From a virus, in IMG/VR virus record IMGVR_UViG_3300025853_000140, positions 1-49,408 of that record: a DNA stretch of 49,408 nucleotides. One strand, written 5' to 3'. This document shows, in pieces, positions 1 to 49,408 of the stretch; the stretch's first letter is position 1, and each line of letters opens with the position of its first letter. The notes under the pieces are model-generated. The model saw nothing but the letters and a program-made list of their open reading frames with translations. It was not told the origin of the DNA and searched no databases. The position numbers and the translations under genes are program-made.

Positions 1-1366
1 AGGTACCACAATCCAAGATTTGTTTGTAGGAGGAGGTGTAGGCAGTACTGCAGGTAACACAGATAAGTCAGTCCTTATATTCAAGGGGCTTGGAGTATCT
101 GATACTACAGGTACTCTTAAAATCAGAAATGATAAGAGTACTGCAGATTCTACAAAGCAGAACTTGATGCTTGTGTTTGATCCCTCTAACATAGATTTGA
201 ATGCAGCAAGCAATACAAACTCTAAGTTTCTGTCAGAATTTGGAGGACCTAATCAACTTGATCTTGCAGATACTACGCACTACACTAACCAACTTGCTGT
301 TGCTGGTGGTGGTACGGGAGCTTCTACGTTTACAGATGGTGCCCTACTTGTTGGTAACGGAACTAGTGCTGTAGAAACTATAGGAACTATGGCTGCAGGT
401 GCTCTTGTTGTTGGAACTGCAGCTGGAACAAATCCTGGAGTTCTTACGTCATCAGGCAGTAATGGGCAAGTACTGACTGTAAATACTTCTGCTAGTAACG
501 GTTTGGAATGGGCAACTCCAGTATTCAAGTCAACATCCTTTTCTGCTACTCTTGATACTAACGGAAATGATATAAAGCTTGGAAATGGTGTGCTTAGAGG
601 ATCAACTGCAGGAGACAACGGCATCACCCTGAATACTGCTACAGACTATGTATTTATAGGAGGAGCAAGCAAATACTACGATTCTTTCCTAAATGTAGGC
701 GGTGATATAACACTGGGCATACAAGATGGAACAGCAGCCACGAACATAACTGCTAGAGATTGTAGTTCAGGAACAAGTCCGCAGCTTACTATAAAAGCGT
801 CTAGCAGTACAGCAGCAGCAGCTGGTGGAGCTATAAGAGTACAGGCAGGTGCTGGACATACCAATGGATCTGGGGGTAATACCACGATTGCTGGAGGCAG
901 AAAGTCAGGATCTGGTACTGAAGGAAGTGTGTTTTTAGAAACAGCAGGTACGACTAGACTTACTATAGATGAAAGCGGGCACAGCACATTTGCTGATCAA
1001 GTAGTTCTGGAGTCTAGTAGAGGTATGCTTACTAGCGATTCAGGAGCTATAACGCAGGGTACTAGTCTTACTACAGCGGTATCAATAAACAAGTTTGCAG
1101 GGGTTATTACTTTGCACGCTACCGCAATTAGTGCAGCTGCTGAACATGAGTTTACTGTAACAAACTCCCTGGTAAGCACTACGTCTATGATTATGTTGAC
1201 TGTTCAATCTGCAGCAGCATCTACAGAAAACGATGGTGCTACTCTCTGTGCTAACATATCTGATGTAGCTGCAGGGTCTTTCAAGATTAGATTAACCAAC
1301 CCAGGATCACAAGCTACAAGTACTTCCAATAAAATACACTTCTTGATTATAGGAGTAAATTCGTAA
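1..1366 (+). CDS. Phage fibre/adhesin-type structural protein, 5' end missing
   Basis: The frame is open to the left edge (first complete codon at base 2). The first possible start inside the window is a TTG at base 20, so the gene almost certainly begins upstream and only its C-terminal ~455 residues are visible. The protein is rich in Gly, Ala, Ser and Thr with few charges. It has tail-fibre-type motifs such as GALLVGNGTSAVE and a GSNGQVLTVN segment near residues 105-160 (TTG numbering), then a Gly/Ala-rich stretch near 250-300. The C-terminus (about 340-448) looks like a compact beta domain. Compositionally it matches the fibre genes at 5851-15747, so a receptor-binding or fibre role is inferred. 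It is followed after 29 bases by a small coiled-coil gene, the same order as the fibre at 9466 and the gene at 11681. Exact function is unknown. Confidence 0.7.
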   Translation, partial: GTTIQDLFVGGGVGSTAGNTDKSVLIFKGLGVSDTTGTLKIRNDKSTADSTKQNLMLVFDPSNIDLNAASNTNSKFLSEFGGPNQLDLADTTHYTNQLAVAGGGTGASTFTDGALLVGNGTSAVETIGTMAAGALVVGTAAGTNPGVLTSSGSNGQVLTVNTSASNGLEWATPVFKSTSFSATLDTNGNDIKLGNGVLRGSTAGDNGITLNTATDYVFIGGASKYYDSFLNVGGDITLGIQDGTAATNITARDCSSGTSPQLTIKASSSTAAAAGGAIRVQAGAGHTNGSGGNTTIAGGRKSGSGTEGSVFLETAGTTRLTIDESGHSTFADQVVLESSRGMLTSDSGAITQGTSLTTAVSINKFAGVITLHATAISAAAEHEFTVTNSLVSTTSMIMLTVQSAAASTENDGATLCANISDVAAGSFKIRLTNPGSQATSTSNKIHFLIIGVNS

Positions 1367-1395
1367 CTTAGCAAAAACCATCAAACCTATATACC

Positions 1396-1800
1396 ATGGA
1401 AAAGTTTAACGCAACTAACCGAGAGCTTCTGAACCTTTACAAAGGACTTGAAGCAGTAAAATCTATCAAAGGAGCACGCTTTGCTGTTCTTGTTGGGAAG
1501 AATATTAAAGAACTCCGTAACATACTGGATCCGCTTGAACAGGCTGCTGTTCCTAGCATGGAGTTTCAGGAGCTGTCGGTAGAGATGCAAAAACTTATTG
1601 AGGCTGAAAATCAAGAAGCTATAGAAAATCTGGAGAAGGAAAACACTGAACTTATTGATCAGCGTAAGAGACAGCTTGCAGATGTAGAGGAGCTTCTAGA
1701 TAATAAAATTGAGGTGTTTCTGCACCCCATCAGAGAAGACCAACTCCCTGATGAAATAACAGGGGAGCAAGTAGAAAAGCTCCTACAAATAATTGCCTAA
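1396..1800 (+). CDS. Small coiled-coil protein, DUF1617-like
   Basis: A 134-residue charged, mostly helical protein. It opens with the pattern NRELLNLYKGLEAVKSIKG, continues with a run of helices containing NIKELRNILDPLE (about residues 35-47), has a Glu/Lys-rich central coiled coil (about 55-100), and ends in a short LPDEITGEQVEKLL element. This layout recalls the phage DUF1617 family, whose function I do not know. A similar N-terminal pattern (NVYKAF, then NLSKLQPLVESFE) is in the protein at 11681-12064, so the two look like distant paralogues, each directly after a fibre gene. That suggests a fibre-assembly or fibre-attachment helper, but this is inference. The stop overlaps the next start as TAATG. 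Confidence 0.7.
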   Translation: MEKFNATNRELLNLYKGLEAVKSIKGARFAVLVGKNIKELRNILDPLEQAAVPSMEFQELSVEMQKLIEAENQEAIENLEKENTELIDQRKRQLADVEELLDNKIEVFLHPIREDQLPDEITGEQVEKLLQIIA

Positions 1801-2225
1801 TGGGTACCATCAACACAAGAATATCTATTCGCTCAAGCAATACTTTTAGAAACAGTATATCTCAACGTCACGACAGAACATTCAATGTAGAATCTCAGAT
1901 TGACTCAGCCACAAGGCTGATTAAAGCTACTACATCTGGTTCTCCGTATACTCTGTTTGACGGGGCAGATTTTTATGACTCTGCTGAAACTGGGGCAGGT
2001 GCCAATCAGGTGTATGTGTTTATACGTAACACATCTACTACTGGGGGCAAGACTCTCACCATACAGTTCAACAAGAACGGTGTGAGAGATGACGCCTTGC
2101 TTTTGAATGCTGGTGAGTTTGCAATGTTTCCATGGAAATGCGACGCAGCTACTGATGACATTGAAGTATTCTCCAATGACGCCGCAGGAGTTAGAATCGA
2201 ATACATTGCCTCCCCAATGCGATGA
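1800..2225 (+). CDS. Small beta-rich virion protein, function unknown
   Basis: A 141-residue protein. Its N-terminus is basic and Ser/Arg-rich (about residues 1-30), followed by alternating hydrophobic and polar segments typical of a beta-sandwich. Examples are QVYVFIRN, KTLTIQFNKNG, and an LLLNAGEFAMFPW segment followed by IEVFSN and VRIEYIAS. No catalytic motif is visible. The start ATG overlaps the previous stop (TAATG), and the final TGA overlaps the holin-like gene start (ATGA), so translational coupling is likely. Small beta proteins of this style are often decoration or fibre-cap proteins in marine phages. That role is inferred from composition and position only. Confidence 0.6.
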   Translation: MGTINTRISIRSSNTFRNSISQRHDRTFNVESQIDSATRLIKATTSGSPYTLFDGADFYDSAETGAGANQVYVFIRNTSTTGGKTLTIQFNKNGVRDDALLLNAGEFAMFPWKCDAATDDIEVFSNDAAGVRIEYIASPMR

Positions 2226-2656
2226 GCGACAAGAAGAAACTACGCGATACCAAGGTTGGAGAGTGGCTAAAAGAAAAGGCCCCATCTGTCCTCGAAGTGG
2301 TCGGAGATGTACTCCCGGACCGCGGCGTATTGGGCGTAGTTAAAAATCTTGTAGATAAAGACCCAACGCTCGATAGTGAAAGCTTTCAAGCAGTTATGGA
2401 CGCAGAAATTAAAGCTCAAGAGAATGTCACACGACGATGGGAAGCGGACGCGAAATCAGACGTTAAGCTTGCTAAGCTTATACGCCCTATTATGCTTGTT
2501 CTGCTATGTGTTTTCTTTATGGTGATGATGATTTGGGAAGGTATTGATCCCAACTTCAAACCACCTAGCAGCTATATCAGCTTACTAGAGATACTAATGC
2601 TCACTGTATTCGGAGCATACTTTGCAGGCCGCACCGTAGAAAAAGTAAAGAAATGA
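2222..2656 (+). CDS. Holin-like membrane protein (GTA-holin/3TM type)
   Basis: A 144-residue protein. A charged helical N-terminal half (residues 1-85) contains an RRWEADAKSDVKLAKLIRP segment, and two hydrophobic helices follow at about 88-106 and 119-136, ending in a basic tail TVEKVKK. The RW-x-DAKSD...RP pattern just before the first membrane helix resembles the family known as holin of 3TMs (GTA holin). A holin would sit in the host inner membrane and trigger lysis at the end of infection. It is first of a run of overlapping genes that includes another small membrane protein at 2653. No endolysin was recognised nearby, so the lysis role is a family-based inference. Confidence 0.65.
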   Translation: MSDKKKLRDTKVGEWLKEKAPSVLEVVGDVLPDRGVLGVVKNLVDKDPTLDSESFQAVMDAEIKAQENVTRRWEADAKSDVKLAKLIRPIMLVLLCVFFMVMMIWEGIDPNFKPPSSYISLLEILMLTVFGAYFAGRTVEKVKK

Positions 2657-2895
2657 AAGATCCAAAGACACTTATCACTTCAGCTGCAGGACTTCTCGTT
2701 GTAGGTATAGGCACTTGGCTTATAGCTACTACTGCTGACAGCACCGTAGAAATGGCTACGGCAGAGAAAGACATTGAATCCATAATCATCAAGCTTGACG
2801 AAATTGAGGAAGATGTAGAAAAGCTGCAGTCACAGGTCAGAGAGCTCAAAGCTAGTGCACATACGCACGATAAACGGGGAAATGTAGTAGAATGA
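2653..2895 (+). CDS. Small membrane-anchored coiled-coil protein
   Basis: An 80-residue protein with one N-terminal hydrophobic segment (about residues 8-27, rich in Gly, Val, Leu, Ile) followed by a heptad-like acidic helix (about 36-70, KDIESIIIKLDEIEEDVEKLQ) and a short His-containing tail. The shape, a single membrane span plus coiled coil, fits an accessory holin or an inner-membrane spanin-like protein. No lipoprotein partner is evident. It overlaps the holin-like gene by ATGA, and its own stop overlaps the phosphoesterase start by ATGA. A protein of the same architecture is encoded at 5642-5854. Function is inferred from topology only. Confidence 0.6.
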   Translation: MKDPKTLITSAAGLLVVGIGTWLIATTADSTVEMATAEKDIESIIIKLDEIEEDVEKLQSQVRELKASAHTHDKRGNVVE

Positions 2896-4019
2896 CAATT
2901 GAAGATATAAAGGACTTCATCGGGGAGAGGCCTGGTTATCTGAAGAAGAGTGCGCAAGTACTTGCAGAAAGACTTGACGCACCGATAGAAGACTGTGAAA
3001 CAGCACTATACGAAGCTAGAACGCTAGCTCGTGGGAACTCAAATGAGAGCGATAACGTTATCACTGAGTTCCAAGAGTACCTTGACAAGAATGGAATCAA
3101 AACTTCAGACGTAGCTAGCGTAAAGTTTTGGCAGACAGTATCAGGTAAGCAGAGGTTCTCTGTAGTTACAAAGAGCGAATCTGTTAGTGTGCAAGATGTA
3201 AAGCAAGAGATAGAACGCTTTGCATCTAAGTATAGCCCTGAGGTACCACTCATAGAGCGTGAGCCTAAGCTCAAGCCTATTGCATATGAGATATCTCTAC
3301 CTGATTTGCACTATGGTAAAGAGCATAGTCAATCTATAGATGAGGTTGAGGCTCAGTATATAGGTGTAGTGCATGAGCTGGTACGCAAAGCTGATGGTCT
3401 AGAGATAGACAAGTTCATACTTCCTATTGGGAATGACGGTATGAACTCTGAAGGGATGAGGAGAACTACCACAAAAGGAACACCTGTTGAGGAATCAGCA
3501 AGTTGGAAAGATACATTCCGTGGTTACTGGCTGCTTATGGTCAAAGCGATTGACTACTTGAAGCAGATAGCACCTGTGGATGTAATTGTGGTTTCTGGGA
3601 ATCATGACTTCGAGCGTATGTTCTACGCAGGAGATGTGCTCTCAGGGTGGTATAGGTATGACCAAAATGTTCAAGTAGACAATAGCTATGAGAGCCGTAA
3701 GTACTACCAGTACGGAAAGAATATGCTGATGTTTACGCATGGAGATAAAGAAAAAGCTGCTGACATGCCACTGATCATGGCGACGGAACAACCGGAGATG
3801 TTTGCACGTACTACTCACAGAGAGGTACACTGCGGCCATCTTCATAAAGAGATGGTAAATGAGTACAGAGGTATTAAGGTCAGGTTCATACCATCTATTT
3901 GTCCTAACGATGACTGGCACAAGCAGATGGGGTATGAAGCTAAACGAGCAGGACAAGCATATATATGGAATAAGCAAACTGGACTTGAAGGATATCTACA
4001 GGCAAATGTTAGACTTTGA
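2892..4019 (+). CDS. Calcineurin-like metallophosphoesterase
   Basis: A 375-residue protein with the metal-ligand set of the calcineurin-like phosphoesterase superfamily in order: DLH at residues 138-140, GND at 180-182, GNHD at 236-239, THGD at 282-285 and GHLH at 315-318. These build a two-metal centre that hydrolyses phosphomono- or phosphodiesters. The substrate cannot be read from sequence. The first ~125 residues are helical and charged and may be a separate domain that binds a partner or nucleic acid. The gene overlaps its neighbours at both ends and sits between lysis-type membrane proteins and virion genes. The position is odd for a metabolic enzyme and suggests late expression. Possible roles include nucleic-acid or nucleotide turnover in the infected cell. 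The enzyme class is secure and the role is not. Confidence 0.9.
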   Translation: MTIEDIKDFIGERPGYLKKSAQVLAERLDAPIEDCETALYEARTLARGNSNESDNVITEFQEYLDKNGIKTSDVASVKFWQTVSGKQRFSVVTKSESVSVQDVKQEIERFASKYSPEVPLIEREPKLKPIAYEISLPDLHYGKEHSQSIDEVEAQYIGVVHELVRKADGLEIDKFILPIGNDGMNSEGMRRTTTKGTPVEESASWKDTFRGYWLLMVKAIDYLKQIAPVDVIVVSGNHDFERMFYAGDVLSGWYRYDQNVQVDNSYESRKYYQYGKNMLMFTHGDKEKAADMPLIMATEQPEMFARTTHREVHCGHLHKEMVNEYRGIKVRFIPSICPNDDWHKQMGYEAKRAGQAYIWNKQTGLEGYLQANVRL

Positions 4020-4296
4020 CGACACAGAAGACGAAGATCTCGTAACCTCTCTAGAAGAGGAAATAGAGATATTGGATGAAGCATATCGAAATGCTTACAA
4101 GGTGATTACTGGGGCTATGTCCATCCAGCAACTCCTTGATGATGCAGATGATATGATATTTCTTCCATTCGATCCCGGTGTGCCTGAGACTTTCATGTTG
4201 ATTGCAGATGATATGATACAATACTTCGAAGATGCAGAAGAGTACGAGAAGTGCTCTGAGATCATGAAGATCAAAGATAAGTTAGATGACGCTTGA
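4006..4296 (+). CDS. Small acidic conserved phage protein, function unknown
   Basis: A 96-residue, very acidic, all-helical protein. The same frame is open further upstream (to 3859), but the ATG at 4006 is preferred because it overlaps only the end of the phosphoesterase gene and gives the compact start MLDFDDTEDED. Two similar DADDMI / IADDMIQYFEDAEEY helices (about residues 44-50 and 69-84) flank a short LPFDPG loop, suggesting a small repeat of helices. It overlaps the next gene by 11 bases. I do not recognise a domain. The acidic character and position next to the ring-like protein are compatible with an assembly helper, but this is speculative. Confidence 0.6.
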   Translation: MLDFDDTEDEDLVTSLEEEIEILDEAYRNAYKVITGAMSIQQLLDDADDMIFLPFDPGVPETFMLIADDMIQYFEDAEEYEKCSEIMKIKDKLDDA

Positions 4297-4972
4297 TGAA
4301 ATAGCATACAATCTACTCAACCTGGTACGTGGAGGACGTTCCAGCAATGATGAACATATATCTCTAGATCAGATAAAGTTCAACATCAAGCATTACCGTG
4401 CGATGTTTATTCGCAGGGACTATGCTCGTAATGGGTATGTATCTAAAACTCTAGAACAAGACCTTGGATGTCTAAAGCTTAAGCAAATAGATGCATCCAA
4501 GTGCTGCGACCTCCCTCCCACCTGTGTAGTATACAGGACAGTAGATAAGCTTCCCAAGACTATTAGATTTAATTTTAGGGATGCACTTACTTTTATAGGT
4601 AAACCTGATGGAACAGGTAGTATCCCAAGAGTAGAGCCTTATGAGGTAGAGTACTTGGAGTTCGAAAAATACACAAAAGGTCAGACTAGATATTACGTTA
4701 TTGATGAGTATATTTACGTCTATAGACCGAAGGGTTTAGAAGCTATAAATGTTAGGGGAGTATTCGAGGACCCTGAAGAGGTATATAACTTTAATACCTG
4801 TAATGATGGTCCTTGTTATGATCCCCAATCTCCGTACCCGTTACCAGCGGATATGGTAGCTCAAATTAACCAAGGTATCATGGCTGGAGAACTTAGAATG
4901 TTGGCAGGCTCTTTCCCTGATACTGAGAATGATAAACAGCAGGATAAGATTCCGCTTCAACAAGGACAATAA
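4286..4972 (+). CDS. Conserved phage structural protein, probable crAss-like ring/connector protein
   Basis: A 228-residue protein. Its opening has a strong conserved-looking block, LVRGGRSSNDEHIS at residues 13-26, followed by a helix with IKFNIKHYRAMFIRRD. As I recall, proteins of Bacteroidota phages, including crAss-like ones, that start this way are annotated as structural and placed among the ring proteins between portal and tail. The middle (about 75-165) is beta-rich with many Tyr and contains two Cys pairs. The C-terminus (about 185-228) is Gln-rich and probably flexible. It overlaps both neighbours (11 bases upstream, TAATG downstream). The structural class is family memory and the exact ring position is not determined. 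Confidence 0.65.
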   Translation: MTLDEIAYNLLNLVRGGRSSNDEHISLDQIKFNIKHYRAMFIRRDYARNGYVSKTLEQDLGCLKLKQIDASKCCDLPPTCVVYRTVDKLPKTIRFNFRDALTFIGKPDGTGSIPRVEPYEVEYLEFEKYTKGQTRYYVIDEYIYVYRPKGLEAINVRGVFEDPEEVYNFNTCNDGPCYDPQSPYPLPADMVAQINQGIMAGELRMLAGSFPDTENDKQQDKIPLQQGQ

Positions 4973-5247
4973 TGGCAAGTAAAAGATTCAATACACCCCA
5001 AGATCAAACAGCTGCTGTAATGAGAGAGCAGGTTGGGGGATGCGGCGCTCAGGTAATAGGAGCAAGTTCAAATATAAACGGTGACTTTGTAGCATTTACT
5101 CTTATAGCAGGAGATGATGTTAGTACGACTGGTAGTCCAGCTATGACAAGTTTGGATATACCTCCGGGAGTTACTGTGTTTGGGGCTATGACCAACATAA
5201 CCACAGGAGCTGGAACAACTGTTATTGCATATTCTTCCTGTAAGTAA
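4972..5247 (+). CDS. Small beta-rich protein, probable virion component
   Basis: A 91-residue protein rich in Gly, Ala, Thr and Val. The N-terminus is polar, with Gln and Arg, and is followed by beta-type segments such as DFVAFTLIAGDDV and GVTVFGAMTNITTG. There is no signal peptide, membrane helix or catalytic motif. The composition and length fit a small head- or tail-decoration protein. Start and stop both overlap neighbours as TAATG (4970-4974 and 5245-5249), which supports the start choice and suggests translational coupling. The role is not known. Confidence 0.6.
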   Translation: MASKRFNTPQDQTAAVMREQVGGCGAQVIGASSNINGDFVAFTLIAGDDVSTTGSPAMTSLDIPPGVTVFGAMTNITTGAGTTVIAYSSCK

Positions 5248-5642
5248 TGTCTTCAAAGTATCACATCCGAAAAGATGGTAAGAAGGTGCGTAAAGGCCTT
5301 TGGTACAACATCAATAAGAAGAAAAAAGCTGGTACATCTAGACCTGGAAAAGGAACTGTGTCTGATGAAGCTATAAAAAGATCACAAGCCAAGTCAGGAG
5401 CTTGGACTCGTAAAGAAGGAAAGAATCCTAGCGGAGGTCTAAATGAGAAAGGTCGTAAGTCTTATGAGCGTGAGAATCCTGGATCAGACCTTAAAGCACC
5501 ACAACCTCAAGGAGGAAAGCGAAGAGATTCCTTCTGTGCACGCATGTGCGGAATGAAAAGAAGCCGAACCGGAGCTGAAGGAAAAAGAGACCCTAATTCA
5601 AGAATTAACAAAGCTCTTAGAGCCTGGAAATGTAATTGCTAA
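5247..5642 (+). CDS. Small basic Cys-containing phage protein, DUF6321-like
   Basis: A 131-residue, strongly basic protein. A Lys/Arg-rich N-terminal half (residues 1-65) is followed by conserved-looking blocks: NPSGGLNEKGRKSYERENPG, SFCARMCGM (about residues 89-97), and a final RINKALRAWKCNC. These blocks match my memory of the phage family DUF6321, found in several marine podovirus and myovirus genomes and of unknown function. Four Cys near the C-terminus could bind a metal or form disulphides. The basic charge and late-operon context suggest a nucleic-acid-contacting or packaged protein, which is inference. The stop overlaps the next start as TAATG. Confidence 0.7.
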   Translation: MSSKYHIRKDGKKVRKGLWYNINKKKKAGTSRPGKGTVSDEAIKRSQAKSGAWTRKEGKNPSGGLNEKGRKSYERENPGSDLKAPQPQGGKRRDSFCARMCGMKRSRTGAEGKRDPNSRINKALRAWKCNC

Positions 5643-5854
5643 TGCCTGACTATTTATCTCACTTTGAGTTTTTGATGATTGCTGGAGCACTTGTAGGAGT
5701 TTGGATCAAGCATCAAAATGATTACGCATCCCTTAAGAGTCGTGTTAAAACTCTTGAGTTGCGTAACGATAAAATAGATACTGTTCTTAATCAGCTTGCT
5801 GAAGATATGGCTGAAATAAAATTATTGCTTGCTCGCAATCAAATGGATAGATGA
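5642..5854 (+). CDS. Small membrane-anchored coiled-coil protein, holin-accessory-like
   Basis: A 70-residue protein starting at the ATG at 5642, which overlaps the previous stop (TAATG). A TTG two codons earlier is less likely. It has one hydrophobic segment (about residues 10-23, FLMIAGALVGVWI) and then a heptad-type helix to the C-terminus with SLKSRVKTLELRNDKID and LAEDMAEIKLLLARN. This is the same architecture as the 80-residue protein at 2653-2895 and resembles small XhlA- or holin-accessory-type proteins. Orientation in the membrane and function are unknown. Confidence 0.6.
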   Translation: MPDYLSHFEFLMIAGALVGVWIKHQNDYASLKSRVKTLELRNDKIDTVLNQLAEDMAEIKLLLARNQMDR

Positions 5855-7749
5855 ATTCGTTTGTATTTACAAATAGCGATACCAATTCTTTTAATGTGGG
5901 GGTAGAGTCTTTCTCCCACTCAAATTACTATGCCCCAGGAGTTATAAGCCTATTCTTTAAGATAGAGAAGAAAGGTGGGGGAGGTACTACAGAAGTACGA
6001 CTAAATACTGCAGTAGGAGACGAAGTTGCTGCAATGAATGATATCAGTAGAAGAATGTTTTCTCGCGACAAAGGCAGGGAAATGGTCTACAGAGATACAG
6101 GAATAATAAGAGAAGTAAGAAATTATAGAGGTCTAAGACTCGTCAGTGTAGGATCTGAGTATGACTCCCCATTCGTGACAGGCGTAGATTCTATAACTGA
6201 TACTGATCCTACACCAGCAACTGTTGCTGCGGGCGTACCATTAGAAGGTAAACCTGGGCAAATAATAGTAAAGTCGTCAAACACTGACTACGACACTACT
6301 TGGAGATTCCTAAGTTCTACAGTAACAGGAGATCAACTTGTTGCAGCACTAGAAGCAATAACAGCAGGAGATCCTGTATATATACATAGTGCAGATGCAG
6401 ACTACATATATGTAAAGATTGCAGATGCAGATGATGCTACAGCAATGCCTTGTGTGGGAGTAGCTAACTCAACTGTTTCTTACGGAGACAGTGTAGATAT
6501 TACTACTCACGGACTTCTAGACGTAGAGATATTTGGGTATACCAGTGTAAGCGTTGGGGACATCCTGTATGTAAGTGATGCAGGTGATCTTACAACAACA
6601 AGACCTACATCTAGCACAGCTAAAGTGCAAAATGTAGGTGTTGTAACTCAGGTAAACTCAGCTGGAACTACCATAGAACAGATAATGGTTCATCTGCAAG
6701 GGCATGAAGAAATGGTCCCGAATCTTGCAGATGGAGCTATATTCCTTGGAGGAGTGGCAAATCAGATATCCCCATACACATTCCCCCTGTCAGACGGTAC
6801 TGCTAACCAAGTACTTACCACAGATGGATCAGGAAGTCTAAGTTTTACAAATGTCAGCGGTGGCGGTGGCGGTGGGGGAGGAACTATAGACTCTAATCTG
6901 TCAGTTACTAATAGTATAGGAGATGCTGTAGTAGGAACTACTTATAGTTCAGGTACAGACCTTGAAGATATAATTAGAGATATACTTGCTCCGTTCACTG
7001 AACCTACAATAGTATCTACAGTACCATCTAGCAGCAATACAAACCTTATAGAGGGTAACAACATTATATTCCCAACGGGGCAAACAAGTACGATAGACAG
7101 TTACACTGTAACTGTGACAGACTTTGGAAACCTTGAAGACGGAGTATCAATTGTAAATACCAGTGTTCAACCAAGCGGAGAAGACATAGAAGTTAATGCT
7201 TCCTATGTCTGGACTGGAAATTCAGCTACATTCTCTAGTCTTAGTTATAGTCCTACTGTACAAACTTCCCATGGAGCAGCTGCGACTGTAACATTTACTT
7301 TGTCTTACTTAAGTAACAATGGTGCGGGAAGTGCAGTTAATTTGACAAGCACAGCATCAATAATATTTAGAGACGAGTTCTATGTTGTAGCAAGCTCAAC
7401 AGGGAACACAGTAACTGTTAGTGGTTTGCTAGGGGATTCAGTTGTGCATAACAGTTTAGGATTAGCTAACGTAGCATCTCAGACACACGACTTCGATTGC
7501 AGTTCAGACACTGTTAATAATTCTAACTTCACATATTTGATTATTCCTGCTATCTTTACTATACAAGAAATAGCAGCAAGTGTATCAGGAAGAGGAGTAG
7601 CAGACTATACTGACAGTTTTGAACTACTTGGTAGTAGTTACAGCTATACTGCAGGAAGTGCTTCTAGGACATATAAAATATACAAAAGCAGGCAAACAGG
7701 TGCATTTGACAGCGACGTAAGCCTACATCTAACAATCTCAAAACCATAA
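5851..7749 (+). CDS. Fibre/receptor-binding-type protein with collar-like domain, Gly hinge and Ig-like C-terminus
   Basis: A 632-residue protein in three visible parts. Residues 1-~165 form an N-terminal attachment region. Residues ~169-279 form a compact beta domain (AGDPVYI..., then VGDILYVSD..., then VGVVTQV) of the kind found in phage fibres and in the protein at 13598. An eight-Gly run at 337-344 then acts as a flexible hinge. After it a helix, DLEDIIRDILAPFTEPT, leads into Ser/Thr-rich Ig-like beta repeats to the end. The same helix type followed by EPT also occurs in the 7753 protein. A role in host binding is inferred from this architecture. It is the first of a cluster of large fibre genes. 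The start overlaps the previous stop (ATGA). Confidence 0.75.
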   Translation: MNSFVFTNSDTNSFNVGVESFSHSNYYAPGVISLFFKIEKKGGGGTTEVRLNTAVGDEVAAMNDISRRMFSRDKGREMVYRDTGIIREVRNYRGLRLVSVGSEYDSPFVTGVDSITDTDPTPATVAAGVPLEGKPGQIIVKSSNTDYDTTWRFLSSTVTGDQLVAALEAITAGDPVYIHSADADYIYVKIADADDATAMPCVGVANSTVSYGDSVDITTHGLLDVEIFGYTSVSVGDILYVSDAGDLTTTRPTSSTAKVQNVGVVTQVNSAGTTIEQIMVHLQGHEEMVPNLADGAIFLGGVANQISPYTFPLSDGTANQVLTTDGSGSLSFTNVSGGGGGGGGTIDSNLSVTNSIGDAVVGTTYSSGTDLEDIIRDILAPFTEPTIVSTVPSSSNTNLIEGNNIIFPTGQTSTIDSYTVTVTDFGNLEDGVSIVNTSVQPSGEDIEVNASYVWTGNSATFSSLSYSPTVQTSHGAAATVTFTLSYLSNNGAGSAVNLTSTASIIFRDEFYVVASSTGNTVTVSGLLGDSVVHNSLGLANVASQTHDFDCSSDTVNNSNFTYLIIPAIFTIQEIAASVSGRGVADYTDSFELLGSSYSYTAGSASRTYKIYKSRQTGAFDSDVSLHLTISKP

Positions 7750-7752
7750 GAC

Positions 7753-9450
7753 ATGGCAATTAAATTCGGAGATACTCTAGAGAATCAAAACTCAGCGTAT
7801 CCTATTGTTGATGCCTCAGGCAACAACCTAAAAGGTGTTATTTTTAGTACAGGCCTACCGGCAGCTGGCGACTTCCCTAACAAACGAGCTAATGGTGCTA
7901 TTCTGATTGATACTACTAATGACAAAGTCTATGTGTATCAAAACTCTGATTTAGAAAATTTGGCATGGTCAACAGCTTCAAACTGGGAGCAGATCGGAAA
8001 AGCAAGTGATGTATTTCAAACAAGTGATATTAATTACTCTATCGGCAGCAACACCTTCGGCACGCTGACTGGTAGTGGTACCATTACCGCATCTTCTGCA
8101 ACACCCAAGACTGCTTTGCAAATTATAAATGAAGTGCTGGTTTCTTACCAGGAACCCACCGGAGGCTTTGCAGGCACTGAGGGCAGCGTTGCTTATGATA
8201 CTACCACTCAAACTAAAAATCATACTGTAACATTCAATGTGACAAACTTGAATCAATCAGTTGTAGACGGCAATAACTACGCTATTAGTGAAATTAAGCT
8301 ATGGAGACGCCTAGGTTCTAACGCTTACTCAGAAGTAGCTAATGCTACATCTTCAGTAAATGATTTTAATACTGGAACATTTAGTGATTTAAATACAGCT
8401 GGAACTCCGACAGCAGAGACTTTCACATTTAATGACTCTTTTTCAGTACTATCTGGTAGTGCTGATTTCAACTACAAAGTTGAAATATACCCGTTAGACG
8501 GAAATGGGTCTGCAGCAACTACTGTCACAATAACTGGTACAGATGCTCAAAACGCTAGTGGTTATGTCAACTGCGCTGCTTATAATGCTCCACAACTTAC
8601 TTCAGACTCGTTTACTCGAGAAGATACCTCGTCTCACTTTGTAGCAGGATCATCTGGTAACCAAGGAACGGAAACAGCCGTTCGCAGGGAAAAGGGAAAT
8701 GTAGCTACAAAGCTGAACTTTAAGGTCCAGAACGATAGCTCCTTAGTGCCTATTACAAGCTTTGTTGTTAAGCGCAGCATTGATGGGGCAGCTGGGGTTG
8801 CTATTTATAGTGAAACTGGTTTATCAATTACAGGGACCTCATCTGAATATAAAATCTTTGACTCTATCTCAACTACTACAGGAAACATTACTGGGTTGAA
8901 CGATGTTCCAACAGGCTATACTGTAGTGACTTCAGCATTTCCAAGTGCAGATACAGATTGTGATACAGTTACGTACACAGTAGAGATTACAGATGATGAG
9001 ACAACCACTACTGATTCGCTTGCTACTGGTGAGATTAACTTTGAGTTCCCCGGTTTGATTGGGTATGGAACTACAGACTGCGACGGATTTGATTCAACCG
9101 ATAACTCTACTATGACCACCTTGCTGCATGCTATTAGAGACAATTCAGGGAATCGAGCGCAGTACGAAATCATCAGCACTGCTGATAACCTTTCCGGAGT
9201 AGACGCAGATTTTGGAGTTGTGGCATTGTCTACAACCGCCAGTCAATTTGTATACATCGGCCACCCTGCCGCTTTAGATACAATTGATACAATTAATGAC
9301 CCTGGAGGTACACCATCTTATGGCGCTTTTGGAAGTGCCCCAAGATCTACCACGGTACCATTTACAACTCATTACGGAGTAGCAGGAACTTATGAGTTTT
9401 ATGCTTCTAACTCAGCTGGATCGTTTAGTGGTAATTATACTATTAACTAA
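7753..9450 (+). CDS. Fibre/adhesin-type protein with MAIK...ENQN N-terminal module
   Basis: A 565-residue protein. Its first ~80 residues (MAIKFGDTLENQN, later NAILIDTTNDKVYVY-type strands and SNWEQIG) form a module repeated at the start of the protein at 12045, so it is probably the virion-attachment domain. A helix LQIINEVLVSYQEPTGGF follows near residues 118-135, and then long beta-rich, Thr/Ser/Asp-rich segments that look like two or three Ig-like domains to the C-terminus (GTYEFYASNSAGSFSGNYT). No enzymatic motif is seen. Binding to a host surface glycan or protein is inferred. It is separated by only three bases from the preceding fibre gene. Confidence 0.7.
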   Translation: MAIKFGDTLENQNSAYPIVDASGNNLKGVIFSTGLPAAGDFPNKRANGAILIDTTNDKVYVYQNSDLENLAWSTASNWEQIGKASDVFQTSDINYSIGSNTFGTLTGSGTITASSATPKTALQIINEVLVSYQEPTGGFAGTEGSVAYDTTTQTKNHTVTFNVTNLNQSVVDGNNYAISEIKLWRRLGSNAYSEVANATSSVNDFNTGTFSDLNTAGTPTAETFTFNDSFSVLSGSADFNYKVEIYPLDGNGSAATTVTITGTDAQNASGYVNCAAYNAPQLTSDSFTREDTSSHFVAGSSGNQGTETAVRREKGNVATKLNFKVQNDSSLVPITSFVVKRSIDGAAGVAIYSETGLSITGTSSEYKIFDSISTTTGNITGLNDVPTGYTVVTSAFPSADTDCDTVTYTVEITDDETTTTDSLATGEINFEFPGLIGYGTTDCDGFDSTDNSTMTTLLHAIRDNSGNRAQYEIISTADNLSGVDADFGVVALSTTASQFVYIGHPAALDTIDTINDPGGTPSYGAFGSAPRSTTVPFTTHYGVAGTYEFYASNSAGSFSGNYTIN

Positions 9451-9465
9451 TAATACCTAGAAACT

Positions 9466-11652
9466 ATGCCAATTGGATTTGCAGATCTACTACAAACAAA
9501 CTCTCAGTATGTTAACGGCCTGAACAAAGGCATCGTCAGTACAGATGATAGCTTTGGAGGTATTCGTAGTAAAATTGATGACTGGACAGATCTTCATCTG
9601 TCTACTAAAACTAACGACAACAACGTTACCTATTACACGTTCCAAGACGATGGAACGAATGCTGCCCCCGGCCAGTTCAAAGAGTACTCTACCATGTTCT
9701 ATGTCGCTGATGGACGAGCTTTGGTGGAAGATTCAAGTGCAGGTGCTAATTTTATTAGGCTTGATGGTAGTGGTAACTTTGTTTCATCTGGTGGTACAAA
9801 GTATGTAGTACCTTCAAGCGGTAGCGCAGAACCTGAGTTTTGGGTTTTAGATGATGCCACACAAACTGGAGGTTCCGGCATTGGAACAGATAAGCTTCCT
9901 AAGTTTACTATTACTGGTACACAAGGTAGTGATAGTTCTACAGCTATTCCAGCCGGTTACCAAAAACTGCGAGTACTAGCAAATGCAGCATCATCTGATG
10001 GAGCTGTTTCTCTTAGTGCTACTCTCGACTCTAACTTGCTGTCAAACACAGCAGGCGAGTTGGGTCTGGACACCCAGAACGCTAATATCGTTTTTGCTGG
10101 TCCTAGTAGTGGTGGTGCTGCGGCCCCATCTTTCCGTTCTTTAGTTTCAGCTGATATTCCTAACAACGCAGCGAATACTACTGGTACTGCTGCTGGGCTG
10201 ACAAACGCGGGTACCATTACGTTTACAGGAGATGTAATCGGAGGCACTACTCCAACATATACGAGCGGTGGTAACCTAAGTATTGCGATGACTATCCAGC
10301 CCAGTTCTGTGGGTCTGGGAGATTTGGTAGACATTGCAGATGAGCGCTTGCTTGGTAGAGTTGATAACGCGACTAGCTCAGTTGCTGAGTTGACTGCGAC
10401 GCAAGTGCGGACGATGCTTAACGTAGCAGACGGAGCAAACAATTATGCTCACCCAACATTTGACGGTGACGATATTGATGTAGATACAGGAGCATTAACT
10501 GGTGCTGAAGTAGTATCGGATATTGATATTAACATTACAACAGATACTAATGGTCACGTAACTGACGCAAATGGTACTATTGCTACTAGAACCCTCACCC
10601 TTAGTGACTTAGGGTATACAGGTGCTAGTGACGCTAATAATTATGTACACCCTGACCACACTGGTGATGTAACGTCTAGTGCAGATGGTGCTACTACAAT
10701 TGCGGATGAAGCAGTCACTTTGGCTAAAATGGCTCATATAGCTACTGCTAGCTTTTTGGGTAGAAATTCAGCTGGCACTAATGATGTAGAGGTTCTAAAC
10801 ATGACCACCGCTAAATCCATGTTGTCTGTAGACGACTTGGTTACTTTGAGCGGTGTCAGTGACGGAGCTATAAATCTAGGGGCATTTACTGCTAGCACTG
10901 TGCTTAGCAGTAGTACACTTACAATAAAAGGTGCACTGCAAGCTCTTGCTGATCAAGTAGACAGCAACTCAAGTAACAGTGGTACTACTAACCTTAGTGT
11001 TGGTACTAGCAATGCTACTTCGCTTATACTGAGCTCTAGCACCCAAGATAACAGTGGTGTAACTATCCCTGTGCACGCTGAGAACATAGCAGGTATCATA
11101 ACTGATGCTTCTCAGACTATTTATGGTGATAAGACGTTTAACGACAACGTAACGATCACTGGAAGTCTTACAGTTACAGATAGCACCAGCTACGTAAATA
11201 TACAGGAAGAGAATGTCTATATCAAAGACGCTCTCATTACTCTTGGTATTACTGATGCAGATGGGGATGGTACTGGTACAGTTGCAACTAGTGACGTAGG
11301 TATTGAGGCTTACGGTCAAGGTGTTTCTTCTACTTCTCCTACTCTTGTCTATGATATCTCTGCAGATTACTGGGCTATTGACAATAAGGATCATGCTAGT
11401 AGTGCTCTTACTAGAATTGCTAGAACATACAAGGAGCAGTACACTATCGCAGCAGGTGACGTAACTGCTGGTTATTTTGAGATAACACATAACTTAAACC
11501 ACGAGGACATCATAGTTCAGGTCAGAGACAACGCTACAGATCAAGGACTTGTGATATTCAAGTATCAGACAATGAATGCTCAAACAGTTCGCATTGCAAT
11601 CGGGAACGGAGTTACAGCAACCACCGTATTCAATGTAGTTATTGTAGGTTAA
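9466..11652 (+). CDS. Large tail/head fibre protein with repeats
   Basis: A 728-residue protein. The N-terminus (MPIGFADLLQTN) resembles the attachment module at 7753 and 12045. The shaft contains two copies of an LGR...(A/V)-E-L-x-T-x-x-(V/A)-R/K-x-ML unit, near residues 290-315 and 428-455, followed by Thr/Asp-rich strands (TGDVTSSADGATTIADEAVTLAKM). Residues near 600 carry a DADGDGTG segment that could bind calcium. The final ~80 residues (AGDVTAGYFEITHNLNHEDIIVQVRD to the VVIVG end) look like a common fibre-tip domain of marine phages. It probably forms trimers in the virion. Receptor binding is inferred and the receptor is unknown. Confidence 0.78.
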   Translation: MPIGFADLLQTNSQYVNGLNKGIVSTDDSFGGIRSKIDDWTDLHLSTKTNDNNVTYYTFQDDGTNAAPGQFKEYSTMFYVADGRALVEDSSAGANFIRLDGSGNFVSSGGTKYVVPSSGSAEPEFWVLDDATQTGGSGIGTDKLPKFTITGTQGSDSSTAIPAGYQKLRVLANAASSDGAVSLSATLDSNLLSNTAGELGLDTQNANIVFAGPSSGGAAAPSFRSLVSADIPNNAANTTGTAAGLTNAGTITFTGDVIGGTTPTYTSGGNLSIAMTIQPSSVGLGDLVDIADERLLGRVDNATSSVAELTATQVRTMLNVADGANNYAHPTFDGDDIDVDTGALTGAEVVSDIDINITTDTNGHVTDANGTIATRTLTLSDLGYTGASDANNYVHPDHTGDVTSSADGATTIADEAVTLAKMAHIATASFLGRNSAGTNDVEVLNMTTAKSMLSVDDLVTLSGVSDGAINLGAFTASTVLSSSTLTIKGALQALADQVDSNSSNSGTTNLSVGTSNATSLILSSSTQDNSGVTIPVHAENIAGIITDASQTIYGDKTFNDNVTITGSLTVTDSTSYVNIQEENVYIKDALITLGITDADGDGTGTVATSDVGIEAYGQGVSSTSPTLVYDISADYWAIDNKDHASSALTRIARTYKEQYTIAAGDVTAGYFEITHNLNHEDIIVQVRDNATDQGLVIFKYQTMNAQTVRIAIGNGVTATTVFNVVIVG

Positions 11653-11680
11653 TGTATCTTGCAAACCAAACCCAAACATC

Positions 11681-12064
11681 ATGTTACTCAAAGAATGTAT
11701 CAACGTGTACAAAGCATTTCAACAGATCAGTCAGAACACACTGCCTCTGAAGACGAGTTGGAACATTGCTCAAAATCTTTCTAAGCTGCAGCCTCTTGTA
11801 GAGTCATTCGAAGAACATCGGAAGTCCTATATAGACCAGCTAAGAGAAAAAGCTACACTTGACAGCAAAGGAGAACCTGAAGTAAGTGACGAAGCTGCTG
11901 CTTTGTTCGAGTCACAGGTTAAAGAACTTCTTGAAGAAGACCAGAAGGTTAGACTCAAGAAAGTTGAGCTCATCGACGACGGACAGTTGTCCATTGCACC
12001 GAACATTCTGATGGCAGCTATGGACTATCTAACCCTAAAGAGCGATGGCAATCAAACTAGCTGA
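11681..12064 (+). CDS. Small helical protein, paralogue of the 1396 gene (DUF1617-like)
   Basis: A 127-residue charged helical protein. It opens MLLKECINVYKAFQQIS, has a long central helix with YIDQLREKATLD, and a Glu-rich coiled coil near residues 65-95. A typical last segment DDGQLSIAPNILMAAMDYL follows. The position of the N-x-Y-K motif, the following N-x-x-x-L helix and the final hydrophobic segment parallel the 134-residue protein at 1396-1800. The D-SKGEPEVSDE region also resembles DUF1617-type sequences. It follows a fibre gene exactly as the 1396 gene does, suggesting a fibre-linked assembly role. The final 20 bases overlap the next fibre gene. Confidence 0.68.
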   Translation: MLLKECINVYKAFQQISQNTLPLKTSWNIAQNLSKLQPLVESFEEHRKSYIDQLREKATLDSKGEPEVSDEAAALFESQVKELLEEDQKVRLKKVELIDDGQLSIAPNILMAAMDYLTLKSDGNQTS

Positions 12065-13598
12065 TGTAATAGAGAATCAAAATACCGACTATCCTGTCCT
12101 GGATAGCTCTATTGACGCTACGTCTGGAGGCGGTATTAGAGGTTTTGGAATATTTAGAAATATTACAGGGCGCAACGGAGTACCAGAAAATAAAAGGTGC
12201 TATGGTTATGTTGCTGTAGTTTTATATGCAACTAGCAACGGAGAGGTTTCGCCAACGCATTCTAACATCGACCTTAATAATAGCCCGACCAGTTCTCAAT
12301 TAGAGTACGATGTAAATAATGATGGGACGTATTCTCCAGCAGACACGACGATAATTGCTGGTAGAGAAAACCAAATCATAACCCCCTTATCATGGTTTGG
12401 GTTTAATACTTCCACTAGAGTATACGTATACAAGACCTATCCCCATGGATTAGATGTGAATAGTGACGGCGCGGGTGCGGTACTCACTTCCTCAGGTGGA
12501 AATACTGTCAATGTGAGCGTTACAGATGAGGATCCTACGGCTGCAATTTCAAACATAGATTGGACAAATGCTGCTAATTGGACAGAGATTGGATTGGCAG
12601 GCAATTCATACACAAGAGTAGATATCGACGATCTCATCAGCGACGCAAATAACTATCGGCTAACAGTAAATAATATATCGAGCAATAACCTTACTGCATT
12701 AAGCGTCAATGACCTAATGGGCTGGATACTTCAGTCAATGATTGAGGCAGTAACAGCAGCAGGTTTAGGAACAGTGACTACGTATACAAATCCAGATACT
12801 GGACTTGTAGGCGATTTTAATGGTGATGGACTGGTAGGATCGGCAGATTTGATAATCTTCCTCCAGAATTTTGGTAGTACTATTCAAAGCGATGCTGCGC
12901 AGTTTGACGATTCTTCATATGTAATAAGTGGGTCAAGTCTAATGGATGCTAATGCCGTGAGCTATTTGATTCAGCAGGCATTGGGTGGAGATGCTTGGTC
13001 AGGCGCTCCTAATGCTTCTGAGCTGCAAAATGGGGGTACTGATTACCAATCAGGCTTTTTCTTCTCAGCAGCTCAAGGCTCTCCATTAGTGGGTGCCTGG
13101 GATGTTTTTGAGAGTATTGGTAGTACGCCTTCTAACAGAAGTTTTTTTGGTTTTGAACAATCCACAGATGCAAACGCCCCGTCTTTTCAAGATGCCGCCG
13201 CAAAAATCCGACTTACTGAATGTGCTGTTGTAGGATGGGGCAGATTTATAGCCGATTCACATAACATAGGCATAGTATTTAGAATTCGCTTGAAGAATTC
13301 ATCAGGTACAGTATTGCAAACCAAGTATCATCACTGGTCACATCAGTTTTTAAATACTACATCTGTAGCTGGATCTACAGCAGACGCATTTTCTGTCATG
13401 CCGGGCAATGGACCATTAATGTTAGTAGATTTTAGTGACCAATCTAGTTTTGGGGCTACAGATCCCGGAGTAGCTCCCAACCAAGTTCCGGATGTTACTA
13501 GGATAGAGATAGAGTTCGACTACTATGTCCCAGATCCTTTTGGTGGGGTCTTTTATAGTCTTAGCCTTGCGCCAACAGTTACTTGTTCTAATCTGTGA
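12045..13598 (+). CDS. Fibre/adhesin-type protein with two dockerin-like calcium loops
   Basis: A 517-residue protein. The N-terminal module MAIKLADVIENQN matches that of the 7753 protein and is the probable attachment domain, here with an insertion. Two 12-residue loops have dockerin/EF-hand-type ligand spacing: D89-x-N91-x-D93-G...S97...D100, and D257-x-N259-x-D261-G...D268. The second is followed by the typical hydrophobic helix LIIFLQNFG. The C-terminal ~190 residues look like a beta-sandwich (lectin-like) domain with VGWGRFIADSHNIGIVFRIRL and ending in SLAPTVTCSNL. Host-surface binding is inferred. It overlaps the small helical gene upstream by 20 bases and the next gene by one (TGATG). 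Confidence 0.72.
   Translation: MAIKLADVIENQNTDYPVLDSSIDATSGGGIRGFGIFRNITGRNGVPENKRCYGYVAVVLYATSNGEVSPTHSNIDLNNSPTSSQLEYDVNNDGTYSPADTTIIAGRENQIITPLSWFGFNTSTRVYVYKTYPHGLDVNSDGAGAVLTSSGGNTVNVSVTDEDPTAAISNIDWTNAANWTEIGLAGNSYTRVDIDDLISDANNYRLTVNNISSNNLTALSVNDLMGWILQSMIEAVTAAGLGTVTTYTNPDTGLVGDFNGDGLVGSADLIIFLQNFGSTIQSDAAQFDDSSYVISGSSLMDANAVSYLIQQALGGDAWSGAPNASELQNGGTDYQSGFFFSAAQGSPLVGAWDVFESIGSTPSNRSFFGFEQSTDANAPSFQDAAAKIRLTECAVVGWGRFIADSHNIGIVFRIRLKNSSGTVLQTKYHHWSHQFLNTTSVAGSTADAFSVMPGNGPLMLVDFSDQSSFGATDPGVAPNQVPDVTRIEIEFDYYVPDPFGGVFYSLSLAPTVTCSNL
12309..12344 (+). other. Dockerin-like calcium loop 1 (within fibre gene)
   Basis: Residues 89-100 of the 12045 protein read D-V-N-N-D-G-T-Y-S-P-A-D. 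Side chains at loop positions 1, 3, 5, 9 and 12 (D, N, D, S, D) are those that bind calcium in type I dockerin repeats. The loop lies inside the N-terminal attachment region rather than in the tip. Confidence 0.55.
12813..12848 (+). other. Dockerin-like calcium loop 2 (within fibre gene)
   Basis: Residues 257-268 read D-F-N-G-D-G-L-V-G-S-A-D and are followed by L-I-I-F-L-Q-N-F-G. This is a near-textbook dockerin type I calcium loop plus the start of its helix. Position 9 is Gly rather than the usual Asn or Ser. Confidence 0.65.
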
Positions 13599-14785
13599 TG
13601 GATAGTATTAAAGTATATATTAAGAATGGTCTTGTGCTAATTAAGCCAAGCGCTGGGAATCCATTCGTCTATGAAGCGGGGGATATCCTGACTGCGTCAA
13701 ATAATAGCACTCTGGCTGCCGGAGTAGATATTACGGACGACACAACGTCAAAAGTATTCCTTTCAGGAATAGACTATCGCCGAATATTCGATGAGTCAGG
13801 GACTGTATTAGCTGCAAGTCGAAGTGCAACAGTAACTGCACTAAATACTATTTTTCAGCAAAGGGTATTAGATGACTTTATAGTAAAAGATGAAACTTCT
13901 GAGCTTACCGGTACTACAAAAATCCGACACAAAGAGGGCACAGGAGGAGCAGACCGAGATGAAGGTGGTACACTAGAGCTAGATTTACACAGTGCATCTA
14001 TTGGACTGTACGGCAGCTACCTAAAGATTACTGAAGACGATCTGAATAATACATCCGGTAAGAACTCTGCATATGGTAGGTTGCAGGTGTATCTTGAAAA
14101 TACAGGTACACCAATTGAGGTGCTGGACATGCAGATGACAAATCTGGTATCTGCCCCAATAGTAGACTTAAACACCAGCTCCTTAGATGTGTCTGGAGAT
14201 GTTACATTCTCTACTGTATCAGGTACTGTAACCTTTAGTGGTGATACTAGCGGTATAGCTTATGGGGATATTACAGGTACACCTACTATACCTACTAATG
14301 TATCAGACCTGACCAATGACTCTGGGTTTATTACGTCAGCCAATGAGCTAGATGGAATTTATTTGGAGGTGTTTACTCGCTCCTCTTCGTACGGAAGTGG
14401 CTCATACGAAGGACAAATAGTGAAGTATGGAAATAACACGAACCTGAGTGCAGGCAAGGCGTATGTACTTTCAAATGACGGTGGAAGCCCAATAGCAAAC
14501 GCTACGTGGATTGAAGCAGATGCTGATTTGGAAGCGTCAACGAAGGGTTTGTTTGGAATAGCTCTTGGATCTAGCGCGACTAGTGATGGCCTTTTGGTCA
14601 GGGGTATACGTGGTCAAAACACAAGTGCAAACCCTGGAGACTTAATGTATATAAGTACAAGCTCTGGCCTTATAACTAGTGCAATACCACAAACACAAGG
14701 AGATTTCGTAAGGGTTATCGGTTACGCTTTGTCTTCTACCCTGTTGTACGTAGATCCTTCACCAGACTATATCGAGCTTGCGTAA
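13598..14785 (+). CDS. Fibre-type structural protein with C-terminal AGDP-like beta domain
   Basis: A 395-residue protein starting at the ATG at 13598, which forms a TGATG overlap with the previous stop; a GTG one codon upstream is less likely. The N-terminal ~120 residues are a mixed domain (VYIKNGLVLIKPSAGN). The middle has fibre-style repeats (DVTFSTVSGTVTFSGDTSG, then DLTNDSGFITSANELDG, a motif frequent in phage tail fibres). The C-terminal ~130 residues (GQIVKYGNNTNLSAGKAYVLS..., NPGDLMYIS..., VRVIGYAL) belong to the same beta-domain type as residues 169-279 of the 5851 protein. A virion fibre role is inferred. It ends in TAATG coupled to the next gene. Confidence 0.72.
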   Translation: MDSIKVYIKNGLVLIKPSAGNPFVYEAGDILTASNNSTLAAGVDITDDTTSKVFLSGIDYRRIFDESGTVLAASRSATVTALNTIFQQRVLDDFIVKDETSELTGTTKIRHKEGTGGADRDEGGTLELDLHSASIGLYGSYLKITEDDLNNTSGKNSAYGRLQVYLENTGTPIEVLDMQMTNLVSAPIVDLNTSSLDVSGDVTFSTVSGTVTFSGDTSGIAYGDITGTPTIPTNVSDLTNDSGFITSANELDGIYLEVFTRSSSYGSGSYEGQIVKYGNNTNLSAGKAYVLSNDGGSPIANATWIEADADLEASTKGLFGIALGSSATSDGLLVRGIRGQNTSANPGDLMYISTSSGLITSAIPQTQGDFVRVIGYALSSTLLYVDPSPDYIELA

Positions 14786-15015
14786 TGTCATTCATTCGAG
14801 CAACATACAATTCTGGTACAGTTCAATCTCAAGATACCTCTACTGAACTAGCTACAAATCAAGATAAATATTGGGCAACTGAAGAAGGAGTTTCAGATAC
14901 CATAGGAGTATGGGATGATGTAAATAGAAGATTTATACCGGACGGCTGGTATGATGAAACTACAGGGTGGTTATGGCCCGTAGATTTGCAATGGGATTAT
15001 GATAAAACTCAATAA
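14785..15015 (+). CDS. Small Trp/Asp-rich protein of the fibre cluster, function unknown
   Basis: A 76-residue acidic protein with many aromatic residues (six Trp, mostly in the second half) in segments such as YWATEEG, GVWDDVNRRFIPDGWY and GWLWPVDLQW. There is no membrane helix or signal peptide. It is coupled to the fibre gene upstream by TAATG and lies between fibre genes, so it may be a fibre cap or chaperone. That is context-only inference. Confidence 0.55.
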   Translation: MSFIRATYNSGTVQSQDTSTELATNQDKYWATEEGVSDTIGVWDDVNRRFIPDGWYDETTGWLWPVDLQWDYDKTQ

Positions 15016-15024
15016 TACCTACCT

Positions 15025-15747
15025 ATGGCTGACACAGGAATAATAGGACCTTTAGCAAACGCCGCAGTAGGCACAGGACTTGGCGATGGAATCAATTATG
15101 GAGCTTGGTCGTTCCCTCTAAGATTACATAGAACTGCGACAAATGCTAATGCTGCGGTTGTAACAACAGCTAATAAAGGCACTCGTTGGTACAATTGCTT
15201 TGATAACAACCAAATTCCTGCAGGCGCAACTATTACTGGAGTAGAGATTGTAGCAACAACAGATTTTGATGGGTCAGGTAATTCAAACATAGGTACCTTC
15301 GGTTCAACAGGAGCAACAGAAAGCATCACATTAAGAGCTTATCTTTATAACGGATCTAGCTATTCATCAGCACTAACATATGATGGATCTACCCGCGCAG
15401 GTATTACATATTCTGACAGTAATACGACAGCTACATTTTTAGGAGCTAATAGACGATACTTGGGTCTATCCACTTTAGGAACCCTGTTTGGGGGATCAAG
15501 TGATTTATCAGGTTTAACCTGGGATCCTGCAAACCAAGCTAGTTTTGGGTTTGCTTTTACTAGCACAGCAATAGTAAACACCCCAGTAGCTGGAGCTATT
15601 AGAGGTATTGGACTAAGAATAACTTACACTGAAGGTAGCTCAGGCCCAGCAGATGTAGCCGAAATTAATGGGGTTGCTGCAGCAGACATAGATAAGTTTA
15701 GCGGGGTAACCTTTAGTGACATAAGTAAAATCAATTCTATATCTTAA
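15025..15747 (+). CDS. Fibre/adhesin-type protein, lectin-like, with repeated SGV/NGV tail
   Basis: A 240-residue protein. The main part (residues ~10-205) is a beta-rich domain with segments such as PAGATITGVEIVA, ESITLRAYLYNGSSYSS and GAIRGIGLRITYTE, giving the impression of a jelly-roll or carbohydrate-binding fold. The last ~30 residues contain three short related units: VAEINGVAAADID, KFSGVTFSDIS and KINSIS. This type of tail recurs in marine-phage adhesion proteins. It closes the fibre cluster and is followed by the largest gap within the + strand operon, which holds a promoter-like element. Host binding is inferred. Confidence 0.68.
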   Translation: MADTGIIGPLANAAVGTGLGDGINYGAWSFPLRLHRTATNANAAVVTTANKGTRWYNCFDNNQIPAGATITGVEIVATTDFDGSGNSNIGTFGSTGATESITLRAYLYNGSSYSSALTYDGSTRAGITYSDSNTTATFLGANRRYLGLSTLGTLFGGSSDLSGLTWDPANQASFGFAFTSTAIVNTPVAGAIRGIGLRITYTEGSSGPADVAEINGVAAADIDKFSGVTFSDISKINSIS

Positions 15748-15754
15748 TGTTTAT

Positions 15755-15762
15755 TATATTTG
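15755..15762 (+). promoter_or_regulatory. Bacteroidota-type -7 promoter element (TATATTTG)
   Basis: In the 49-base gap between 15747 and 15797 the sequence TATATTTG matches the TAnnTTTG -7 consensus of Bacteroides/Flavobacterium primary promoters. It lies 34 bases before the ATG at 15797, leaving a short leader. No convincing TTG/TTTG -33 element is seen about 20 bases upstream, so this is a partial match. If real, it would drive the tail, cargo and giant protein genes separately from the fibre genes. Confidence 0.4.
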
Positions 15763-15796
15763 CAATAGCAAAGCCTCTCCATAAATCCTAACAATA

Positions 15797-17464
15797 ATGA
15801 AAAATAAATATCAAAAAGGAGGAATGCCTTCTAAAAGTAAACCCGCTGCTCTTAGATCAGGGTTTAAAACTCGTCCGAAAGGACTGAAACCTAGTACTGG
15901 TAAAACTAAGCCTGCAGTAAAACCTTCAGATATGAAAAAGAGAAAGAAAGATCTTTCTTCTATCGGCATTGAAGAGTCCAAAGAATTGAAGTTTGGGGGG
16001 CCTATTGGTGTAAAAGCAAAGAAAGGAAGAGTTAAACGTGGTAACGGCGGCGAGGACGAGCTGAGACCTGGAGATCCTGGGTATATGGTTGAGGCTTCTA
16101 AAAGAGCAGCACAATCTGAGGGACCAATAGGAGAAGCTATTAGAAGCGCCGAAGCTGCTAAAAGAGGAGCACAAAACGCTGAGAAGAAAAGGATAGCTGA
16201 TGAAGCTGCTGCAAGAAGAGGTCCTAGCAGAGAAGAAAAGCAGAACACTCGTCAAGGCGCAGGTGATGGGAAAGCTACAGGTTCTACTATGGATAGAATA
16301 GGAGCAATGGGCCGAGGAGAAACTTCACCCAAACCTGAAGATGTTGGAGCTACTAGAGCGGGATCAAGCAAGGCTACTCAAGACGCTAGAGCAAAGGGAG
16401 TTGCAGGACAGGCAGCTGATGATGCTAAGAGAAAAGCTGCTGCTGAACCTAAGAAGGGAACGTATGAGTACGCTAAGAAGCAAAATTCTAACATTGATGC
16501 TTTGATCAAGCGTAGACAAGGTTTGACTAAGGGCACTCCTGAGTATAACAAGATTCAAAACCAAATTAATACAGCATATGGTAAAGGATCTACTACTAGG
16601 AATACCACTCCTACTGCATCACTTGCAAGAAGAGATGTAAAATCTGTAGATAGTAAGCAGCCAGAACAGAAACTGCAAATTTCTAAGCCTTCGACTTCGA
16701 CTTCATCGACGTCGAAAACTCCTAGCGGTTCTGTATCTGAAAAAGCAGCTGCTAAAGTTTCTAAGATTAAGGATCGTAGAGCTAAAGCAGCAGCTAGGCA
16801 GGAGAACAGAGCGGATAACAAGAATGACAGATCTGCTAATAGATCTTTCAGGAAAAACGAAAGGCAAGGTTCTCGTGACGACAATAAGCAGAGGAGAATG
16901 GATAACCGTGAGGATCGTCAGGACAGAAGAGATAGTAGGAAAGATCAACGGAAAATTGATAGGTCGGCTATAAAGCAAGCTCGCAAAGCTCAAATGGGAG
17001 GACCTCGTAAAAAAGCTATAGCTGGTGCAATGGTTGCTGGAGGTGGTCAAGCTCTTAAAGGAGTTGGTAGCTTGGTTAATGCTATTGCAGGTAAAGAAAC
17101 TAAGTTCGGAAACATAGCTAATTCTGTTGGAGAAGTTGCTGGTGGTATTGGTTCTATGATGGGACCTGGTGGTGCTGCAGTGAACAAAGTAGGCGGAGCA
17201 TTGAACAACGCAGTCGCACCCGGTGCTCCTGAGGTTCAGGTTGGTGCAAATGCAGGTGCTAATGCAGGTGCTAATCCACAGAATCCTGACATGCCTACTC
17301 AGCGCTATGGTGGCATAAAGAAGAAGAAGGGTAAGAAGGGTATGATGAAGTACAAAACAGGAGGTGCTAAGCCTGACTATCTTGATATGGACAAGGACGG
17401 TAATAAGACTGAGTCTATGAGGTCTGCTCTTAAAGACCGTCGTAGACGTGGTGGTCGCAGATAA
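15797..17464 (+). CDS. Highly basic disordered virion-associated protein
   Basis: A 555-residue, Lys/Arg/Ala/Gly-rich protein of low complexity, likely mostly disordered. It has a Ser/Thr cluster near residues 297-312, a very dense Arg/Asp/Lys tract near 320-405 (ENRADNKNDRSANRSFRK and the RRMDNREDRQDRRD stretch), and a Gly/Ala-rich hydrophobic region near 405-475 that could contact membranes. A short GANAGANAGAN repeat and a basic C-terminus follow. Near the end D530-x-D532-x-D534-G535 (within PDYLDMDKDGNK) is an EF-hand-like motif I have seen in other phage structural proteins. The charge pattern suggests a DNA-contacting internal or ejected protein, which is inference. The start is the ATG at 15797; an in-frame ATG at 15824 is too close to the AAGGAGG before it. 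The stop overlaps the next start (TAATG). Confidence 0.7.
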   Translation: MKNKYQKGGMPSKSKPAALRSGFKTRPKGLKPSTGKTKPAVKPSDMKKRKKDLSSIGIEESKELKFGGPIGVKAKKGRVKRGNGGEDELRPGDPGYMVEASKRAAQSEGPIGEAIRSAEAAKRGAQNAEKKRIADEAAARRGPSREEKQNTRQGAGDGKATGSTMDRIGAMGRGETSPKPEDVGATRAGSSKATQDARAKGVAGQAADDAKRKAAAEPKKGTYEYAKKQNSNIDALIKRRQGLTKGTPEYNKIQNQINTAYGKGSTTRNTTPTASLARRDVKSVDSKQPEQKLQISKPSTSTSSTSKTPSGSVSEKAAAKVSKIKDRRAKAAARQENRADNKNDRSANRSFRKNERQGSRDDNKQRRMDNREDRQDRRDSRKDQRKIDRSAIKQARKAQMGGPRKKAIAGAMVAGGGQALKGVGSLVNAIAGKETKFGNIANSVGEVAGGIGSMMGPGGAAVNKVGGALNNAVAPGAPEVQVGANAGANAGANPQNPDMPTQRYGGIKKKKGKKGMMKYKTGGAKPDYLDMDKDGNKTESMRSALKDRRRRGGRR

Positions 17465-17946
17465 TGCTAACCATTAAGGATATACACAAAGACTATGTGA
17501 AGCATGTTGAAGACCCCATAGAGACTCGCTTGTTTAAGCAGATCTGTGAGGAATTCAACATGCTAATAGTCGATAGTATTCTTGATGGTGCAGAATTCAG
17601 TATGGGTAGTAACTTGTCTACCTTATCTATACGTAGGATAGAACGCAATCCCAGCAAGCCTACAATAGACTGGTGGGAGAGTAACAAGTACAAGCAAGAG
17701 CTTCTAGCTGAAGGCAAGGAGCTCTTTGATGTATCTACAGGTCAAGGTGAAAAGTGGTTCATATACTACACTGATCCTTGGTATTGTAAGTACCATTGGC
17801 AGAAATCTAGATGTAAGATTTCTAACAAGAGTGCATATCGGTTTACCCCAACCAGAGGAATAAAGGGGAACAAAGAGAAGCTAACCAAACTACTCAGAGA
17901 CGATGACCTGGCATATCTAAGATTCAGAAAGCATGGCAGTATATAA
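17464..17946 (+). CDS. Conserved crAss-like virion-module protein, function unknown
   Basis: A 160-residue basic protein. It has a compact series of conserved-looking blocks: EFNMLIVDSILDGAEFSMG, LSTLSIRRIERNPSKPTIDW, WFIYYTDPWYCKYHW, YRFTPTRGIKGNKEKLTKLL, and a final DDLAYLRFRK. I recall a protein with these blocks directly upstream of the tail tubular gene in Bacteroidota phages of crAss-like organisation. Its biochemical role is unknown to me. It overlaps the tubular protein gene by 14 bases and is coupled to the basic protein upstream. The basic and aromatic content would fit a protein contacting DNA or another virion component. Confidence 0.65.
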   Translation: MLTIKDIHKDYVKHVEDPIETRLFKQICEEFNMLIVDSILDGAEFSMGSNLSTLSIRRIERNPSKPTIDWWESNKYKQELLAEGKELFDVSTGQGEKWFIYYTDPWYCKYHWQKSRCKISNKSAYRFTPTRGIKGNKEKLTKLLRDDDLAYLRFRKHGSI

Positions 17947-18925
17947 GACCATATCAAGCAAAATGATAGTGCGCAAAGTAATGCGCGATTTGAATCCTCA
18001 TAGTCAAAATGGGGATTGGTTACATGATGCCATAGAATGGATCGGAGAAGCTCTAGAACATATAGGGAGTAGTACTCAGCTTATTACAAAAGTATGTACG
18101 GTTCAGATCAAAAATCATAAGGCCGCACTACCTGCTGACTTGTATTACCCGCAGCAGGTGTCAACAAGCGGTCATCCTGATGCTGAAACTATATATGAAG
18201 AGCTAGAAGGTCTCTCCGAAAAGATAGCTGATCTAAAAAGAACCTATGTGGATGCCAAAGAAGATATGGCTAGCCACTTAATAAAGACACGAAGTGGTGC
18301 TGTCATATCTAATCTTGATGAGAAACTGCTAGATAAGTACAACTCAATATCTAAAAGCAGTGATTATGCTCTTAGAGATTTGTCATCAAGAGTTGTGGTG
18401 CTTGAAAACACTTTGATGGGTGGAGATCATGGTGAACACCTTATTCCTCTGAAGTATTGTACTACTACTTTCCCTGAGTCAGAACCTTGTCCGGATTGTC
18501 ATCATGATAGTCACGTAGAGTGTTACTTTATTGAAAGTGACTACATTAAAACGTCATTTGCATCAGGCACTGTATGCATAAGTTACAAAGCATTTCCTAC
18601 AGACCCTGATTGCTACCCCTTGGTGCCAGACGATATCAGCTTCAAAGAAGCTATGTTTTGGTACATATACAAGAAGATGCTACTTGGGGGTACGGTTGAT
18701 GTAAATAAGAACGGGATACAGTATGATTTTGCTGATCAGAAGTGGAAGTACTACTGCACACAAGCACGCAATGCTGCAGTGTTCCCAGACATCGACAGAA
18801 TGGAAAGCTTTATGAATCAGTGGGTTAGACTTATCCCCAACATCAACAGACACGACCATGTGTTTGATGAGCTTGGGGACAGGGAAGACATATATAGAGG
18901 ACGTTACAATACCTATGGTAGATGA
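17933..18925 (+). CDS. Tail tubular protein, crAss-like (P22 gp4-like)
   Basis: A 330-residue protein. The N-terminal block DWLHDAIEWIGEALEHIGSS (residues 28-47), then NHKAALPADLY, is the opening I associate with the crAss-like tail tubular protein, which sits below the portal and starts the short tail. A coiled-coil-like insertion covers about residues 83-160. It is followed by a Cys/His cluster (C186, C189, H190, H191, H194, C197) and the conserved stretch YIKTSFASGTVCISYKAFPT...DDISFKEAMFWYIYKKM near 204-249. The gene lies immediately before the tail stabilisation/muzzle-like gene, the expected order. Assignment is by family memory and synteny. Confidence 0.75.
   Translation: MAVYKTISSKMIVRKVMRDLNPHSQNGDWLHDAIEWIGEALEHIGSSTQLITKVCTVQIKNHKAALPADLYYPQQVSTSGHPDAETIYEELEGLSEKIADLKRTYVDAKEDMASHLIKTRSGAVISNLDEKLLDKYNSISKSSDYALRDLSSRVVVLENTLMGGDHGEHLIPLKYCTTTFPESEPCPDCHHDSHVECYFIESDYIKTSFASGTVCISYKAFPTDPDCYPLVPDDISFKEAMFWYIYKKMLLGGTVDVNKNGIQYDFADQKWKYYCTQARNAAVFPDIDRMESFMNQWVRLIPNINRHDHVFDELGDREDIYRGRYNTYGR
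18488..18523 (+). other. Cys/His cluster in tail tubular protein, possible zinc site
   Basis: Residues 186-197 of the 17933 protein read C-P-D-C-H-H-D-S-H-V-E-C. Two CxxC-like ligands, three His and a final Cys within 12 residues are compatible with a structural zinc site in a loop between the coiled-coil insertion and the conserved C-terminal beta region. Confidence 0.45.
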
Positions 18926-21900
18926 AGAAGCTAGGGAAAGGTATGTTCAAGGATACCGCTCGGGTAGATCAGCCCGAGGGTACAATGCGTGATGCACTAA
19001 ACGCTAACCTGAACATAAAGAAAGGAAGTATCAGCAATGAGTGGGGTACTTATGAATACCCTAATAATGCTGGGTTTAGAGTACTAGGTAGAACTGTACT
19101 TGACGATGATGTCATTGTCATGTTTGGGCAGGCAGTAAATGTCGTAGATAATGAGACAGTATACACTGATCAAATACGTACTCTGAATACTAGAAATCAA
19201 GAGGTACTAGTTCTGTACGAGAACGATCTGTTGAACTTTCAGCAAACTCATCCTATAGTAGCTACTAATAGAAAGAACCAAGCAGGAGATTATATAGTAT
19301 ACTTCACCGACGGATATAAGGAAGAGGCAGAGCTTTACACGGCTTTTGAATATGTTAACACATATAATCCTCCTAGAGTAATAAATGTAACTAGACAGAG
19401 GGCATTTAGACTGCGCGGTGGACTTGTTGATCAGCTGTACAACAACACTAACTCTTTCTACAAATTAAACCTAATACCTAGGATAGGTACTCACTCTTCG
19501 TTTGATTCAGCAAGAGTTCTGAGCGGAGGTAACTTGTACGCAGCTGCATATTATTTAGCTCTTGCGTATACAGATAGAGACGGGGTAGAAACTAATTACT
19601 TCGTACTTTCCAATCCAGTATATATAGTCCCAAACTCTGAGAATATTACTCCGACTAATAGTTTTATTGGGGCAGAGGGTGGTACTAAATGTAACAAGAC
19701 TATTCAGTGGGTAGTAGATACACCTATTGATATAGACTACGAGCTGCTTCAGCCTGCAGTTATAAAGTTGCAGAAGACTGCAATGACAGCTGAAAAGCTT
19801 AAGCCTGTTGCAATGAACAAAGGATACGAAACAATAGTGACGTATTCAGGAAACGAAGACTCTCAATCAATTGCTGTTGAAGACATCATAGTAGATGATG
19901 TAAACTACATTACTGCGGACACTATAAGTCAACTGGACAATAGGTTGTATTTAGGTAATGTCTCAAGTAACAAAGACATTGGTTTTCAGCCTTTTGCACA
20001 AAACATACAGCTTGAAGCTGTAGTAGAAGAAGCAGAAGCATTCAGCCCTAGGCTTTACGACACGTTTGCTTTGAACCAAGGTTATGCTGCACTTATACAA
20101 GAGTGGCATGCTGATGTGCCACAGCAATTCAAAAATGAGTACCAAGATCTGCAGACAGGCAATATTTCATATGCTCCTACAGGAAACATAAACTATCAAT
20201 ACCAAGAGCTCCTAAACAATCTTCTGTTAGATCCTCTTGGTAATACTCGGAAAGGGTATAGAGATCCTAATTTCTACTTCCAAAGAAAATCTTTTAGAAG
20301 AGGTGAGGTATATGCTTTCTACATATCATTCATACTAAATGATGGTACTGAAACATATGCTTACCACATTCCCGGGAGAGAGCCTAGATGCATTCCTGTA
20401 CCAGCGACACAGCAGACTACTTATGAGTATGCTCAGTATAGGAAGGTAACATTCTCTTTTGATGACTACGATTTTAGTTTTGGGGGAAGTGGAGTAGCAA
20501 GTCAGCATGAACTTGTGTTTTTGTATGTACCACCACTTGGTCAAGGAAATTCGCCTGTAGGATACCCAAACGCAGGATACTACAGACCCGCTGGCTGGAC
20601 TAATGATGCAACACTGGTAAATCAGTTTAATGCTAACTCACTACCTGAAACTATATCTGTAACTGGAGCTACGTACATATCTCTAACTCTGAATTCTGCA
20701 GATGACTTCGGTGCTTCGTATAATCAAACTACCGTCTTCAATGCAATGGAAGCATGGTTGTTATCAAACGGACCTACCCTTGGAGCTACAGAAGGATGGG
20801 ACGAAATAGTTGGGGAAGAAATAAGTTCACAAACTCCTGCAATACTGGAGACAGAGGTTAGTATCAGTATTCTTTCAGATGATGATGTATGTGAAAACGA
20901 TGCTCTTTCAAAGAACCCAGCTGCTACTAAACTAGCATTTGGATTTCTCCCAACTGAAGCACTAGAACAATATGATGATATAAGATTGTTCAATGTTCTT
21001 GATACCGGAAACAAGATAGATCCTGAGCTATCTGGTAATATGGGGTACTGGGCTAATGAGAATGAGTTCTACCCTAGTACTAGAGACTTCACATTTGGGG
21101 ATGTAACTACAGAAGGAGTTGCAGTCCTAGACGATGCGCAAGGTATTTATGGTGAAAGAGTTAGGCATCACAGAATGCCTGGTAACCTTAGTGATGAGTT
21201 CTCATACATAGAGAGGTCGTCAGAACACCCTGTAAATAACAGTAATGGGAACACTCATGGCTGGTTTGAAGAGCTAGGTTACAGGCCTCTAGAAGGGGAC
21301 AGACTTCGCACGATTCGTGGCATTGGGGGCGACGGGACTATGGCGCTGGATGAAAATGTGCGCCTGTTGGGTGTGAGACTCAACAATCTTAAAATACCTA
21401 GAGGGATTCTAGAGCAAATCCAAGGGTATAAGATATACTATGCTAAGAGAGATGAGAAAGACAAGACTATACTTGGACAGAGTATAGCAGTGCCTGGGCA
21501 TCCTAGAGCAGCTAGTGTAAATAAGCAAAGCTTAGAAGAAGCTGTAACTGGTCCTTTTACTAAAGCCTTCTATATGTATGGGGGACTAGACCATACAGAT
21601 AATACTACTGTAGAGACTTACGGTAAGTGGAAGAGCACAATTGAAGGCGAACGCAGGTATTACTCCCACCCAGTATTCAAGTTTCACGATCTGCATCAGC
21701 TGCGCAAAAGATCTGATATGTCTGCTGCTACCCACATACAATGTCAGTATGGAGTAATATTTAGAATGTACTCCGGAGGGCCTGGAGTATTTGTACCTCC
21801 ATGTGCTCCTGATAAAGTTTGGGACGCAGTTATTGATTTTGATGAGAGTGAACTCTCAACCTCTTTTAATGATGGAGTCCCAGATTACATCATAAGGAAT

Positions 21901-24900
21901 AGTGATAACAACTTAGATCCTTGGGATGCACACTCTACTACTTTCCCTTCTTTAGGATGGGTCAGTCCTGAGATGCAGAACACAGTAGACTTCTACTGGC
22001 ACGATCCTAAAAATCAGTTGGGTAAAAAAAGCATCGATAAAAAGATGTTTGGGGAAACTCGCATACTTGACATAAGTGATGTCCAGGAAGGAGTAATAAA
22101 CTATGGGTTTATTGGAGACGATGATGGCGAGATAGTAGGTCAAGGTGTTGATGGAGGCGCTAACGACAATACTGGAGTTAGTATTGCAAAACGTGCTAGA
22201 AAATACAGACGCGGAGAAGATTTGTCACAGCCTGCAAATGGTGATTTTGAGGGTAAAGCAGAGCAATTCCTAGCTATTAAAGCTAAGGAGGCTAGAGTGC
22301 GTGCTTGGTACACTTCGGCTATGATAGGAACTGCATACATATCACCTAGCATAGCTTTATCCTCCCCAACTGTAGTCAAGGGTGGAAGCTATAAAGCAGT
22401 AAGTGCTTTTCTAGATGGGGATTACTTAGTTACATCAGGCGCTTCTGCACTTAATAGGTTTTACCAAGAAGGTAATTTTGATGATAACCAGCTTACTCTT
22501 ATGCTGGATCCGAACAGCAAGATACTGCTGCACGGGCGTGAGAATCATGAGACTAGTGACAGCACCTCATTTAAAGGAGCACAGATTCTATACAACTTAG
22601 CAGGTGAAACTGCTCATGCGTTTGGGTTGGTAAGCGGCCTTCCCGCTCTTAGAGGACATGCTCCTTTTGATAACCTTACTCAGGTTGGGTCTAATGGAGA
22701 CCGAGCAGGTCTTGTAAGGTGGGGAGAAGCTCTCAATTGGTTGTACCCTGATGCTTTTAAAGACACAGTTCCATATGAATACCAGCTCTATGGGTTTAAT
22801 ACAGGATCTCAATTCCACTACCTAGCTAATGCTTCTGGGCAGGACGGAGAGATGTATGCCCCAAGAAATTATCAAGGTCTCAGGTATAGAATGTCTCCTA
22901 CAAACCACATTATGGGACTGCCTATGGCGTGGCTTCTTAACGTGTGTGCTATACGTAGAAACGTCTTCTCTCCGTTTGATCAGCAGAACCTAGTATGGAC
23001 TGGTTACTTTAACAGAATAAGAAACGCAAACCTTACTACTGGAGAAGCAGATGATGGATACTACACAAGAAATTACTACGAGGGAGCACAGTCTAGAGAG
23101 ATCTTTGGGGGAGATACTTACATAACTAAAACTAGCTTCCGCTCTACTTCTCAAAGCTATGGGCATAGCTATTGGAGAGCCAACAGGTGGTATGGAGATC
23201 CTGTGGGAGCAAGTGAAGAGTACACGCAGGGAGGTGTAGTTATAGAAAATGCATCTAACCTTATAAACATAGCGTTTAATACTACAGATTTCTTTGGGCG
23301 TAGAAGATTTCAATCTGACTTACCGGCAAACCTAGACCCTCTATCTGCTGGTTTGTACATAGCGGATAGATTTGGAACTACTCAAGGAGCCCCAATATGG
23401 AATGCTACCCCAGACTATCTTCAGATAGGAGTAAATTCAGGTGCTGCTGATAGTAGGTATGACATGGCTCAAAAGTTTGTCAACGTTGTAGCAGATAGCC
23501 ACAACTGGGTAAAGGGCAATGTCAATCCTGTATCTACTGTATTCTCTTTCTATGTAGAGTCTGATGACTTGCTAGAGTGGAGGCACGTAGATGATGTAGA
23601 GCGCGGAGAAAAGACTAAAGTGTTTGACTATCATACAGGACATTCTGTAATATTCAATCCTCCCTACGACGACTTCACCAAACCTGATAAGATACTTTAC
23701 GAGGATCACCTATCTGCACTGCAGAACGTAAAGGTAACCTCACCTTTGAATGTATTCGGAGAGCTATCTAAGGTTCAGACATTCCCTAACAGGGTAGTAC
23801 GTTCTGATGTAGACTCAGGCAGTATTTCTGATGGGTATAGGAAGTTTAGAGCACTGGAATACAAAGACATACCTACTCATAGAGGTCAGATTAAAAATCT
23901 ATTTGATCTGAACGGGAACCTGTACATACATACAGAGCGCTCGTTGTTTGTGACAAAGGGTAAAGAGGAACTTCAACTGGATGCTGTCACTGCATTCATA
24001 GGTAGCGGTAACATCTTTGTGCAAGATCCTGATGAAGCTATGCAAGCTGATGCAGGCTATGCTGGTACTGCTTCTAGACATGCACACATAACTACTGTGT
24101 ATGGACACTTTTACGTCAACTACAGAGACAGAAAAGTGTACAGCGTGAGTGGGCAAGGTGTGGCAGACATAACTAGTGGTATGGAAACATGGTTGAGGGA
24201 CAACATGCCATTTGCTCTAGAGCAGTTCGGAATAAACCTAGACAGTGAAAATGCTAGGGAGAATGGCTTCTTTGTGGATGCTACAACTGGGGTCAACGTA
24301 CCGATAGGATTTACCCTTGGGTATGACCCACTGTTTAAGCGCATACTTATTACAAAGCATGAGCCCATACCTACACAGCAGTTTTTCGAAGACTTCTACG
24401 CAGGTAACATAGTAGTTATCAATGACATACCAGAGCTTATATCTGGATGTGCAGACTTAGATGTCATACAAACTAATGCTAGAGTACCCATCCCAGAGCA
24501 GGTAAACTTTAAAGCTAACAACCCAGTTTATTGCGGACCTATATGGTTTGGTAACCCTGTATACTTTACACAAAGCTCTTGGACCATTTCATACTACCCT
24601 GAACTTAAAGTGTGGGGCAGTAGACACAGCTATGCACCTAACCTGTACACGAATACCTCAGAGTACTTGGTAAGCTTTGCGGGTGATCGTAGCTGGGAGC
24701 ACACTAACAAGAACAACCCTGGTAGATTCTACGGAGAGCTATACAACTTCGAAGTAGAGTTCATAGACAATACAGCTGCTGCAGAAGCTAAGCTGTTCTC
24801 GAATATGTTCTACTGGGCTGAGTCCTTCCTTCCTGATCAAAACAGTATCTCTGAGCAATTCAGAGTATCTAATCCTGTGTTTGATGAGTTCTATGCATAC

Positions 24901-25278
24901 AATAGCACTCAGATTACAGGTCTACCTATAACAATCAACTACTTGAATAATGCTAGGTTGGTAGATAGGATATGGTATGTCAACGAGATACGAGATCTTT
25001 CAATCCAACAACAACTTACTGAGGGTGAGCTTATTACTGGAACAGAGAATGTTGCAGGAAATATAACAACAGAAGTTACTGTGCACCCTCAAGCTACAAC
25101 TATGTTCACTGAAGAGGGTGTAGTAAATAACAACTATGTAAATCTCAATAAAGAATGGTTTAATCGCAGAAAGATGATTGACCACTATCTAGGAGTGAGA
25201 CTTATAAAAGATAATACTAACAGAAATTTAGTACATTTGTATGCAGTTGGTACTAAGTTCCGTAAATCATTCAGATAA
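18922..25278 (+). CDS. Very large tail stabilisation / muzzle-like protein, crAss-like
   Basis: A 2118-residue protein. The start MKKLGKGMFKDTARVDQPEG, then TMRDALNANLNIKKGSISNEWG, is what I associate with the crAss-like tail stabilisation protein (P22 gp10-like; muzzle in the cryo-EM literature), where a DALNAN block opens a beta-propeller-like fold. The remainder is Tyr/Asn/Gly-rich with recurring beta segments and no evident enzymatic motif. Blocks such as EYKDIPTHRGQIKNLFDLNGNLYIHTERSLFV (near 1645-1680) look like the C-terminal propeller-type region. The size is above what I recall for the family, suggesting insertions. The protein would close the short tail and interact with fibres. It is coupled on both sides (ATGA, TAATG). 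Confidence in a tail role is good and the exact structural name is less certain. Confidence 0.72.
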   Translation: MKKLGKGMFKDTARVDQPEGTMRDALNANLNIKKGSISNEWGTYEYPNNAGFRVLGRTVLDDDVIVMFGQAVNVVDNETVYTDQIRTLNTRNQEVLVLYENDLLNFQQTHPIVATNRKNQAGDYIVYFTDGYKEEAELYTAFEYVNTYNPPRVINVTRQRAFRLRGGLVDQLYNNTNSFYKLNLIPRIGTHSSFDSARVLSGGNLYAAAYYLALAYTDRDGVETNYFVLSNPVYIVPNSENITPTNSFIGAEGGTKCNKTIQWVVDTPIDIDYELLQPAVIKLQKTAMTAEKLKPVAMNKGYETIVTYSGNEDSQSIAVEDIIVDDVNYITADTISQLDNRLYLGNVSSNKDIGFQPFAQNIQLEAVVEEAEAFSPRLYDTFALNQGYAALIQEWHADVPQQFKNEYQDLQTGNISYAPTGNINYQYQELLNNLLLDPLGNTRKGYRDPNFYFQRKSFRRGEVYAFYISFILNDGTETYAYHIPGREPRCIPVPATQQTTYEYAQYRKVTFSFDDYDFSFGGSGVASQHELVFLYVPPLGQGNSPVGYPNAGYYRPAGWTNDATLVNQFNANSLPETISVTGATYISLTLNSADDFGASYNQTTVFNAMEAWLLSNGPTLGATEGWDEIVGEEISSQTPAILETEVSISILSDDDVCENDALSKNPAATKLAFGFLPTEALEQYDDIRLFNVLDTGNKIDPELSGNMGYWANENEFYPSTRDFTFGDVTTEGVAVLDDAQGIYGERVRHHRMPGNLSDEFSYIERSSEHPVNNSNGNTHGWFEELGYRPLEGDRLRTIRGIGGDGTMALDENVRLLGVRLNNLKIPRGILEQIQGYKIYYAKRDEKDKTILGQSIAVPGHPRAASVNKQSLEEAVTGPFTKAFYMYGGLDHTDNTTVETYGKWKSTIEGERRYYSHPVFKFHDLHQLRKRSDMSAATHIQCQYGVIFRMYSGGPGVFVPPCAPDKVWDAVIDFDESELSTSFNDGVPDYIIRNSDNNLDPWDAHSTTFPSLGWVSPEMQNTVDFYWHDPKNQLGKKSIDKKMFGETRILDISDVQEGVINYGFIGDDDGEIVGQGVDGGANDNTGVSIAKRARKYRRGEDLSQPANGDFEGKAEQFLAIKAKEARVRAWYTSAMIGTAYISPSIALSSPTVVKGGSYKAVSAFLDGDYLVTSGASALNRFYQEGNFDDNQLTLMLDPNSKILLHGRENHETSDSTSFKGAQILYNLAGETAHAFGLVSGLPALRGHAPFDNLTQVGSNGDRAGLVRWGEALNWLYPDAFKDTVPYEYQLYGFNTGSQFHYLANASGQDGEMYAPRNYQGLRYRMSPTNHIMGLPMAWLLNVCAIRRNVFSPFDQQNLVWTGYFNRIRNANLTTGEADDGYYTRNYYEGAQSREIFGGDTYITKTSFRSTSQSYGHSYWRANRWYGDPVGASEEYTQGGVVIENASNLINIAFNTTDFFGRRRFQSDLPANLDPLSAGLYIADRFGTTQGAPIWNATPDYLQIGVNSGAADSRYDMAQKFVNVVADSHNWVKGNVNPVSTVFSFYVESDDLLEWRHVDDVERGEKTKVFDYHTGHSVIFNPPYDDFTKPDKILYEDHLSALQNVKVTSPLNVFGELSKVQTFPNRVVRSDVDSGSISDGYRKFRALEYKDIPTHRGQIKNLFDLNGNLYIHTERSLFVTKGKEELQLDAVTAFIGSGNIFVQDPDEAMQADAGYAGTASRHAHITTVYGHFYVNYRDRKVYSVSGQGVADITSGMETWLRDNMPFALEQFGINLDSENARENGFFVDATTGVNVPIGFTLGYDPLFKRILITKHEPIPTQQFFEDFYAGNIVVINDIPELISGCADLDVIQTNARVPIPEQVNFKANNPVYCGPIWFGNPVYFTQSSWTISYYPELKVWGSRHSYAPNLYTNTSEYLVSFAGDRSWEHTNKNNPGRFYGELYNFEVEFIDNTAAAEAKLFSNMFYWAESFLPDQNSISEQFRVSNPVFDEFYAYNSTQITGLPITINYLNNARLVDRIWYVNEIRDLSIQQQLTEGELITGTENVAGNITTEVTVHPQATTMFTEEGVVNNNYVNLNKEWFNRRKMIDHYLGVRLIKDNTNRNLVHLYAVGTKFRKSFR

Positions 25279-27317
25279 TGGCAAACAGAAAGCAAGGATA
25301 TTTGGACAAAGCTAAGCGCCAAATGAAAAAGAAAGGAACTGTCGGCGCATTCACAGAATACTGCGGTGGTAAAGTTACAGATAAGTGTATAGAACGTGCA
25401 CTAAATAGTAACGACGATACTTTACGCAAGCGTGCACAATTTGCTAAGAACGTTAGAGCAAAAGACGGGGGAGCAAAACCTCTGCCTGGGGGTATTATGC
25501 AGCCCATAGGGTACGGTGCATTCAAGTTCCATGGCAACAAGCATGATGAAGCAGGTATGGGTTCTGACAGCGGTATCATACTTGAAGAGGGTGGTAAGAA
25601 GAAGCCAGGCCTTGAAGTAGAAGATGGTGAGCTGCAAGTAGATGTTAATACCAAAGATGGTAAGAAGGAATACATAGTGTCGGATTACATCAAAAATCCT
25701 GCTACTGGTAACACACTTGCCGAAGATCTAGAAAAGGAACTAGCAAAAGCTAAGAACAACCAAGAAGCAGCTAAGATTACTGCACGCTACGTAAGACTGA
25801 ATGAAAAGCTTCGCGGAGAAGAAGGGGAACCTGAATCAGTAGAGAAGCCCAGAGAAAAAGCACAACTGGGTAAGAGACGCAAGCAAAAGAAACAGTACGA
25901 GCAGGACATGGCAGACTACGAAGAAAGCTTGTCTGAATTTGAGGAAAAGCAATCTGCTTATGAAGATGAAAAGAAAGCTGTTGAAGAAAGAAACAAGAAG
26001 ATACGAGAGGAGAATAAAAAAGCTAAAGAGGACTACGAGGCTAAAGAAGCTAAGAGGAAGGAGATTATAGAGAGGAACGAGAAGCTTAGGAGTGAGCGTG
26101 GAGCTGCTGGAGCAATTCAAGAAACAGATCCTAATACGGGAGAGCGTATATACGGTGAGACTGTGGTTAACAGCGGTAACCGGGCAGATAAAATGAGGGA
26201 CTGGTATAACAGGATGACTGAAGAGCAAGGTTCGCTGCCAGAAGACGTAGATAGATTTGACTTCTCAGAATATATGACTGATGGAGAGTTTGATCCTTCT
26301 AAATTTGATACTACAGAAGCTAAGGACTCTTTTAGAAGTTGGTACAATGAGCTAGACGATGACCTGGTTACAGGTAAAATAGCGTCTGACAATCAGGGTA
26401 GAGACCTGATATTCGGTGATCAATGGTATAGCAGGCATCTATTGGAAAGACCTGGTGCTCCAGAAGCAGAGCCAGAGTACAAGCCGGAGGAGGATTTGGA
26501 GGCTCCTACATTTGAAGGTGAAAGACCCGATAAGCCAGCAGATCTACCTAATCAGTTTAGGCCTCGAATGCCGGGAACCATGTTACAAATGGCTGGTCCT
26601 ATAGCTGCTTTACAGTCTATGCAAGCTGCGAATCTTATGAAGCCGGAGTATGCTAGGGAAGTACGTATGGGTCGTACAAACTTAGATCCAGAACGTGCAG
26701 CAGCAGCTCAACAATCTCAAGGAGCAGCAGCTGGTATAACATCTTCTATGTCTGGTCCCGGAGCACTAGCTATGCAGCAAAAGAATTTGGCTGCAGGTCA
26801 ACAAGCTCAACGTAATATTAATGACCAGGAAAGCAGAGCCAACTTACAAATAGCCAACACGGAAAAAGGTATCAATGCAGGTATTAGACAACAGAATGCT
26901 TCTAATGCTATGAAGGCTAGTGAATACAATGCTTCTGCTAAAACTAGAACAGCGGAACAGAATAGAGCAGTAAAGCTAGCTGCTATCAATCAGATGGGTA
27001 AGATTGGTACACAGACAGTTAAGGATTACAACCAGCAGTATGCTAACTTTGGGAGTGACATGATGCAATATGGTCCTGTTGCAGCAGACTACTATGCTAA
27101 TGTGTACAAAGGCAATACTCCCTTTAATATGGGTGCTAGAGATATAAATGTATCTGGAGCCGGAGCGGAAGAGCAGGTTGCTGATATTATGCAGAATCAG
27201 CAAGCATCTGAAATATTACCTGACTCAAACGACACCAATGAAGGTGGTAGGAAAGGCAGGTATGTGAAAAAGCCTGGGAAGATTCGTCGTAAGACTACAA
27301 GAAAGAGAAGAAGATGA
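25278..27317 (+). CDS. Cargo-like internal virion protein with GNKHDEAGM / LEVEDGEL motif
   Basis: A 679-residue protein. The basic N-terminus (residues 1-60) contains KGTVGAFTEYCGG and LRKRAQFAKN. The next segment GNKHDEAGM (86-94) followed by LEVEDGELQV (112-121) is a block I recall from many Bacteroidota phage virion proteins. Lys/Glu-rich coiled coil covers about 160-290. An acidic Pro-rich linker spans about 395-430. The last third is Gln/Ala/Asn-rich with helical repeats (AAAAQQSQGAAAGI, then MQQKNLAAGQQAQRNIN) and ends in a very basic RRKTTRKRRR tail. In crAss-like virions, proteins after the muzzle gene are packaged as capsid cargo; I infer the same here. The overlap with the next gene is ATGA. 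Confidence 0.6.
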   Translation: MANRKQGYLDKAKRQMKKKGTVGAFTEYCGGKVTDKCIERALNSNDDTLRKRAQFAKNVRAKDGGAKPLPGGIMQPIGYGAFKFHGNKHDEAGMGSDSGIILEEGGKKKPGLEVEDGELQVDVNTKDGKKEYIVSDYIKNPATGNTLAEDLEKELAKAKNNQEAAKITARYVRLNEKLRGEEGEPESVEKPREKAQLGKRRKQKKQYEQDMADYEESLSEFEEKQSAYEDEKKAVEERNKKIREENKKAKEDYEAKEAKRKEIIERNEKLRSERGAAGAIQETDPNTGERIYGETVVNSGNRADKMRDWYNRMTEEQGSLPEDVDRFDFSEYMTDGEFDPSKFDTTEAKDSFRSWYNELDDDLVTGKIASDNQGRDLIFGDQWYSRHLLERPGAPEAEPEYKPEEDLEAPTFEGERPDKPADLPNQFRPRMPGTMLQMAGPIAALQSMQAANLMKPEYAREVRMGRTNLDPERAAAAQQSQGAAAGITSSMSGPGALAMQQKNLAAGQQAQRNINDQESRANLQIANTEKGINAGIRQQNASNAMKASEYNASAKTRTAEQNRAVKLAAINQMGKIGTQTVKDYNQQYANFGSDMMQYGPVAADYYANVYKGNTPFNMGARDINVSGAGAEEQVADIMQNQQASEILPDSNDTNEGGRKGRYVKKPGKIRRKTTRKRRR

Positions 27318-29491
27318 GAAGAAAAAGAGCACAATTTGGTCAGGTCGTAAGTGGGTACGTAGATCCTACTCCAGAAGGTCTTGATAAAGCGTATGATAGA
27401 CATATGGATAACCTCCTTATGAATGCAGCTATTAGAACAGAAGCTAACCAATTGAATTCTGCTCCTTTTGAAGGAGACAGAGAAGCTCGTAGGCAGCTCT
27501 TGGATAATACTGACAGAGCTCTTACTTCAATAACAGACAGTGCATCTTCTAATTATGGTAACCTGTCTAATATGACAGCTGCTGTCACTAGAGCTTCTGC
27601 TGAGTATCAAAAAGGTTCTCAACCTATAAAGCAGAACTTAGAAAACTATACTGCTTATAAGAGCGAGCTAGATGAGCTGCTAAAAAACAAGAGGATAGAC
27701 GCAGAAGACTACGAAGGTAGTTTAGATCTATCTACGCTCGGATACAATGGATTCTCCTACGACGAAGCAGGTAACGCAATCAATATGTTTGAGGGTGTAA
27801 AAGCTTGGCAAATACCTGACATACAAAATCGTATCCGCCAGGCTTTGCAAGGGCTTAAGCCTGACTCTGTAATAACGTCGAATACTATACTTGGAGGTGA
27901 ACAAGATGGTATGGTTACACTTAAGACTGCCTCAGGCACTACACAAGTAAGTGAAGAGAAAGTAAGAGCAGCTCTTCAGGGAGTCATGAACGATCCTGAG
28001 GTTCTTGGATACTACGGAAGGAAAGGAGAAATTAAAGCGGCTCGTATGGATGAGCCAAACCTTAGACAGGAAATTGCTAGGATGATGGATGATGAGTCTA
28101 AGTCTTCCAATCCTGATCCGGAGAAAGTTGGTAGACTTTCTCAAGCTTTAGAGGCAGGAAATATAGAGGAGATGCGGCAAATTGTTTCAGATGACATTAG
28201 AGACAATATACTTGGGACAATAACTGATGGAGCAGTAGAAGGAAACTCCTTCAGACAAACATCAAACACCACAGACAGATCTTATGATGAGTTGTGGATG
28301 ACAAACTACAAGCAGAAACTTGCAGATGAGTCTTGGAAAATGCGTCAAGATTATGAAGCTGCACAAGCTGCAAAAACTGCAAAGACAACTGAGCCTGTAA
28401 CGCCTAGTCAGCCCGGATTTGTAATCACAGAGGATGGAATAGTATATAGAAGAAGAGGAGGTGAATATGCTGGAGAGCTGCATAATGAAATAACTGCAGT
28501 TGAGGCAGAGCTTGAAGAGCTTCTTACTCTGTACGAAAATCCTCAGAATCAATTATCAGCTGAGGGAAGGGAATCTCTGGAGAGGCAAATAGAAGATAAA
28601 GCTACAGAAGCCAGGATGTTAAACATTACATTCCAAGATTTGTACAAGGACACACCACAAAATTTGCTAGACAATGATTCAGAGTGGGAAGCATTGCAGG
28701 AAGATGAACCATTTTCGTTTACTGGAGTAGGTGCTGCGGGTGGAGTTGGGATTTTACAGACATTGCGCCGTCAAAACAAACAAAAACGGGAAAAAAGAGA
28801 CTTCTTGATGCAAGAAGAATATGCATCACCTGTGGGTGAAAGCACTGTCATATCAACTACATACGTAGATCCTATGAGCCTTGGTTTGACTAAAGCGCAA
28901 GCTGATCAAATGGATGCTTTCTTTGAGGCAGGTATCAAGCCTACTCAAATGGTTTTAGATCCTGTTACAGGCCAAACTATAACATATAAAGAATGGAAGG
29001 CCGGCAAAGATGCAAATGGTGATCGTAGACCTCAAGACCTTGTAGTTAAAGATGTTGCAGTATCTTACTCTGCACCTATAGGAGGTCAACCTACAGTAAG
29101 ACTTTCTATGGCAAATAAAGATGGTCAAAGTGCATCACTTCTTGTTCCTGTAGGAAAAGGAAGTTACTTCGACATCCCTGGACTAAGCCAGTATTATGAT
29201 AATCCAGGAGCTAAACTGGTAAGCGAGTTGCTTACTTATAAGCATGAGGGTCTTACAGACATAGATATGAACGATGGTCTAAAATGGGTGGGAGAATTCA
29301 CAACAAATCCCAGCGATCCAGCTGCTCCAAAAGTTCAGCAAGGCGGCTATATAACTGCTGATCTTACTACATCAGAAGGAGGGACTATAAGCATATACAA
29401 CGCGCAAGGAGAACTTATTAATACTGTAGGCTTGCTTGATCCTAGATTACAGACCTTTGCAAAACTCTACAACATAAAACTTACTATATAA
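27314..29491 (+). CDS. Second cargo-like internal virion protein
   Basis: A 725-residue acidic-to-neutral protein between the 679-residue cargo-like gene and the giant gene. The N-terminal third is helical (AYDRHMDNLLMNAAIRTEANQLNSAP and long coiled-coil-type helices to about residue 125). The centre has alternating charged helices. A predicted linker near 355-375 is Thr/Pro-rich. The C-terminal region (from about 520) contains beta segments such as DPMSLGLTKAQADQMDAFFEAG and VKDVAVSYSAPIGGQPTVRLS. No enzymatic motif was recognised. By synteny it would be a packaged or ejected protein working with the giant protein. It is coupled on both sides (ATGA upstream, TAATG downstream). Confidence 0.58.
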   Translation: MRRKRAQFGQVVSGYVDPTPEGLDKAYDRHMDNLLMNAAIRTEANQLNSAPFEGDREARRQLLDNTDRALTSITDSASSNYGNLSNMTAAVTRASAEYQKGSQPIKQNLENYTAYKSELDELLKNKRIDAEDYEGSLDLSTLGYNGFSYDEAGNAINMFEGVKAWQIPDIQNRIRQALQGLKPDSVITSNTILGGEQDGMVTLKTASGTTQVSEEKVRAALQGVMNDPEVLGYYGRKGEIKAARMDEPNLRQEIARMMDDESKSSNPDPEKVGRLSQALEAGNIEEMRQIVSDDIRDNILGTITDGAVEGNSFRQTSNTTDRSYDELWMTNYKQKLADESWKMRQDYEAAQAAKTAKTTEPVTPSQPGFVITEDGIVYRRRGGEYAGELHNEITAVEAELEELLTLYENPQNQLSAEGRESLERQIEDKATEARMLNITFQDLYKDTPQNLLDNDSEWEALQEDEPFSFTGVGAAGGVGILQTLRRQNKQKREKRDFLMQEEYASPVGESTVISTTYVDPMSLGLTKAQADQMDAFFEAGIKPTQMVLDPVTGQTITYKEWKAGKDANGDRRPQDLVVKDVAVSYSAPIGGQPTVRLSMANKDGQSASLLVPVGKGSYFDIPGLSQYYDNPGAKLVSELLTYKHEGLTDIDMNDGLKWVGEFTTNPSDPAAPKVQQGGYITADLTTSEGGTISIYNAQGELINTVGLLDPRLQTFAKLYNIKLTI

Positions 29492-32400
29492 TGTCTGAAA
29501 AGGTTATAGATCCTTTCACAGGGCTAGAGGTTGTCAAGTCTGGTGTTGTAGACCCTTTCACAGGGCTTAGCTATGACACTGCACCTGTTAAAGATGATAC
29601 TCCTATCATGCCATCATCTACTGAGATGTTTCTTGATGGGGATCCAAATAGTTATCTAAGCTATGGTGTGCCTGTTCTTCCTGGGTTAGACATTGATGAG
29701 ATGCGTGCTCAGCGTCAGTCTCGTGCAGAGAAGTGGGGCAGAGGATTGATGAAAGCTGGTGTTACTACCGCAATGGCTTTTACTGAAAACACTCTTGGAG
29801 CGCTCAACGGTATAGGTGAAGCTATTTATTACAGGGACTGGACAAAGCTTGCAGACAATACTACAGGTAGAGCAGTAGACAGCGTTAACGCTTGGATGCA
29901 AGACAACTTTAGAAACTATTACACCAAAGAAGAACAGGAAGCGATAGGACTTGAGAATCTTGGATACGCAAACTTCTGGGGAGATAAAGCTGCTAACGGT
30001 CTTGGGTATGCTGTAGCTAGTGTAGCAAGTCTATATGCTACTGGTGGAGTAGGAATAGTTACTAGAGGATTAGGATTGGCTGCAAAAGGAGCTAAGGCTG
30101 CTGTAGGTGCTGCAGCTGCTACAAAGGCCGGGAGTAGAGCAGCTGGTATTTATAGAGCTTCTAAAGCTATTGCTACTGCTGAAAAGCTGTACAAAACTGC
30201 TTCAAGTTCAGCTAAAGTTAGGAGGGGTATAAGTGCTGCTAAGCAAGCTGAGGTAGGTATAAGTATGTCTCATGCAGAAGCTGCAGTAGAAGCCAGAGAA
30301 GCACTGAAGCACGCAGAAGAAACAATGCTAGATCAGATAGCTGCGGAGAAAGGAGTTGACCGTATGCAGCTGAGTCAGAGCGATAGAGAAAGAGCTAGAG
30401 AAGAAGCCAGCAAGATTGGTAATGCTGTGTATGCTTCTAACATGGCGGTACTTGCACCTACAAATCTTGCCATGTTTGGGGGGCTGTTTAAATCTAAATT
30501 CAAAGCATCAAGATCTAGTCTTAGTGGCTTTACTAAAGATGCAAAGTCTAAGCAGTGGTTGGACATGTGGTCTGCTGACAATGCAAAAGCTTGGCAAAGA
30601 ACTGCTTCTAGGTATTTGCAGAATCCTGCAAAAGACGCAGTTACTGAGGCTTTTCAGGAAGGAACCCAATTTGCAATTGGACAGGCTGCGGGCGCCGCTG
30701 CAGAAGGTGAAGGCTATAGCAGTGTTCTTGATTGGTTAGGTGCTATAGGTGAGGGAGGTAACGAGATACTCAAAGGAGATAAAGAAGGTATCGAATCCGT
30801 TCTGCTTGGTGCTATTATCGGGGGATTCATGGGTGGTGTTCAATCCGGGATATCTCGTTATGGAAAAACAGAGGAAGATGCTCAGCGTAAAAAAGTACTG
30901 GATAGACTCAACAGCCCTACCCTATATAAGGTTGTGGATAACGCTGAGTTTGCTAAGAACCAGGAGACTATTCTAAAAAAGATGCAAGACTCATTGGAGT
31001 CTGGGGATCACAAAGGTTACAGAGATGCTCAGCTAGAGCTGATCCAAGAGAACGTTCTTTTCCATGAACGCAATGGTAGCATAGACATGTTCATGGAAAG
31101 AATAGATGATGCTAAGTATATGGAGAAAGAGGAGTTTGCAAAGGCTTTTGGGCTTCCTGAGAACTCTGACTTTGACCATAAACAGATAGTTTCTGATCTA
31201 ACGCAGGACGTTAAAAACCTAGTCCAGATAAAAAGAGAGCTTGATGCTATTGCTCCAGGTCAAGAAACAACTGGTCTTCCTAGGCTACTTACATCTAAGG
31301 ATGTACTTGAAGAGGAAAAGGACAGACTAACTGAAGAGTACCATATGAAAGACTTCCTTGTCAGGAATAAGAGCAGATTGCTTGATGCTGACGGAAGGAT
31401 ATCTAAGATGCGTGCTGAGCTTATGGATCTGTTCAATCCTTTGAGCAAGGAAGAAAGAGCAGTTGCAGAGAGAACTATTAAGAGGCTTACGTACAACTCT
31501 AGTAAAATTCGTAGACTCCAGAAGAAAGAAAGGGAGCAAGGACTTTCCGAGGGGGAGAAGGAACAGCTAGCTTCTTTGCTTGCAGAAGTAGACCGTAATG
31601 AAGCTGCACTAGAGGCGGAAGAAGTAACCGATGATCAATTAGGAGCAGACAAGCAGAGCTATAAAGAAAGGCTTATAAAGCCCAAGGAAGAGAGGGAGGA
31701 TAAAGTAGAGCCGCTTTCTCCTGAACTTAGAGAAGCTCTTAATAATATAACTAAGAGTATATCAGATCCTTCTGACAGGCTAAAGGCAGAAGAACTAGCT
31801 AGGGATATATCTAGACTGGCAGGAGACAGAACGCAAGCAGCGTATGCACTGAACGAACTTCTTAGCAATCCGGAAAGAAGAGCGGGTTACATAAGAAGGC
31901 AGATGAAAACTAAAGAAGAGGCTGCTCAGAAGGAAATTGATAAGTACGCTGATAATTCTATTGCTAGCACTACAACTTCTGCAGAGCTCTACGATCTTGG
32001 GATACTAGCTAAAGATAAAGGCGTATCTCCTGCTGCTCGAAAGAAGCTAAACGACGAGTACAAGAGGAGGCAAGAAAACGAAGAGGTTGTAGCTGTAAGA
32101 CTAAACCTTGAAGACCTACCTGTTCTTAAGAAGAAAAAACAAGAACTTGAGGCTAAGAAAGAGAAGGAGGAACTTACACCTGAAGAGAAAATAGAACTAT
32201 TTGTACTAGATACTATAATACCTAGTAGAGAAGCTCTAGGAGAGCAAGGTATAGAAGGCAATAGAAGTAGGCAGAAAAAGGCTCAGGAAGCAGCTAGGAA
32301 GAAAGCGGAGGAGGAAGCAGCGGCAAGGGCTGCTGCGGATGCAAAAAAAGAAGCAGACAAAGCCAATCAAACTAACGACTCTTCTACAAACAACACTACT

Positions 32401-35400
32401 AATCCAGATAATGATGGGTCAAGAAATCCTAGATCCCCATCACCATTTCAAAGTGAACTGTACATCGTAAATGGTGAGTTCCAACTTAAAGACATAACCA
32501 CTGATAAGAACGGTAATACCATAAGACGTAAAGCGGTTGTCTTTAAAAATGGTGAGCCAGTACCGGGTACTGATGTTGATCCTGCACATCCAAGAACGAT
32601 AGATAGAGGCTTCTTAAAGACAGAGGAGGGGTACAAGGAAGTCATGGAAAAGGGCGTGGAGTTTGAACACGTTCGCAGCACTAAGGACAATAAGAACCTA
32701 GAGTATATATATGTAAAGCTTGCGGGCACAAATACATACTTGGGCTTCCTTCCCAATCCTATGAGCCAAGGTTCTAAAACTAGTAACCTGCTTATGGAAC
32801 TTATTGCTGGTAATAAGGTAACAGCTAAAGTAAACACCATAGAGTATGCTGGAAAAGGCAACTTCCTTGCTGAGACTAATGATCAAGGAGAGCCTGTCTT
32901 TAAGCCTGTCTCTGAGGTACTAGGTGAAGACGTTCCTCCTAGTTTTGTAGGGTTAGGTATTGTACAAAAAGACAATATCACTGTAATAGCTCAGAACAAG
33001 TCTGATCAGGAAATAAACGAAGCTCAGGAGAATCTCAATTTGAGAAGAGATTCAATGGAACTTACTGCAGGACAAGTTGTTATGGTAGTAAAGCTCCCTA
33101 ACGGAGATTACACTGCTCTTACTACTAGTACTAAAACTCTAGGTGAAGAGGGCTACGGAAGACTTGTAGATATAATTGCCAAGAAAGGTGAGGGCAATAC
33201 CGTGTCTGAGATTAAGGCTCTTCTTGGTATACCTAATAACTGGATACAAGGTAAGACTTCATTCTTTGTAACACAGCTTAAGAACTCAGGAAAAGTAATA
33301 TTCAATTTTGAGCATAAAGGTGCAATCATAGGCATGTCTTATGATGAAGTATCTGGTATGCTTGAAAGTGGGGCACCTAAGTTTTTCAGCTATGGTAAGA
33401 TGGTTGAAGAAACAACTGATGAGGGTGATGTTGTAACTGTATTTGAGAGAGAAAAGCCTAAGAAGGAAGGGGGCAATGCGTCAACTGCTGAATATCAGAG
33501 ACTTAAGGAGGGGATGCTAGAGTCTTTCAAAGCTGCTGCTATGAACTCAAGAGTTCAGGTTAGCAAAAAGGCACTGCAAGAACTAGAGGGGGCGTATACA
33601 GATCCTGTAACAGGAAAGACTTATGCTTCCTACCAAGAATTTGCTATTAAGGAACTGCTTACTACAAGTAATAGGTTTCACAAAGGGCTTCCAACGTACG
33701 ACCACAGAGTTTCTATGTCTGTTAATGTGCAGGAAGGAGCTAATACTTCGGAGACTACCGGTAGCAGCGGCAGGGTAAAACCCGAAAACACCGAAGGTAA
33801 AAAGAAGAATACCACTAAGAAAAGAAAAGGTGGAGCTGGAACAAAGCACAACTTCGGAGAGCCTACCAACACAGAACCTACTAGTAACGAAACAAAATTT
33901 AATCCTAGTAATGCTGTAGCTCTGACTCCTGAAGAGGAAGCAGAACTTATGGCTTCTATAACAGGTGAGGGGACTACTGCAGAACCACCAAGCAAAGATG
34001 ACACCAGTGGTGCCGACCGGCAAACTCGAGATCATCGGCTACGGCAAGAGCGTGAGGCAGTGTTACAGCAAAGTGACACTATTCCGGAGGGTGATTACAT
34101 CAAGGGTAAGACAGGAGAGAAGACCAAGGATGTACTCACGCGCTATGTCAGAGGTTATCTGGAAGAGGTACTTACACTAGACATCAAAACAGCTAGTTAT
34201 GATGCTATGTCGAAGAATTTAGTTTTGACTTTGCAGCCGGGGGACACAGAACTGGAAGTGCGCGTGCCCATGCATGGTATGGTCTTGGGCGGTTCCGTAA
34301 TATTAGACGTTGACACCAAGCAGGTAATCAATGCATATTTTGATGCAATTGAAAAGGCTGGAGGAGCCGACGTTGCTGGTATAGTAAGTGAAGAAGAAGC
34401 TCGGCAACTAGAGGAGGGCATAAAGAATGCTTATGAACTTCTAAATGAAGCAATAGAAGTTGCAGACTATGAGGGTATCAAGTATCAAAAAGAATATATA
34501 GAAGCTGCCAAGGCTAAATGGCAAAAGCTTTTTAATACTCCTTATGATGAGTATGTCAAGTCTAACACAAGTAGACAAAGTTTAGCTGGAGAGACTGACG
34601 CAGCGTTTGCAGCTGAGGAAGCCGGAATGGGTGCCGTTGAAGATGCCTTCGTAGATGGATTCCAGCCAGATGAAGAAGCTGGTGTACCTTTTGTATGGGA
34701 AGGAAATGAGTTTAGAATCTTTACTGCAGACGAGATTGAAATTGTATCAGCTACTAAAGAGTTTGTAGCAGATCAAGGCAAGCTCGGTGTGGATATATAC
34801 AATGGTCGTAGCTTCTCTTTTGCATCGTCATTTAAAACCTTTCCTCAAGGTCTTAAAGACGAGATAAAGAGAATAGGAGACCAGAACGCAAGCGATGTTA
34901 GCGATGTTCCTTTTAGTCTTAAGGATTCTACTACAGGAGAAGTAAGTATTGACACTTTCTTCTTTGTAAGCGGGCTACACCCAAATGGGGAAGTTGGGTA
35001 CGCCGTTGCCAACTATGATTCATCAAAATTAAGTGAAGACAATCGTAGGTTCCTAGCACAATATTTGACTACTGAGACGAATATACCTGATGGTAAGAAT
35101 ATGGCGGTTAAGCAACTAAGGGAAAATATGCACGCCGTATACATAGCAAATGAAATTCCATTTGCAGAGTTGATGAAAGCCCCTAATGGAGGCGTAAGGA
35201 CTGGTAGAGGTGGAAGAATGGGTGTAACATTCCTTATGAAATCCAGTCCTACACCGGAGACATTAGATGCTTTAAAGAAAAGAGCTGATCTTCTGTTTAC
35301 CAGGTCTATAGAAAACATAAACAACAAACAATACGTCGAAGACCTTCGTATTAAGGTAAACGGAAAAATACAGGTAGGACCTCCTAGCTATAGCCTTAAG

Positions 35401-38400
35401 TCTCCAAGTACTCCTAAGAGGGGTAAAATGGAACAAACTCAAGCTGTGTCATGGCTCAGAGCGAGGTTTGGTAAAGACTCAGTGAGTATTTACACCAACA
35501 TGAAAAAGGTTGGTAGCGCTGTTGTCCATGGATATATGGAGAATGCAGCTGTTCACTTGTGGTCTAATGCTGAAGTAGGTACTGAGTACCATGAAGGATA
35601 TCACTTGTTCTTTAGAACATTGCTTAACGATAAGCAGAGAGAAGCCATATACCTGGACGCACTTGCAGAGTTTGGTGAACCTACAGCTGAAGATATAGAA
35701 AAAGCTAAAAGAGGCCAACTTAATATTACCAACAAGGAGGCGCGTCTGCTTGCCTTGGAGGAGAAAATGGCTGACGCTTTCCGTGACTATGTTTTGTCTC
35801 AGAAAGCCCCTAAGAGTTTTGGGCAAAGACTGGTTAAGTTCTTCAAAGATCTGTATGCATACATAAAAGCATTTGCAGGTAAGCCTGTTGCTATGAGGCA
35901 AGCGTTTAGGCTTATAGAGTCTAACCGCATACCGGCATCTTATAGTAGAACTGCACAGGCGTTTTCACCGGGAGCTGCGTTCATGATGAAGCAGTATGCT
36001 GCTGACCCTCAAACTTTTAGAGAGCTTAGAGATATAGCTATATACAAAGCTCTAAATGAAGTCAGTGCAAGTGGGGCAAACATGCAAGACTTGCTAGGTA
36101 GCCCTGAGACAGCAAATGTCAAGGGTGGAGATTCTACTATACGTAACTGGTTCTTGAGATCTGCTTTTCATAAAGACAGCCCGGATATTATGACGGGTGG
36201 TAGAACTAGAGAACCAATTTCAGATAGGGAGTTCGGAGCATTGCAGAGAGCATATGATGATCCTCAGCAGTTCCAAGCTGTACTCAGTGACTATAATATT
36301 AAACTGGGTGCTCCAGAGTTTACCCATGATGGGGAAGTTATGCCTTCACAGATGATTGGGGAAGAAGCTGCAGATAATGCACAGCTTTTCCTAGAGGTCT
36401 ATGAGCATTGGCATGACAAACGCGGAGAGCTCGGAGGTGTCAATGTAAGAGGATTCCGTACAGACATAAGAGATCGTCTTCGTGATTACGGTTTCAAAAT
36501 TTATGACTCCGAACAAGCTAGAGAAAGAGGAGAAGTAAATGACAAGGAAGAAGGAGCTGACAGAAACTACTCTGTGTCTTACGCTCAAACTGACCCAGCC
36601 GCTGCTCTTGGGGATAAGGCTAGGAGAGTACTGTCCAGAATACCTGTGAAATCAACATCTGAATCTTACTTCGGGTTTGAAACTTATATGCCTATAGAGG
36701 ACATATATCATGAGATACAAACTGCTGTAGTTGGAAGTGAAAGCTATGTAGATATGATGGAGAAGCTCAAGAGCAGATCTTCCAATATCAGTAGCCTTAC
36801 TGCAGTTTATGACTTTATCCAAAATCTGTCTACTCCGGAGAAAGCCCTTCTGTATAGTGTATTTTCACAAGCTATGACACCGTACAAAATGATTGTCGTA
36901 GAGAGCAGCTCATCCTCACAGCCTGGTAAACCTAGGAAAGTAGTCAAGATTATAGACAGTAGTTCTAAGAGTATTGAGAGATATTTTACTGCTAAGTGGG
37001 CAGAACAAGCTACTTCTGTGGCAGGAATATATAAGGTGAGCGTTAGTGAGGACGGAGACATTCTAGATATACAAGCAAACCAAGCAAGGTTGGGTAAAGC
37101 TCTTAAGCACTACAAGAATATTGTAGACTTAAAAGGTACCGGAGATAGATCCTATGAGGAGCTGGCTGACATGTTGTTAGCTCTTGGAATTAATATAGCA
37201 AAGGACCGAGAAACTGCTGCTAGGAGAGTTAAAGAAGCCTTGCAGATGGAAGGCATATCGGTAAGCAACTTCATCAAAAGGCCAAACACAAACCTCAAGG
37301 ATATTATGGAGAACCCCAACAAGCTAGGTAAGCTGGGGAAAGCCAACTATCCTAACATATTCCAGACGGAGAGTACCACTATGGCTACTATATCCAAGGT
37401 TATAATGTCTAAGTTCGAAGCTCCTGTGGCAGCATCGTTCTTTAACGGCCTTGGTAATTTGATATTCCCAATCAATCTTAAGAACGATATGAACATCACG
37501 TCTGAGATGGTAAAAGACGTGAGCAGTGAAGGCCTTCAGGCTATCATGGAAGGTGAAGAAGGTAGCAAAGGAACCGTTGGAAGTTACATAAGAGGTAAAG
37601 ATCGTCAGGGTAATGAGGTAGTTTACAACAGCTTGGCGCATATGATGATATCTACTAAAGCTGGTAAGGAAAGCTTTGAGATAGTAGACATAGACTCTAA
37701 GCGTGAGGGAGATGAGAGAGCTGTAGAATATGACAACTTTGACTATAACGAGGGTCTTTCAGTAGACCTTATAATGTTTGGGTCTAGCAAAGACAAGAAG
37801 TATATAGCTATTGATACTCAGGGAGATAGAAGCAAGTTGTCTTATATGGCCATAGACAACATTCTTAATTCTAGTGTACGATCAAGCACTGGTTTCCAAG
37901 TCTTAGGTGATAACCCTTTAGAAGCTGCTATTGAAAGGACTTATTTGCTTGATCTGCACAGAATACGAGTAGCAGAGAAAACTATAGAAAGTACGCCTGA
38001 CAAAGACCTCATAGCAGGTTACCATGATGGTAGATACAAAGCTCTGCAATTTGGGGGAGAGTATAGAGATACAACTAACATAGCACATGATGCTTACCTC
38101 CATATGGAGATGGGCAAGCCTATGACAAAAGAACTTAAAAAAGCTGTCAAAGAATATGTAGCTGAGGTAGTTAATAGGATGGAAACCACCTACTTAGAGG
38201 AGATACTTAAAGAAGTTGGGGGAGAAGAGAGGCTAAGGCTTCTGGTTGCTAACAGTGTACAGCCAGGTAATGGTTATGTTGTAGGTAAGGAAATAGAATT
38301 TGTCAAGGACTACATAAAGATGAATGTAGTTGGACGAGTTATTAGTAGAGAGCTTCTGCGGAATGGTGTGCACTTTACAAGTGGTGGCGCTAACTACAAT

Positions 38401-41400
38401 AAACGTTCGCATTTGTCTGGTACCCCTGGTAGACAGTTCTTCACTTTGAGCATGAATATGGATGGTACAGACTATGGTATGCTAGATGAGTTCCGAGAGA
38501 TAACTATAGCAGATAATATATCCAACATGGAGGAGGAAAATCCGGAAGCTTACAAGAGACTGCGCGACGCAATAGCAGCGCAAAGCACTGAGGAAGCTGC
38601 AGATATATTCATGCAGGGTTATAAAAAGTCTAACGGTACCGACGCTCAGGGTATGATAACTATTCATTTCCACAGGCGTTTGGGACAGGGTCTTGGTTTG
38701 TGGACTGCAGTAGATGAGCAGGTATACAAAGAGTACATGTCTAAACCCAAGGGGCAAAGAATTTGGGACGGGGAGAGATCACCTATCAGACCTTGGAAAA
38801 CCTCTTATGACTTTAGAGTTCTCGAAGAGTTTGGAGGATACAATCACCTTATGGCTGTATCTCATAAGAACTCTTACGTTGTAATGACAGATGAGCTAGT
38901 TGAGGGTGTACCTCAGATGAAAAAGCTCAATGATTGGATGGAATCCAATAACGTACATGTTGCTAACAGTGTGGAAGCTAAGAAGCTGGGATCGTTCAGA
39001 GCGGTCACTGCTGCTAATCTGGAAGAAGCTAGAATACAAACTTTGCCTTCAAGGGGGTTGAAAGTTCCTCAGATTCTACCAGAAAAGAATACGCAGAAAA
39101 CCACCTTTGGTAGACAGCCCCGTAAAAATATGATTGCTAACATCAATCCTACGGAGACTTACTACCTGCGAGATTCCAACAAGCTTGTAACAGGTAGAGA
39201 GCTTATTGATATCTACCAGAAAGCTGTTGTTGCTAAGCTCAACCAAGGGCATGACAAGGTTGTACAAGACTTGGGGTACGATGAGGTGATGAATGCTACT
39301 ACTGAAGCTGAGCAAGTAGCAGCACTTAATAAAATGATACCCAAGCTTAGAGAGCTTCTTACTGAGATAGGTGTTGAAAAAGATCTGCCTCAGAATATAA
39401 TGGATGCTCTGGATGTAGTGGCTGATGAGAATGGGGTCGTTACAACTTTGTTGCCAGCGTCTTTCCCCAGCATACAGCTTAAGCTTGACTCAATAGTTAT
39501 GAACCTGTTCCGTAAGAACGCCTATCTGATGAAGATGACAGGTGTGGAAATGGTTCAGTTTGGTGAGTACGGAGGACATGAAAAAGATGGGACTCTGAAG
39601 TTCTATGATATAGATAATTCCTCAGGTACAGACGTTGTAGTAGGAGCAGAAGTGGACATACGATATGATGTGCTTCAGGACTTAGGGATAGACCCAGAAG
39701 ATCCTAACGTTGATATTGATGCAGCTCTTAATAGACTACTTGGCTATCGTGTTCCTCAGCAAGGTAAGTCTTCTACTCTTATGATGAGGGTTAGGAAGAT
39801 ATTACCTAAGTCTCACCCAGCTGCTGTTAAAGTTCCTCCTGGTGTTACTACCATGATGGGTTCTGACTTCGACGTTGACAAGATGTTCGTCATCTTCCCA
39901 GAGCTTGAGGTTCAAGAATCTAACCAAAAAGTAAAAGTAACTAAGGTCAGACCTGACTATAACAAACTTACGGGTGCATCTCAGGAAGACTTTAATTCTC
40001 TGGATTCTAAGGTGATAAACAATATCATCTTTGACACCTTCGAAGCAATTGGTGGGAACATTAATCACATCCATGAGACTCTTGCTCCTTTGGACTTACC
40101 TGCGGAGCATGACCCAGTAGCTCTTGGACTTCTGAGTATTAGATTCGATCAGCAGACTTTGGATTCTATGACTGTGGCTGAGAAAAGAGCCGAATCTAAA
40201 GTAAAGATTGACATCAATAGTACTTCTGGACGTATTCGAAGTAGTGCGGACAACCAATTGTCAGCTGCACTGCGTGGTATTTATGCTAACGCCATCGCAG
40301 GTCGTAACGTAGCTATTGCTGCTCAGGAAATGAGTGGTGGTCAGCTCTCATGGAAGCCTGATGAATCCGAGTACTTTGAAGTAGATGGTGTTAGAGTAGG
40401 AGAGCTTACTGAAAAAGCTAAGTTCCAAGACTCTATGGGAGTGTTTAGGTTTACAGACTACTACATGTCAAACTACCTGAGCAAAGCTGTTGACTCTGTT
40501 AAGAACCCAATACAAGGACTGATTAACGACAACAGAATAACTGCAGCTCTGACAACCTACATGTTGTCAATAGGCATGACTCCAGAACAGGCTATACTGT
40601 TCTTGAACGTACCAGTTATTAGGAACAAAGTACAAGAGGCACTTTCTAAAGGTCTTAGCTTGAAGCAGGTAGTTAAGATAGGGGCAACTAGAAAAGATCC
40701 TGTGAAGCCTGTTCCTATGAAGCTTTCATCTGAAGAAATGAAAGAGATCATACATTCGGATAAGCCTTACGGAGAAAAAAATTATCTAGACATGCTGATG
40801 TTTATGTCTCAGCAAAGCACTAAGCTAGATACTTTGTACAAACTTCTTAGTCCAGATAAGATTGATAAAATTGGAGGAACAACACAAGCTCACTTGGCAC
40901 TAATAGATGCTGCATCTAACCAAGATGCTGAAGTCTTTGGGGGTCTAGAATCTCTAAAGATGGTAACTGAAGGAGATGCATACCCTATAGTTAGAGCTAT
41001 GTATGCAGCAATGGAGCGCAGCTTGGATGTAACTACAGCTCTAGGATTTATATCAAGACAGCCTTCAGTGCAGAAGTTTAAGAAGGACATTAAAAAGATA
41101 ACCAATAAGGAAGTCTTCAATGCTAACACGCACAGAGACATAAACAAAGCAATACTGCATCATCTAGTGACTAAGCCTGGGTCGCCTCTCTTTGAGAAAG
41201 GACATTTAGATGTGGAGTTTATCTTTCCCACCTTTGTTAGAGGTGATGTAGCTAAGCTTTTAAAAGCTATGCAAGATATTACAGGAGGTACTTCCAACCC
41301 TGTAGTAGATGCTTTTAGTATAGCTGAAGAACCTATGCCTAATGGTCAAAAGTTTACTTACCTGCAGGTAGACAAAACACAACTTTCTACCAAAGAGCAG

Positions 41401-44400
41401 AAGGATCAGTTCACCATGACTCTCCAAGGTATGATTGATGACCTTGGTTTGTACGGTGAGGAAAACATTCCTTTCGTTAGAATGTTTGTCAAAACTGTTA
41501 TAACAAACAGTATACTTACTACAGGCTTTTCTCCTGGTTTGAAGAGTTACTTTGAGCTTATACCCGTTGGATATTTATCTGACTTGGGTGTAAGGGAGCA
41601 TCTTAATCAGGAGATGCTCAAGCTGGGAACTGATGAGAATGCTCTTGAGGATTTTAAAGCAGAGTTCTTATCTAGCTATGGGACTCATTATTTCAGAGGT
41701 GGTGGTGGAGGATACCTGTTTAATAGATCTAAACTAGCAGGTAATATAGGAAGTGTTGAACAATCCCCTGGAGATTCAGAGTGGGTTATTAAAACAAAAG
41801 GCAAGCACAAGTTCCTTTACAAAAGGATAAATCAAGGAGACACTAACTATGGAAGTAACATGTCTACGTATGGACCTGTTATTACTAAGGGTAAGCAACA
41901 TGTCTTCTACGAAGCTAACCTGAGATTTAAAGGCGAAAAGTATAATAGAAGCTTGTTCCAAGCTGAAGATCAGATACTTGAGCCACCGTCTAGAGCATAC
42001 ACAAGTGTGTTCCGTACTACGGATACTCAGCAAAGTAGAAACCTGGATAGCTTTGGGTTTGTTCGTGACACACCTCGAGGGGCTAGAGAGAAAATAGCAA
42101 GACTTAGAACTTCTTTTGCTAAAGCCGGAGTCACAGTAAGTGTTGTTGAAGCTTCTCTTCCTTTAGGAGTGAAGGGTGAGGTTAGAAATGGAGTAGTCTA
42201 CGTAGACCCTGCCCAGATTACTGAGGACACTACGTATCATGAGTTTGGGCACATACTTATAGATATGCTCCCACAGGATCAGGTTGATAGGTACATTGAG
42301 GAAGTCAAAAAATCTGACCCAGGATTAGCTGAAATAGTTGCTGCATCTTACCCAGAGCTGGAAGGCCGTGATCTTGGAAAGGAGATACTGGTAACAGCTA
42401 TAGGTATACAAGGCGCTAAAATTGAGAGGAAGAATCCTAGTAAACTGCAGATACTGATTAACAGGATACTGCGTGCTATCGGCAAGCTGTTTGGGATTAA
42501 GCCAAGTATTGCAGCTGTTCTTGCAGAAGAAATGTTTGCCGGAGATATCAAAAGAGAGTTGTCTGGAGAGTTCAACCCTAGTGTACAGAAATCTAAAAGG
42601 CTACAGAACAAACTTAATAAGGTATACAATCAAGTTAGAGATAGCTTGGAGAGGCAACGTATAAGACTCAAAGGCTTGCCAGAGAGTAAGTCTAAGGACG
42701 GGAAGATGCGAGACGTCAGCGCTCTTATAAACAACATCGATCAGATGAAAGAGAAGCTGGATTCAAATACTGCAGATCTAAACGAGTTTTTTGACTTCCA
42801 TCAATACGTTGTAGGCAGAGTTACCATCCTAGAAAATATGATGGATGATATCAGATCTACGGAAAATGAATCTGTAGACCTTGATACTATGTACGACAGG
42901 CTCAATAAAATTGAGGAGCTTCGTAAGACTTTGGAGAGTTTGTACAACGAAGAGGAGAGCTCTTCCACAGTCACTCTTGTAAAAGATCTTCTATCTACTA
43001 TGCGTCAGGAGGGTCTGCTGGATCAATTCCCAGATGAAACTAGAGACCTACTAGTTGATCTAGACTCTAGTCTTACTAGGCTTAGAGAGCTCAATGAGGA
43101 CTACTACAAGGACATTCTCCCGATGACTACTAAGACATTGTTGCAATATGCTAGCCCAGAGGCAGCAGCAGCAATTGAACAGGAGAAAAGCAGAGTTGAA
43201 GAAAGTGGGGATCTGTCAGGATTTAGGCCGTTTACTCTTATAGAAAGAAAAACAGGTCGGTACGGCAATAAGATGCCTGAGTTCATACAGCTTAACAATG
43301 AGTACTTCTCTGATGAAAGTACTATGACTAGAGAAGAGTTTGATGAAGAAGCTATGAAGCTGAAGCTCAAGTATTTAGATAGCAAGCTTGTAGGTAAAGC
43401 TCAGCTAGATACAGAGCTCACAGAAGCAATGAGATCTAAAAGCTACTTCTCTTATATGCTTGATCCTATTGTATATTCTAGACAGCAGAATCTGCAACTG
43501 TTTGCACTTGCATTGAAGGATGCATTGAATAAAGCTAACGATGAATCTCTTGACTTCATATATAATATGGAGGACAAGTTTGAGAAGTTCAAGGAGTGGA
43601 AAGGGGGCTCAGAACTAAATGCAGCTAATCTTTATGAGGATCTTCTAACCAATATTAAAATTCGAGTAGGAGACAAAACTATAAATGCTCTTAGCTTAGT
43701 ACAGCAGTTCAACGTAGATGATTACTATGGTAAGTATTATAATTACATAGATGCTATATCTAAGAAGTATAACAAACCTGCTTATGACTCAGATCCTGAG
43801 TTAAAAGAGGAGTGGTTCAAAAGTGAAGAGGCACTACTCTATAATCAAGCCAAGCTAAAATGGTTTAGAGACAATACTGAGCCTGTAGAAAAAGCTGCTG
43901 AAAAGTACAAGGCTGCCCTGAAGGAAGCTAATGCTCTGGAGGACAGGATGAAAATGCTTAGTAAAGAAGATAACCCTGCTAATAGAGAGCAAATACTTCT
44001 CCTACAAGCGGACTATTACAAGGCACAGAATAGACTTAAGAAGATGGGCAAGTTCGACCAAGAGTCTGGGCGTATGGTGTATATGGGTGAACTTGCTAAG
44101 CCGAACAAAAGCTATGAGAGTGACAAGTGGAAGAAGATACAGGCCACTCCTGAGATGAAAGAGTTCTATGATTACATAGTATCTAACTACGCTAGATCCC
44201 AAAAGATTATAGGGGAAAGTGGTCTCAGAGTCAATAGTTGGGATGAGTTCTCATATGTGATGCCATCTGTTCGTAAGGATGGTTTGGGCACACTTGTGGA
44301 AGATGGATGGAAAGAGTTTAAGAATGAGATAGGAAGAGATTTCCGTAGACTTGACACAGATACAGAGTTTGGTATGATGACCTCTAATGACGGTCAAGAA

Positions 44401-46038
44401 ATACGAGGTATACCTAAGTACTATACTAACCCTGTTGATGAAAAAAATATCTCCAGAGACGTTGCTGCTAGTATGTCTCAGTTTGTACATATGGCAAACA
44501 CATACAAGGAAAAGTCTAAAATAGCTGGTCTGGTTGCTAGCATGCTTGCATTGCATGAACGCAAGGGAGTTATTAAATATCAGAGTGGTGTTCCAGTTAT
44601 GGACCAGGTGGCTAATATTGCCAGAAAAGCTGCAGAGCATGTTACTAAGAGAGGCTCTGAGGACAACTTAGATCTTAAGCACCTTAAGGATTTTGTTGAC
44701 TCTGTATTCTATGGAGTTGTAGATGTTCCAGACATAAGTGCAGATGCTCAAAAAACTATGAGCAAAATAATAGGTTTTACGGCTGTTGTAGGATTGGCGG
44801 GTAACGTATTGCAGATAGGTAACCAGGCTATTCTTGATAATAACATGACAGCTCGGGAAGCTTTTACTAAGCAGTTCTTTAAACCTGACGTTTACGCAGA
44901 TGCTGTTAAAACCTACTTGTTTGAGCAAGGTTTAGCTCTTCAAGACGTGGGTGCATTCAGACCTAAGGGGAAGCTAGCTAGAGCACTGCAAAGTTTCGAC
45001 GGACTGGTAGATGTGGAAAACGTATTTGCTAATGTGGGATCTAACAAAGTAAAGAAGCTGATAAACAAAAAGAATCTTTACTTCGCACAGGGTGGAGTAG
45101 AGCATCAAACTGCTTCAGTTCGTATGTTGGCTGTATTGAAGTCTACTGTTGCTAAAGACAAAGACGGCAACGTTATCATGAAAGATGGTAAGGAAGCCAA
45201 CATATGGGATATGCTCATAGAAAGTGAATCCGGTAGGCTTGTCATAGATCCTAAAGTAGCTAACGTAACCAAGTCACAGTTAATAGCTCGTATACACGGA
45301 CTAAGCAAAAGAACTAACCAAGTAAAAGGTAGCTTTGACCGAGCTATGGCTCAGCGTACTGCAACAGGTAAGTTCTTGCTTCTGTTCCGCAACTACCTTA
45401 TACCAGGCCTACGTGCAAGATTTGGTCATGGTGATATGCTCCAAGTAGATCATGAGCTAGGAGCAATAACTAGAGGTAGCTACAAGACAGGATTCGATTT
45501 CTTGAGATCCATGATCGAAAATAAATTGAATTACACCAAGGTAATGAGTATGATGAGTGAGATAGACAAGCAGAACATGCGTAGAAATCTTTACGATGTG
45601 ATGACAGTTACTCTCACTATGATGATGTATAACCTCCTAAAAGGAATAGCGGATGACGATGATGAAAATTACCTTGCAGCGTTTGGTGCCTACCAAGCTA
45701 GGAGATTGTATACAGAAACTACTGCATTCCTAAATCCAATGGAAGGTGTGAGAATGCTTATGAGGCCTGTAGCATCTGTGAATTTGGTGGAGGACGCATT
45801 TATGCTAGCTTATACTGGATTTAGGACTGCTCAGTATGAAATAGGTGCTTACTCTGATGAGGAAGAAATACTCAAGGATATACAGTACCAAAGAAGATCA
45901 GGAGCAAATCAGAAAGGAGACTCGAAGTTCATAGGAAGAATGAAGAAGGTGTTCCCGTTCCTTAGAACATGGGATACAGTTCCATGGGTTGATGGCTCTC
46001 CGGAAAGAGTTATGGCCAAGCTTAAGTTCTTCGAATAA
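29491..46038 (+). CDS. Giant virion protein: virion RNA polymerase region plus two HExxH protease-type motifs
   Basis: A single open frame of 5515 residues. Parts seen in order are: a duplicated DPFTGL motif (5-26); hydrophobic Gly/Ala-rich stretches near 167-212 and 435-455; coiled coils to about 925; low-complexity linkers near 927-984 and 1421-1475; a zincin-type motif HEGYH at 2034-2038 with a downstream ExxxD at 2091-2095; an RNA polymerase-like core with KVPQILPEK...TFGRQPRK at 3191-3212, YRVPQQG at 3419-3425 and GSDFDVDKM ending at 3465 (D3459, D3461, D3463); a second zincin-type motif HEFGH at 4250-4254; more coiled coil; and hydrophobic helices near 5090-5117 and 5370-5386. The DxDxD element in this setting parallels the catalytic motif of the crAss-like virion polymerase family (phage phi14:2 gp66 in the literature). 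A role in ejection and early transcription is inferred. Other domains are unassigned. Confidence 0.82.
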   Translation: MSEKVIDPFTGLEVVKSGVVDPFTGLSYDTAPVKDDTPIMPSSTEMFLDGDPNSYLSYGVPVLPGLDIDEMRAQRQSRAEKWGRGLMKAGVTTAMAFTENTLGALNGIGEAIYYRDWTKLADNTTGRAVDSVNAWMQDNFRNYYTKEEQEAIGLENLGYANFWGDKAANGLGYAVASVASLYATGGVGIVTRGLGLAAKGAKAAVGAAAATKAGSRAAGIYRASKAIATAEKLYKTASSSAKVRRGISAAKQAEVGISMSHAEAAVEAREALKHAEETMLDQIAAEKGVDRMQLSQSDRERAREEASKIGNAVYASNMAVLAPTNLAMFGGLFKSKFKASRSSLSGFTKDAKSKQWLDMWSADNAKAWQRTASRYLQNPAKDAVTEAFQEGTQFAIGQAAGAAAEGEGYSSVLDWLGAIGEGGNEILKGDKEGIESVLLGAIIGGFMGGVQSGISRYGKTEEDAQRKKVLDRLNSPTLYKVVDNAEFAKNQETILKKMQDSLESGDHKGYRDAQLELIQENVLFHERNGSIDMFMERIDDAKYMEKEEFAKAFGLPENSDFDHKQIVSDLTQDVKNLVQIKRELDAIAPGQETTGLPRLLTSKDVLEEEKDRLTEEYHMKDFLVRNKSRLLDADGRISKMRAELMDLFNPLSKEERAVAERTIKRLTYNSSKIRRLQKKEREQGLSEGEKEQLASLLAEVDRNEAALEAEEVTDDQLGADKQSYKERLIKPKEEREDKVEPLSPELREALNNITKSISDPSDRLKAEELARDISRLAGDRTQAAYALNELLSNPERRAGYIRRQMKTKEEAAQKEIDKYADNSIASTTTSAELYDLGILAKDKGVSPAARKKLNDEYKRRQENEEVVAVRLNLEDLPVLKKKKQELEAKKEKEELTPEEKIELFVLDTIIPSREALGEQGIEGNRSRQKKAQEAARKKAEEEAAARAAADAKKEADKANQTNDSSTNNTTNPDNDGSRNPRSPSPFQSELYIVNGEFQLKDITTDKNGNTIRRKAVVFKNGEPVPGTDVDPAHPRTIDRGFLKTEEGYKEVMEKGVEFEHVRSTKDNKNLEYIYVKLAGTNTYLGFLPNPMSQGSKTSNLLMELIAGNKVTAKVNTIEYAGKGNFLAETNDQGEPVFKPVSEVLGEDVPPSFVGLGIVQKDNITVIAQNKSDQEINEAQENLNLRRDSMELTAGQVVMVVKLPNGDYTALTTSTKTLGEEGYGRLVDIIAKKGEGNTVSEIKALLGIPNNWIQGKTSFFVTQLKNSGKVIFNFEHKGAIIGMSYDEVSGMLESGAPKFFSYGKMVEETTDEGDVVTVFEREKPKKEGGNASTAEYQRLKEGMLESFKAAAMNSRVQVSKKALQELEGAYTDPVTGKTYASYQEFAIKELLTTSNRFHKGLPTYDHRVSMSVNVQEGANTSETTGSSGRVKPENTEGKKKNTTKKRKGGAGTKHNFGEPTNTEPTSNETKFNPSNAVALTPEEEAELMASITGEGTTAEPPSKDDTSGADRQTRDHRLRQEREAVLQQSDTIPEGDYIKGKTGEKTKDVLTRYVRGYLEEVLTLDIKTASYDAMSKNLVLTLQPGDTELEVRVPMHGMVLGGSVILDVDTKQVINAYFDAIEKAGGADVAGIVSEEEARQLEEGIKNAYELLNEAIEVADYEGIKYQKEYIEAAKAKWQKLFNTPYDEYVKSNTSRQSLAGETDAAFAAEEAGMGAVEDAFVDGFQPDEEAGVPFVWEGNEFRIFTADEIEIVSATKEFVADQGKLGVDIYNGRSFSFASSFKTFPQGLKDEIKRIGDQNASDVSDVPFSLKDSTTGEVSIDTFFFVSGLHPNGEVGYAVANYDSSKLSEDNRRFLAQYLTTETNIPDGKNMAVKQLRENMHAVYIANEIPFAELMKAPNGGVRTGRGGRMGVTFLMKSSPTPETLDALKKRADLLFTRSIENINNKQYVEDLRIKVNGKIQVGPPSYSLKSPSTPKRGKMEQTQAVSWLRARFGKDSVSIYTNMKKVGSAVVHGYMENAAVHLWSNAEVGTEYHEGYHLFFRTLLNDKQREAIYLDALAEFGEPTAEDIEKAKRGQLNITNKEARLLALEEKMADAFRDYVLSQKAPKSFGQRLVKFFKDLYAYIKAFAGKPVAMRQAFRLIESNRIPASYSRTAQAFSPGAAFMMKQYAADPQTFRELRDIAIYKALNEVSASGANMQDLLGSPETANVKGGDSTIRNWFLRSAFHKDSPDIMTGGRTREPISDREFGALQRAYDDPQQFQAVLSDYNIKLGAPEFTHDGEVMPSQMIGEEAADNAQLFLEVYEHWHDKRGELGGVNVRGFRTDIRDRLRDYGFKIYDSEQARERGEVNDKEEGADRNYSVSYAQTDPAAALGDKARRVLSRIPVKSTSESYFGFETYMPIEDIYHEIQTAVVGSESYVDMMEKLKSRSSNISSLTAVYDFIQNLSTPEKALLYSVFSQAMTPYKMIVVESSSSSQPGKPRKVVKIIDSSSKSIERYFTAKWAEQATSVAGIYKVSVSEDGDILDIQANQARLGKALKHYKNIVDLKGTGDRSYEELADMLLALGINIAKDRETAARRVKEALQMEGISVSNFIKRPNTNLKDIMENPNKLGKLGKANYPNIFQTESTTMATISKVIMSKFEAPVAASFFNGLGNLIFPINLKNDMNITSEMVKDVSSEGLQAIMEGEEGSKGTVGSYIRGKDRQGNEVVYNSLAHMMISTKAGKESFEIVDIDSKREGDERAVEYDNFDYNEGLSVDLIMFGSSKDKKYIAIDTQGDRSKLSYMAIDNILNSSVRSSTGFQVLGDNPLEAAIERTYLLDLHRIRVAEKTIESTPDKDLIAGYHDGRYKALQFGGEYRDTTNIAHDAYLHMEMGKPMTKELKKAVKEYVAEVVNRMETTYLEEILKEVGGEERLRLLVANSVQPGNGYVVGKEIEFVKDYIKMNVVGRVISRELLRNGVHFTSGGANYNKRSHLSGTPGRQFFTLSMNMDGTDYGMLDEFREITIADNISNMEEENPEAYKRLRDAIAAQSTEEAADIFMQGYKKSNGTDAQGMITIHFHRRLGQGLGLWTAVDEQVYKEYMSKPKGQRIWDGERSPIRPWKTSYDFRVLEEFGGYNHLMAVSHKNSYVVMTDELVEGVPQMKKLNDWMESNNVHVANSVEAKKLGSFRAVTAANLEEARIQTLPSRGLKVPQILPEKNTQKTTFGRQPRKNMIANINPTETYYLRDSNKLVTGRELIDIYQKAVVAKLNQGHDKVVQDLGYDEVMNATTEAEQVAALNKMIPKLRELLTEIGVEKDLPQNIMDALDVVADENGVVTTLLPASFPSIQLKLDSIVMNLFRKNAYLMKMTGVEMVQFGEYGGHEKDGTLKFYDIDNSSGTDVVVGAEVDIRYDVLQDLGIDPEDPNVDIDAALNRLLGYRVPQQGKSSTLMMRVRKILPKSHPAAVKVPPGVTTMMGSDFDVDKMFVIFPELEVQESNQKVKVTKVRPDYNKLTGASQEDFNSLDSKVINNIIFDTFEAIGGNINHIHETLAPLDLPAEHDPVALGLLSIRFDQQTLDSMTVAEKRAESKVKIDINSTSGRIRSSADNQLSAALRGIYANAIAGRNVAIAAQEMSGGQLSWKPDESEYFEVDGVRVGELTEKAKFQDSMGVFRFTDYYMSNYLSKAVDSVKNPIQGLINDNRITAALTTYMLSIGMTPEQAILFLNVPVIRNKVQEALSKGLSLKQVVKIGATRKDPVKPVPMKLSSEEMKEIIHSDKPYGEKNYLDMLMFMSQQSTKLDTLYKLLSPDKIDKIGGTTQAHLALIDAASNQDAEVFGGLESLKMVTEGDAYPIVRAMYAAMERSLDVTTALGFISRQPSVQKFKKDIKKITNKEVFNANTHRDINKAILHHLVTKPGSPLFEKGHLDVEFIFPTFVRGDVAKLLKAMQDITGGTSNPVVDAFSIAEEPMPNGQKFTYLQVDKTQLSTKEQKDQFTMTLQGMIDDLGLYGEENIPFVRMFVKTVITNSILTTGFSPGLKSYFELIPVGYLSDLGVREHLNQEMLKLGTDENALEDFKAEFLSSYGTHYFRGGGGGYLFNRSKLAGNIGSVEQSPGDSEWVIKTKGKHKFLYKRINQGDTNYGSNMSTYGPVITKGKQHVFYEANLRFKGEKYNRSLFQAEDQILEPPSRAYTSVFRTTDTQQSRNLDSFGFVRDTPRGAREKIARLRTSFAKAGVTVSVVEASLPLGVKGEVRNGVVYVDPAQITEDTTYHEFGHILIDMLPQDQVDRYIEEVKKSDPGLAEIVAASYPELEGRDLGKEILVTAIGIQGAKIERKNPSKLQILINRILRAIGKLFGIKPSIAAVLAEEMFAGDIKRELSGEFNPSVQKSKRLQNKLNKVYNQVRDSLERQRIRLKGLPESKSKDGKMRDVSALINNIDQMKEKLDSNTADLNEFFDFHQYVVGRVTILENMMDDIRSTENESVDLDTMYDRLNKIEELRKTLESLYNEEESSSTVTLVKDLLSTMRQEGLLDQFPDETRDLLVDLDSSLTRLRELNEDYYKDILPMTTKTLLQYASPEAAAAIEQEKSRVEESGDLSGFRPFTLIERKTGRYGNKMPEFIQLNNEYFSDESTMTREEFDEEAMKLKLKYLDSKLVGKAQLDTELTEAMRSKSYFSYMLDPIVYSRQQNLQLFALALKDALNKANDESLDFIYNMEDKFEKFKEWKGGSELNAANLYEDLLTNIKIRVGDKTINALSLVQQFNVDDYYGKYYNYIDAISKKYNKPAYDSDPELKEEWFKSEEALLYNQAKLKWFRDNTEPVEKAAEKYKAALKEANALEDRMKMLSKEDNPANREQILLLQADYYKAQNRLKKMGKFDQESGRMVYMGELAKPNKSYESDKWKKIQATPEMKEFYDYIVSNYARSQKIIGESGLRVNSWDEFSYVMPSVRKDGLGTLVEDGWKEFKNEIGRDFRRLDTDTEFGMMTSNDGQEIRGIPKYYTNPVDEKNISRDVAASMSQFVHMANTYKEKSKIAGLVASMLALHERKGVIKYQSGVPVMDQVANIARKAAEHVTKRGSEDNLDLKHLKDFVDSVFYGVVDVPDISADAQKTMSKIIGFTAVVGLAGNVLQIGNQAILDNNMTAREAFTKQFFKPDVYADAVKTYLFEQGLALQDVGAFRPKGKLARALQSFDGLVDVENVFANVGSNKVKKLINKKNLYFAQGGVEHQTASVRMLAVLKSTVAKDKDGNVIMKDGKEANIWDMLIESESGRLVIDPKVANVTKSQLIARIHGLSKRTNQVKGSFDRAMAQRTATGKFLLLFRNYLIPGLRARFGHGDMLQVDHELGAITRGSYKTGFDFLRSMIENKLNYTKVMSMMSEIDKQNMRRNLYDVMTVTLTMMMYNLLKGIADDDDENYLAAFGAYQARRLYTETTAFLNPMEGVRMLMRPVASVNLVEDAFMLAYTGFRTAQYEIGAYSDEEEILKDIQYQRRSGANQKGDSKFIGRMKKVFPFLRTWDTVPWVDGSPERVMAKLKFFE
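29503..29568 (+). repeat. Duplicated (V/I)DPFTGL motif at the N-terminus of the giant protein
   Basis: Residues 5-12 and 19-26 both read V-x-D-P-F-T-G-L with a period of 14 residues. The DNA copies are also nearly identical around CCTTTCACAGGGCT. A short duplicated motif right at the N-terminus of a packaged protein could be a packaging or docking tag, which is inference. Confidence 0.7.
32269..32442 (+). other. Low-complexity linker inside the giant protein
   Basis: Residues about 927-984 run from a Lys/Glu/Ala-rich helix (KKAQEAARKKAEEEAAARAA) into an Asn/Thr/Ser/Pro-rich stretch (TNDSSTNNTTNPDNDG). It separates the N-terminal helical and hydrophobic region from the next folded region and is a likely inter-domain boundary or cleavage region. 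Confidence 0.6.
35590..35775 (+). other. First zincin-type protease motif (HEGYH ... ExxxD) in the giant protein
   Basis: The motif H2034-E2035-G-Y-H2038 follows a GTEY segment, and E2091-K-M-A-D2095 lies about 53 residues later. HExxH plus downstream ExxxD is the gluzincin-type zinc-ligand arrangement: two His and a Glu bind Zn, and the Glu of HExxH is the general base. I recall similar TEYHE-type segments in other crAss-like giant proteins. Peptidase activity and target are not known. Confidence 0.65.
39061..39885 (+). other. RNA polymerase double-psi beta-barrel signature region in the giant protein
   Basis: The region begins with K3191 (KVPQILPEK, then TFGRQPRK at 3205-3212), which resembles the lysine-bearing first barrel. 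It continues to YRVPQQGKSS at 3419-3428 and GSDFDVDKM (3457-3465). The order RxP...Gln/Gly...hydrophobic strand...DFDxD mirrors the beta-prime RxPxLH...NADFDGD arrangement of cellular polymerases, with three Asp (3459, 3461, 3463) as Mg ligands. The assignment is by motif comparison only. Confidence 0.72.
42238..42384 (+). other. Second zincin-type protease motif (HEFGH) in the giant protein
   Basis: H4250-E4251-F-G-H4254 lies in the segment EDTTYHEFGHILIDML, with a possible third ligand E4298 in GKEILVTA. This is C-terminal to the polymerase signature, so the two HExxH motifs bracket it. Whether both are active peptidases cannot be told from sequence. Confidence 0.62.
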
Positions 46039-46053
46039 ACTTGTAGGGGGCGC

Positions 46054-46085
46054 AAAAAAAGGGGGGCTTCAGCGCCCCCCTTTCC
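46054..46085. terminator. Bidirectional hairpin terminator between converging units
   Basis: A perfect 7-bp stem GGGGGGC/GCCCCCC with a 6-base loop lies at 46061-46080. Read on the - strand it is followed at once by seven T (the A tract at 46054-46060), a classic intrinsic terminator. Read on the + strand it is followed by a pyrimidine tract TTTCCTTTCTTT, a weaker version. An overlapping alternative stem (GGGGGCGC with GCGCCCCC) uses 46046-46053. The stop codon of the - strand DUF1599-like gene (46069-46071) lies inside the hairpin loop. Confidence 0.85.
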
Positions 46086-46413
46086 TTTCTTTAGCTATTT
46101 GCAATAGTATTAGATATCCAATAAGATCTTTTATTGTATCCTCAGCTTTGTCATCGATACCCATGGTACTGATTCTGCTGAGTTTATCATCTATACGCAC
46201 GCATATAGCGTCGATAGCGTCGCTTCGAGAGAACAATCTAATCGGGTTCAATGCTGAATCTCCGTAGGCTGTATTCTTCTCCCTGAGCATAACCTTTATC
46301 TCGTCGAGAAGATAATAAGCCCTGCGCAAAGTATGAATCTCTTGCTCTTCTATTTTTAGTTTATCCACTGTAGTGGAAGTATTCTGCTCCTGGAACCAAA
46401 TGCCGTCGCTCAT
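46069..46413 (-). CDS. DUF1599 / nucleotide modification-associated domain 1 (Nmad1)-like protein
   Basis: A 114-residue helical protein. The blocks KNTAYGDSAL (46-55), RIDDKLSR (73-80) and EDTIKDLIGYLILL (91-104) match what I remember of the DUF1599 / Nmad1 family, often found in phages near nucleotide-handling genes. Its chemistry is not established. The ATG at 46413 is chosen; it overlaps the glycosylase gene by 53 bases. A GTG at 46368, overlapping the glycosylase stop by only 8 bases, is a credible alternative and would give 99 residues. The frame is open upstream to 46485, but that would overlap the glycosylase far more. Position after a uracil-DNA glycosylase suggests a link to base composition or modification (inference). 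It ends inside the terminator loop. Confidence 0.72.
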   Translation of the reverse strand: MSDGIWFQEQNTSTTVDKLKIEEQEIHTLRRAYYLLDEIKVMLREKNTAYGDSALNPIRLFSRSDAIDAICVRIDDKLSRISTMGIDDKAEDTIKDLIGYLILLQIAKERKGGR

Positions 46414-47134
46414 CTTCTGGGTATTTGAAAAAGTCAATAGGGCTTTCAAGATACTCATTAATCTTGACAAAGTGGTTACAACCAAAGAACCCAGCTGTAC
46501 CCCCAGAGTAAGATTCAGCAGCCGGGTGGGGTGCAGTTAACACCCAATGACTACCTTCTTCTTCTGGGAATAAAGACAGAGTTTCTTCAGTATCAGTTAC
46601 TTGTATTTGCTCAATCAGTGACTGCGCATCCTTACCCCACCCCACAAACACAATGTTATTATGTTTGGCGCGGATACGCTTGAGCACTTCTACAGTAAAG
46701 CCTTCCCATATTTTCTTATGGGAGTTAGGTTCCTTCTCTCTAACAGTCAATGACGTGTTGATGAGAAGTACACCTTGTCTAGCCCAGTGCTCAAGGCTTG
46801 TATCGAAATTAGGGTTCACATCCCTACCATGACTTTCATGTAATTCCTTTACAATATTCCTAAGACTGGGACTGAGCCTACCGTTGTTGGTTGCAAATGC
46901 AAGTCCAGTAGCTATTCCGTTATGATACGGGTCTTGACCGATGATGACTACACGGAGATCACGAAACTGAGTCCAGTCAAAAGCTCTGAATACATTACTC
47001 ACTGCAGGGTAGCAAGTGTAGTTCCTGTACTCTTCGCTTAAGTCCTTCTTCAGTTTCGCAAATCTCTGTGAGTCAAAGATCGGTGCGAGGATTGGTGCCC
47101 AATCCCCTAACTGTTCTTTGATTTTGTCGTTCAT
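46361..47134 (-). CDS. ung: Uracil-DNA glycosylase, family 1
   Basis: A 257-residue protein with family-1 UNG features: the water-activating loop GQDPYH at residues 66-71 (catalytic D68), the block LLINTSLTVREKEPNSH at 123-139, WGKDAQ at 166-171, and the C-terminal H203 in HPAAESY followed by GFFGCNHF (215-222). It removes uracil from DNA by cleaving the N-glycosidic bond. Glycosylases are a known crAss-like phage gene. The DNA-intercalation loop is unusual: the common HPSPLS has become HPAAES, so the usual wedge leucine is Glu. The C-terminus extends about 20 residues past the core. The start overlaps the next upstream gene (47131) as ATGA. Confidence 0.93.
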   Translation of the reverse strand: MNDKIKEQLGDWAPILAPIFDSQRFAKLKKDLSEEYRNYTCYPAVSNVFRAFDWTQFRDLRVVIIGQDPYHNGIATGLAFATNNGRLSPSLRNIVKELHESHGRDVNPNFDTSLEHWARQGVLLINTSLTVREKEPNSHKKIWEGFTVEVLKRIRAKHNNIVFVGWGKDAQSLIEQIQVTDTEETLSLFPEEEGSHWVLTAPHPAAESYSGGTAGFFGCNHFVKINEYLESPIDFFKYPEDERRHLVPGAEYFHYSG

Positions 47135-47907
47135 AATATTGGTTTACTGGGAGAATAGAACTCTTGATTGAATACCTCGAGATCGAAACTAGGCTTGCTG
47201 TGCAGCTCTGCATCTGCAGGTAGCGTTACATCAAGCTGTCTCTCAATATGAGATCTTAATCCAGGGTCCTTAAAGAGAATCTTCCCAGTGTGTCCGTCGA
47301 AGTCAAAGCCATGAAACTCCAATATTCTCAGCTTCCAATCATCATCTATCTCAGAAAATCTTCCATCTACAAATGCTGCATATGAAGACTTAGCTTCCTC
47401 CGGAACATCGAACACAAATAATACATGATACGGATCAGGGTCGATACGTATCTTAAAATTCCTGAACGAACACAAAGCAGATTCGAACTTAGTAAACAAG
47501 GGATCGCCTGAAAACCGATATAGTAATGCAACACATTCAGGGTATTCAGGGGTACCCATGAACGCATTGACAAACAGTGAATGCCACAGCATCAGCTTTC
47601 TATTCCCACCCATCATCGGGAGAAGGAATATGCTCGAATCTGTGAGTCTATCCACTGACAAGTCATAGCACACTACTTGGTTGCGCTCACCAGTGCACGG
47701 TGTGATCACGTTGATGCGATAGGGGGACTTGGGTCTAGCCCTAATAGTCCCCCCTATCTTAATCTCAAACGTACAATCGTCGAGCTTGCAATCAATTCCT
47801 ATGATTACATCTTGAATCTTCTTTGTTTCACACTTAGAGAGATTCCCAGTCAGACGTACAGTTCTCCCATTGATAGGGGTGAATTGTAGGTCCGGACATC
47901 TCACCAT
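47131..47907 (-). CDS. Hypothetical phage protein between glycosylase and exonuclease
   Basis: A 258-residue mixed alpha/beta protein that I do not recognise. The first ~95 residues are beta-rich with several Cys (C4, C26, C40, C45, C71, C80) and end in FLLPMMGG. The centre has KLMLWHSLFVNAFMGTPEYP, and later come KIRIDPDPYHVLFVFDVP and FHGFDFDGHTGKILF. DPDPYH resembles the UNG loop only superficially and has no Gln in the right place. It overlaps the exonuclease gene by seven bases upstream and the glycosylase by ATGA downstream, so it is co-expressed with DNA repair and replication enzymes. A role in nucleic-acid metabolism is guilt by association. Confidence 0.6.
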   Translation of the reverse strand: MVRCPDLQFTPINGRTVRLTGNLSKCETKKIQDVIIGIDCKLDDCTFEIKIGGTIRARPKSPYRINVITPCTGERNQVVCYDLSVDRLTDSSIFLLPMMGGNRKLMLWHSLFVNAFMGTPEYPECVALLYRFSGDPLFTKFESALCSFRNFKIRIDPDPYHVLFVFDVPEEAKSSYAAFVDGRFSEIDDDWKLRILEFHGFDFDGHTGKILFKDPGLRSHIERQLDVTLPADAELHSKPSFDLEVFNQEFYSPSKPIL

Positions 47908-48662
47908 GGCTCTTCCTCTTCTATTAGTTGAGTAAGTTGCAGAGGTAGTAATGACCTTCCAGTCTCCCTACGCACGTCTTCTTCTGTCTTCAACAGATAG
48001 ACGAGCCTAAAGGTTTCATGGAACTTCATCACACCCTCCACCATACCGAACTTCTCCACGAACTTCTTCAGCGCAAATGCTTCGTAGTCCTTGGTTCTGT
48101 CCTTCAACCAATTGTCAGCGGTTTTAACACCGACACCGGGAATGCCTGGGATATTGTCCGTACTATCACCCATGAGCACTTGCTTCCAAAGGAACTTAAG
48201 TGCTTCATCAGGTGAAGTATGCAGGAACTCTGCCTTACCATAGTTGTAATGCATCCCAACACACTGGTACAGAACGTCCTTGTCTGGGGAGCAGATAATC
48301 GTACTACGGTTATCCGTATACGAGTAATAGCTCACAAGGTCGTCTGCCTCCAGCTCCTTGATACCCCACATGTTATACTTCTGCTTGAGATGCTCACGCA
48401 GTGCATAGAACACAGGAGGTTTAGGTCGTCCTTTACGATTCCCTTTGTAGTTATCAGTCACTTCATACCTGAAGCAACGTCCTTCTGTAAGGAACCCAAC
48501 GAACTTGGAAGTGTTACACTCTGATAGCATTGTTGCAATCCTCTGGTCTATTCCATAGATAGCATCCTCTAGGGTAGGCTTATCCATTTCATAGTACAAC
48601 AGAGAATCAGCATCAATGAGACAGATGTTCCCATCTCTGGGTAGTCTCTCGATACTGCTCAT
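47901..48662 (-). CDS. 5'-3' exonuclease, FEN1/T5 exonuclease-like
   Basis: A 253-residue protein with the acidic ligand set of 5' nucleases: D17 and D19 in LIDADS, E105/D107/D108 in ELEADD, D127 and D129 in SPDKD, and D166/D169 in GDSTDNIPG. GDSTDNIPG opens the helix-hairpin-helix-type DNA-binding motif GDSTDNIPGIPGVGVKTA (165-182). The YKGNRKGRPKPP stretch (72-83) is the basic arch typical of phage flap/exonucleases. It removes 5' flaps or RNA primers and degrades DNA from the 5' end. The C-terminus is short and acidic (EEEEPW). It lies one base downstream of the rIIB-like gene and overlaps the unknown gene after it. Confidence 0.92.
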   Translation of the reverse strand: MSSIERLPRDGNICLIDADSLLYYEMDKPTLEDAIYGIDQRIATMLSECNTSKFVGFLTEGRCFRYEVTDNYKGNRKGRPKPPVFYALREHLKQKYNMWGIKELEADDLVSYYSYTDNRSTIICSPDKDVLYQCVGMHYNYGKAEFLHTSPDEALKFLWKQVLMGDSTDNIPGIPGVGVKTADNWLKDRTKDYEAFALKKFVEKFGMVEGVMKFHETFRLVYLLKTEEDVRRETGRSLLPLQLTQLIEEEEPW

Positions 48663-48663
48663 G

Positions 48664-49408
48664 TCACAGTACCTTTATCTCCGCCGTCTCATCTGCAATC
48701 TTGTTGTATTCTGCAATGATATCTTCCTTCATCTCTTCCCACTGCTCATCAGTTAGAGCAGCATAGGACGAAGAATGATACATACTACCGTTCACCCCAA
48801 CAAGGCTGGAGTGTACGAAGTATTGCAAACAACGAATGGCACCATCCAAGGAATCAGGGATAGCACCAATATGCATTGGGTCAACGAATATATTGTGAAT
48901 CTCACCAGTGTACCATGCGATGTACTTAAGGCCACCGACATGCAAACCTTCTACACAAGATCGTGAGTCGTCTGTATTCACATTACTCCATGATGGGAGT
49001 CTGTGTGTACAACCAACTTTAATAAAGTGTTGAGGTTCTGCATATCCGTTAGCACCTTCACAGTAGAAAGCATCACCACCGCTACCCATCACTGAAGGTT
49101 CGAACAGTCTGTCCTCCACAATATCTGGGAAGCCTTCACTGTCTATCTCCCCAGTATCAGGGTTGAAGGTACGCTGATAGCGAGGAATCTCTTCCCCAGT
49201 CTCAGTGTCATACTTGTGCAGTATCTCACGAGATACTTTGAAAGCATTGACAAGACCCTCTTTGGTGATCTTAACTTGGTACATGGTAGCACGCTGTTCT
49301 GCAAGCTCTTCACTCAGACCGTGATCCTCCATCAGCTCACGCTTCAGGGTAGGATGCACATACTTCATGTCTACGAACTCACAGAATCGCTTGGTGAAAT
49401 CTTCTACG
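48664..49408 (-). CDS. rIIB-like conserved phage protein, 5' end missing
   Basis: The ATG at 49368 gives 234 residues, but the frame has no stop to the window edge (13 further codons, reading VEDFTKRFCEFVD before the Met), so the start is probably outside. The block DDSRSCVEGLHVGGLKY (about 133-149, Met numbering) followed by a strand with GEIHNIFVDPMHIGAIPD is the pattern I recall from proteins annotated rIIB-like in marine and T4-like phages, which typically end with a Cys-containing GLH segment and a V-x-P-x-D/H-V strand. Residues after ~200 form a charged helix. The role in infection is unclear. It heads the visible part of the - strand unit and is spaced one base from the exonuclease gene. 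Confidence 0.55.
   Translation of the reverse strand, partial: VEDFTKRFCEFVDMKYVHPTLKRELMEDHGLSEELAEQRATMYQVKITKEGLVNAFKVSREILHKYDTETGEEIPRYQRTFNPDTGEIDSEGFPDIVEDRLFEPSVMGSGGDAFYCEGANGYAEPQHFIKVGCTHRLPSWSNVNTDDSRSCVEGLHVGGLKYIAWYTGEIHNIFVDPMHIGAIPDSLDGAIRCLQYFVHSSLVGVNGSMYHSSSYAALTDEQWEEMKEDIIAEYNKIADETAEIKVL

Follow-up and report, generated by a model that had tools for sequence, protein, structure and literature searches.

Does an open reading frame of 5,515 residues in a viral genome encode one working protein, a polyprotein that is cut into several, or separate genes joined in error? The question is raised by the window analysed here, a stretch of 49,408 nucleotides from IMG/VR virus record IMGVR_UViG_3300025853_000140, in which one ATG-to-stop frame specifies a protein of 616.4 kDa. 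From the letters of the DNA, the original prediction had described this protein as a single polypeptide with a virion RNA polymerase in its middle and one zinc-protease motif on each side, and had left room for a polyprotein. We refer to the protein as the giant and to its modules, from the N-terminus, as A, Z1, B, Z2 and C; AN denotes the conserved N-terminal domain of A. The features are as follows, with residue numbers counted along the giant.

25278–27317, plus strand: gene of 679 aa; product locally and weakly similar to crAss001 gp45 (cargo protein C1)
27314–29491, plus strand: gene of 725 aa that immediately precedes the giant and whose stop overlaps the start codon (ATG) of the latter; placed like a cargo or ejection protein gene, by position only
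29491–46038, plus strand: giant virion-RNAP protein with modules A-Z1-B-Z2-C; single ORF, 5,515 aa
29689–30501, plus strand: AN, conserved N-terminal domain of A (residues 67–337); profile and phmmer homology
32209–34131, plus strand: span with the low-order linkers of module A (residues 907–998, 1408–1489 and 1491–1547)
35437–35907, plus strand: Z1, zincin-like domain (residues 1983–2139) near the A/B junction; HEGYH 2034–2038, EE 2090–2091
38578–40770, plus strand: B core, two-barrel RNA polymerase (residues 3030–3760), DFDVDK 3459–3464; homology, alignment and model
42088–42525, plus strand: Z2, zincin-like domain (residues 4200–4345) near the B/C junction; HEFGH 4250–4254, Glu 4298
44113–45915, plus strand: C1-C2, conserved, mainly helical module (residues 4875–5475); homologous to phi14:2 gp65 and crAss001 gp49

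To judge whether the frame is real, we compared it with related records. A near-identical frame, also 5,515 residues long, is present in IMG/VR record G001 (89 kb). Because G001 may share the same or a related sample, G003, also from IMG/VR, serves as the independent control. G003 contains an uninterrupted frame of 5,346 residues, 54% identical to the giant over the 1,000-residue piece searched, and carries HEGFH, DFDIDK and HEFAH in the same order as the window's HEGYH (2034), DFDVDK (3459) and HEFGH (4250). In blocks of 150 residues, the two giants share 39–65% identity, except across residues 1501–1950, where identity is 25–32%. This low-identity stretch lies between A and Z1 and overlaps the end of the low-order region at 1408–1547.

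Mis-assembly or a lost stop codon could in principle have joined separate genes into the long frame. In Suoliviridae records, a few bases separate the AB gene from the C gene, and across the relatives surveyed below the spacing between B and C ORFs is −4 to 29 bases in 61 of 78 pairs, so that a small change would join them and B–C fusion is a small step. Against an artefact stand the same single frame in G003 and frames of 5,331–5,714 aa in six other IMG/VR loci, five of which have no in-frame stop before the N-terminal domain of A. We therefore regard an artefact as extremely improbable and rejected it; the single polypeptide is confirmed, and the splitting of the frame by a sequencing error, which the original prediction had allowed for, was not observed in G003. 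Its membrane-active-looking N-terminal stretches and C-terminal hydrophobic helices fared less well. A search for strong membrane helices using 19-residue Kyte–Doolittle windows found none in the giant: no window has a mean above 1.5, and the highest means are marginal, at 1.50 (436–454), 1.44 (5093–5111), 1.38 (4326–4344) and 1.36 (172–190).

The TerL of the near-identical record G001 marks the virus, an uncultured relative of crAss-like gut phages, as Crassvirales-type. The best matches of this TerL are uncultured crAss phages, at ~37–43% identity, and it is 39–41% identical to those of cr114_1, cr1_1, cr4_1 and cr53_1 (Suoliviridae); a TerL search of the window itself returned no match. The major capsid protein (MCP) of Flavobacterium phage Fpv1, the sole MCP query, matched G001 with 27% identity (E = 4.8e-37); Fpv1 is not filed in Crassvirales. 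Upstream of the giant, a gene of 2,118 aa precedes the 679-aa and 725-aa genes, a layout as in Suoliviridae and Fpv1, where two genes of like size also precede the giant. The 679-aa protein matches crAss001 gp45 in sequence with E = 3.5e-10, the first listed stretch being residues 451–487.

The middle of the chain was searched for its polymerase. With residues 1801–4000 as query, phmmer returned one PDB match, 6VR4, the virion RNA polymerase of phi14:2 (E = 2.3e-16), and tblastn with the polymerase matched 99 phage records, 40 of them listed. Other searches were silent: blastn with 2 kb of the core found nothing among phages, and PHROGs and Pfam, queried with three overlapping pieces of the giant, gave no polymerase or peptidase family. 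The N-terminal piece matched phrog_32390 (unknown function) and had one below-cutoff Pfam match. In an alignment of 14 relatives, including the window, the D[FY]DxDK block is conserved and ten columns are invariant (G80, L98, R149, P151, S157, G186, D188, D190, D192 and K193).

An AlphaFold2 model of residues 3030–3760, built with 58 alignment rows, reached a pLDDT of 86.9 and a pTM of 0.87. Foldseek returned 6vr4 as the only match at or below E = 0.001 (E = 9.1e-25, TMq 0.71), and VIA-align superposed 613 residues of the model on 6VR4 with a Z-score of 27.2 and an rmsd of 2.9. Further VIA-align matches were QDE-1 (Z ~15.6), plant RDR2 (up to 14.7) and gp64 of phage P32 (11.6), and barrels of cellular largest subunits scored ~8.8 at most, over model residues ~317–677. 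Both double-psi barrels of the core belong to a single chain, and the second barrel carries DxDxD. The two-barrel core thus lies where the original prediction had placed a polymerase barrel, at residues ~3190–3470, and the model matches both 6VR4 and, at Z ~8.8, the cellular barrel. Homology and predicted structure place the core of the giant in the phi14:2 gp66 family of crAss-type virion RNA polymerases. Gp66 is reportedly packaged in the virion, from where it transcribes early genes.

The modules on either side of the polymerase have homologues among separate cargo proteins. AN is homologous to the N-termini of crAss001 gp47 and of virion proteins of phi14:2 and phi17:2. When the whole giant was compared with large ORFs of named phages by phmmer, residues 50–456 and 1967–2125 matched the gp47-type protein of cr128_1, residues 3048–3477 and 3554–3715 its RNAP (crAss001 gp50 type) and residues 4872–5438 its gp49-type protein; in cr128_1 these are three separate genes. 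In phi14:2 (Steigviridae, 6VR4), which likewise has a two-barrel, single-chain RNAP with DFDxDK, the order is gp67-gp66-gp65, in three genes rather than one, and their 1,797, 2,180 and 1,421 residues add up to 5,398 aa, compared with 5,515 aa in the giant. The giant had been described as more than twice the size of gp66, but gp66 is the middle one of three neighbours, and the giant corresponds to gp67, gp66 and gp65 joined. Similarly, crAss001 (Steigviridae) has a homologue for each module but in three genes, with gp47 on the opposite strand. Mass spectrometry detected crAss001 gp47, gp49 and gp50 in virions (PMC10172136).

For the C-terminal part, a 1,200-residue model of Z2-C had an overall pLDDT of 79.9. 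Against BFVD, Foldseek matched it to phi14:2 gp65 (E = 1.3e-31, TMq 0.60), to crAss 'RNA-polymerase subunit' proteins and, weakly, to polyvalent proteins; against the PDB, Foldseek and VIA returned helical-bundle look-alikes, with no N4 part among the matches listed. Taken together, homology and models show the predicted protein to be the gp47 (A), gp50 (B) and gp49 (C) types of cargo protein on one chain.

Phi17:2 and Leptolyngbya phage Lbo-JY46 keep the N-terminal domain of A and also C, while polymerase profile A4 found no B in the whole record of either and found B in all four others searched. A and C therefore do a job that does not depend on the polymerase; most likely they serve in packing the virion and in ejection. 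Other records divide the block differently. The Suoliviridae cr1_1, cr4_1, cr53_1 and cr114_1 resemble the window in their succession of structural gene, two cargo-size genes, AB giant, C and opposite-strand exonuclease, but AB (4,272–4,645 aa) and C (1,584–2,007 aa) are separate genes, in which the AN profile did not find the N-terminal domain of A. In Fpv1, gp33 is a 4,401-aa giant virion structural protein with the RNAP core and gp34 has C2; unlike the window, Fpv1 uses two genes and the active-site motif DYDIDK, is far diverged and gave no match to the Z1, Z2 or AN profile.

Both zinc-protease motifs held up on inspection: each lies in a conserved domain with a downstream Glu, one on either side of the polymerase. 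Typical Z1 domains read GTxYHE[AG][FY]H...EExxAExFR. Of 50 distinct Z1 domains, 43 keep HExxH, 6 have lost it and 1 has a gap; Z2 keeps it in 28 of 59, and most of the remainder read PEExxH or EExxH. H62, E63, H66, E118 and E119 of Z1 are invariant in 39 rows chosen from the 50, a choice that left out the 6 motif-less rows and 5 others (of these 5, L101 and L109 lack the first of the paired Glu). In Z2, H61, E62, H65 and E109 are invariant in 24 of the 28 intact rows. Compared with each other, the profiles of Z1 and Z2 scored 97.4% (pairwise E = 1.2e-11 in that one comparison), so that they look like two copies of one domain placed around the polymerase. Among the named phages, crAss001 has a Z1 with HEAFH near the C-terminal end of gp47, and its Z2 has lost the first His (PEEFAH). 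Of the three phi14:2 proteins, only gp65 has an HExxH (residue 245); the Z2 profile did not match gp65, nor the Z1 profile gp67.

A zincin core is described as an N-terminal helix, three strands, an HExxH helix and a Glu helix (PMC5512222). The Z2 part of the model follows with a helix at 16–32, three strands, a helix at 68–80 (HEFGH) and a helix at 114–135 (Glu), at pLDDT ~58–84. Searches of the PDB with the 1,200-residue Z2-C model (Foldseek, VIA) gave no zincin among the matches listed; zincin sequence-profile matches in the PDB were weak (best E = 0.017, Zmp1/PPEP), and PDB profile searches with Z2 and with Z2-C yielded nothing convincing. In Pfam, Z1 members had scattered weak matches, the sole peptidase name being Tox-MPTase4 (2 of 39, best E = 0.0035), and PhageMetallopep was matched by 1 of 38 Z2-C members. 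Among the records fetched, a zincin is annotated in this block only in cr110_1 and cr11_1, as 'putative RNAP associated protein fused to zincin protease'. From their conserved residues, Z1 and Z2 are likely zincin-like domains and predicted metallopeptidases.

We then surveyed the gene breaks in relatives, using profiles grown from the window. Besides the window itself, the set took in 19 loci from records of named phages and 83 from IMG/VR; 80 of these 83 are the best 80 of at least 447 confirmed relatives, so that the set leans towards kin of the window. Across the surveyed loci, A-Z1-B-Z2-C is a recurrent order, with varying gene breaks and with some domains undetected in some loci. Marking a gene break by a slash, we found A/Z1-B/Z2-C (for example, L040, L046 and L048), A-Z1/B/Z2-C (crAss001 and Dulem virus 41), A-Z1-B/C (for example, L062 and L067), A/Z1-B-Z2-C (L042), A-Z1-B-Z2/C (L102 and L107) and the undivided chain. 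Gene boundaries thus occur on both sides of each zincin. A DNA-pattern scan returned 15 stretches.

The polymerase frame is closed at both ends in 62 of 80 loci, and 7 of the 62 are 5,331–5,714 aa long from stop to stop; one of the seven, L036, is from the same virus as the window. An in-frame stop in L065 separates AN (a 227-residue ORF) from a remainder of 5,496 residues, leaving 6 of the 62 closed loci with all modules in one frame. The AN profile had no match in L056, L060, L064 and L068. The AN of L065, which the profile does find (E = 8.8e-30), matches the N-termini of these four with E ≤ 1.6e-32, and we therefore count A as present in them. L049 is also fused, at 4,630 aa, and had no Z1 match.

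A tree of 83 polymerase cores, with near-copies left out, was built by a quick, short search and rooted arbitrarily. The window and G003 fall in a six-row clade (support 100) in which B and C are fused in all six. A second clade (support 100) unites L056, L060, L063, L064, L065 and L068; B and C are again fused in six of six, and A and B share one frame in four of six, L065 having its in-frame stop and L063 running off the end of its contig. The label 'A-B and B-C fused' changes at least four times on well-supported branches, although this label was set by length or AN match and is crude: crAss001 is called 'Z1-B' with its Z1 on gp47, and L065 counts as fused by length despite the stop after AN. 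Read from these frames, three-way A-B-C fusion is found in two separate clades. They differ in their zincins. The window, G003 and L039 keep the protease motifs in a fused chain, whereas the second fused clade does not: its Z1 reads WEA[FM]R instead of HExxH, and its Z2 has no HExxH.

These comparisons bear on whether the zincins cut the chain. In a self-processing polyprotein, Z1 and Z2 would sever A from B and B from C, either inside the capsid or once the chain has been ejected, and so yield proteins for which other crAss-like phages have separate genes. Mutually similar zincin-like domains near both junctions, and the gene breaks of relatives on either side of each, would suit such a scheme, and Iyer et al. 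(2017) proposed zincin autoprocessing in giant injected proteins (PMC5512222). Yet both HExxH motifs are gone in the second clade, where B and C are fused in every member. Where Z2 shares an ORF with B and C, 7 loci keep its motif and 6 have lost it; where Z2 is with C but not B, 20 keep the motif and 20 have lost it. These counts cover detected Z2 only (the B-C fused cr110_1, cr11_1, cr271_1 and ctcc615 gave no Z2 match), with 10 near-copies or repeats dropped, some remaining (L057/L058), and L056 and L060, with two rows each, counted once. Among rows in which Z1 shares its ORF with B and no A is visible, 16 have an intact Z1 (the locus edge truncates some of them), as do 2 rows in which Z1 is with A only. 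The N4 vRNAP, zincin included, is stated to be packaged unprocessed (PMC5512222). Since loss and retention of HExxH do not track gene fusion, the suggestion of a polyprotein is left unsupported and we consider it unlikely, given a fused clade without HExxH and split-gene phages that often have intact zincins. Loss of HExxH in one fused clade is not, in itself, proof that the window's zincins are non-processing. It is likewise improbable, in our view, that the zincin pairs are ancestral junction devices, by which the window's clade would release A, B and C in the host while others split the genes and one clade became permanently linked. That clade, having lost the protease motifs, would then work as a permanently linked polymerase of more than 5,500 residues, and the unrelated N4 vRNAPs would have reached the polymerase-zincin-helical layout independently.

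Alternatively, the zincins could be effectors that enter along with the polymerase and target the host or the envelope, in keeping with the concept of 'polyvalent proteins'. The intact Z1 in 43 of 50 domains spans several gene layouts, and zincin effectors in injected proteins have been proposed (PMC5512222). Both motifs are lost in one clade, however, and that of Z2 in 31 of 59 domains, so zincin function is dispensable there; we hold the effector reading to be possible but doubtful. Most likely, the chain works uncut or is cut only locally, and the zincins are accessory proteases whose substrates, at about the time of ejection, are proteins of the virion or the host, not scissors between A, B and C. 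Overall, we judge it probable that the gene encodes a one-chain crAss-phage virion transcription and ejection complex in which the zincins are most likely accessory.

Relatives suggest how such a complex would operate. The 616-kDa chain would be packed in the capsid near the portal and would exit through the tail ahead of the DNA, N-terminus to C-terminus and at least partly unfolded; a model for crAss001 has cargo ejected before DNA with partial unfolding (PMC10172136). A and C would aid the chain and the DNA in crossing the envelope, and B would refold and transcribe early genes from the incoming DNA. All parts would be delivered in fixed order and 1:1:1. One chain would thereby hold what many relatives make as two or three separate proteins, with part order and one-to-one ratio set by the gene itself. 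How a protein of more than 600 kDa leaves through a narrow tail and then becomes active in the host is a question common to crAss-like and N4-like phages. The relatives offer natural experiments, namely fused chains with intact zincins, fused chains with lost motifs and split genes with intact zincins; through such comparisons, the role of the zincins becomes testable with expressed pieces, without first culturing the virus.

Parts of this picture have precedents. RNAP genes of crAss-like phages are reported to reach ~6,000 aa (PMC10136315), and three-way fusions may well be among them. The crAss-like transcription block is also described as encoding large multidomain proteins (PMC7886860), and both crAss-like and N4 phages are reported to have vRNAPs fused to large proteins (PMC10770324). 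The literature searched, with most subscription papers outside it, contained no paired junctional zincins, sliding gene breaks or fused motif-less clade, and no paper joining crAss-like phages or crAssphage with zincin; for crAss and polyprotein, all of the matches listed were unrelated. As far as searched, the paired junctional zincins, the sliding gene breaks and the fused clade with dead zincins are new.

A functional parallel is gp50 of Escherichia phage N4, the giant, ejected vRNAP of Schitoviridae, in which a polymerase is followed by an HExxH domain and a large helical C-terminal part (PMC12633501); the zincin adjoins the polymerase (PMC5512222, PMC12633501). Gp50 shares the polymerase-zincin-helical layout of the giant and would work alike, but it has 3,500 residues and a T7-type polymerase. 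No T7-type single-subunit polymerase domain was found in the giant, whose polymerase is two-barrel; with a different polymerase, the giant works like gp50 without being a member of its family. Seven N4 zincin sequences scored 86–93% against the 59-row Z2 profile, 73–87% against Z1 and 33–63% against a 38-row Z2 slice, with controls at 0.3–0.9%. No common origin emerged for the helical C module and the C-terminal part of the N4 protein when the two were compared (profile similarity 0.1%). In Thermus phage P23-45, a two-barrel RNAP is fused into a 5,002-aa giant virion protein (PMC10770324); unlike the giant described here, it belongs to a long-tailed phage, is a tape measure fusion and has the RNAP at its N-terminus.

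In one clade of giant genes that fuse the two-barrel virion RNA polymerase (module B) to the gp49/phi14:2 gp65-type module C (L056, L060, L063, L064, L065 and L068, all IMG/VR loci), the HExxH zinc motif is gone from both zincin-like domains. Where HExxH is expected, Z1, near the A/B junction, reads YWEA[FM]RR and Z2, near the B/C junction, reads PEExxH. From these substitutions, the two domains are predicted to be paired pseudo-proteases. In L065, one in-frame stop (L065:683-685) separates the N-terminal domain of module A, the crAss001 gp47 type, from an otherwise fused 5496-residue frame; the stop could mark a true boundary between genes, be recoded, or result from an error.

A different-looking HExxH was found near the Z2 place in phi14:2, Fpv1 and cr53_1:

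L012:4998-9263, phi14:2 gp65, LILHEIMHD
L014:29369-42574, Fpv1 gp33, TLLHEVIHT
L016:21821-22399, cr53_1, ILHEIVHA

These look closer to the motif of the N4 zincin, TLIHELVHA, as if another zincin type stood in place of Z2. With table 11, the Suoliviridae giant genes of cr53_1, cr4_1 (L032) and cr114_1 (L035) split into several ORFs, while their annotation gives the same genes as intact CDS; the splitting is what one would predict of phages in which a stop codon has been reassigned.

The A N-terminal domain and module C are both present in Leptolyngbya phage Lbo-JY46 (L033, PP438436) and phi17:2 (L034, NC_021798), and the RNA polymerase core had no match across either whole record. Crass-like phages usually have Bacteroidetes as named hosts; the listed host of Lbo-JY46 is cyanobacterial.

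Around the giant gene, the window encodes:

18922-25278, 2118-aa protein matching gp30, a virion structural protein of Fpv1 (sequence E 3.3e-37, first stretch 7-371)
25278-27317, weak local match to gp45, a cargo protein of crAss001 (sequence E 3.5e-10, first stretch 451-487)
47901-48662 (-), exonuclease (PHROG 107, E 4.8e-52)
48664-49368 (-), RIIB-like, weak match (PHROG 609, E 1e-6)

The last two lie downstream of the giant on the opposite strand. The 2118-aa product also matches proteins of cr127_1 and Lbo-JY46.
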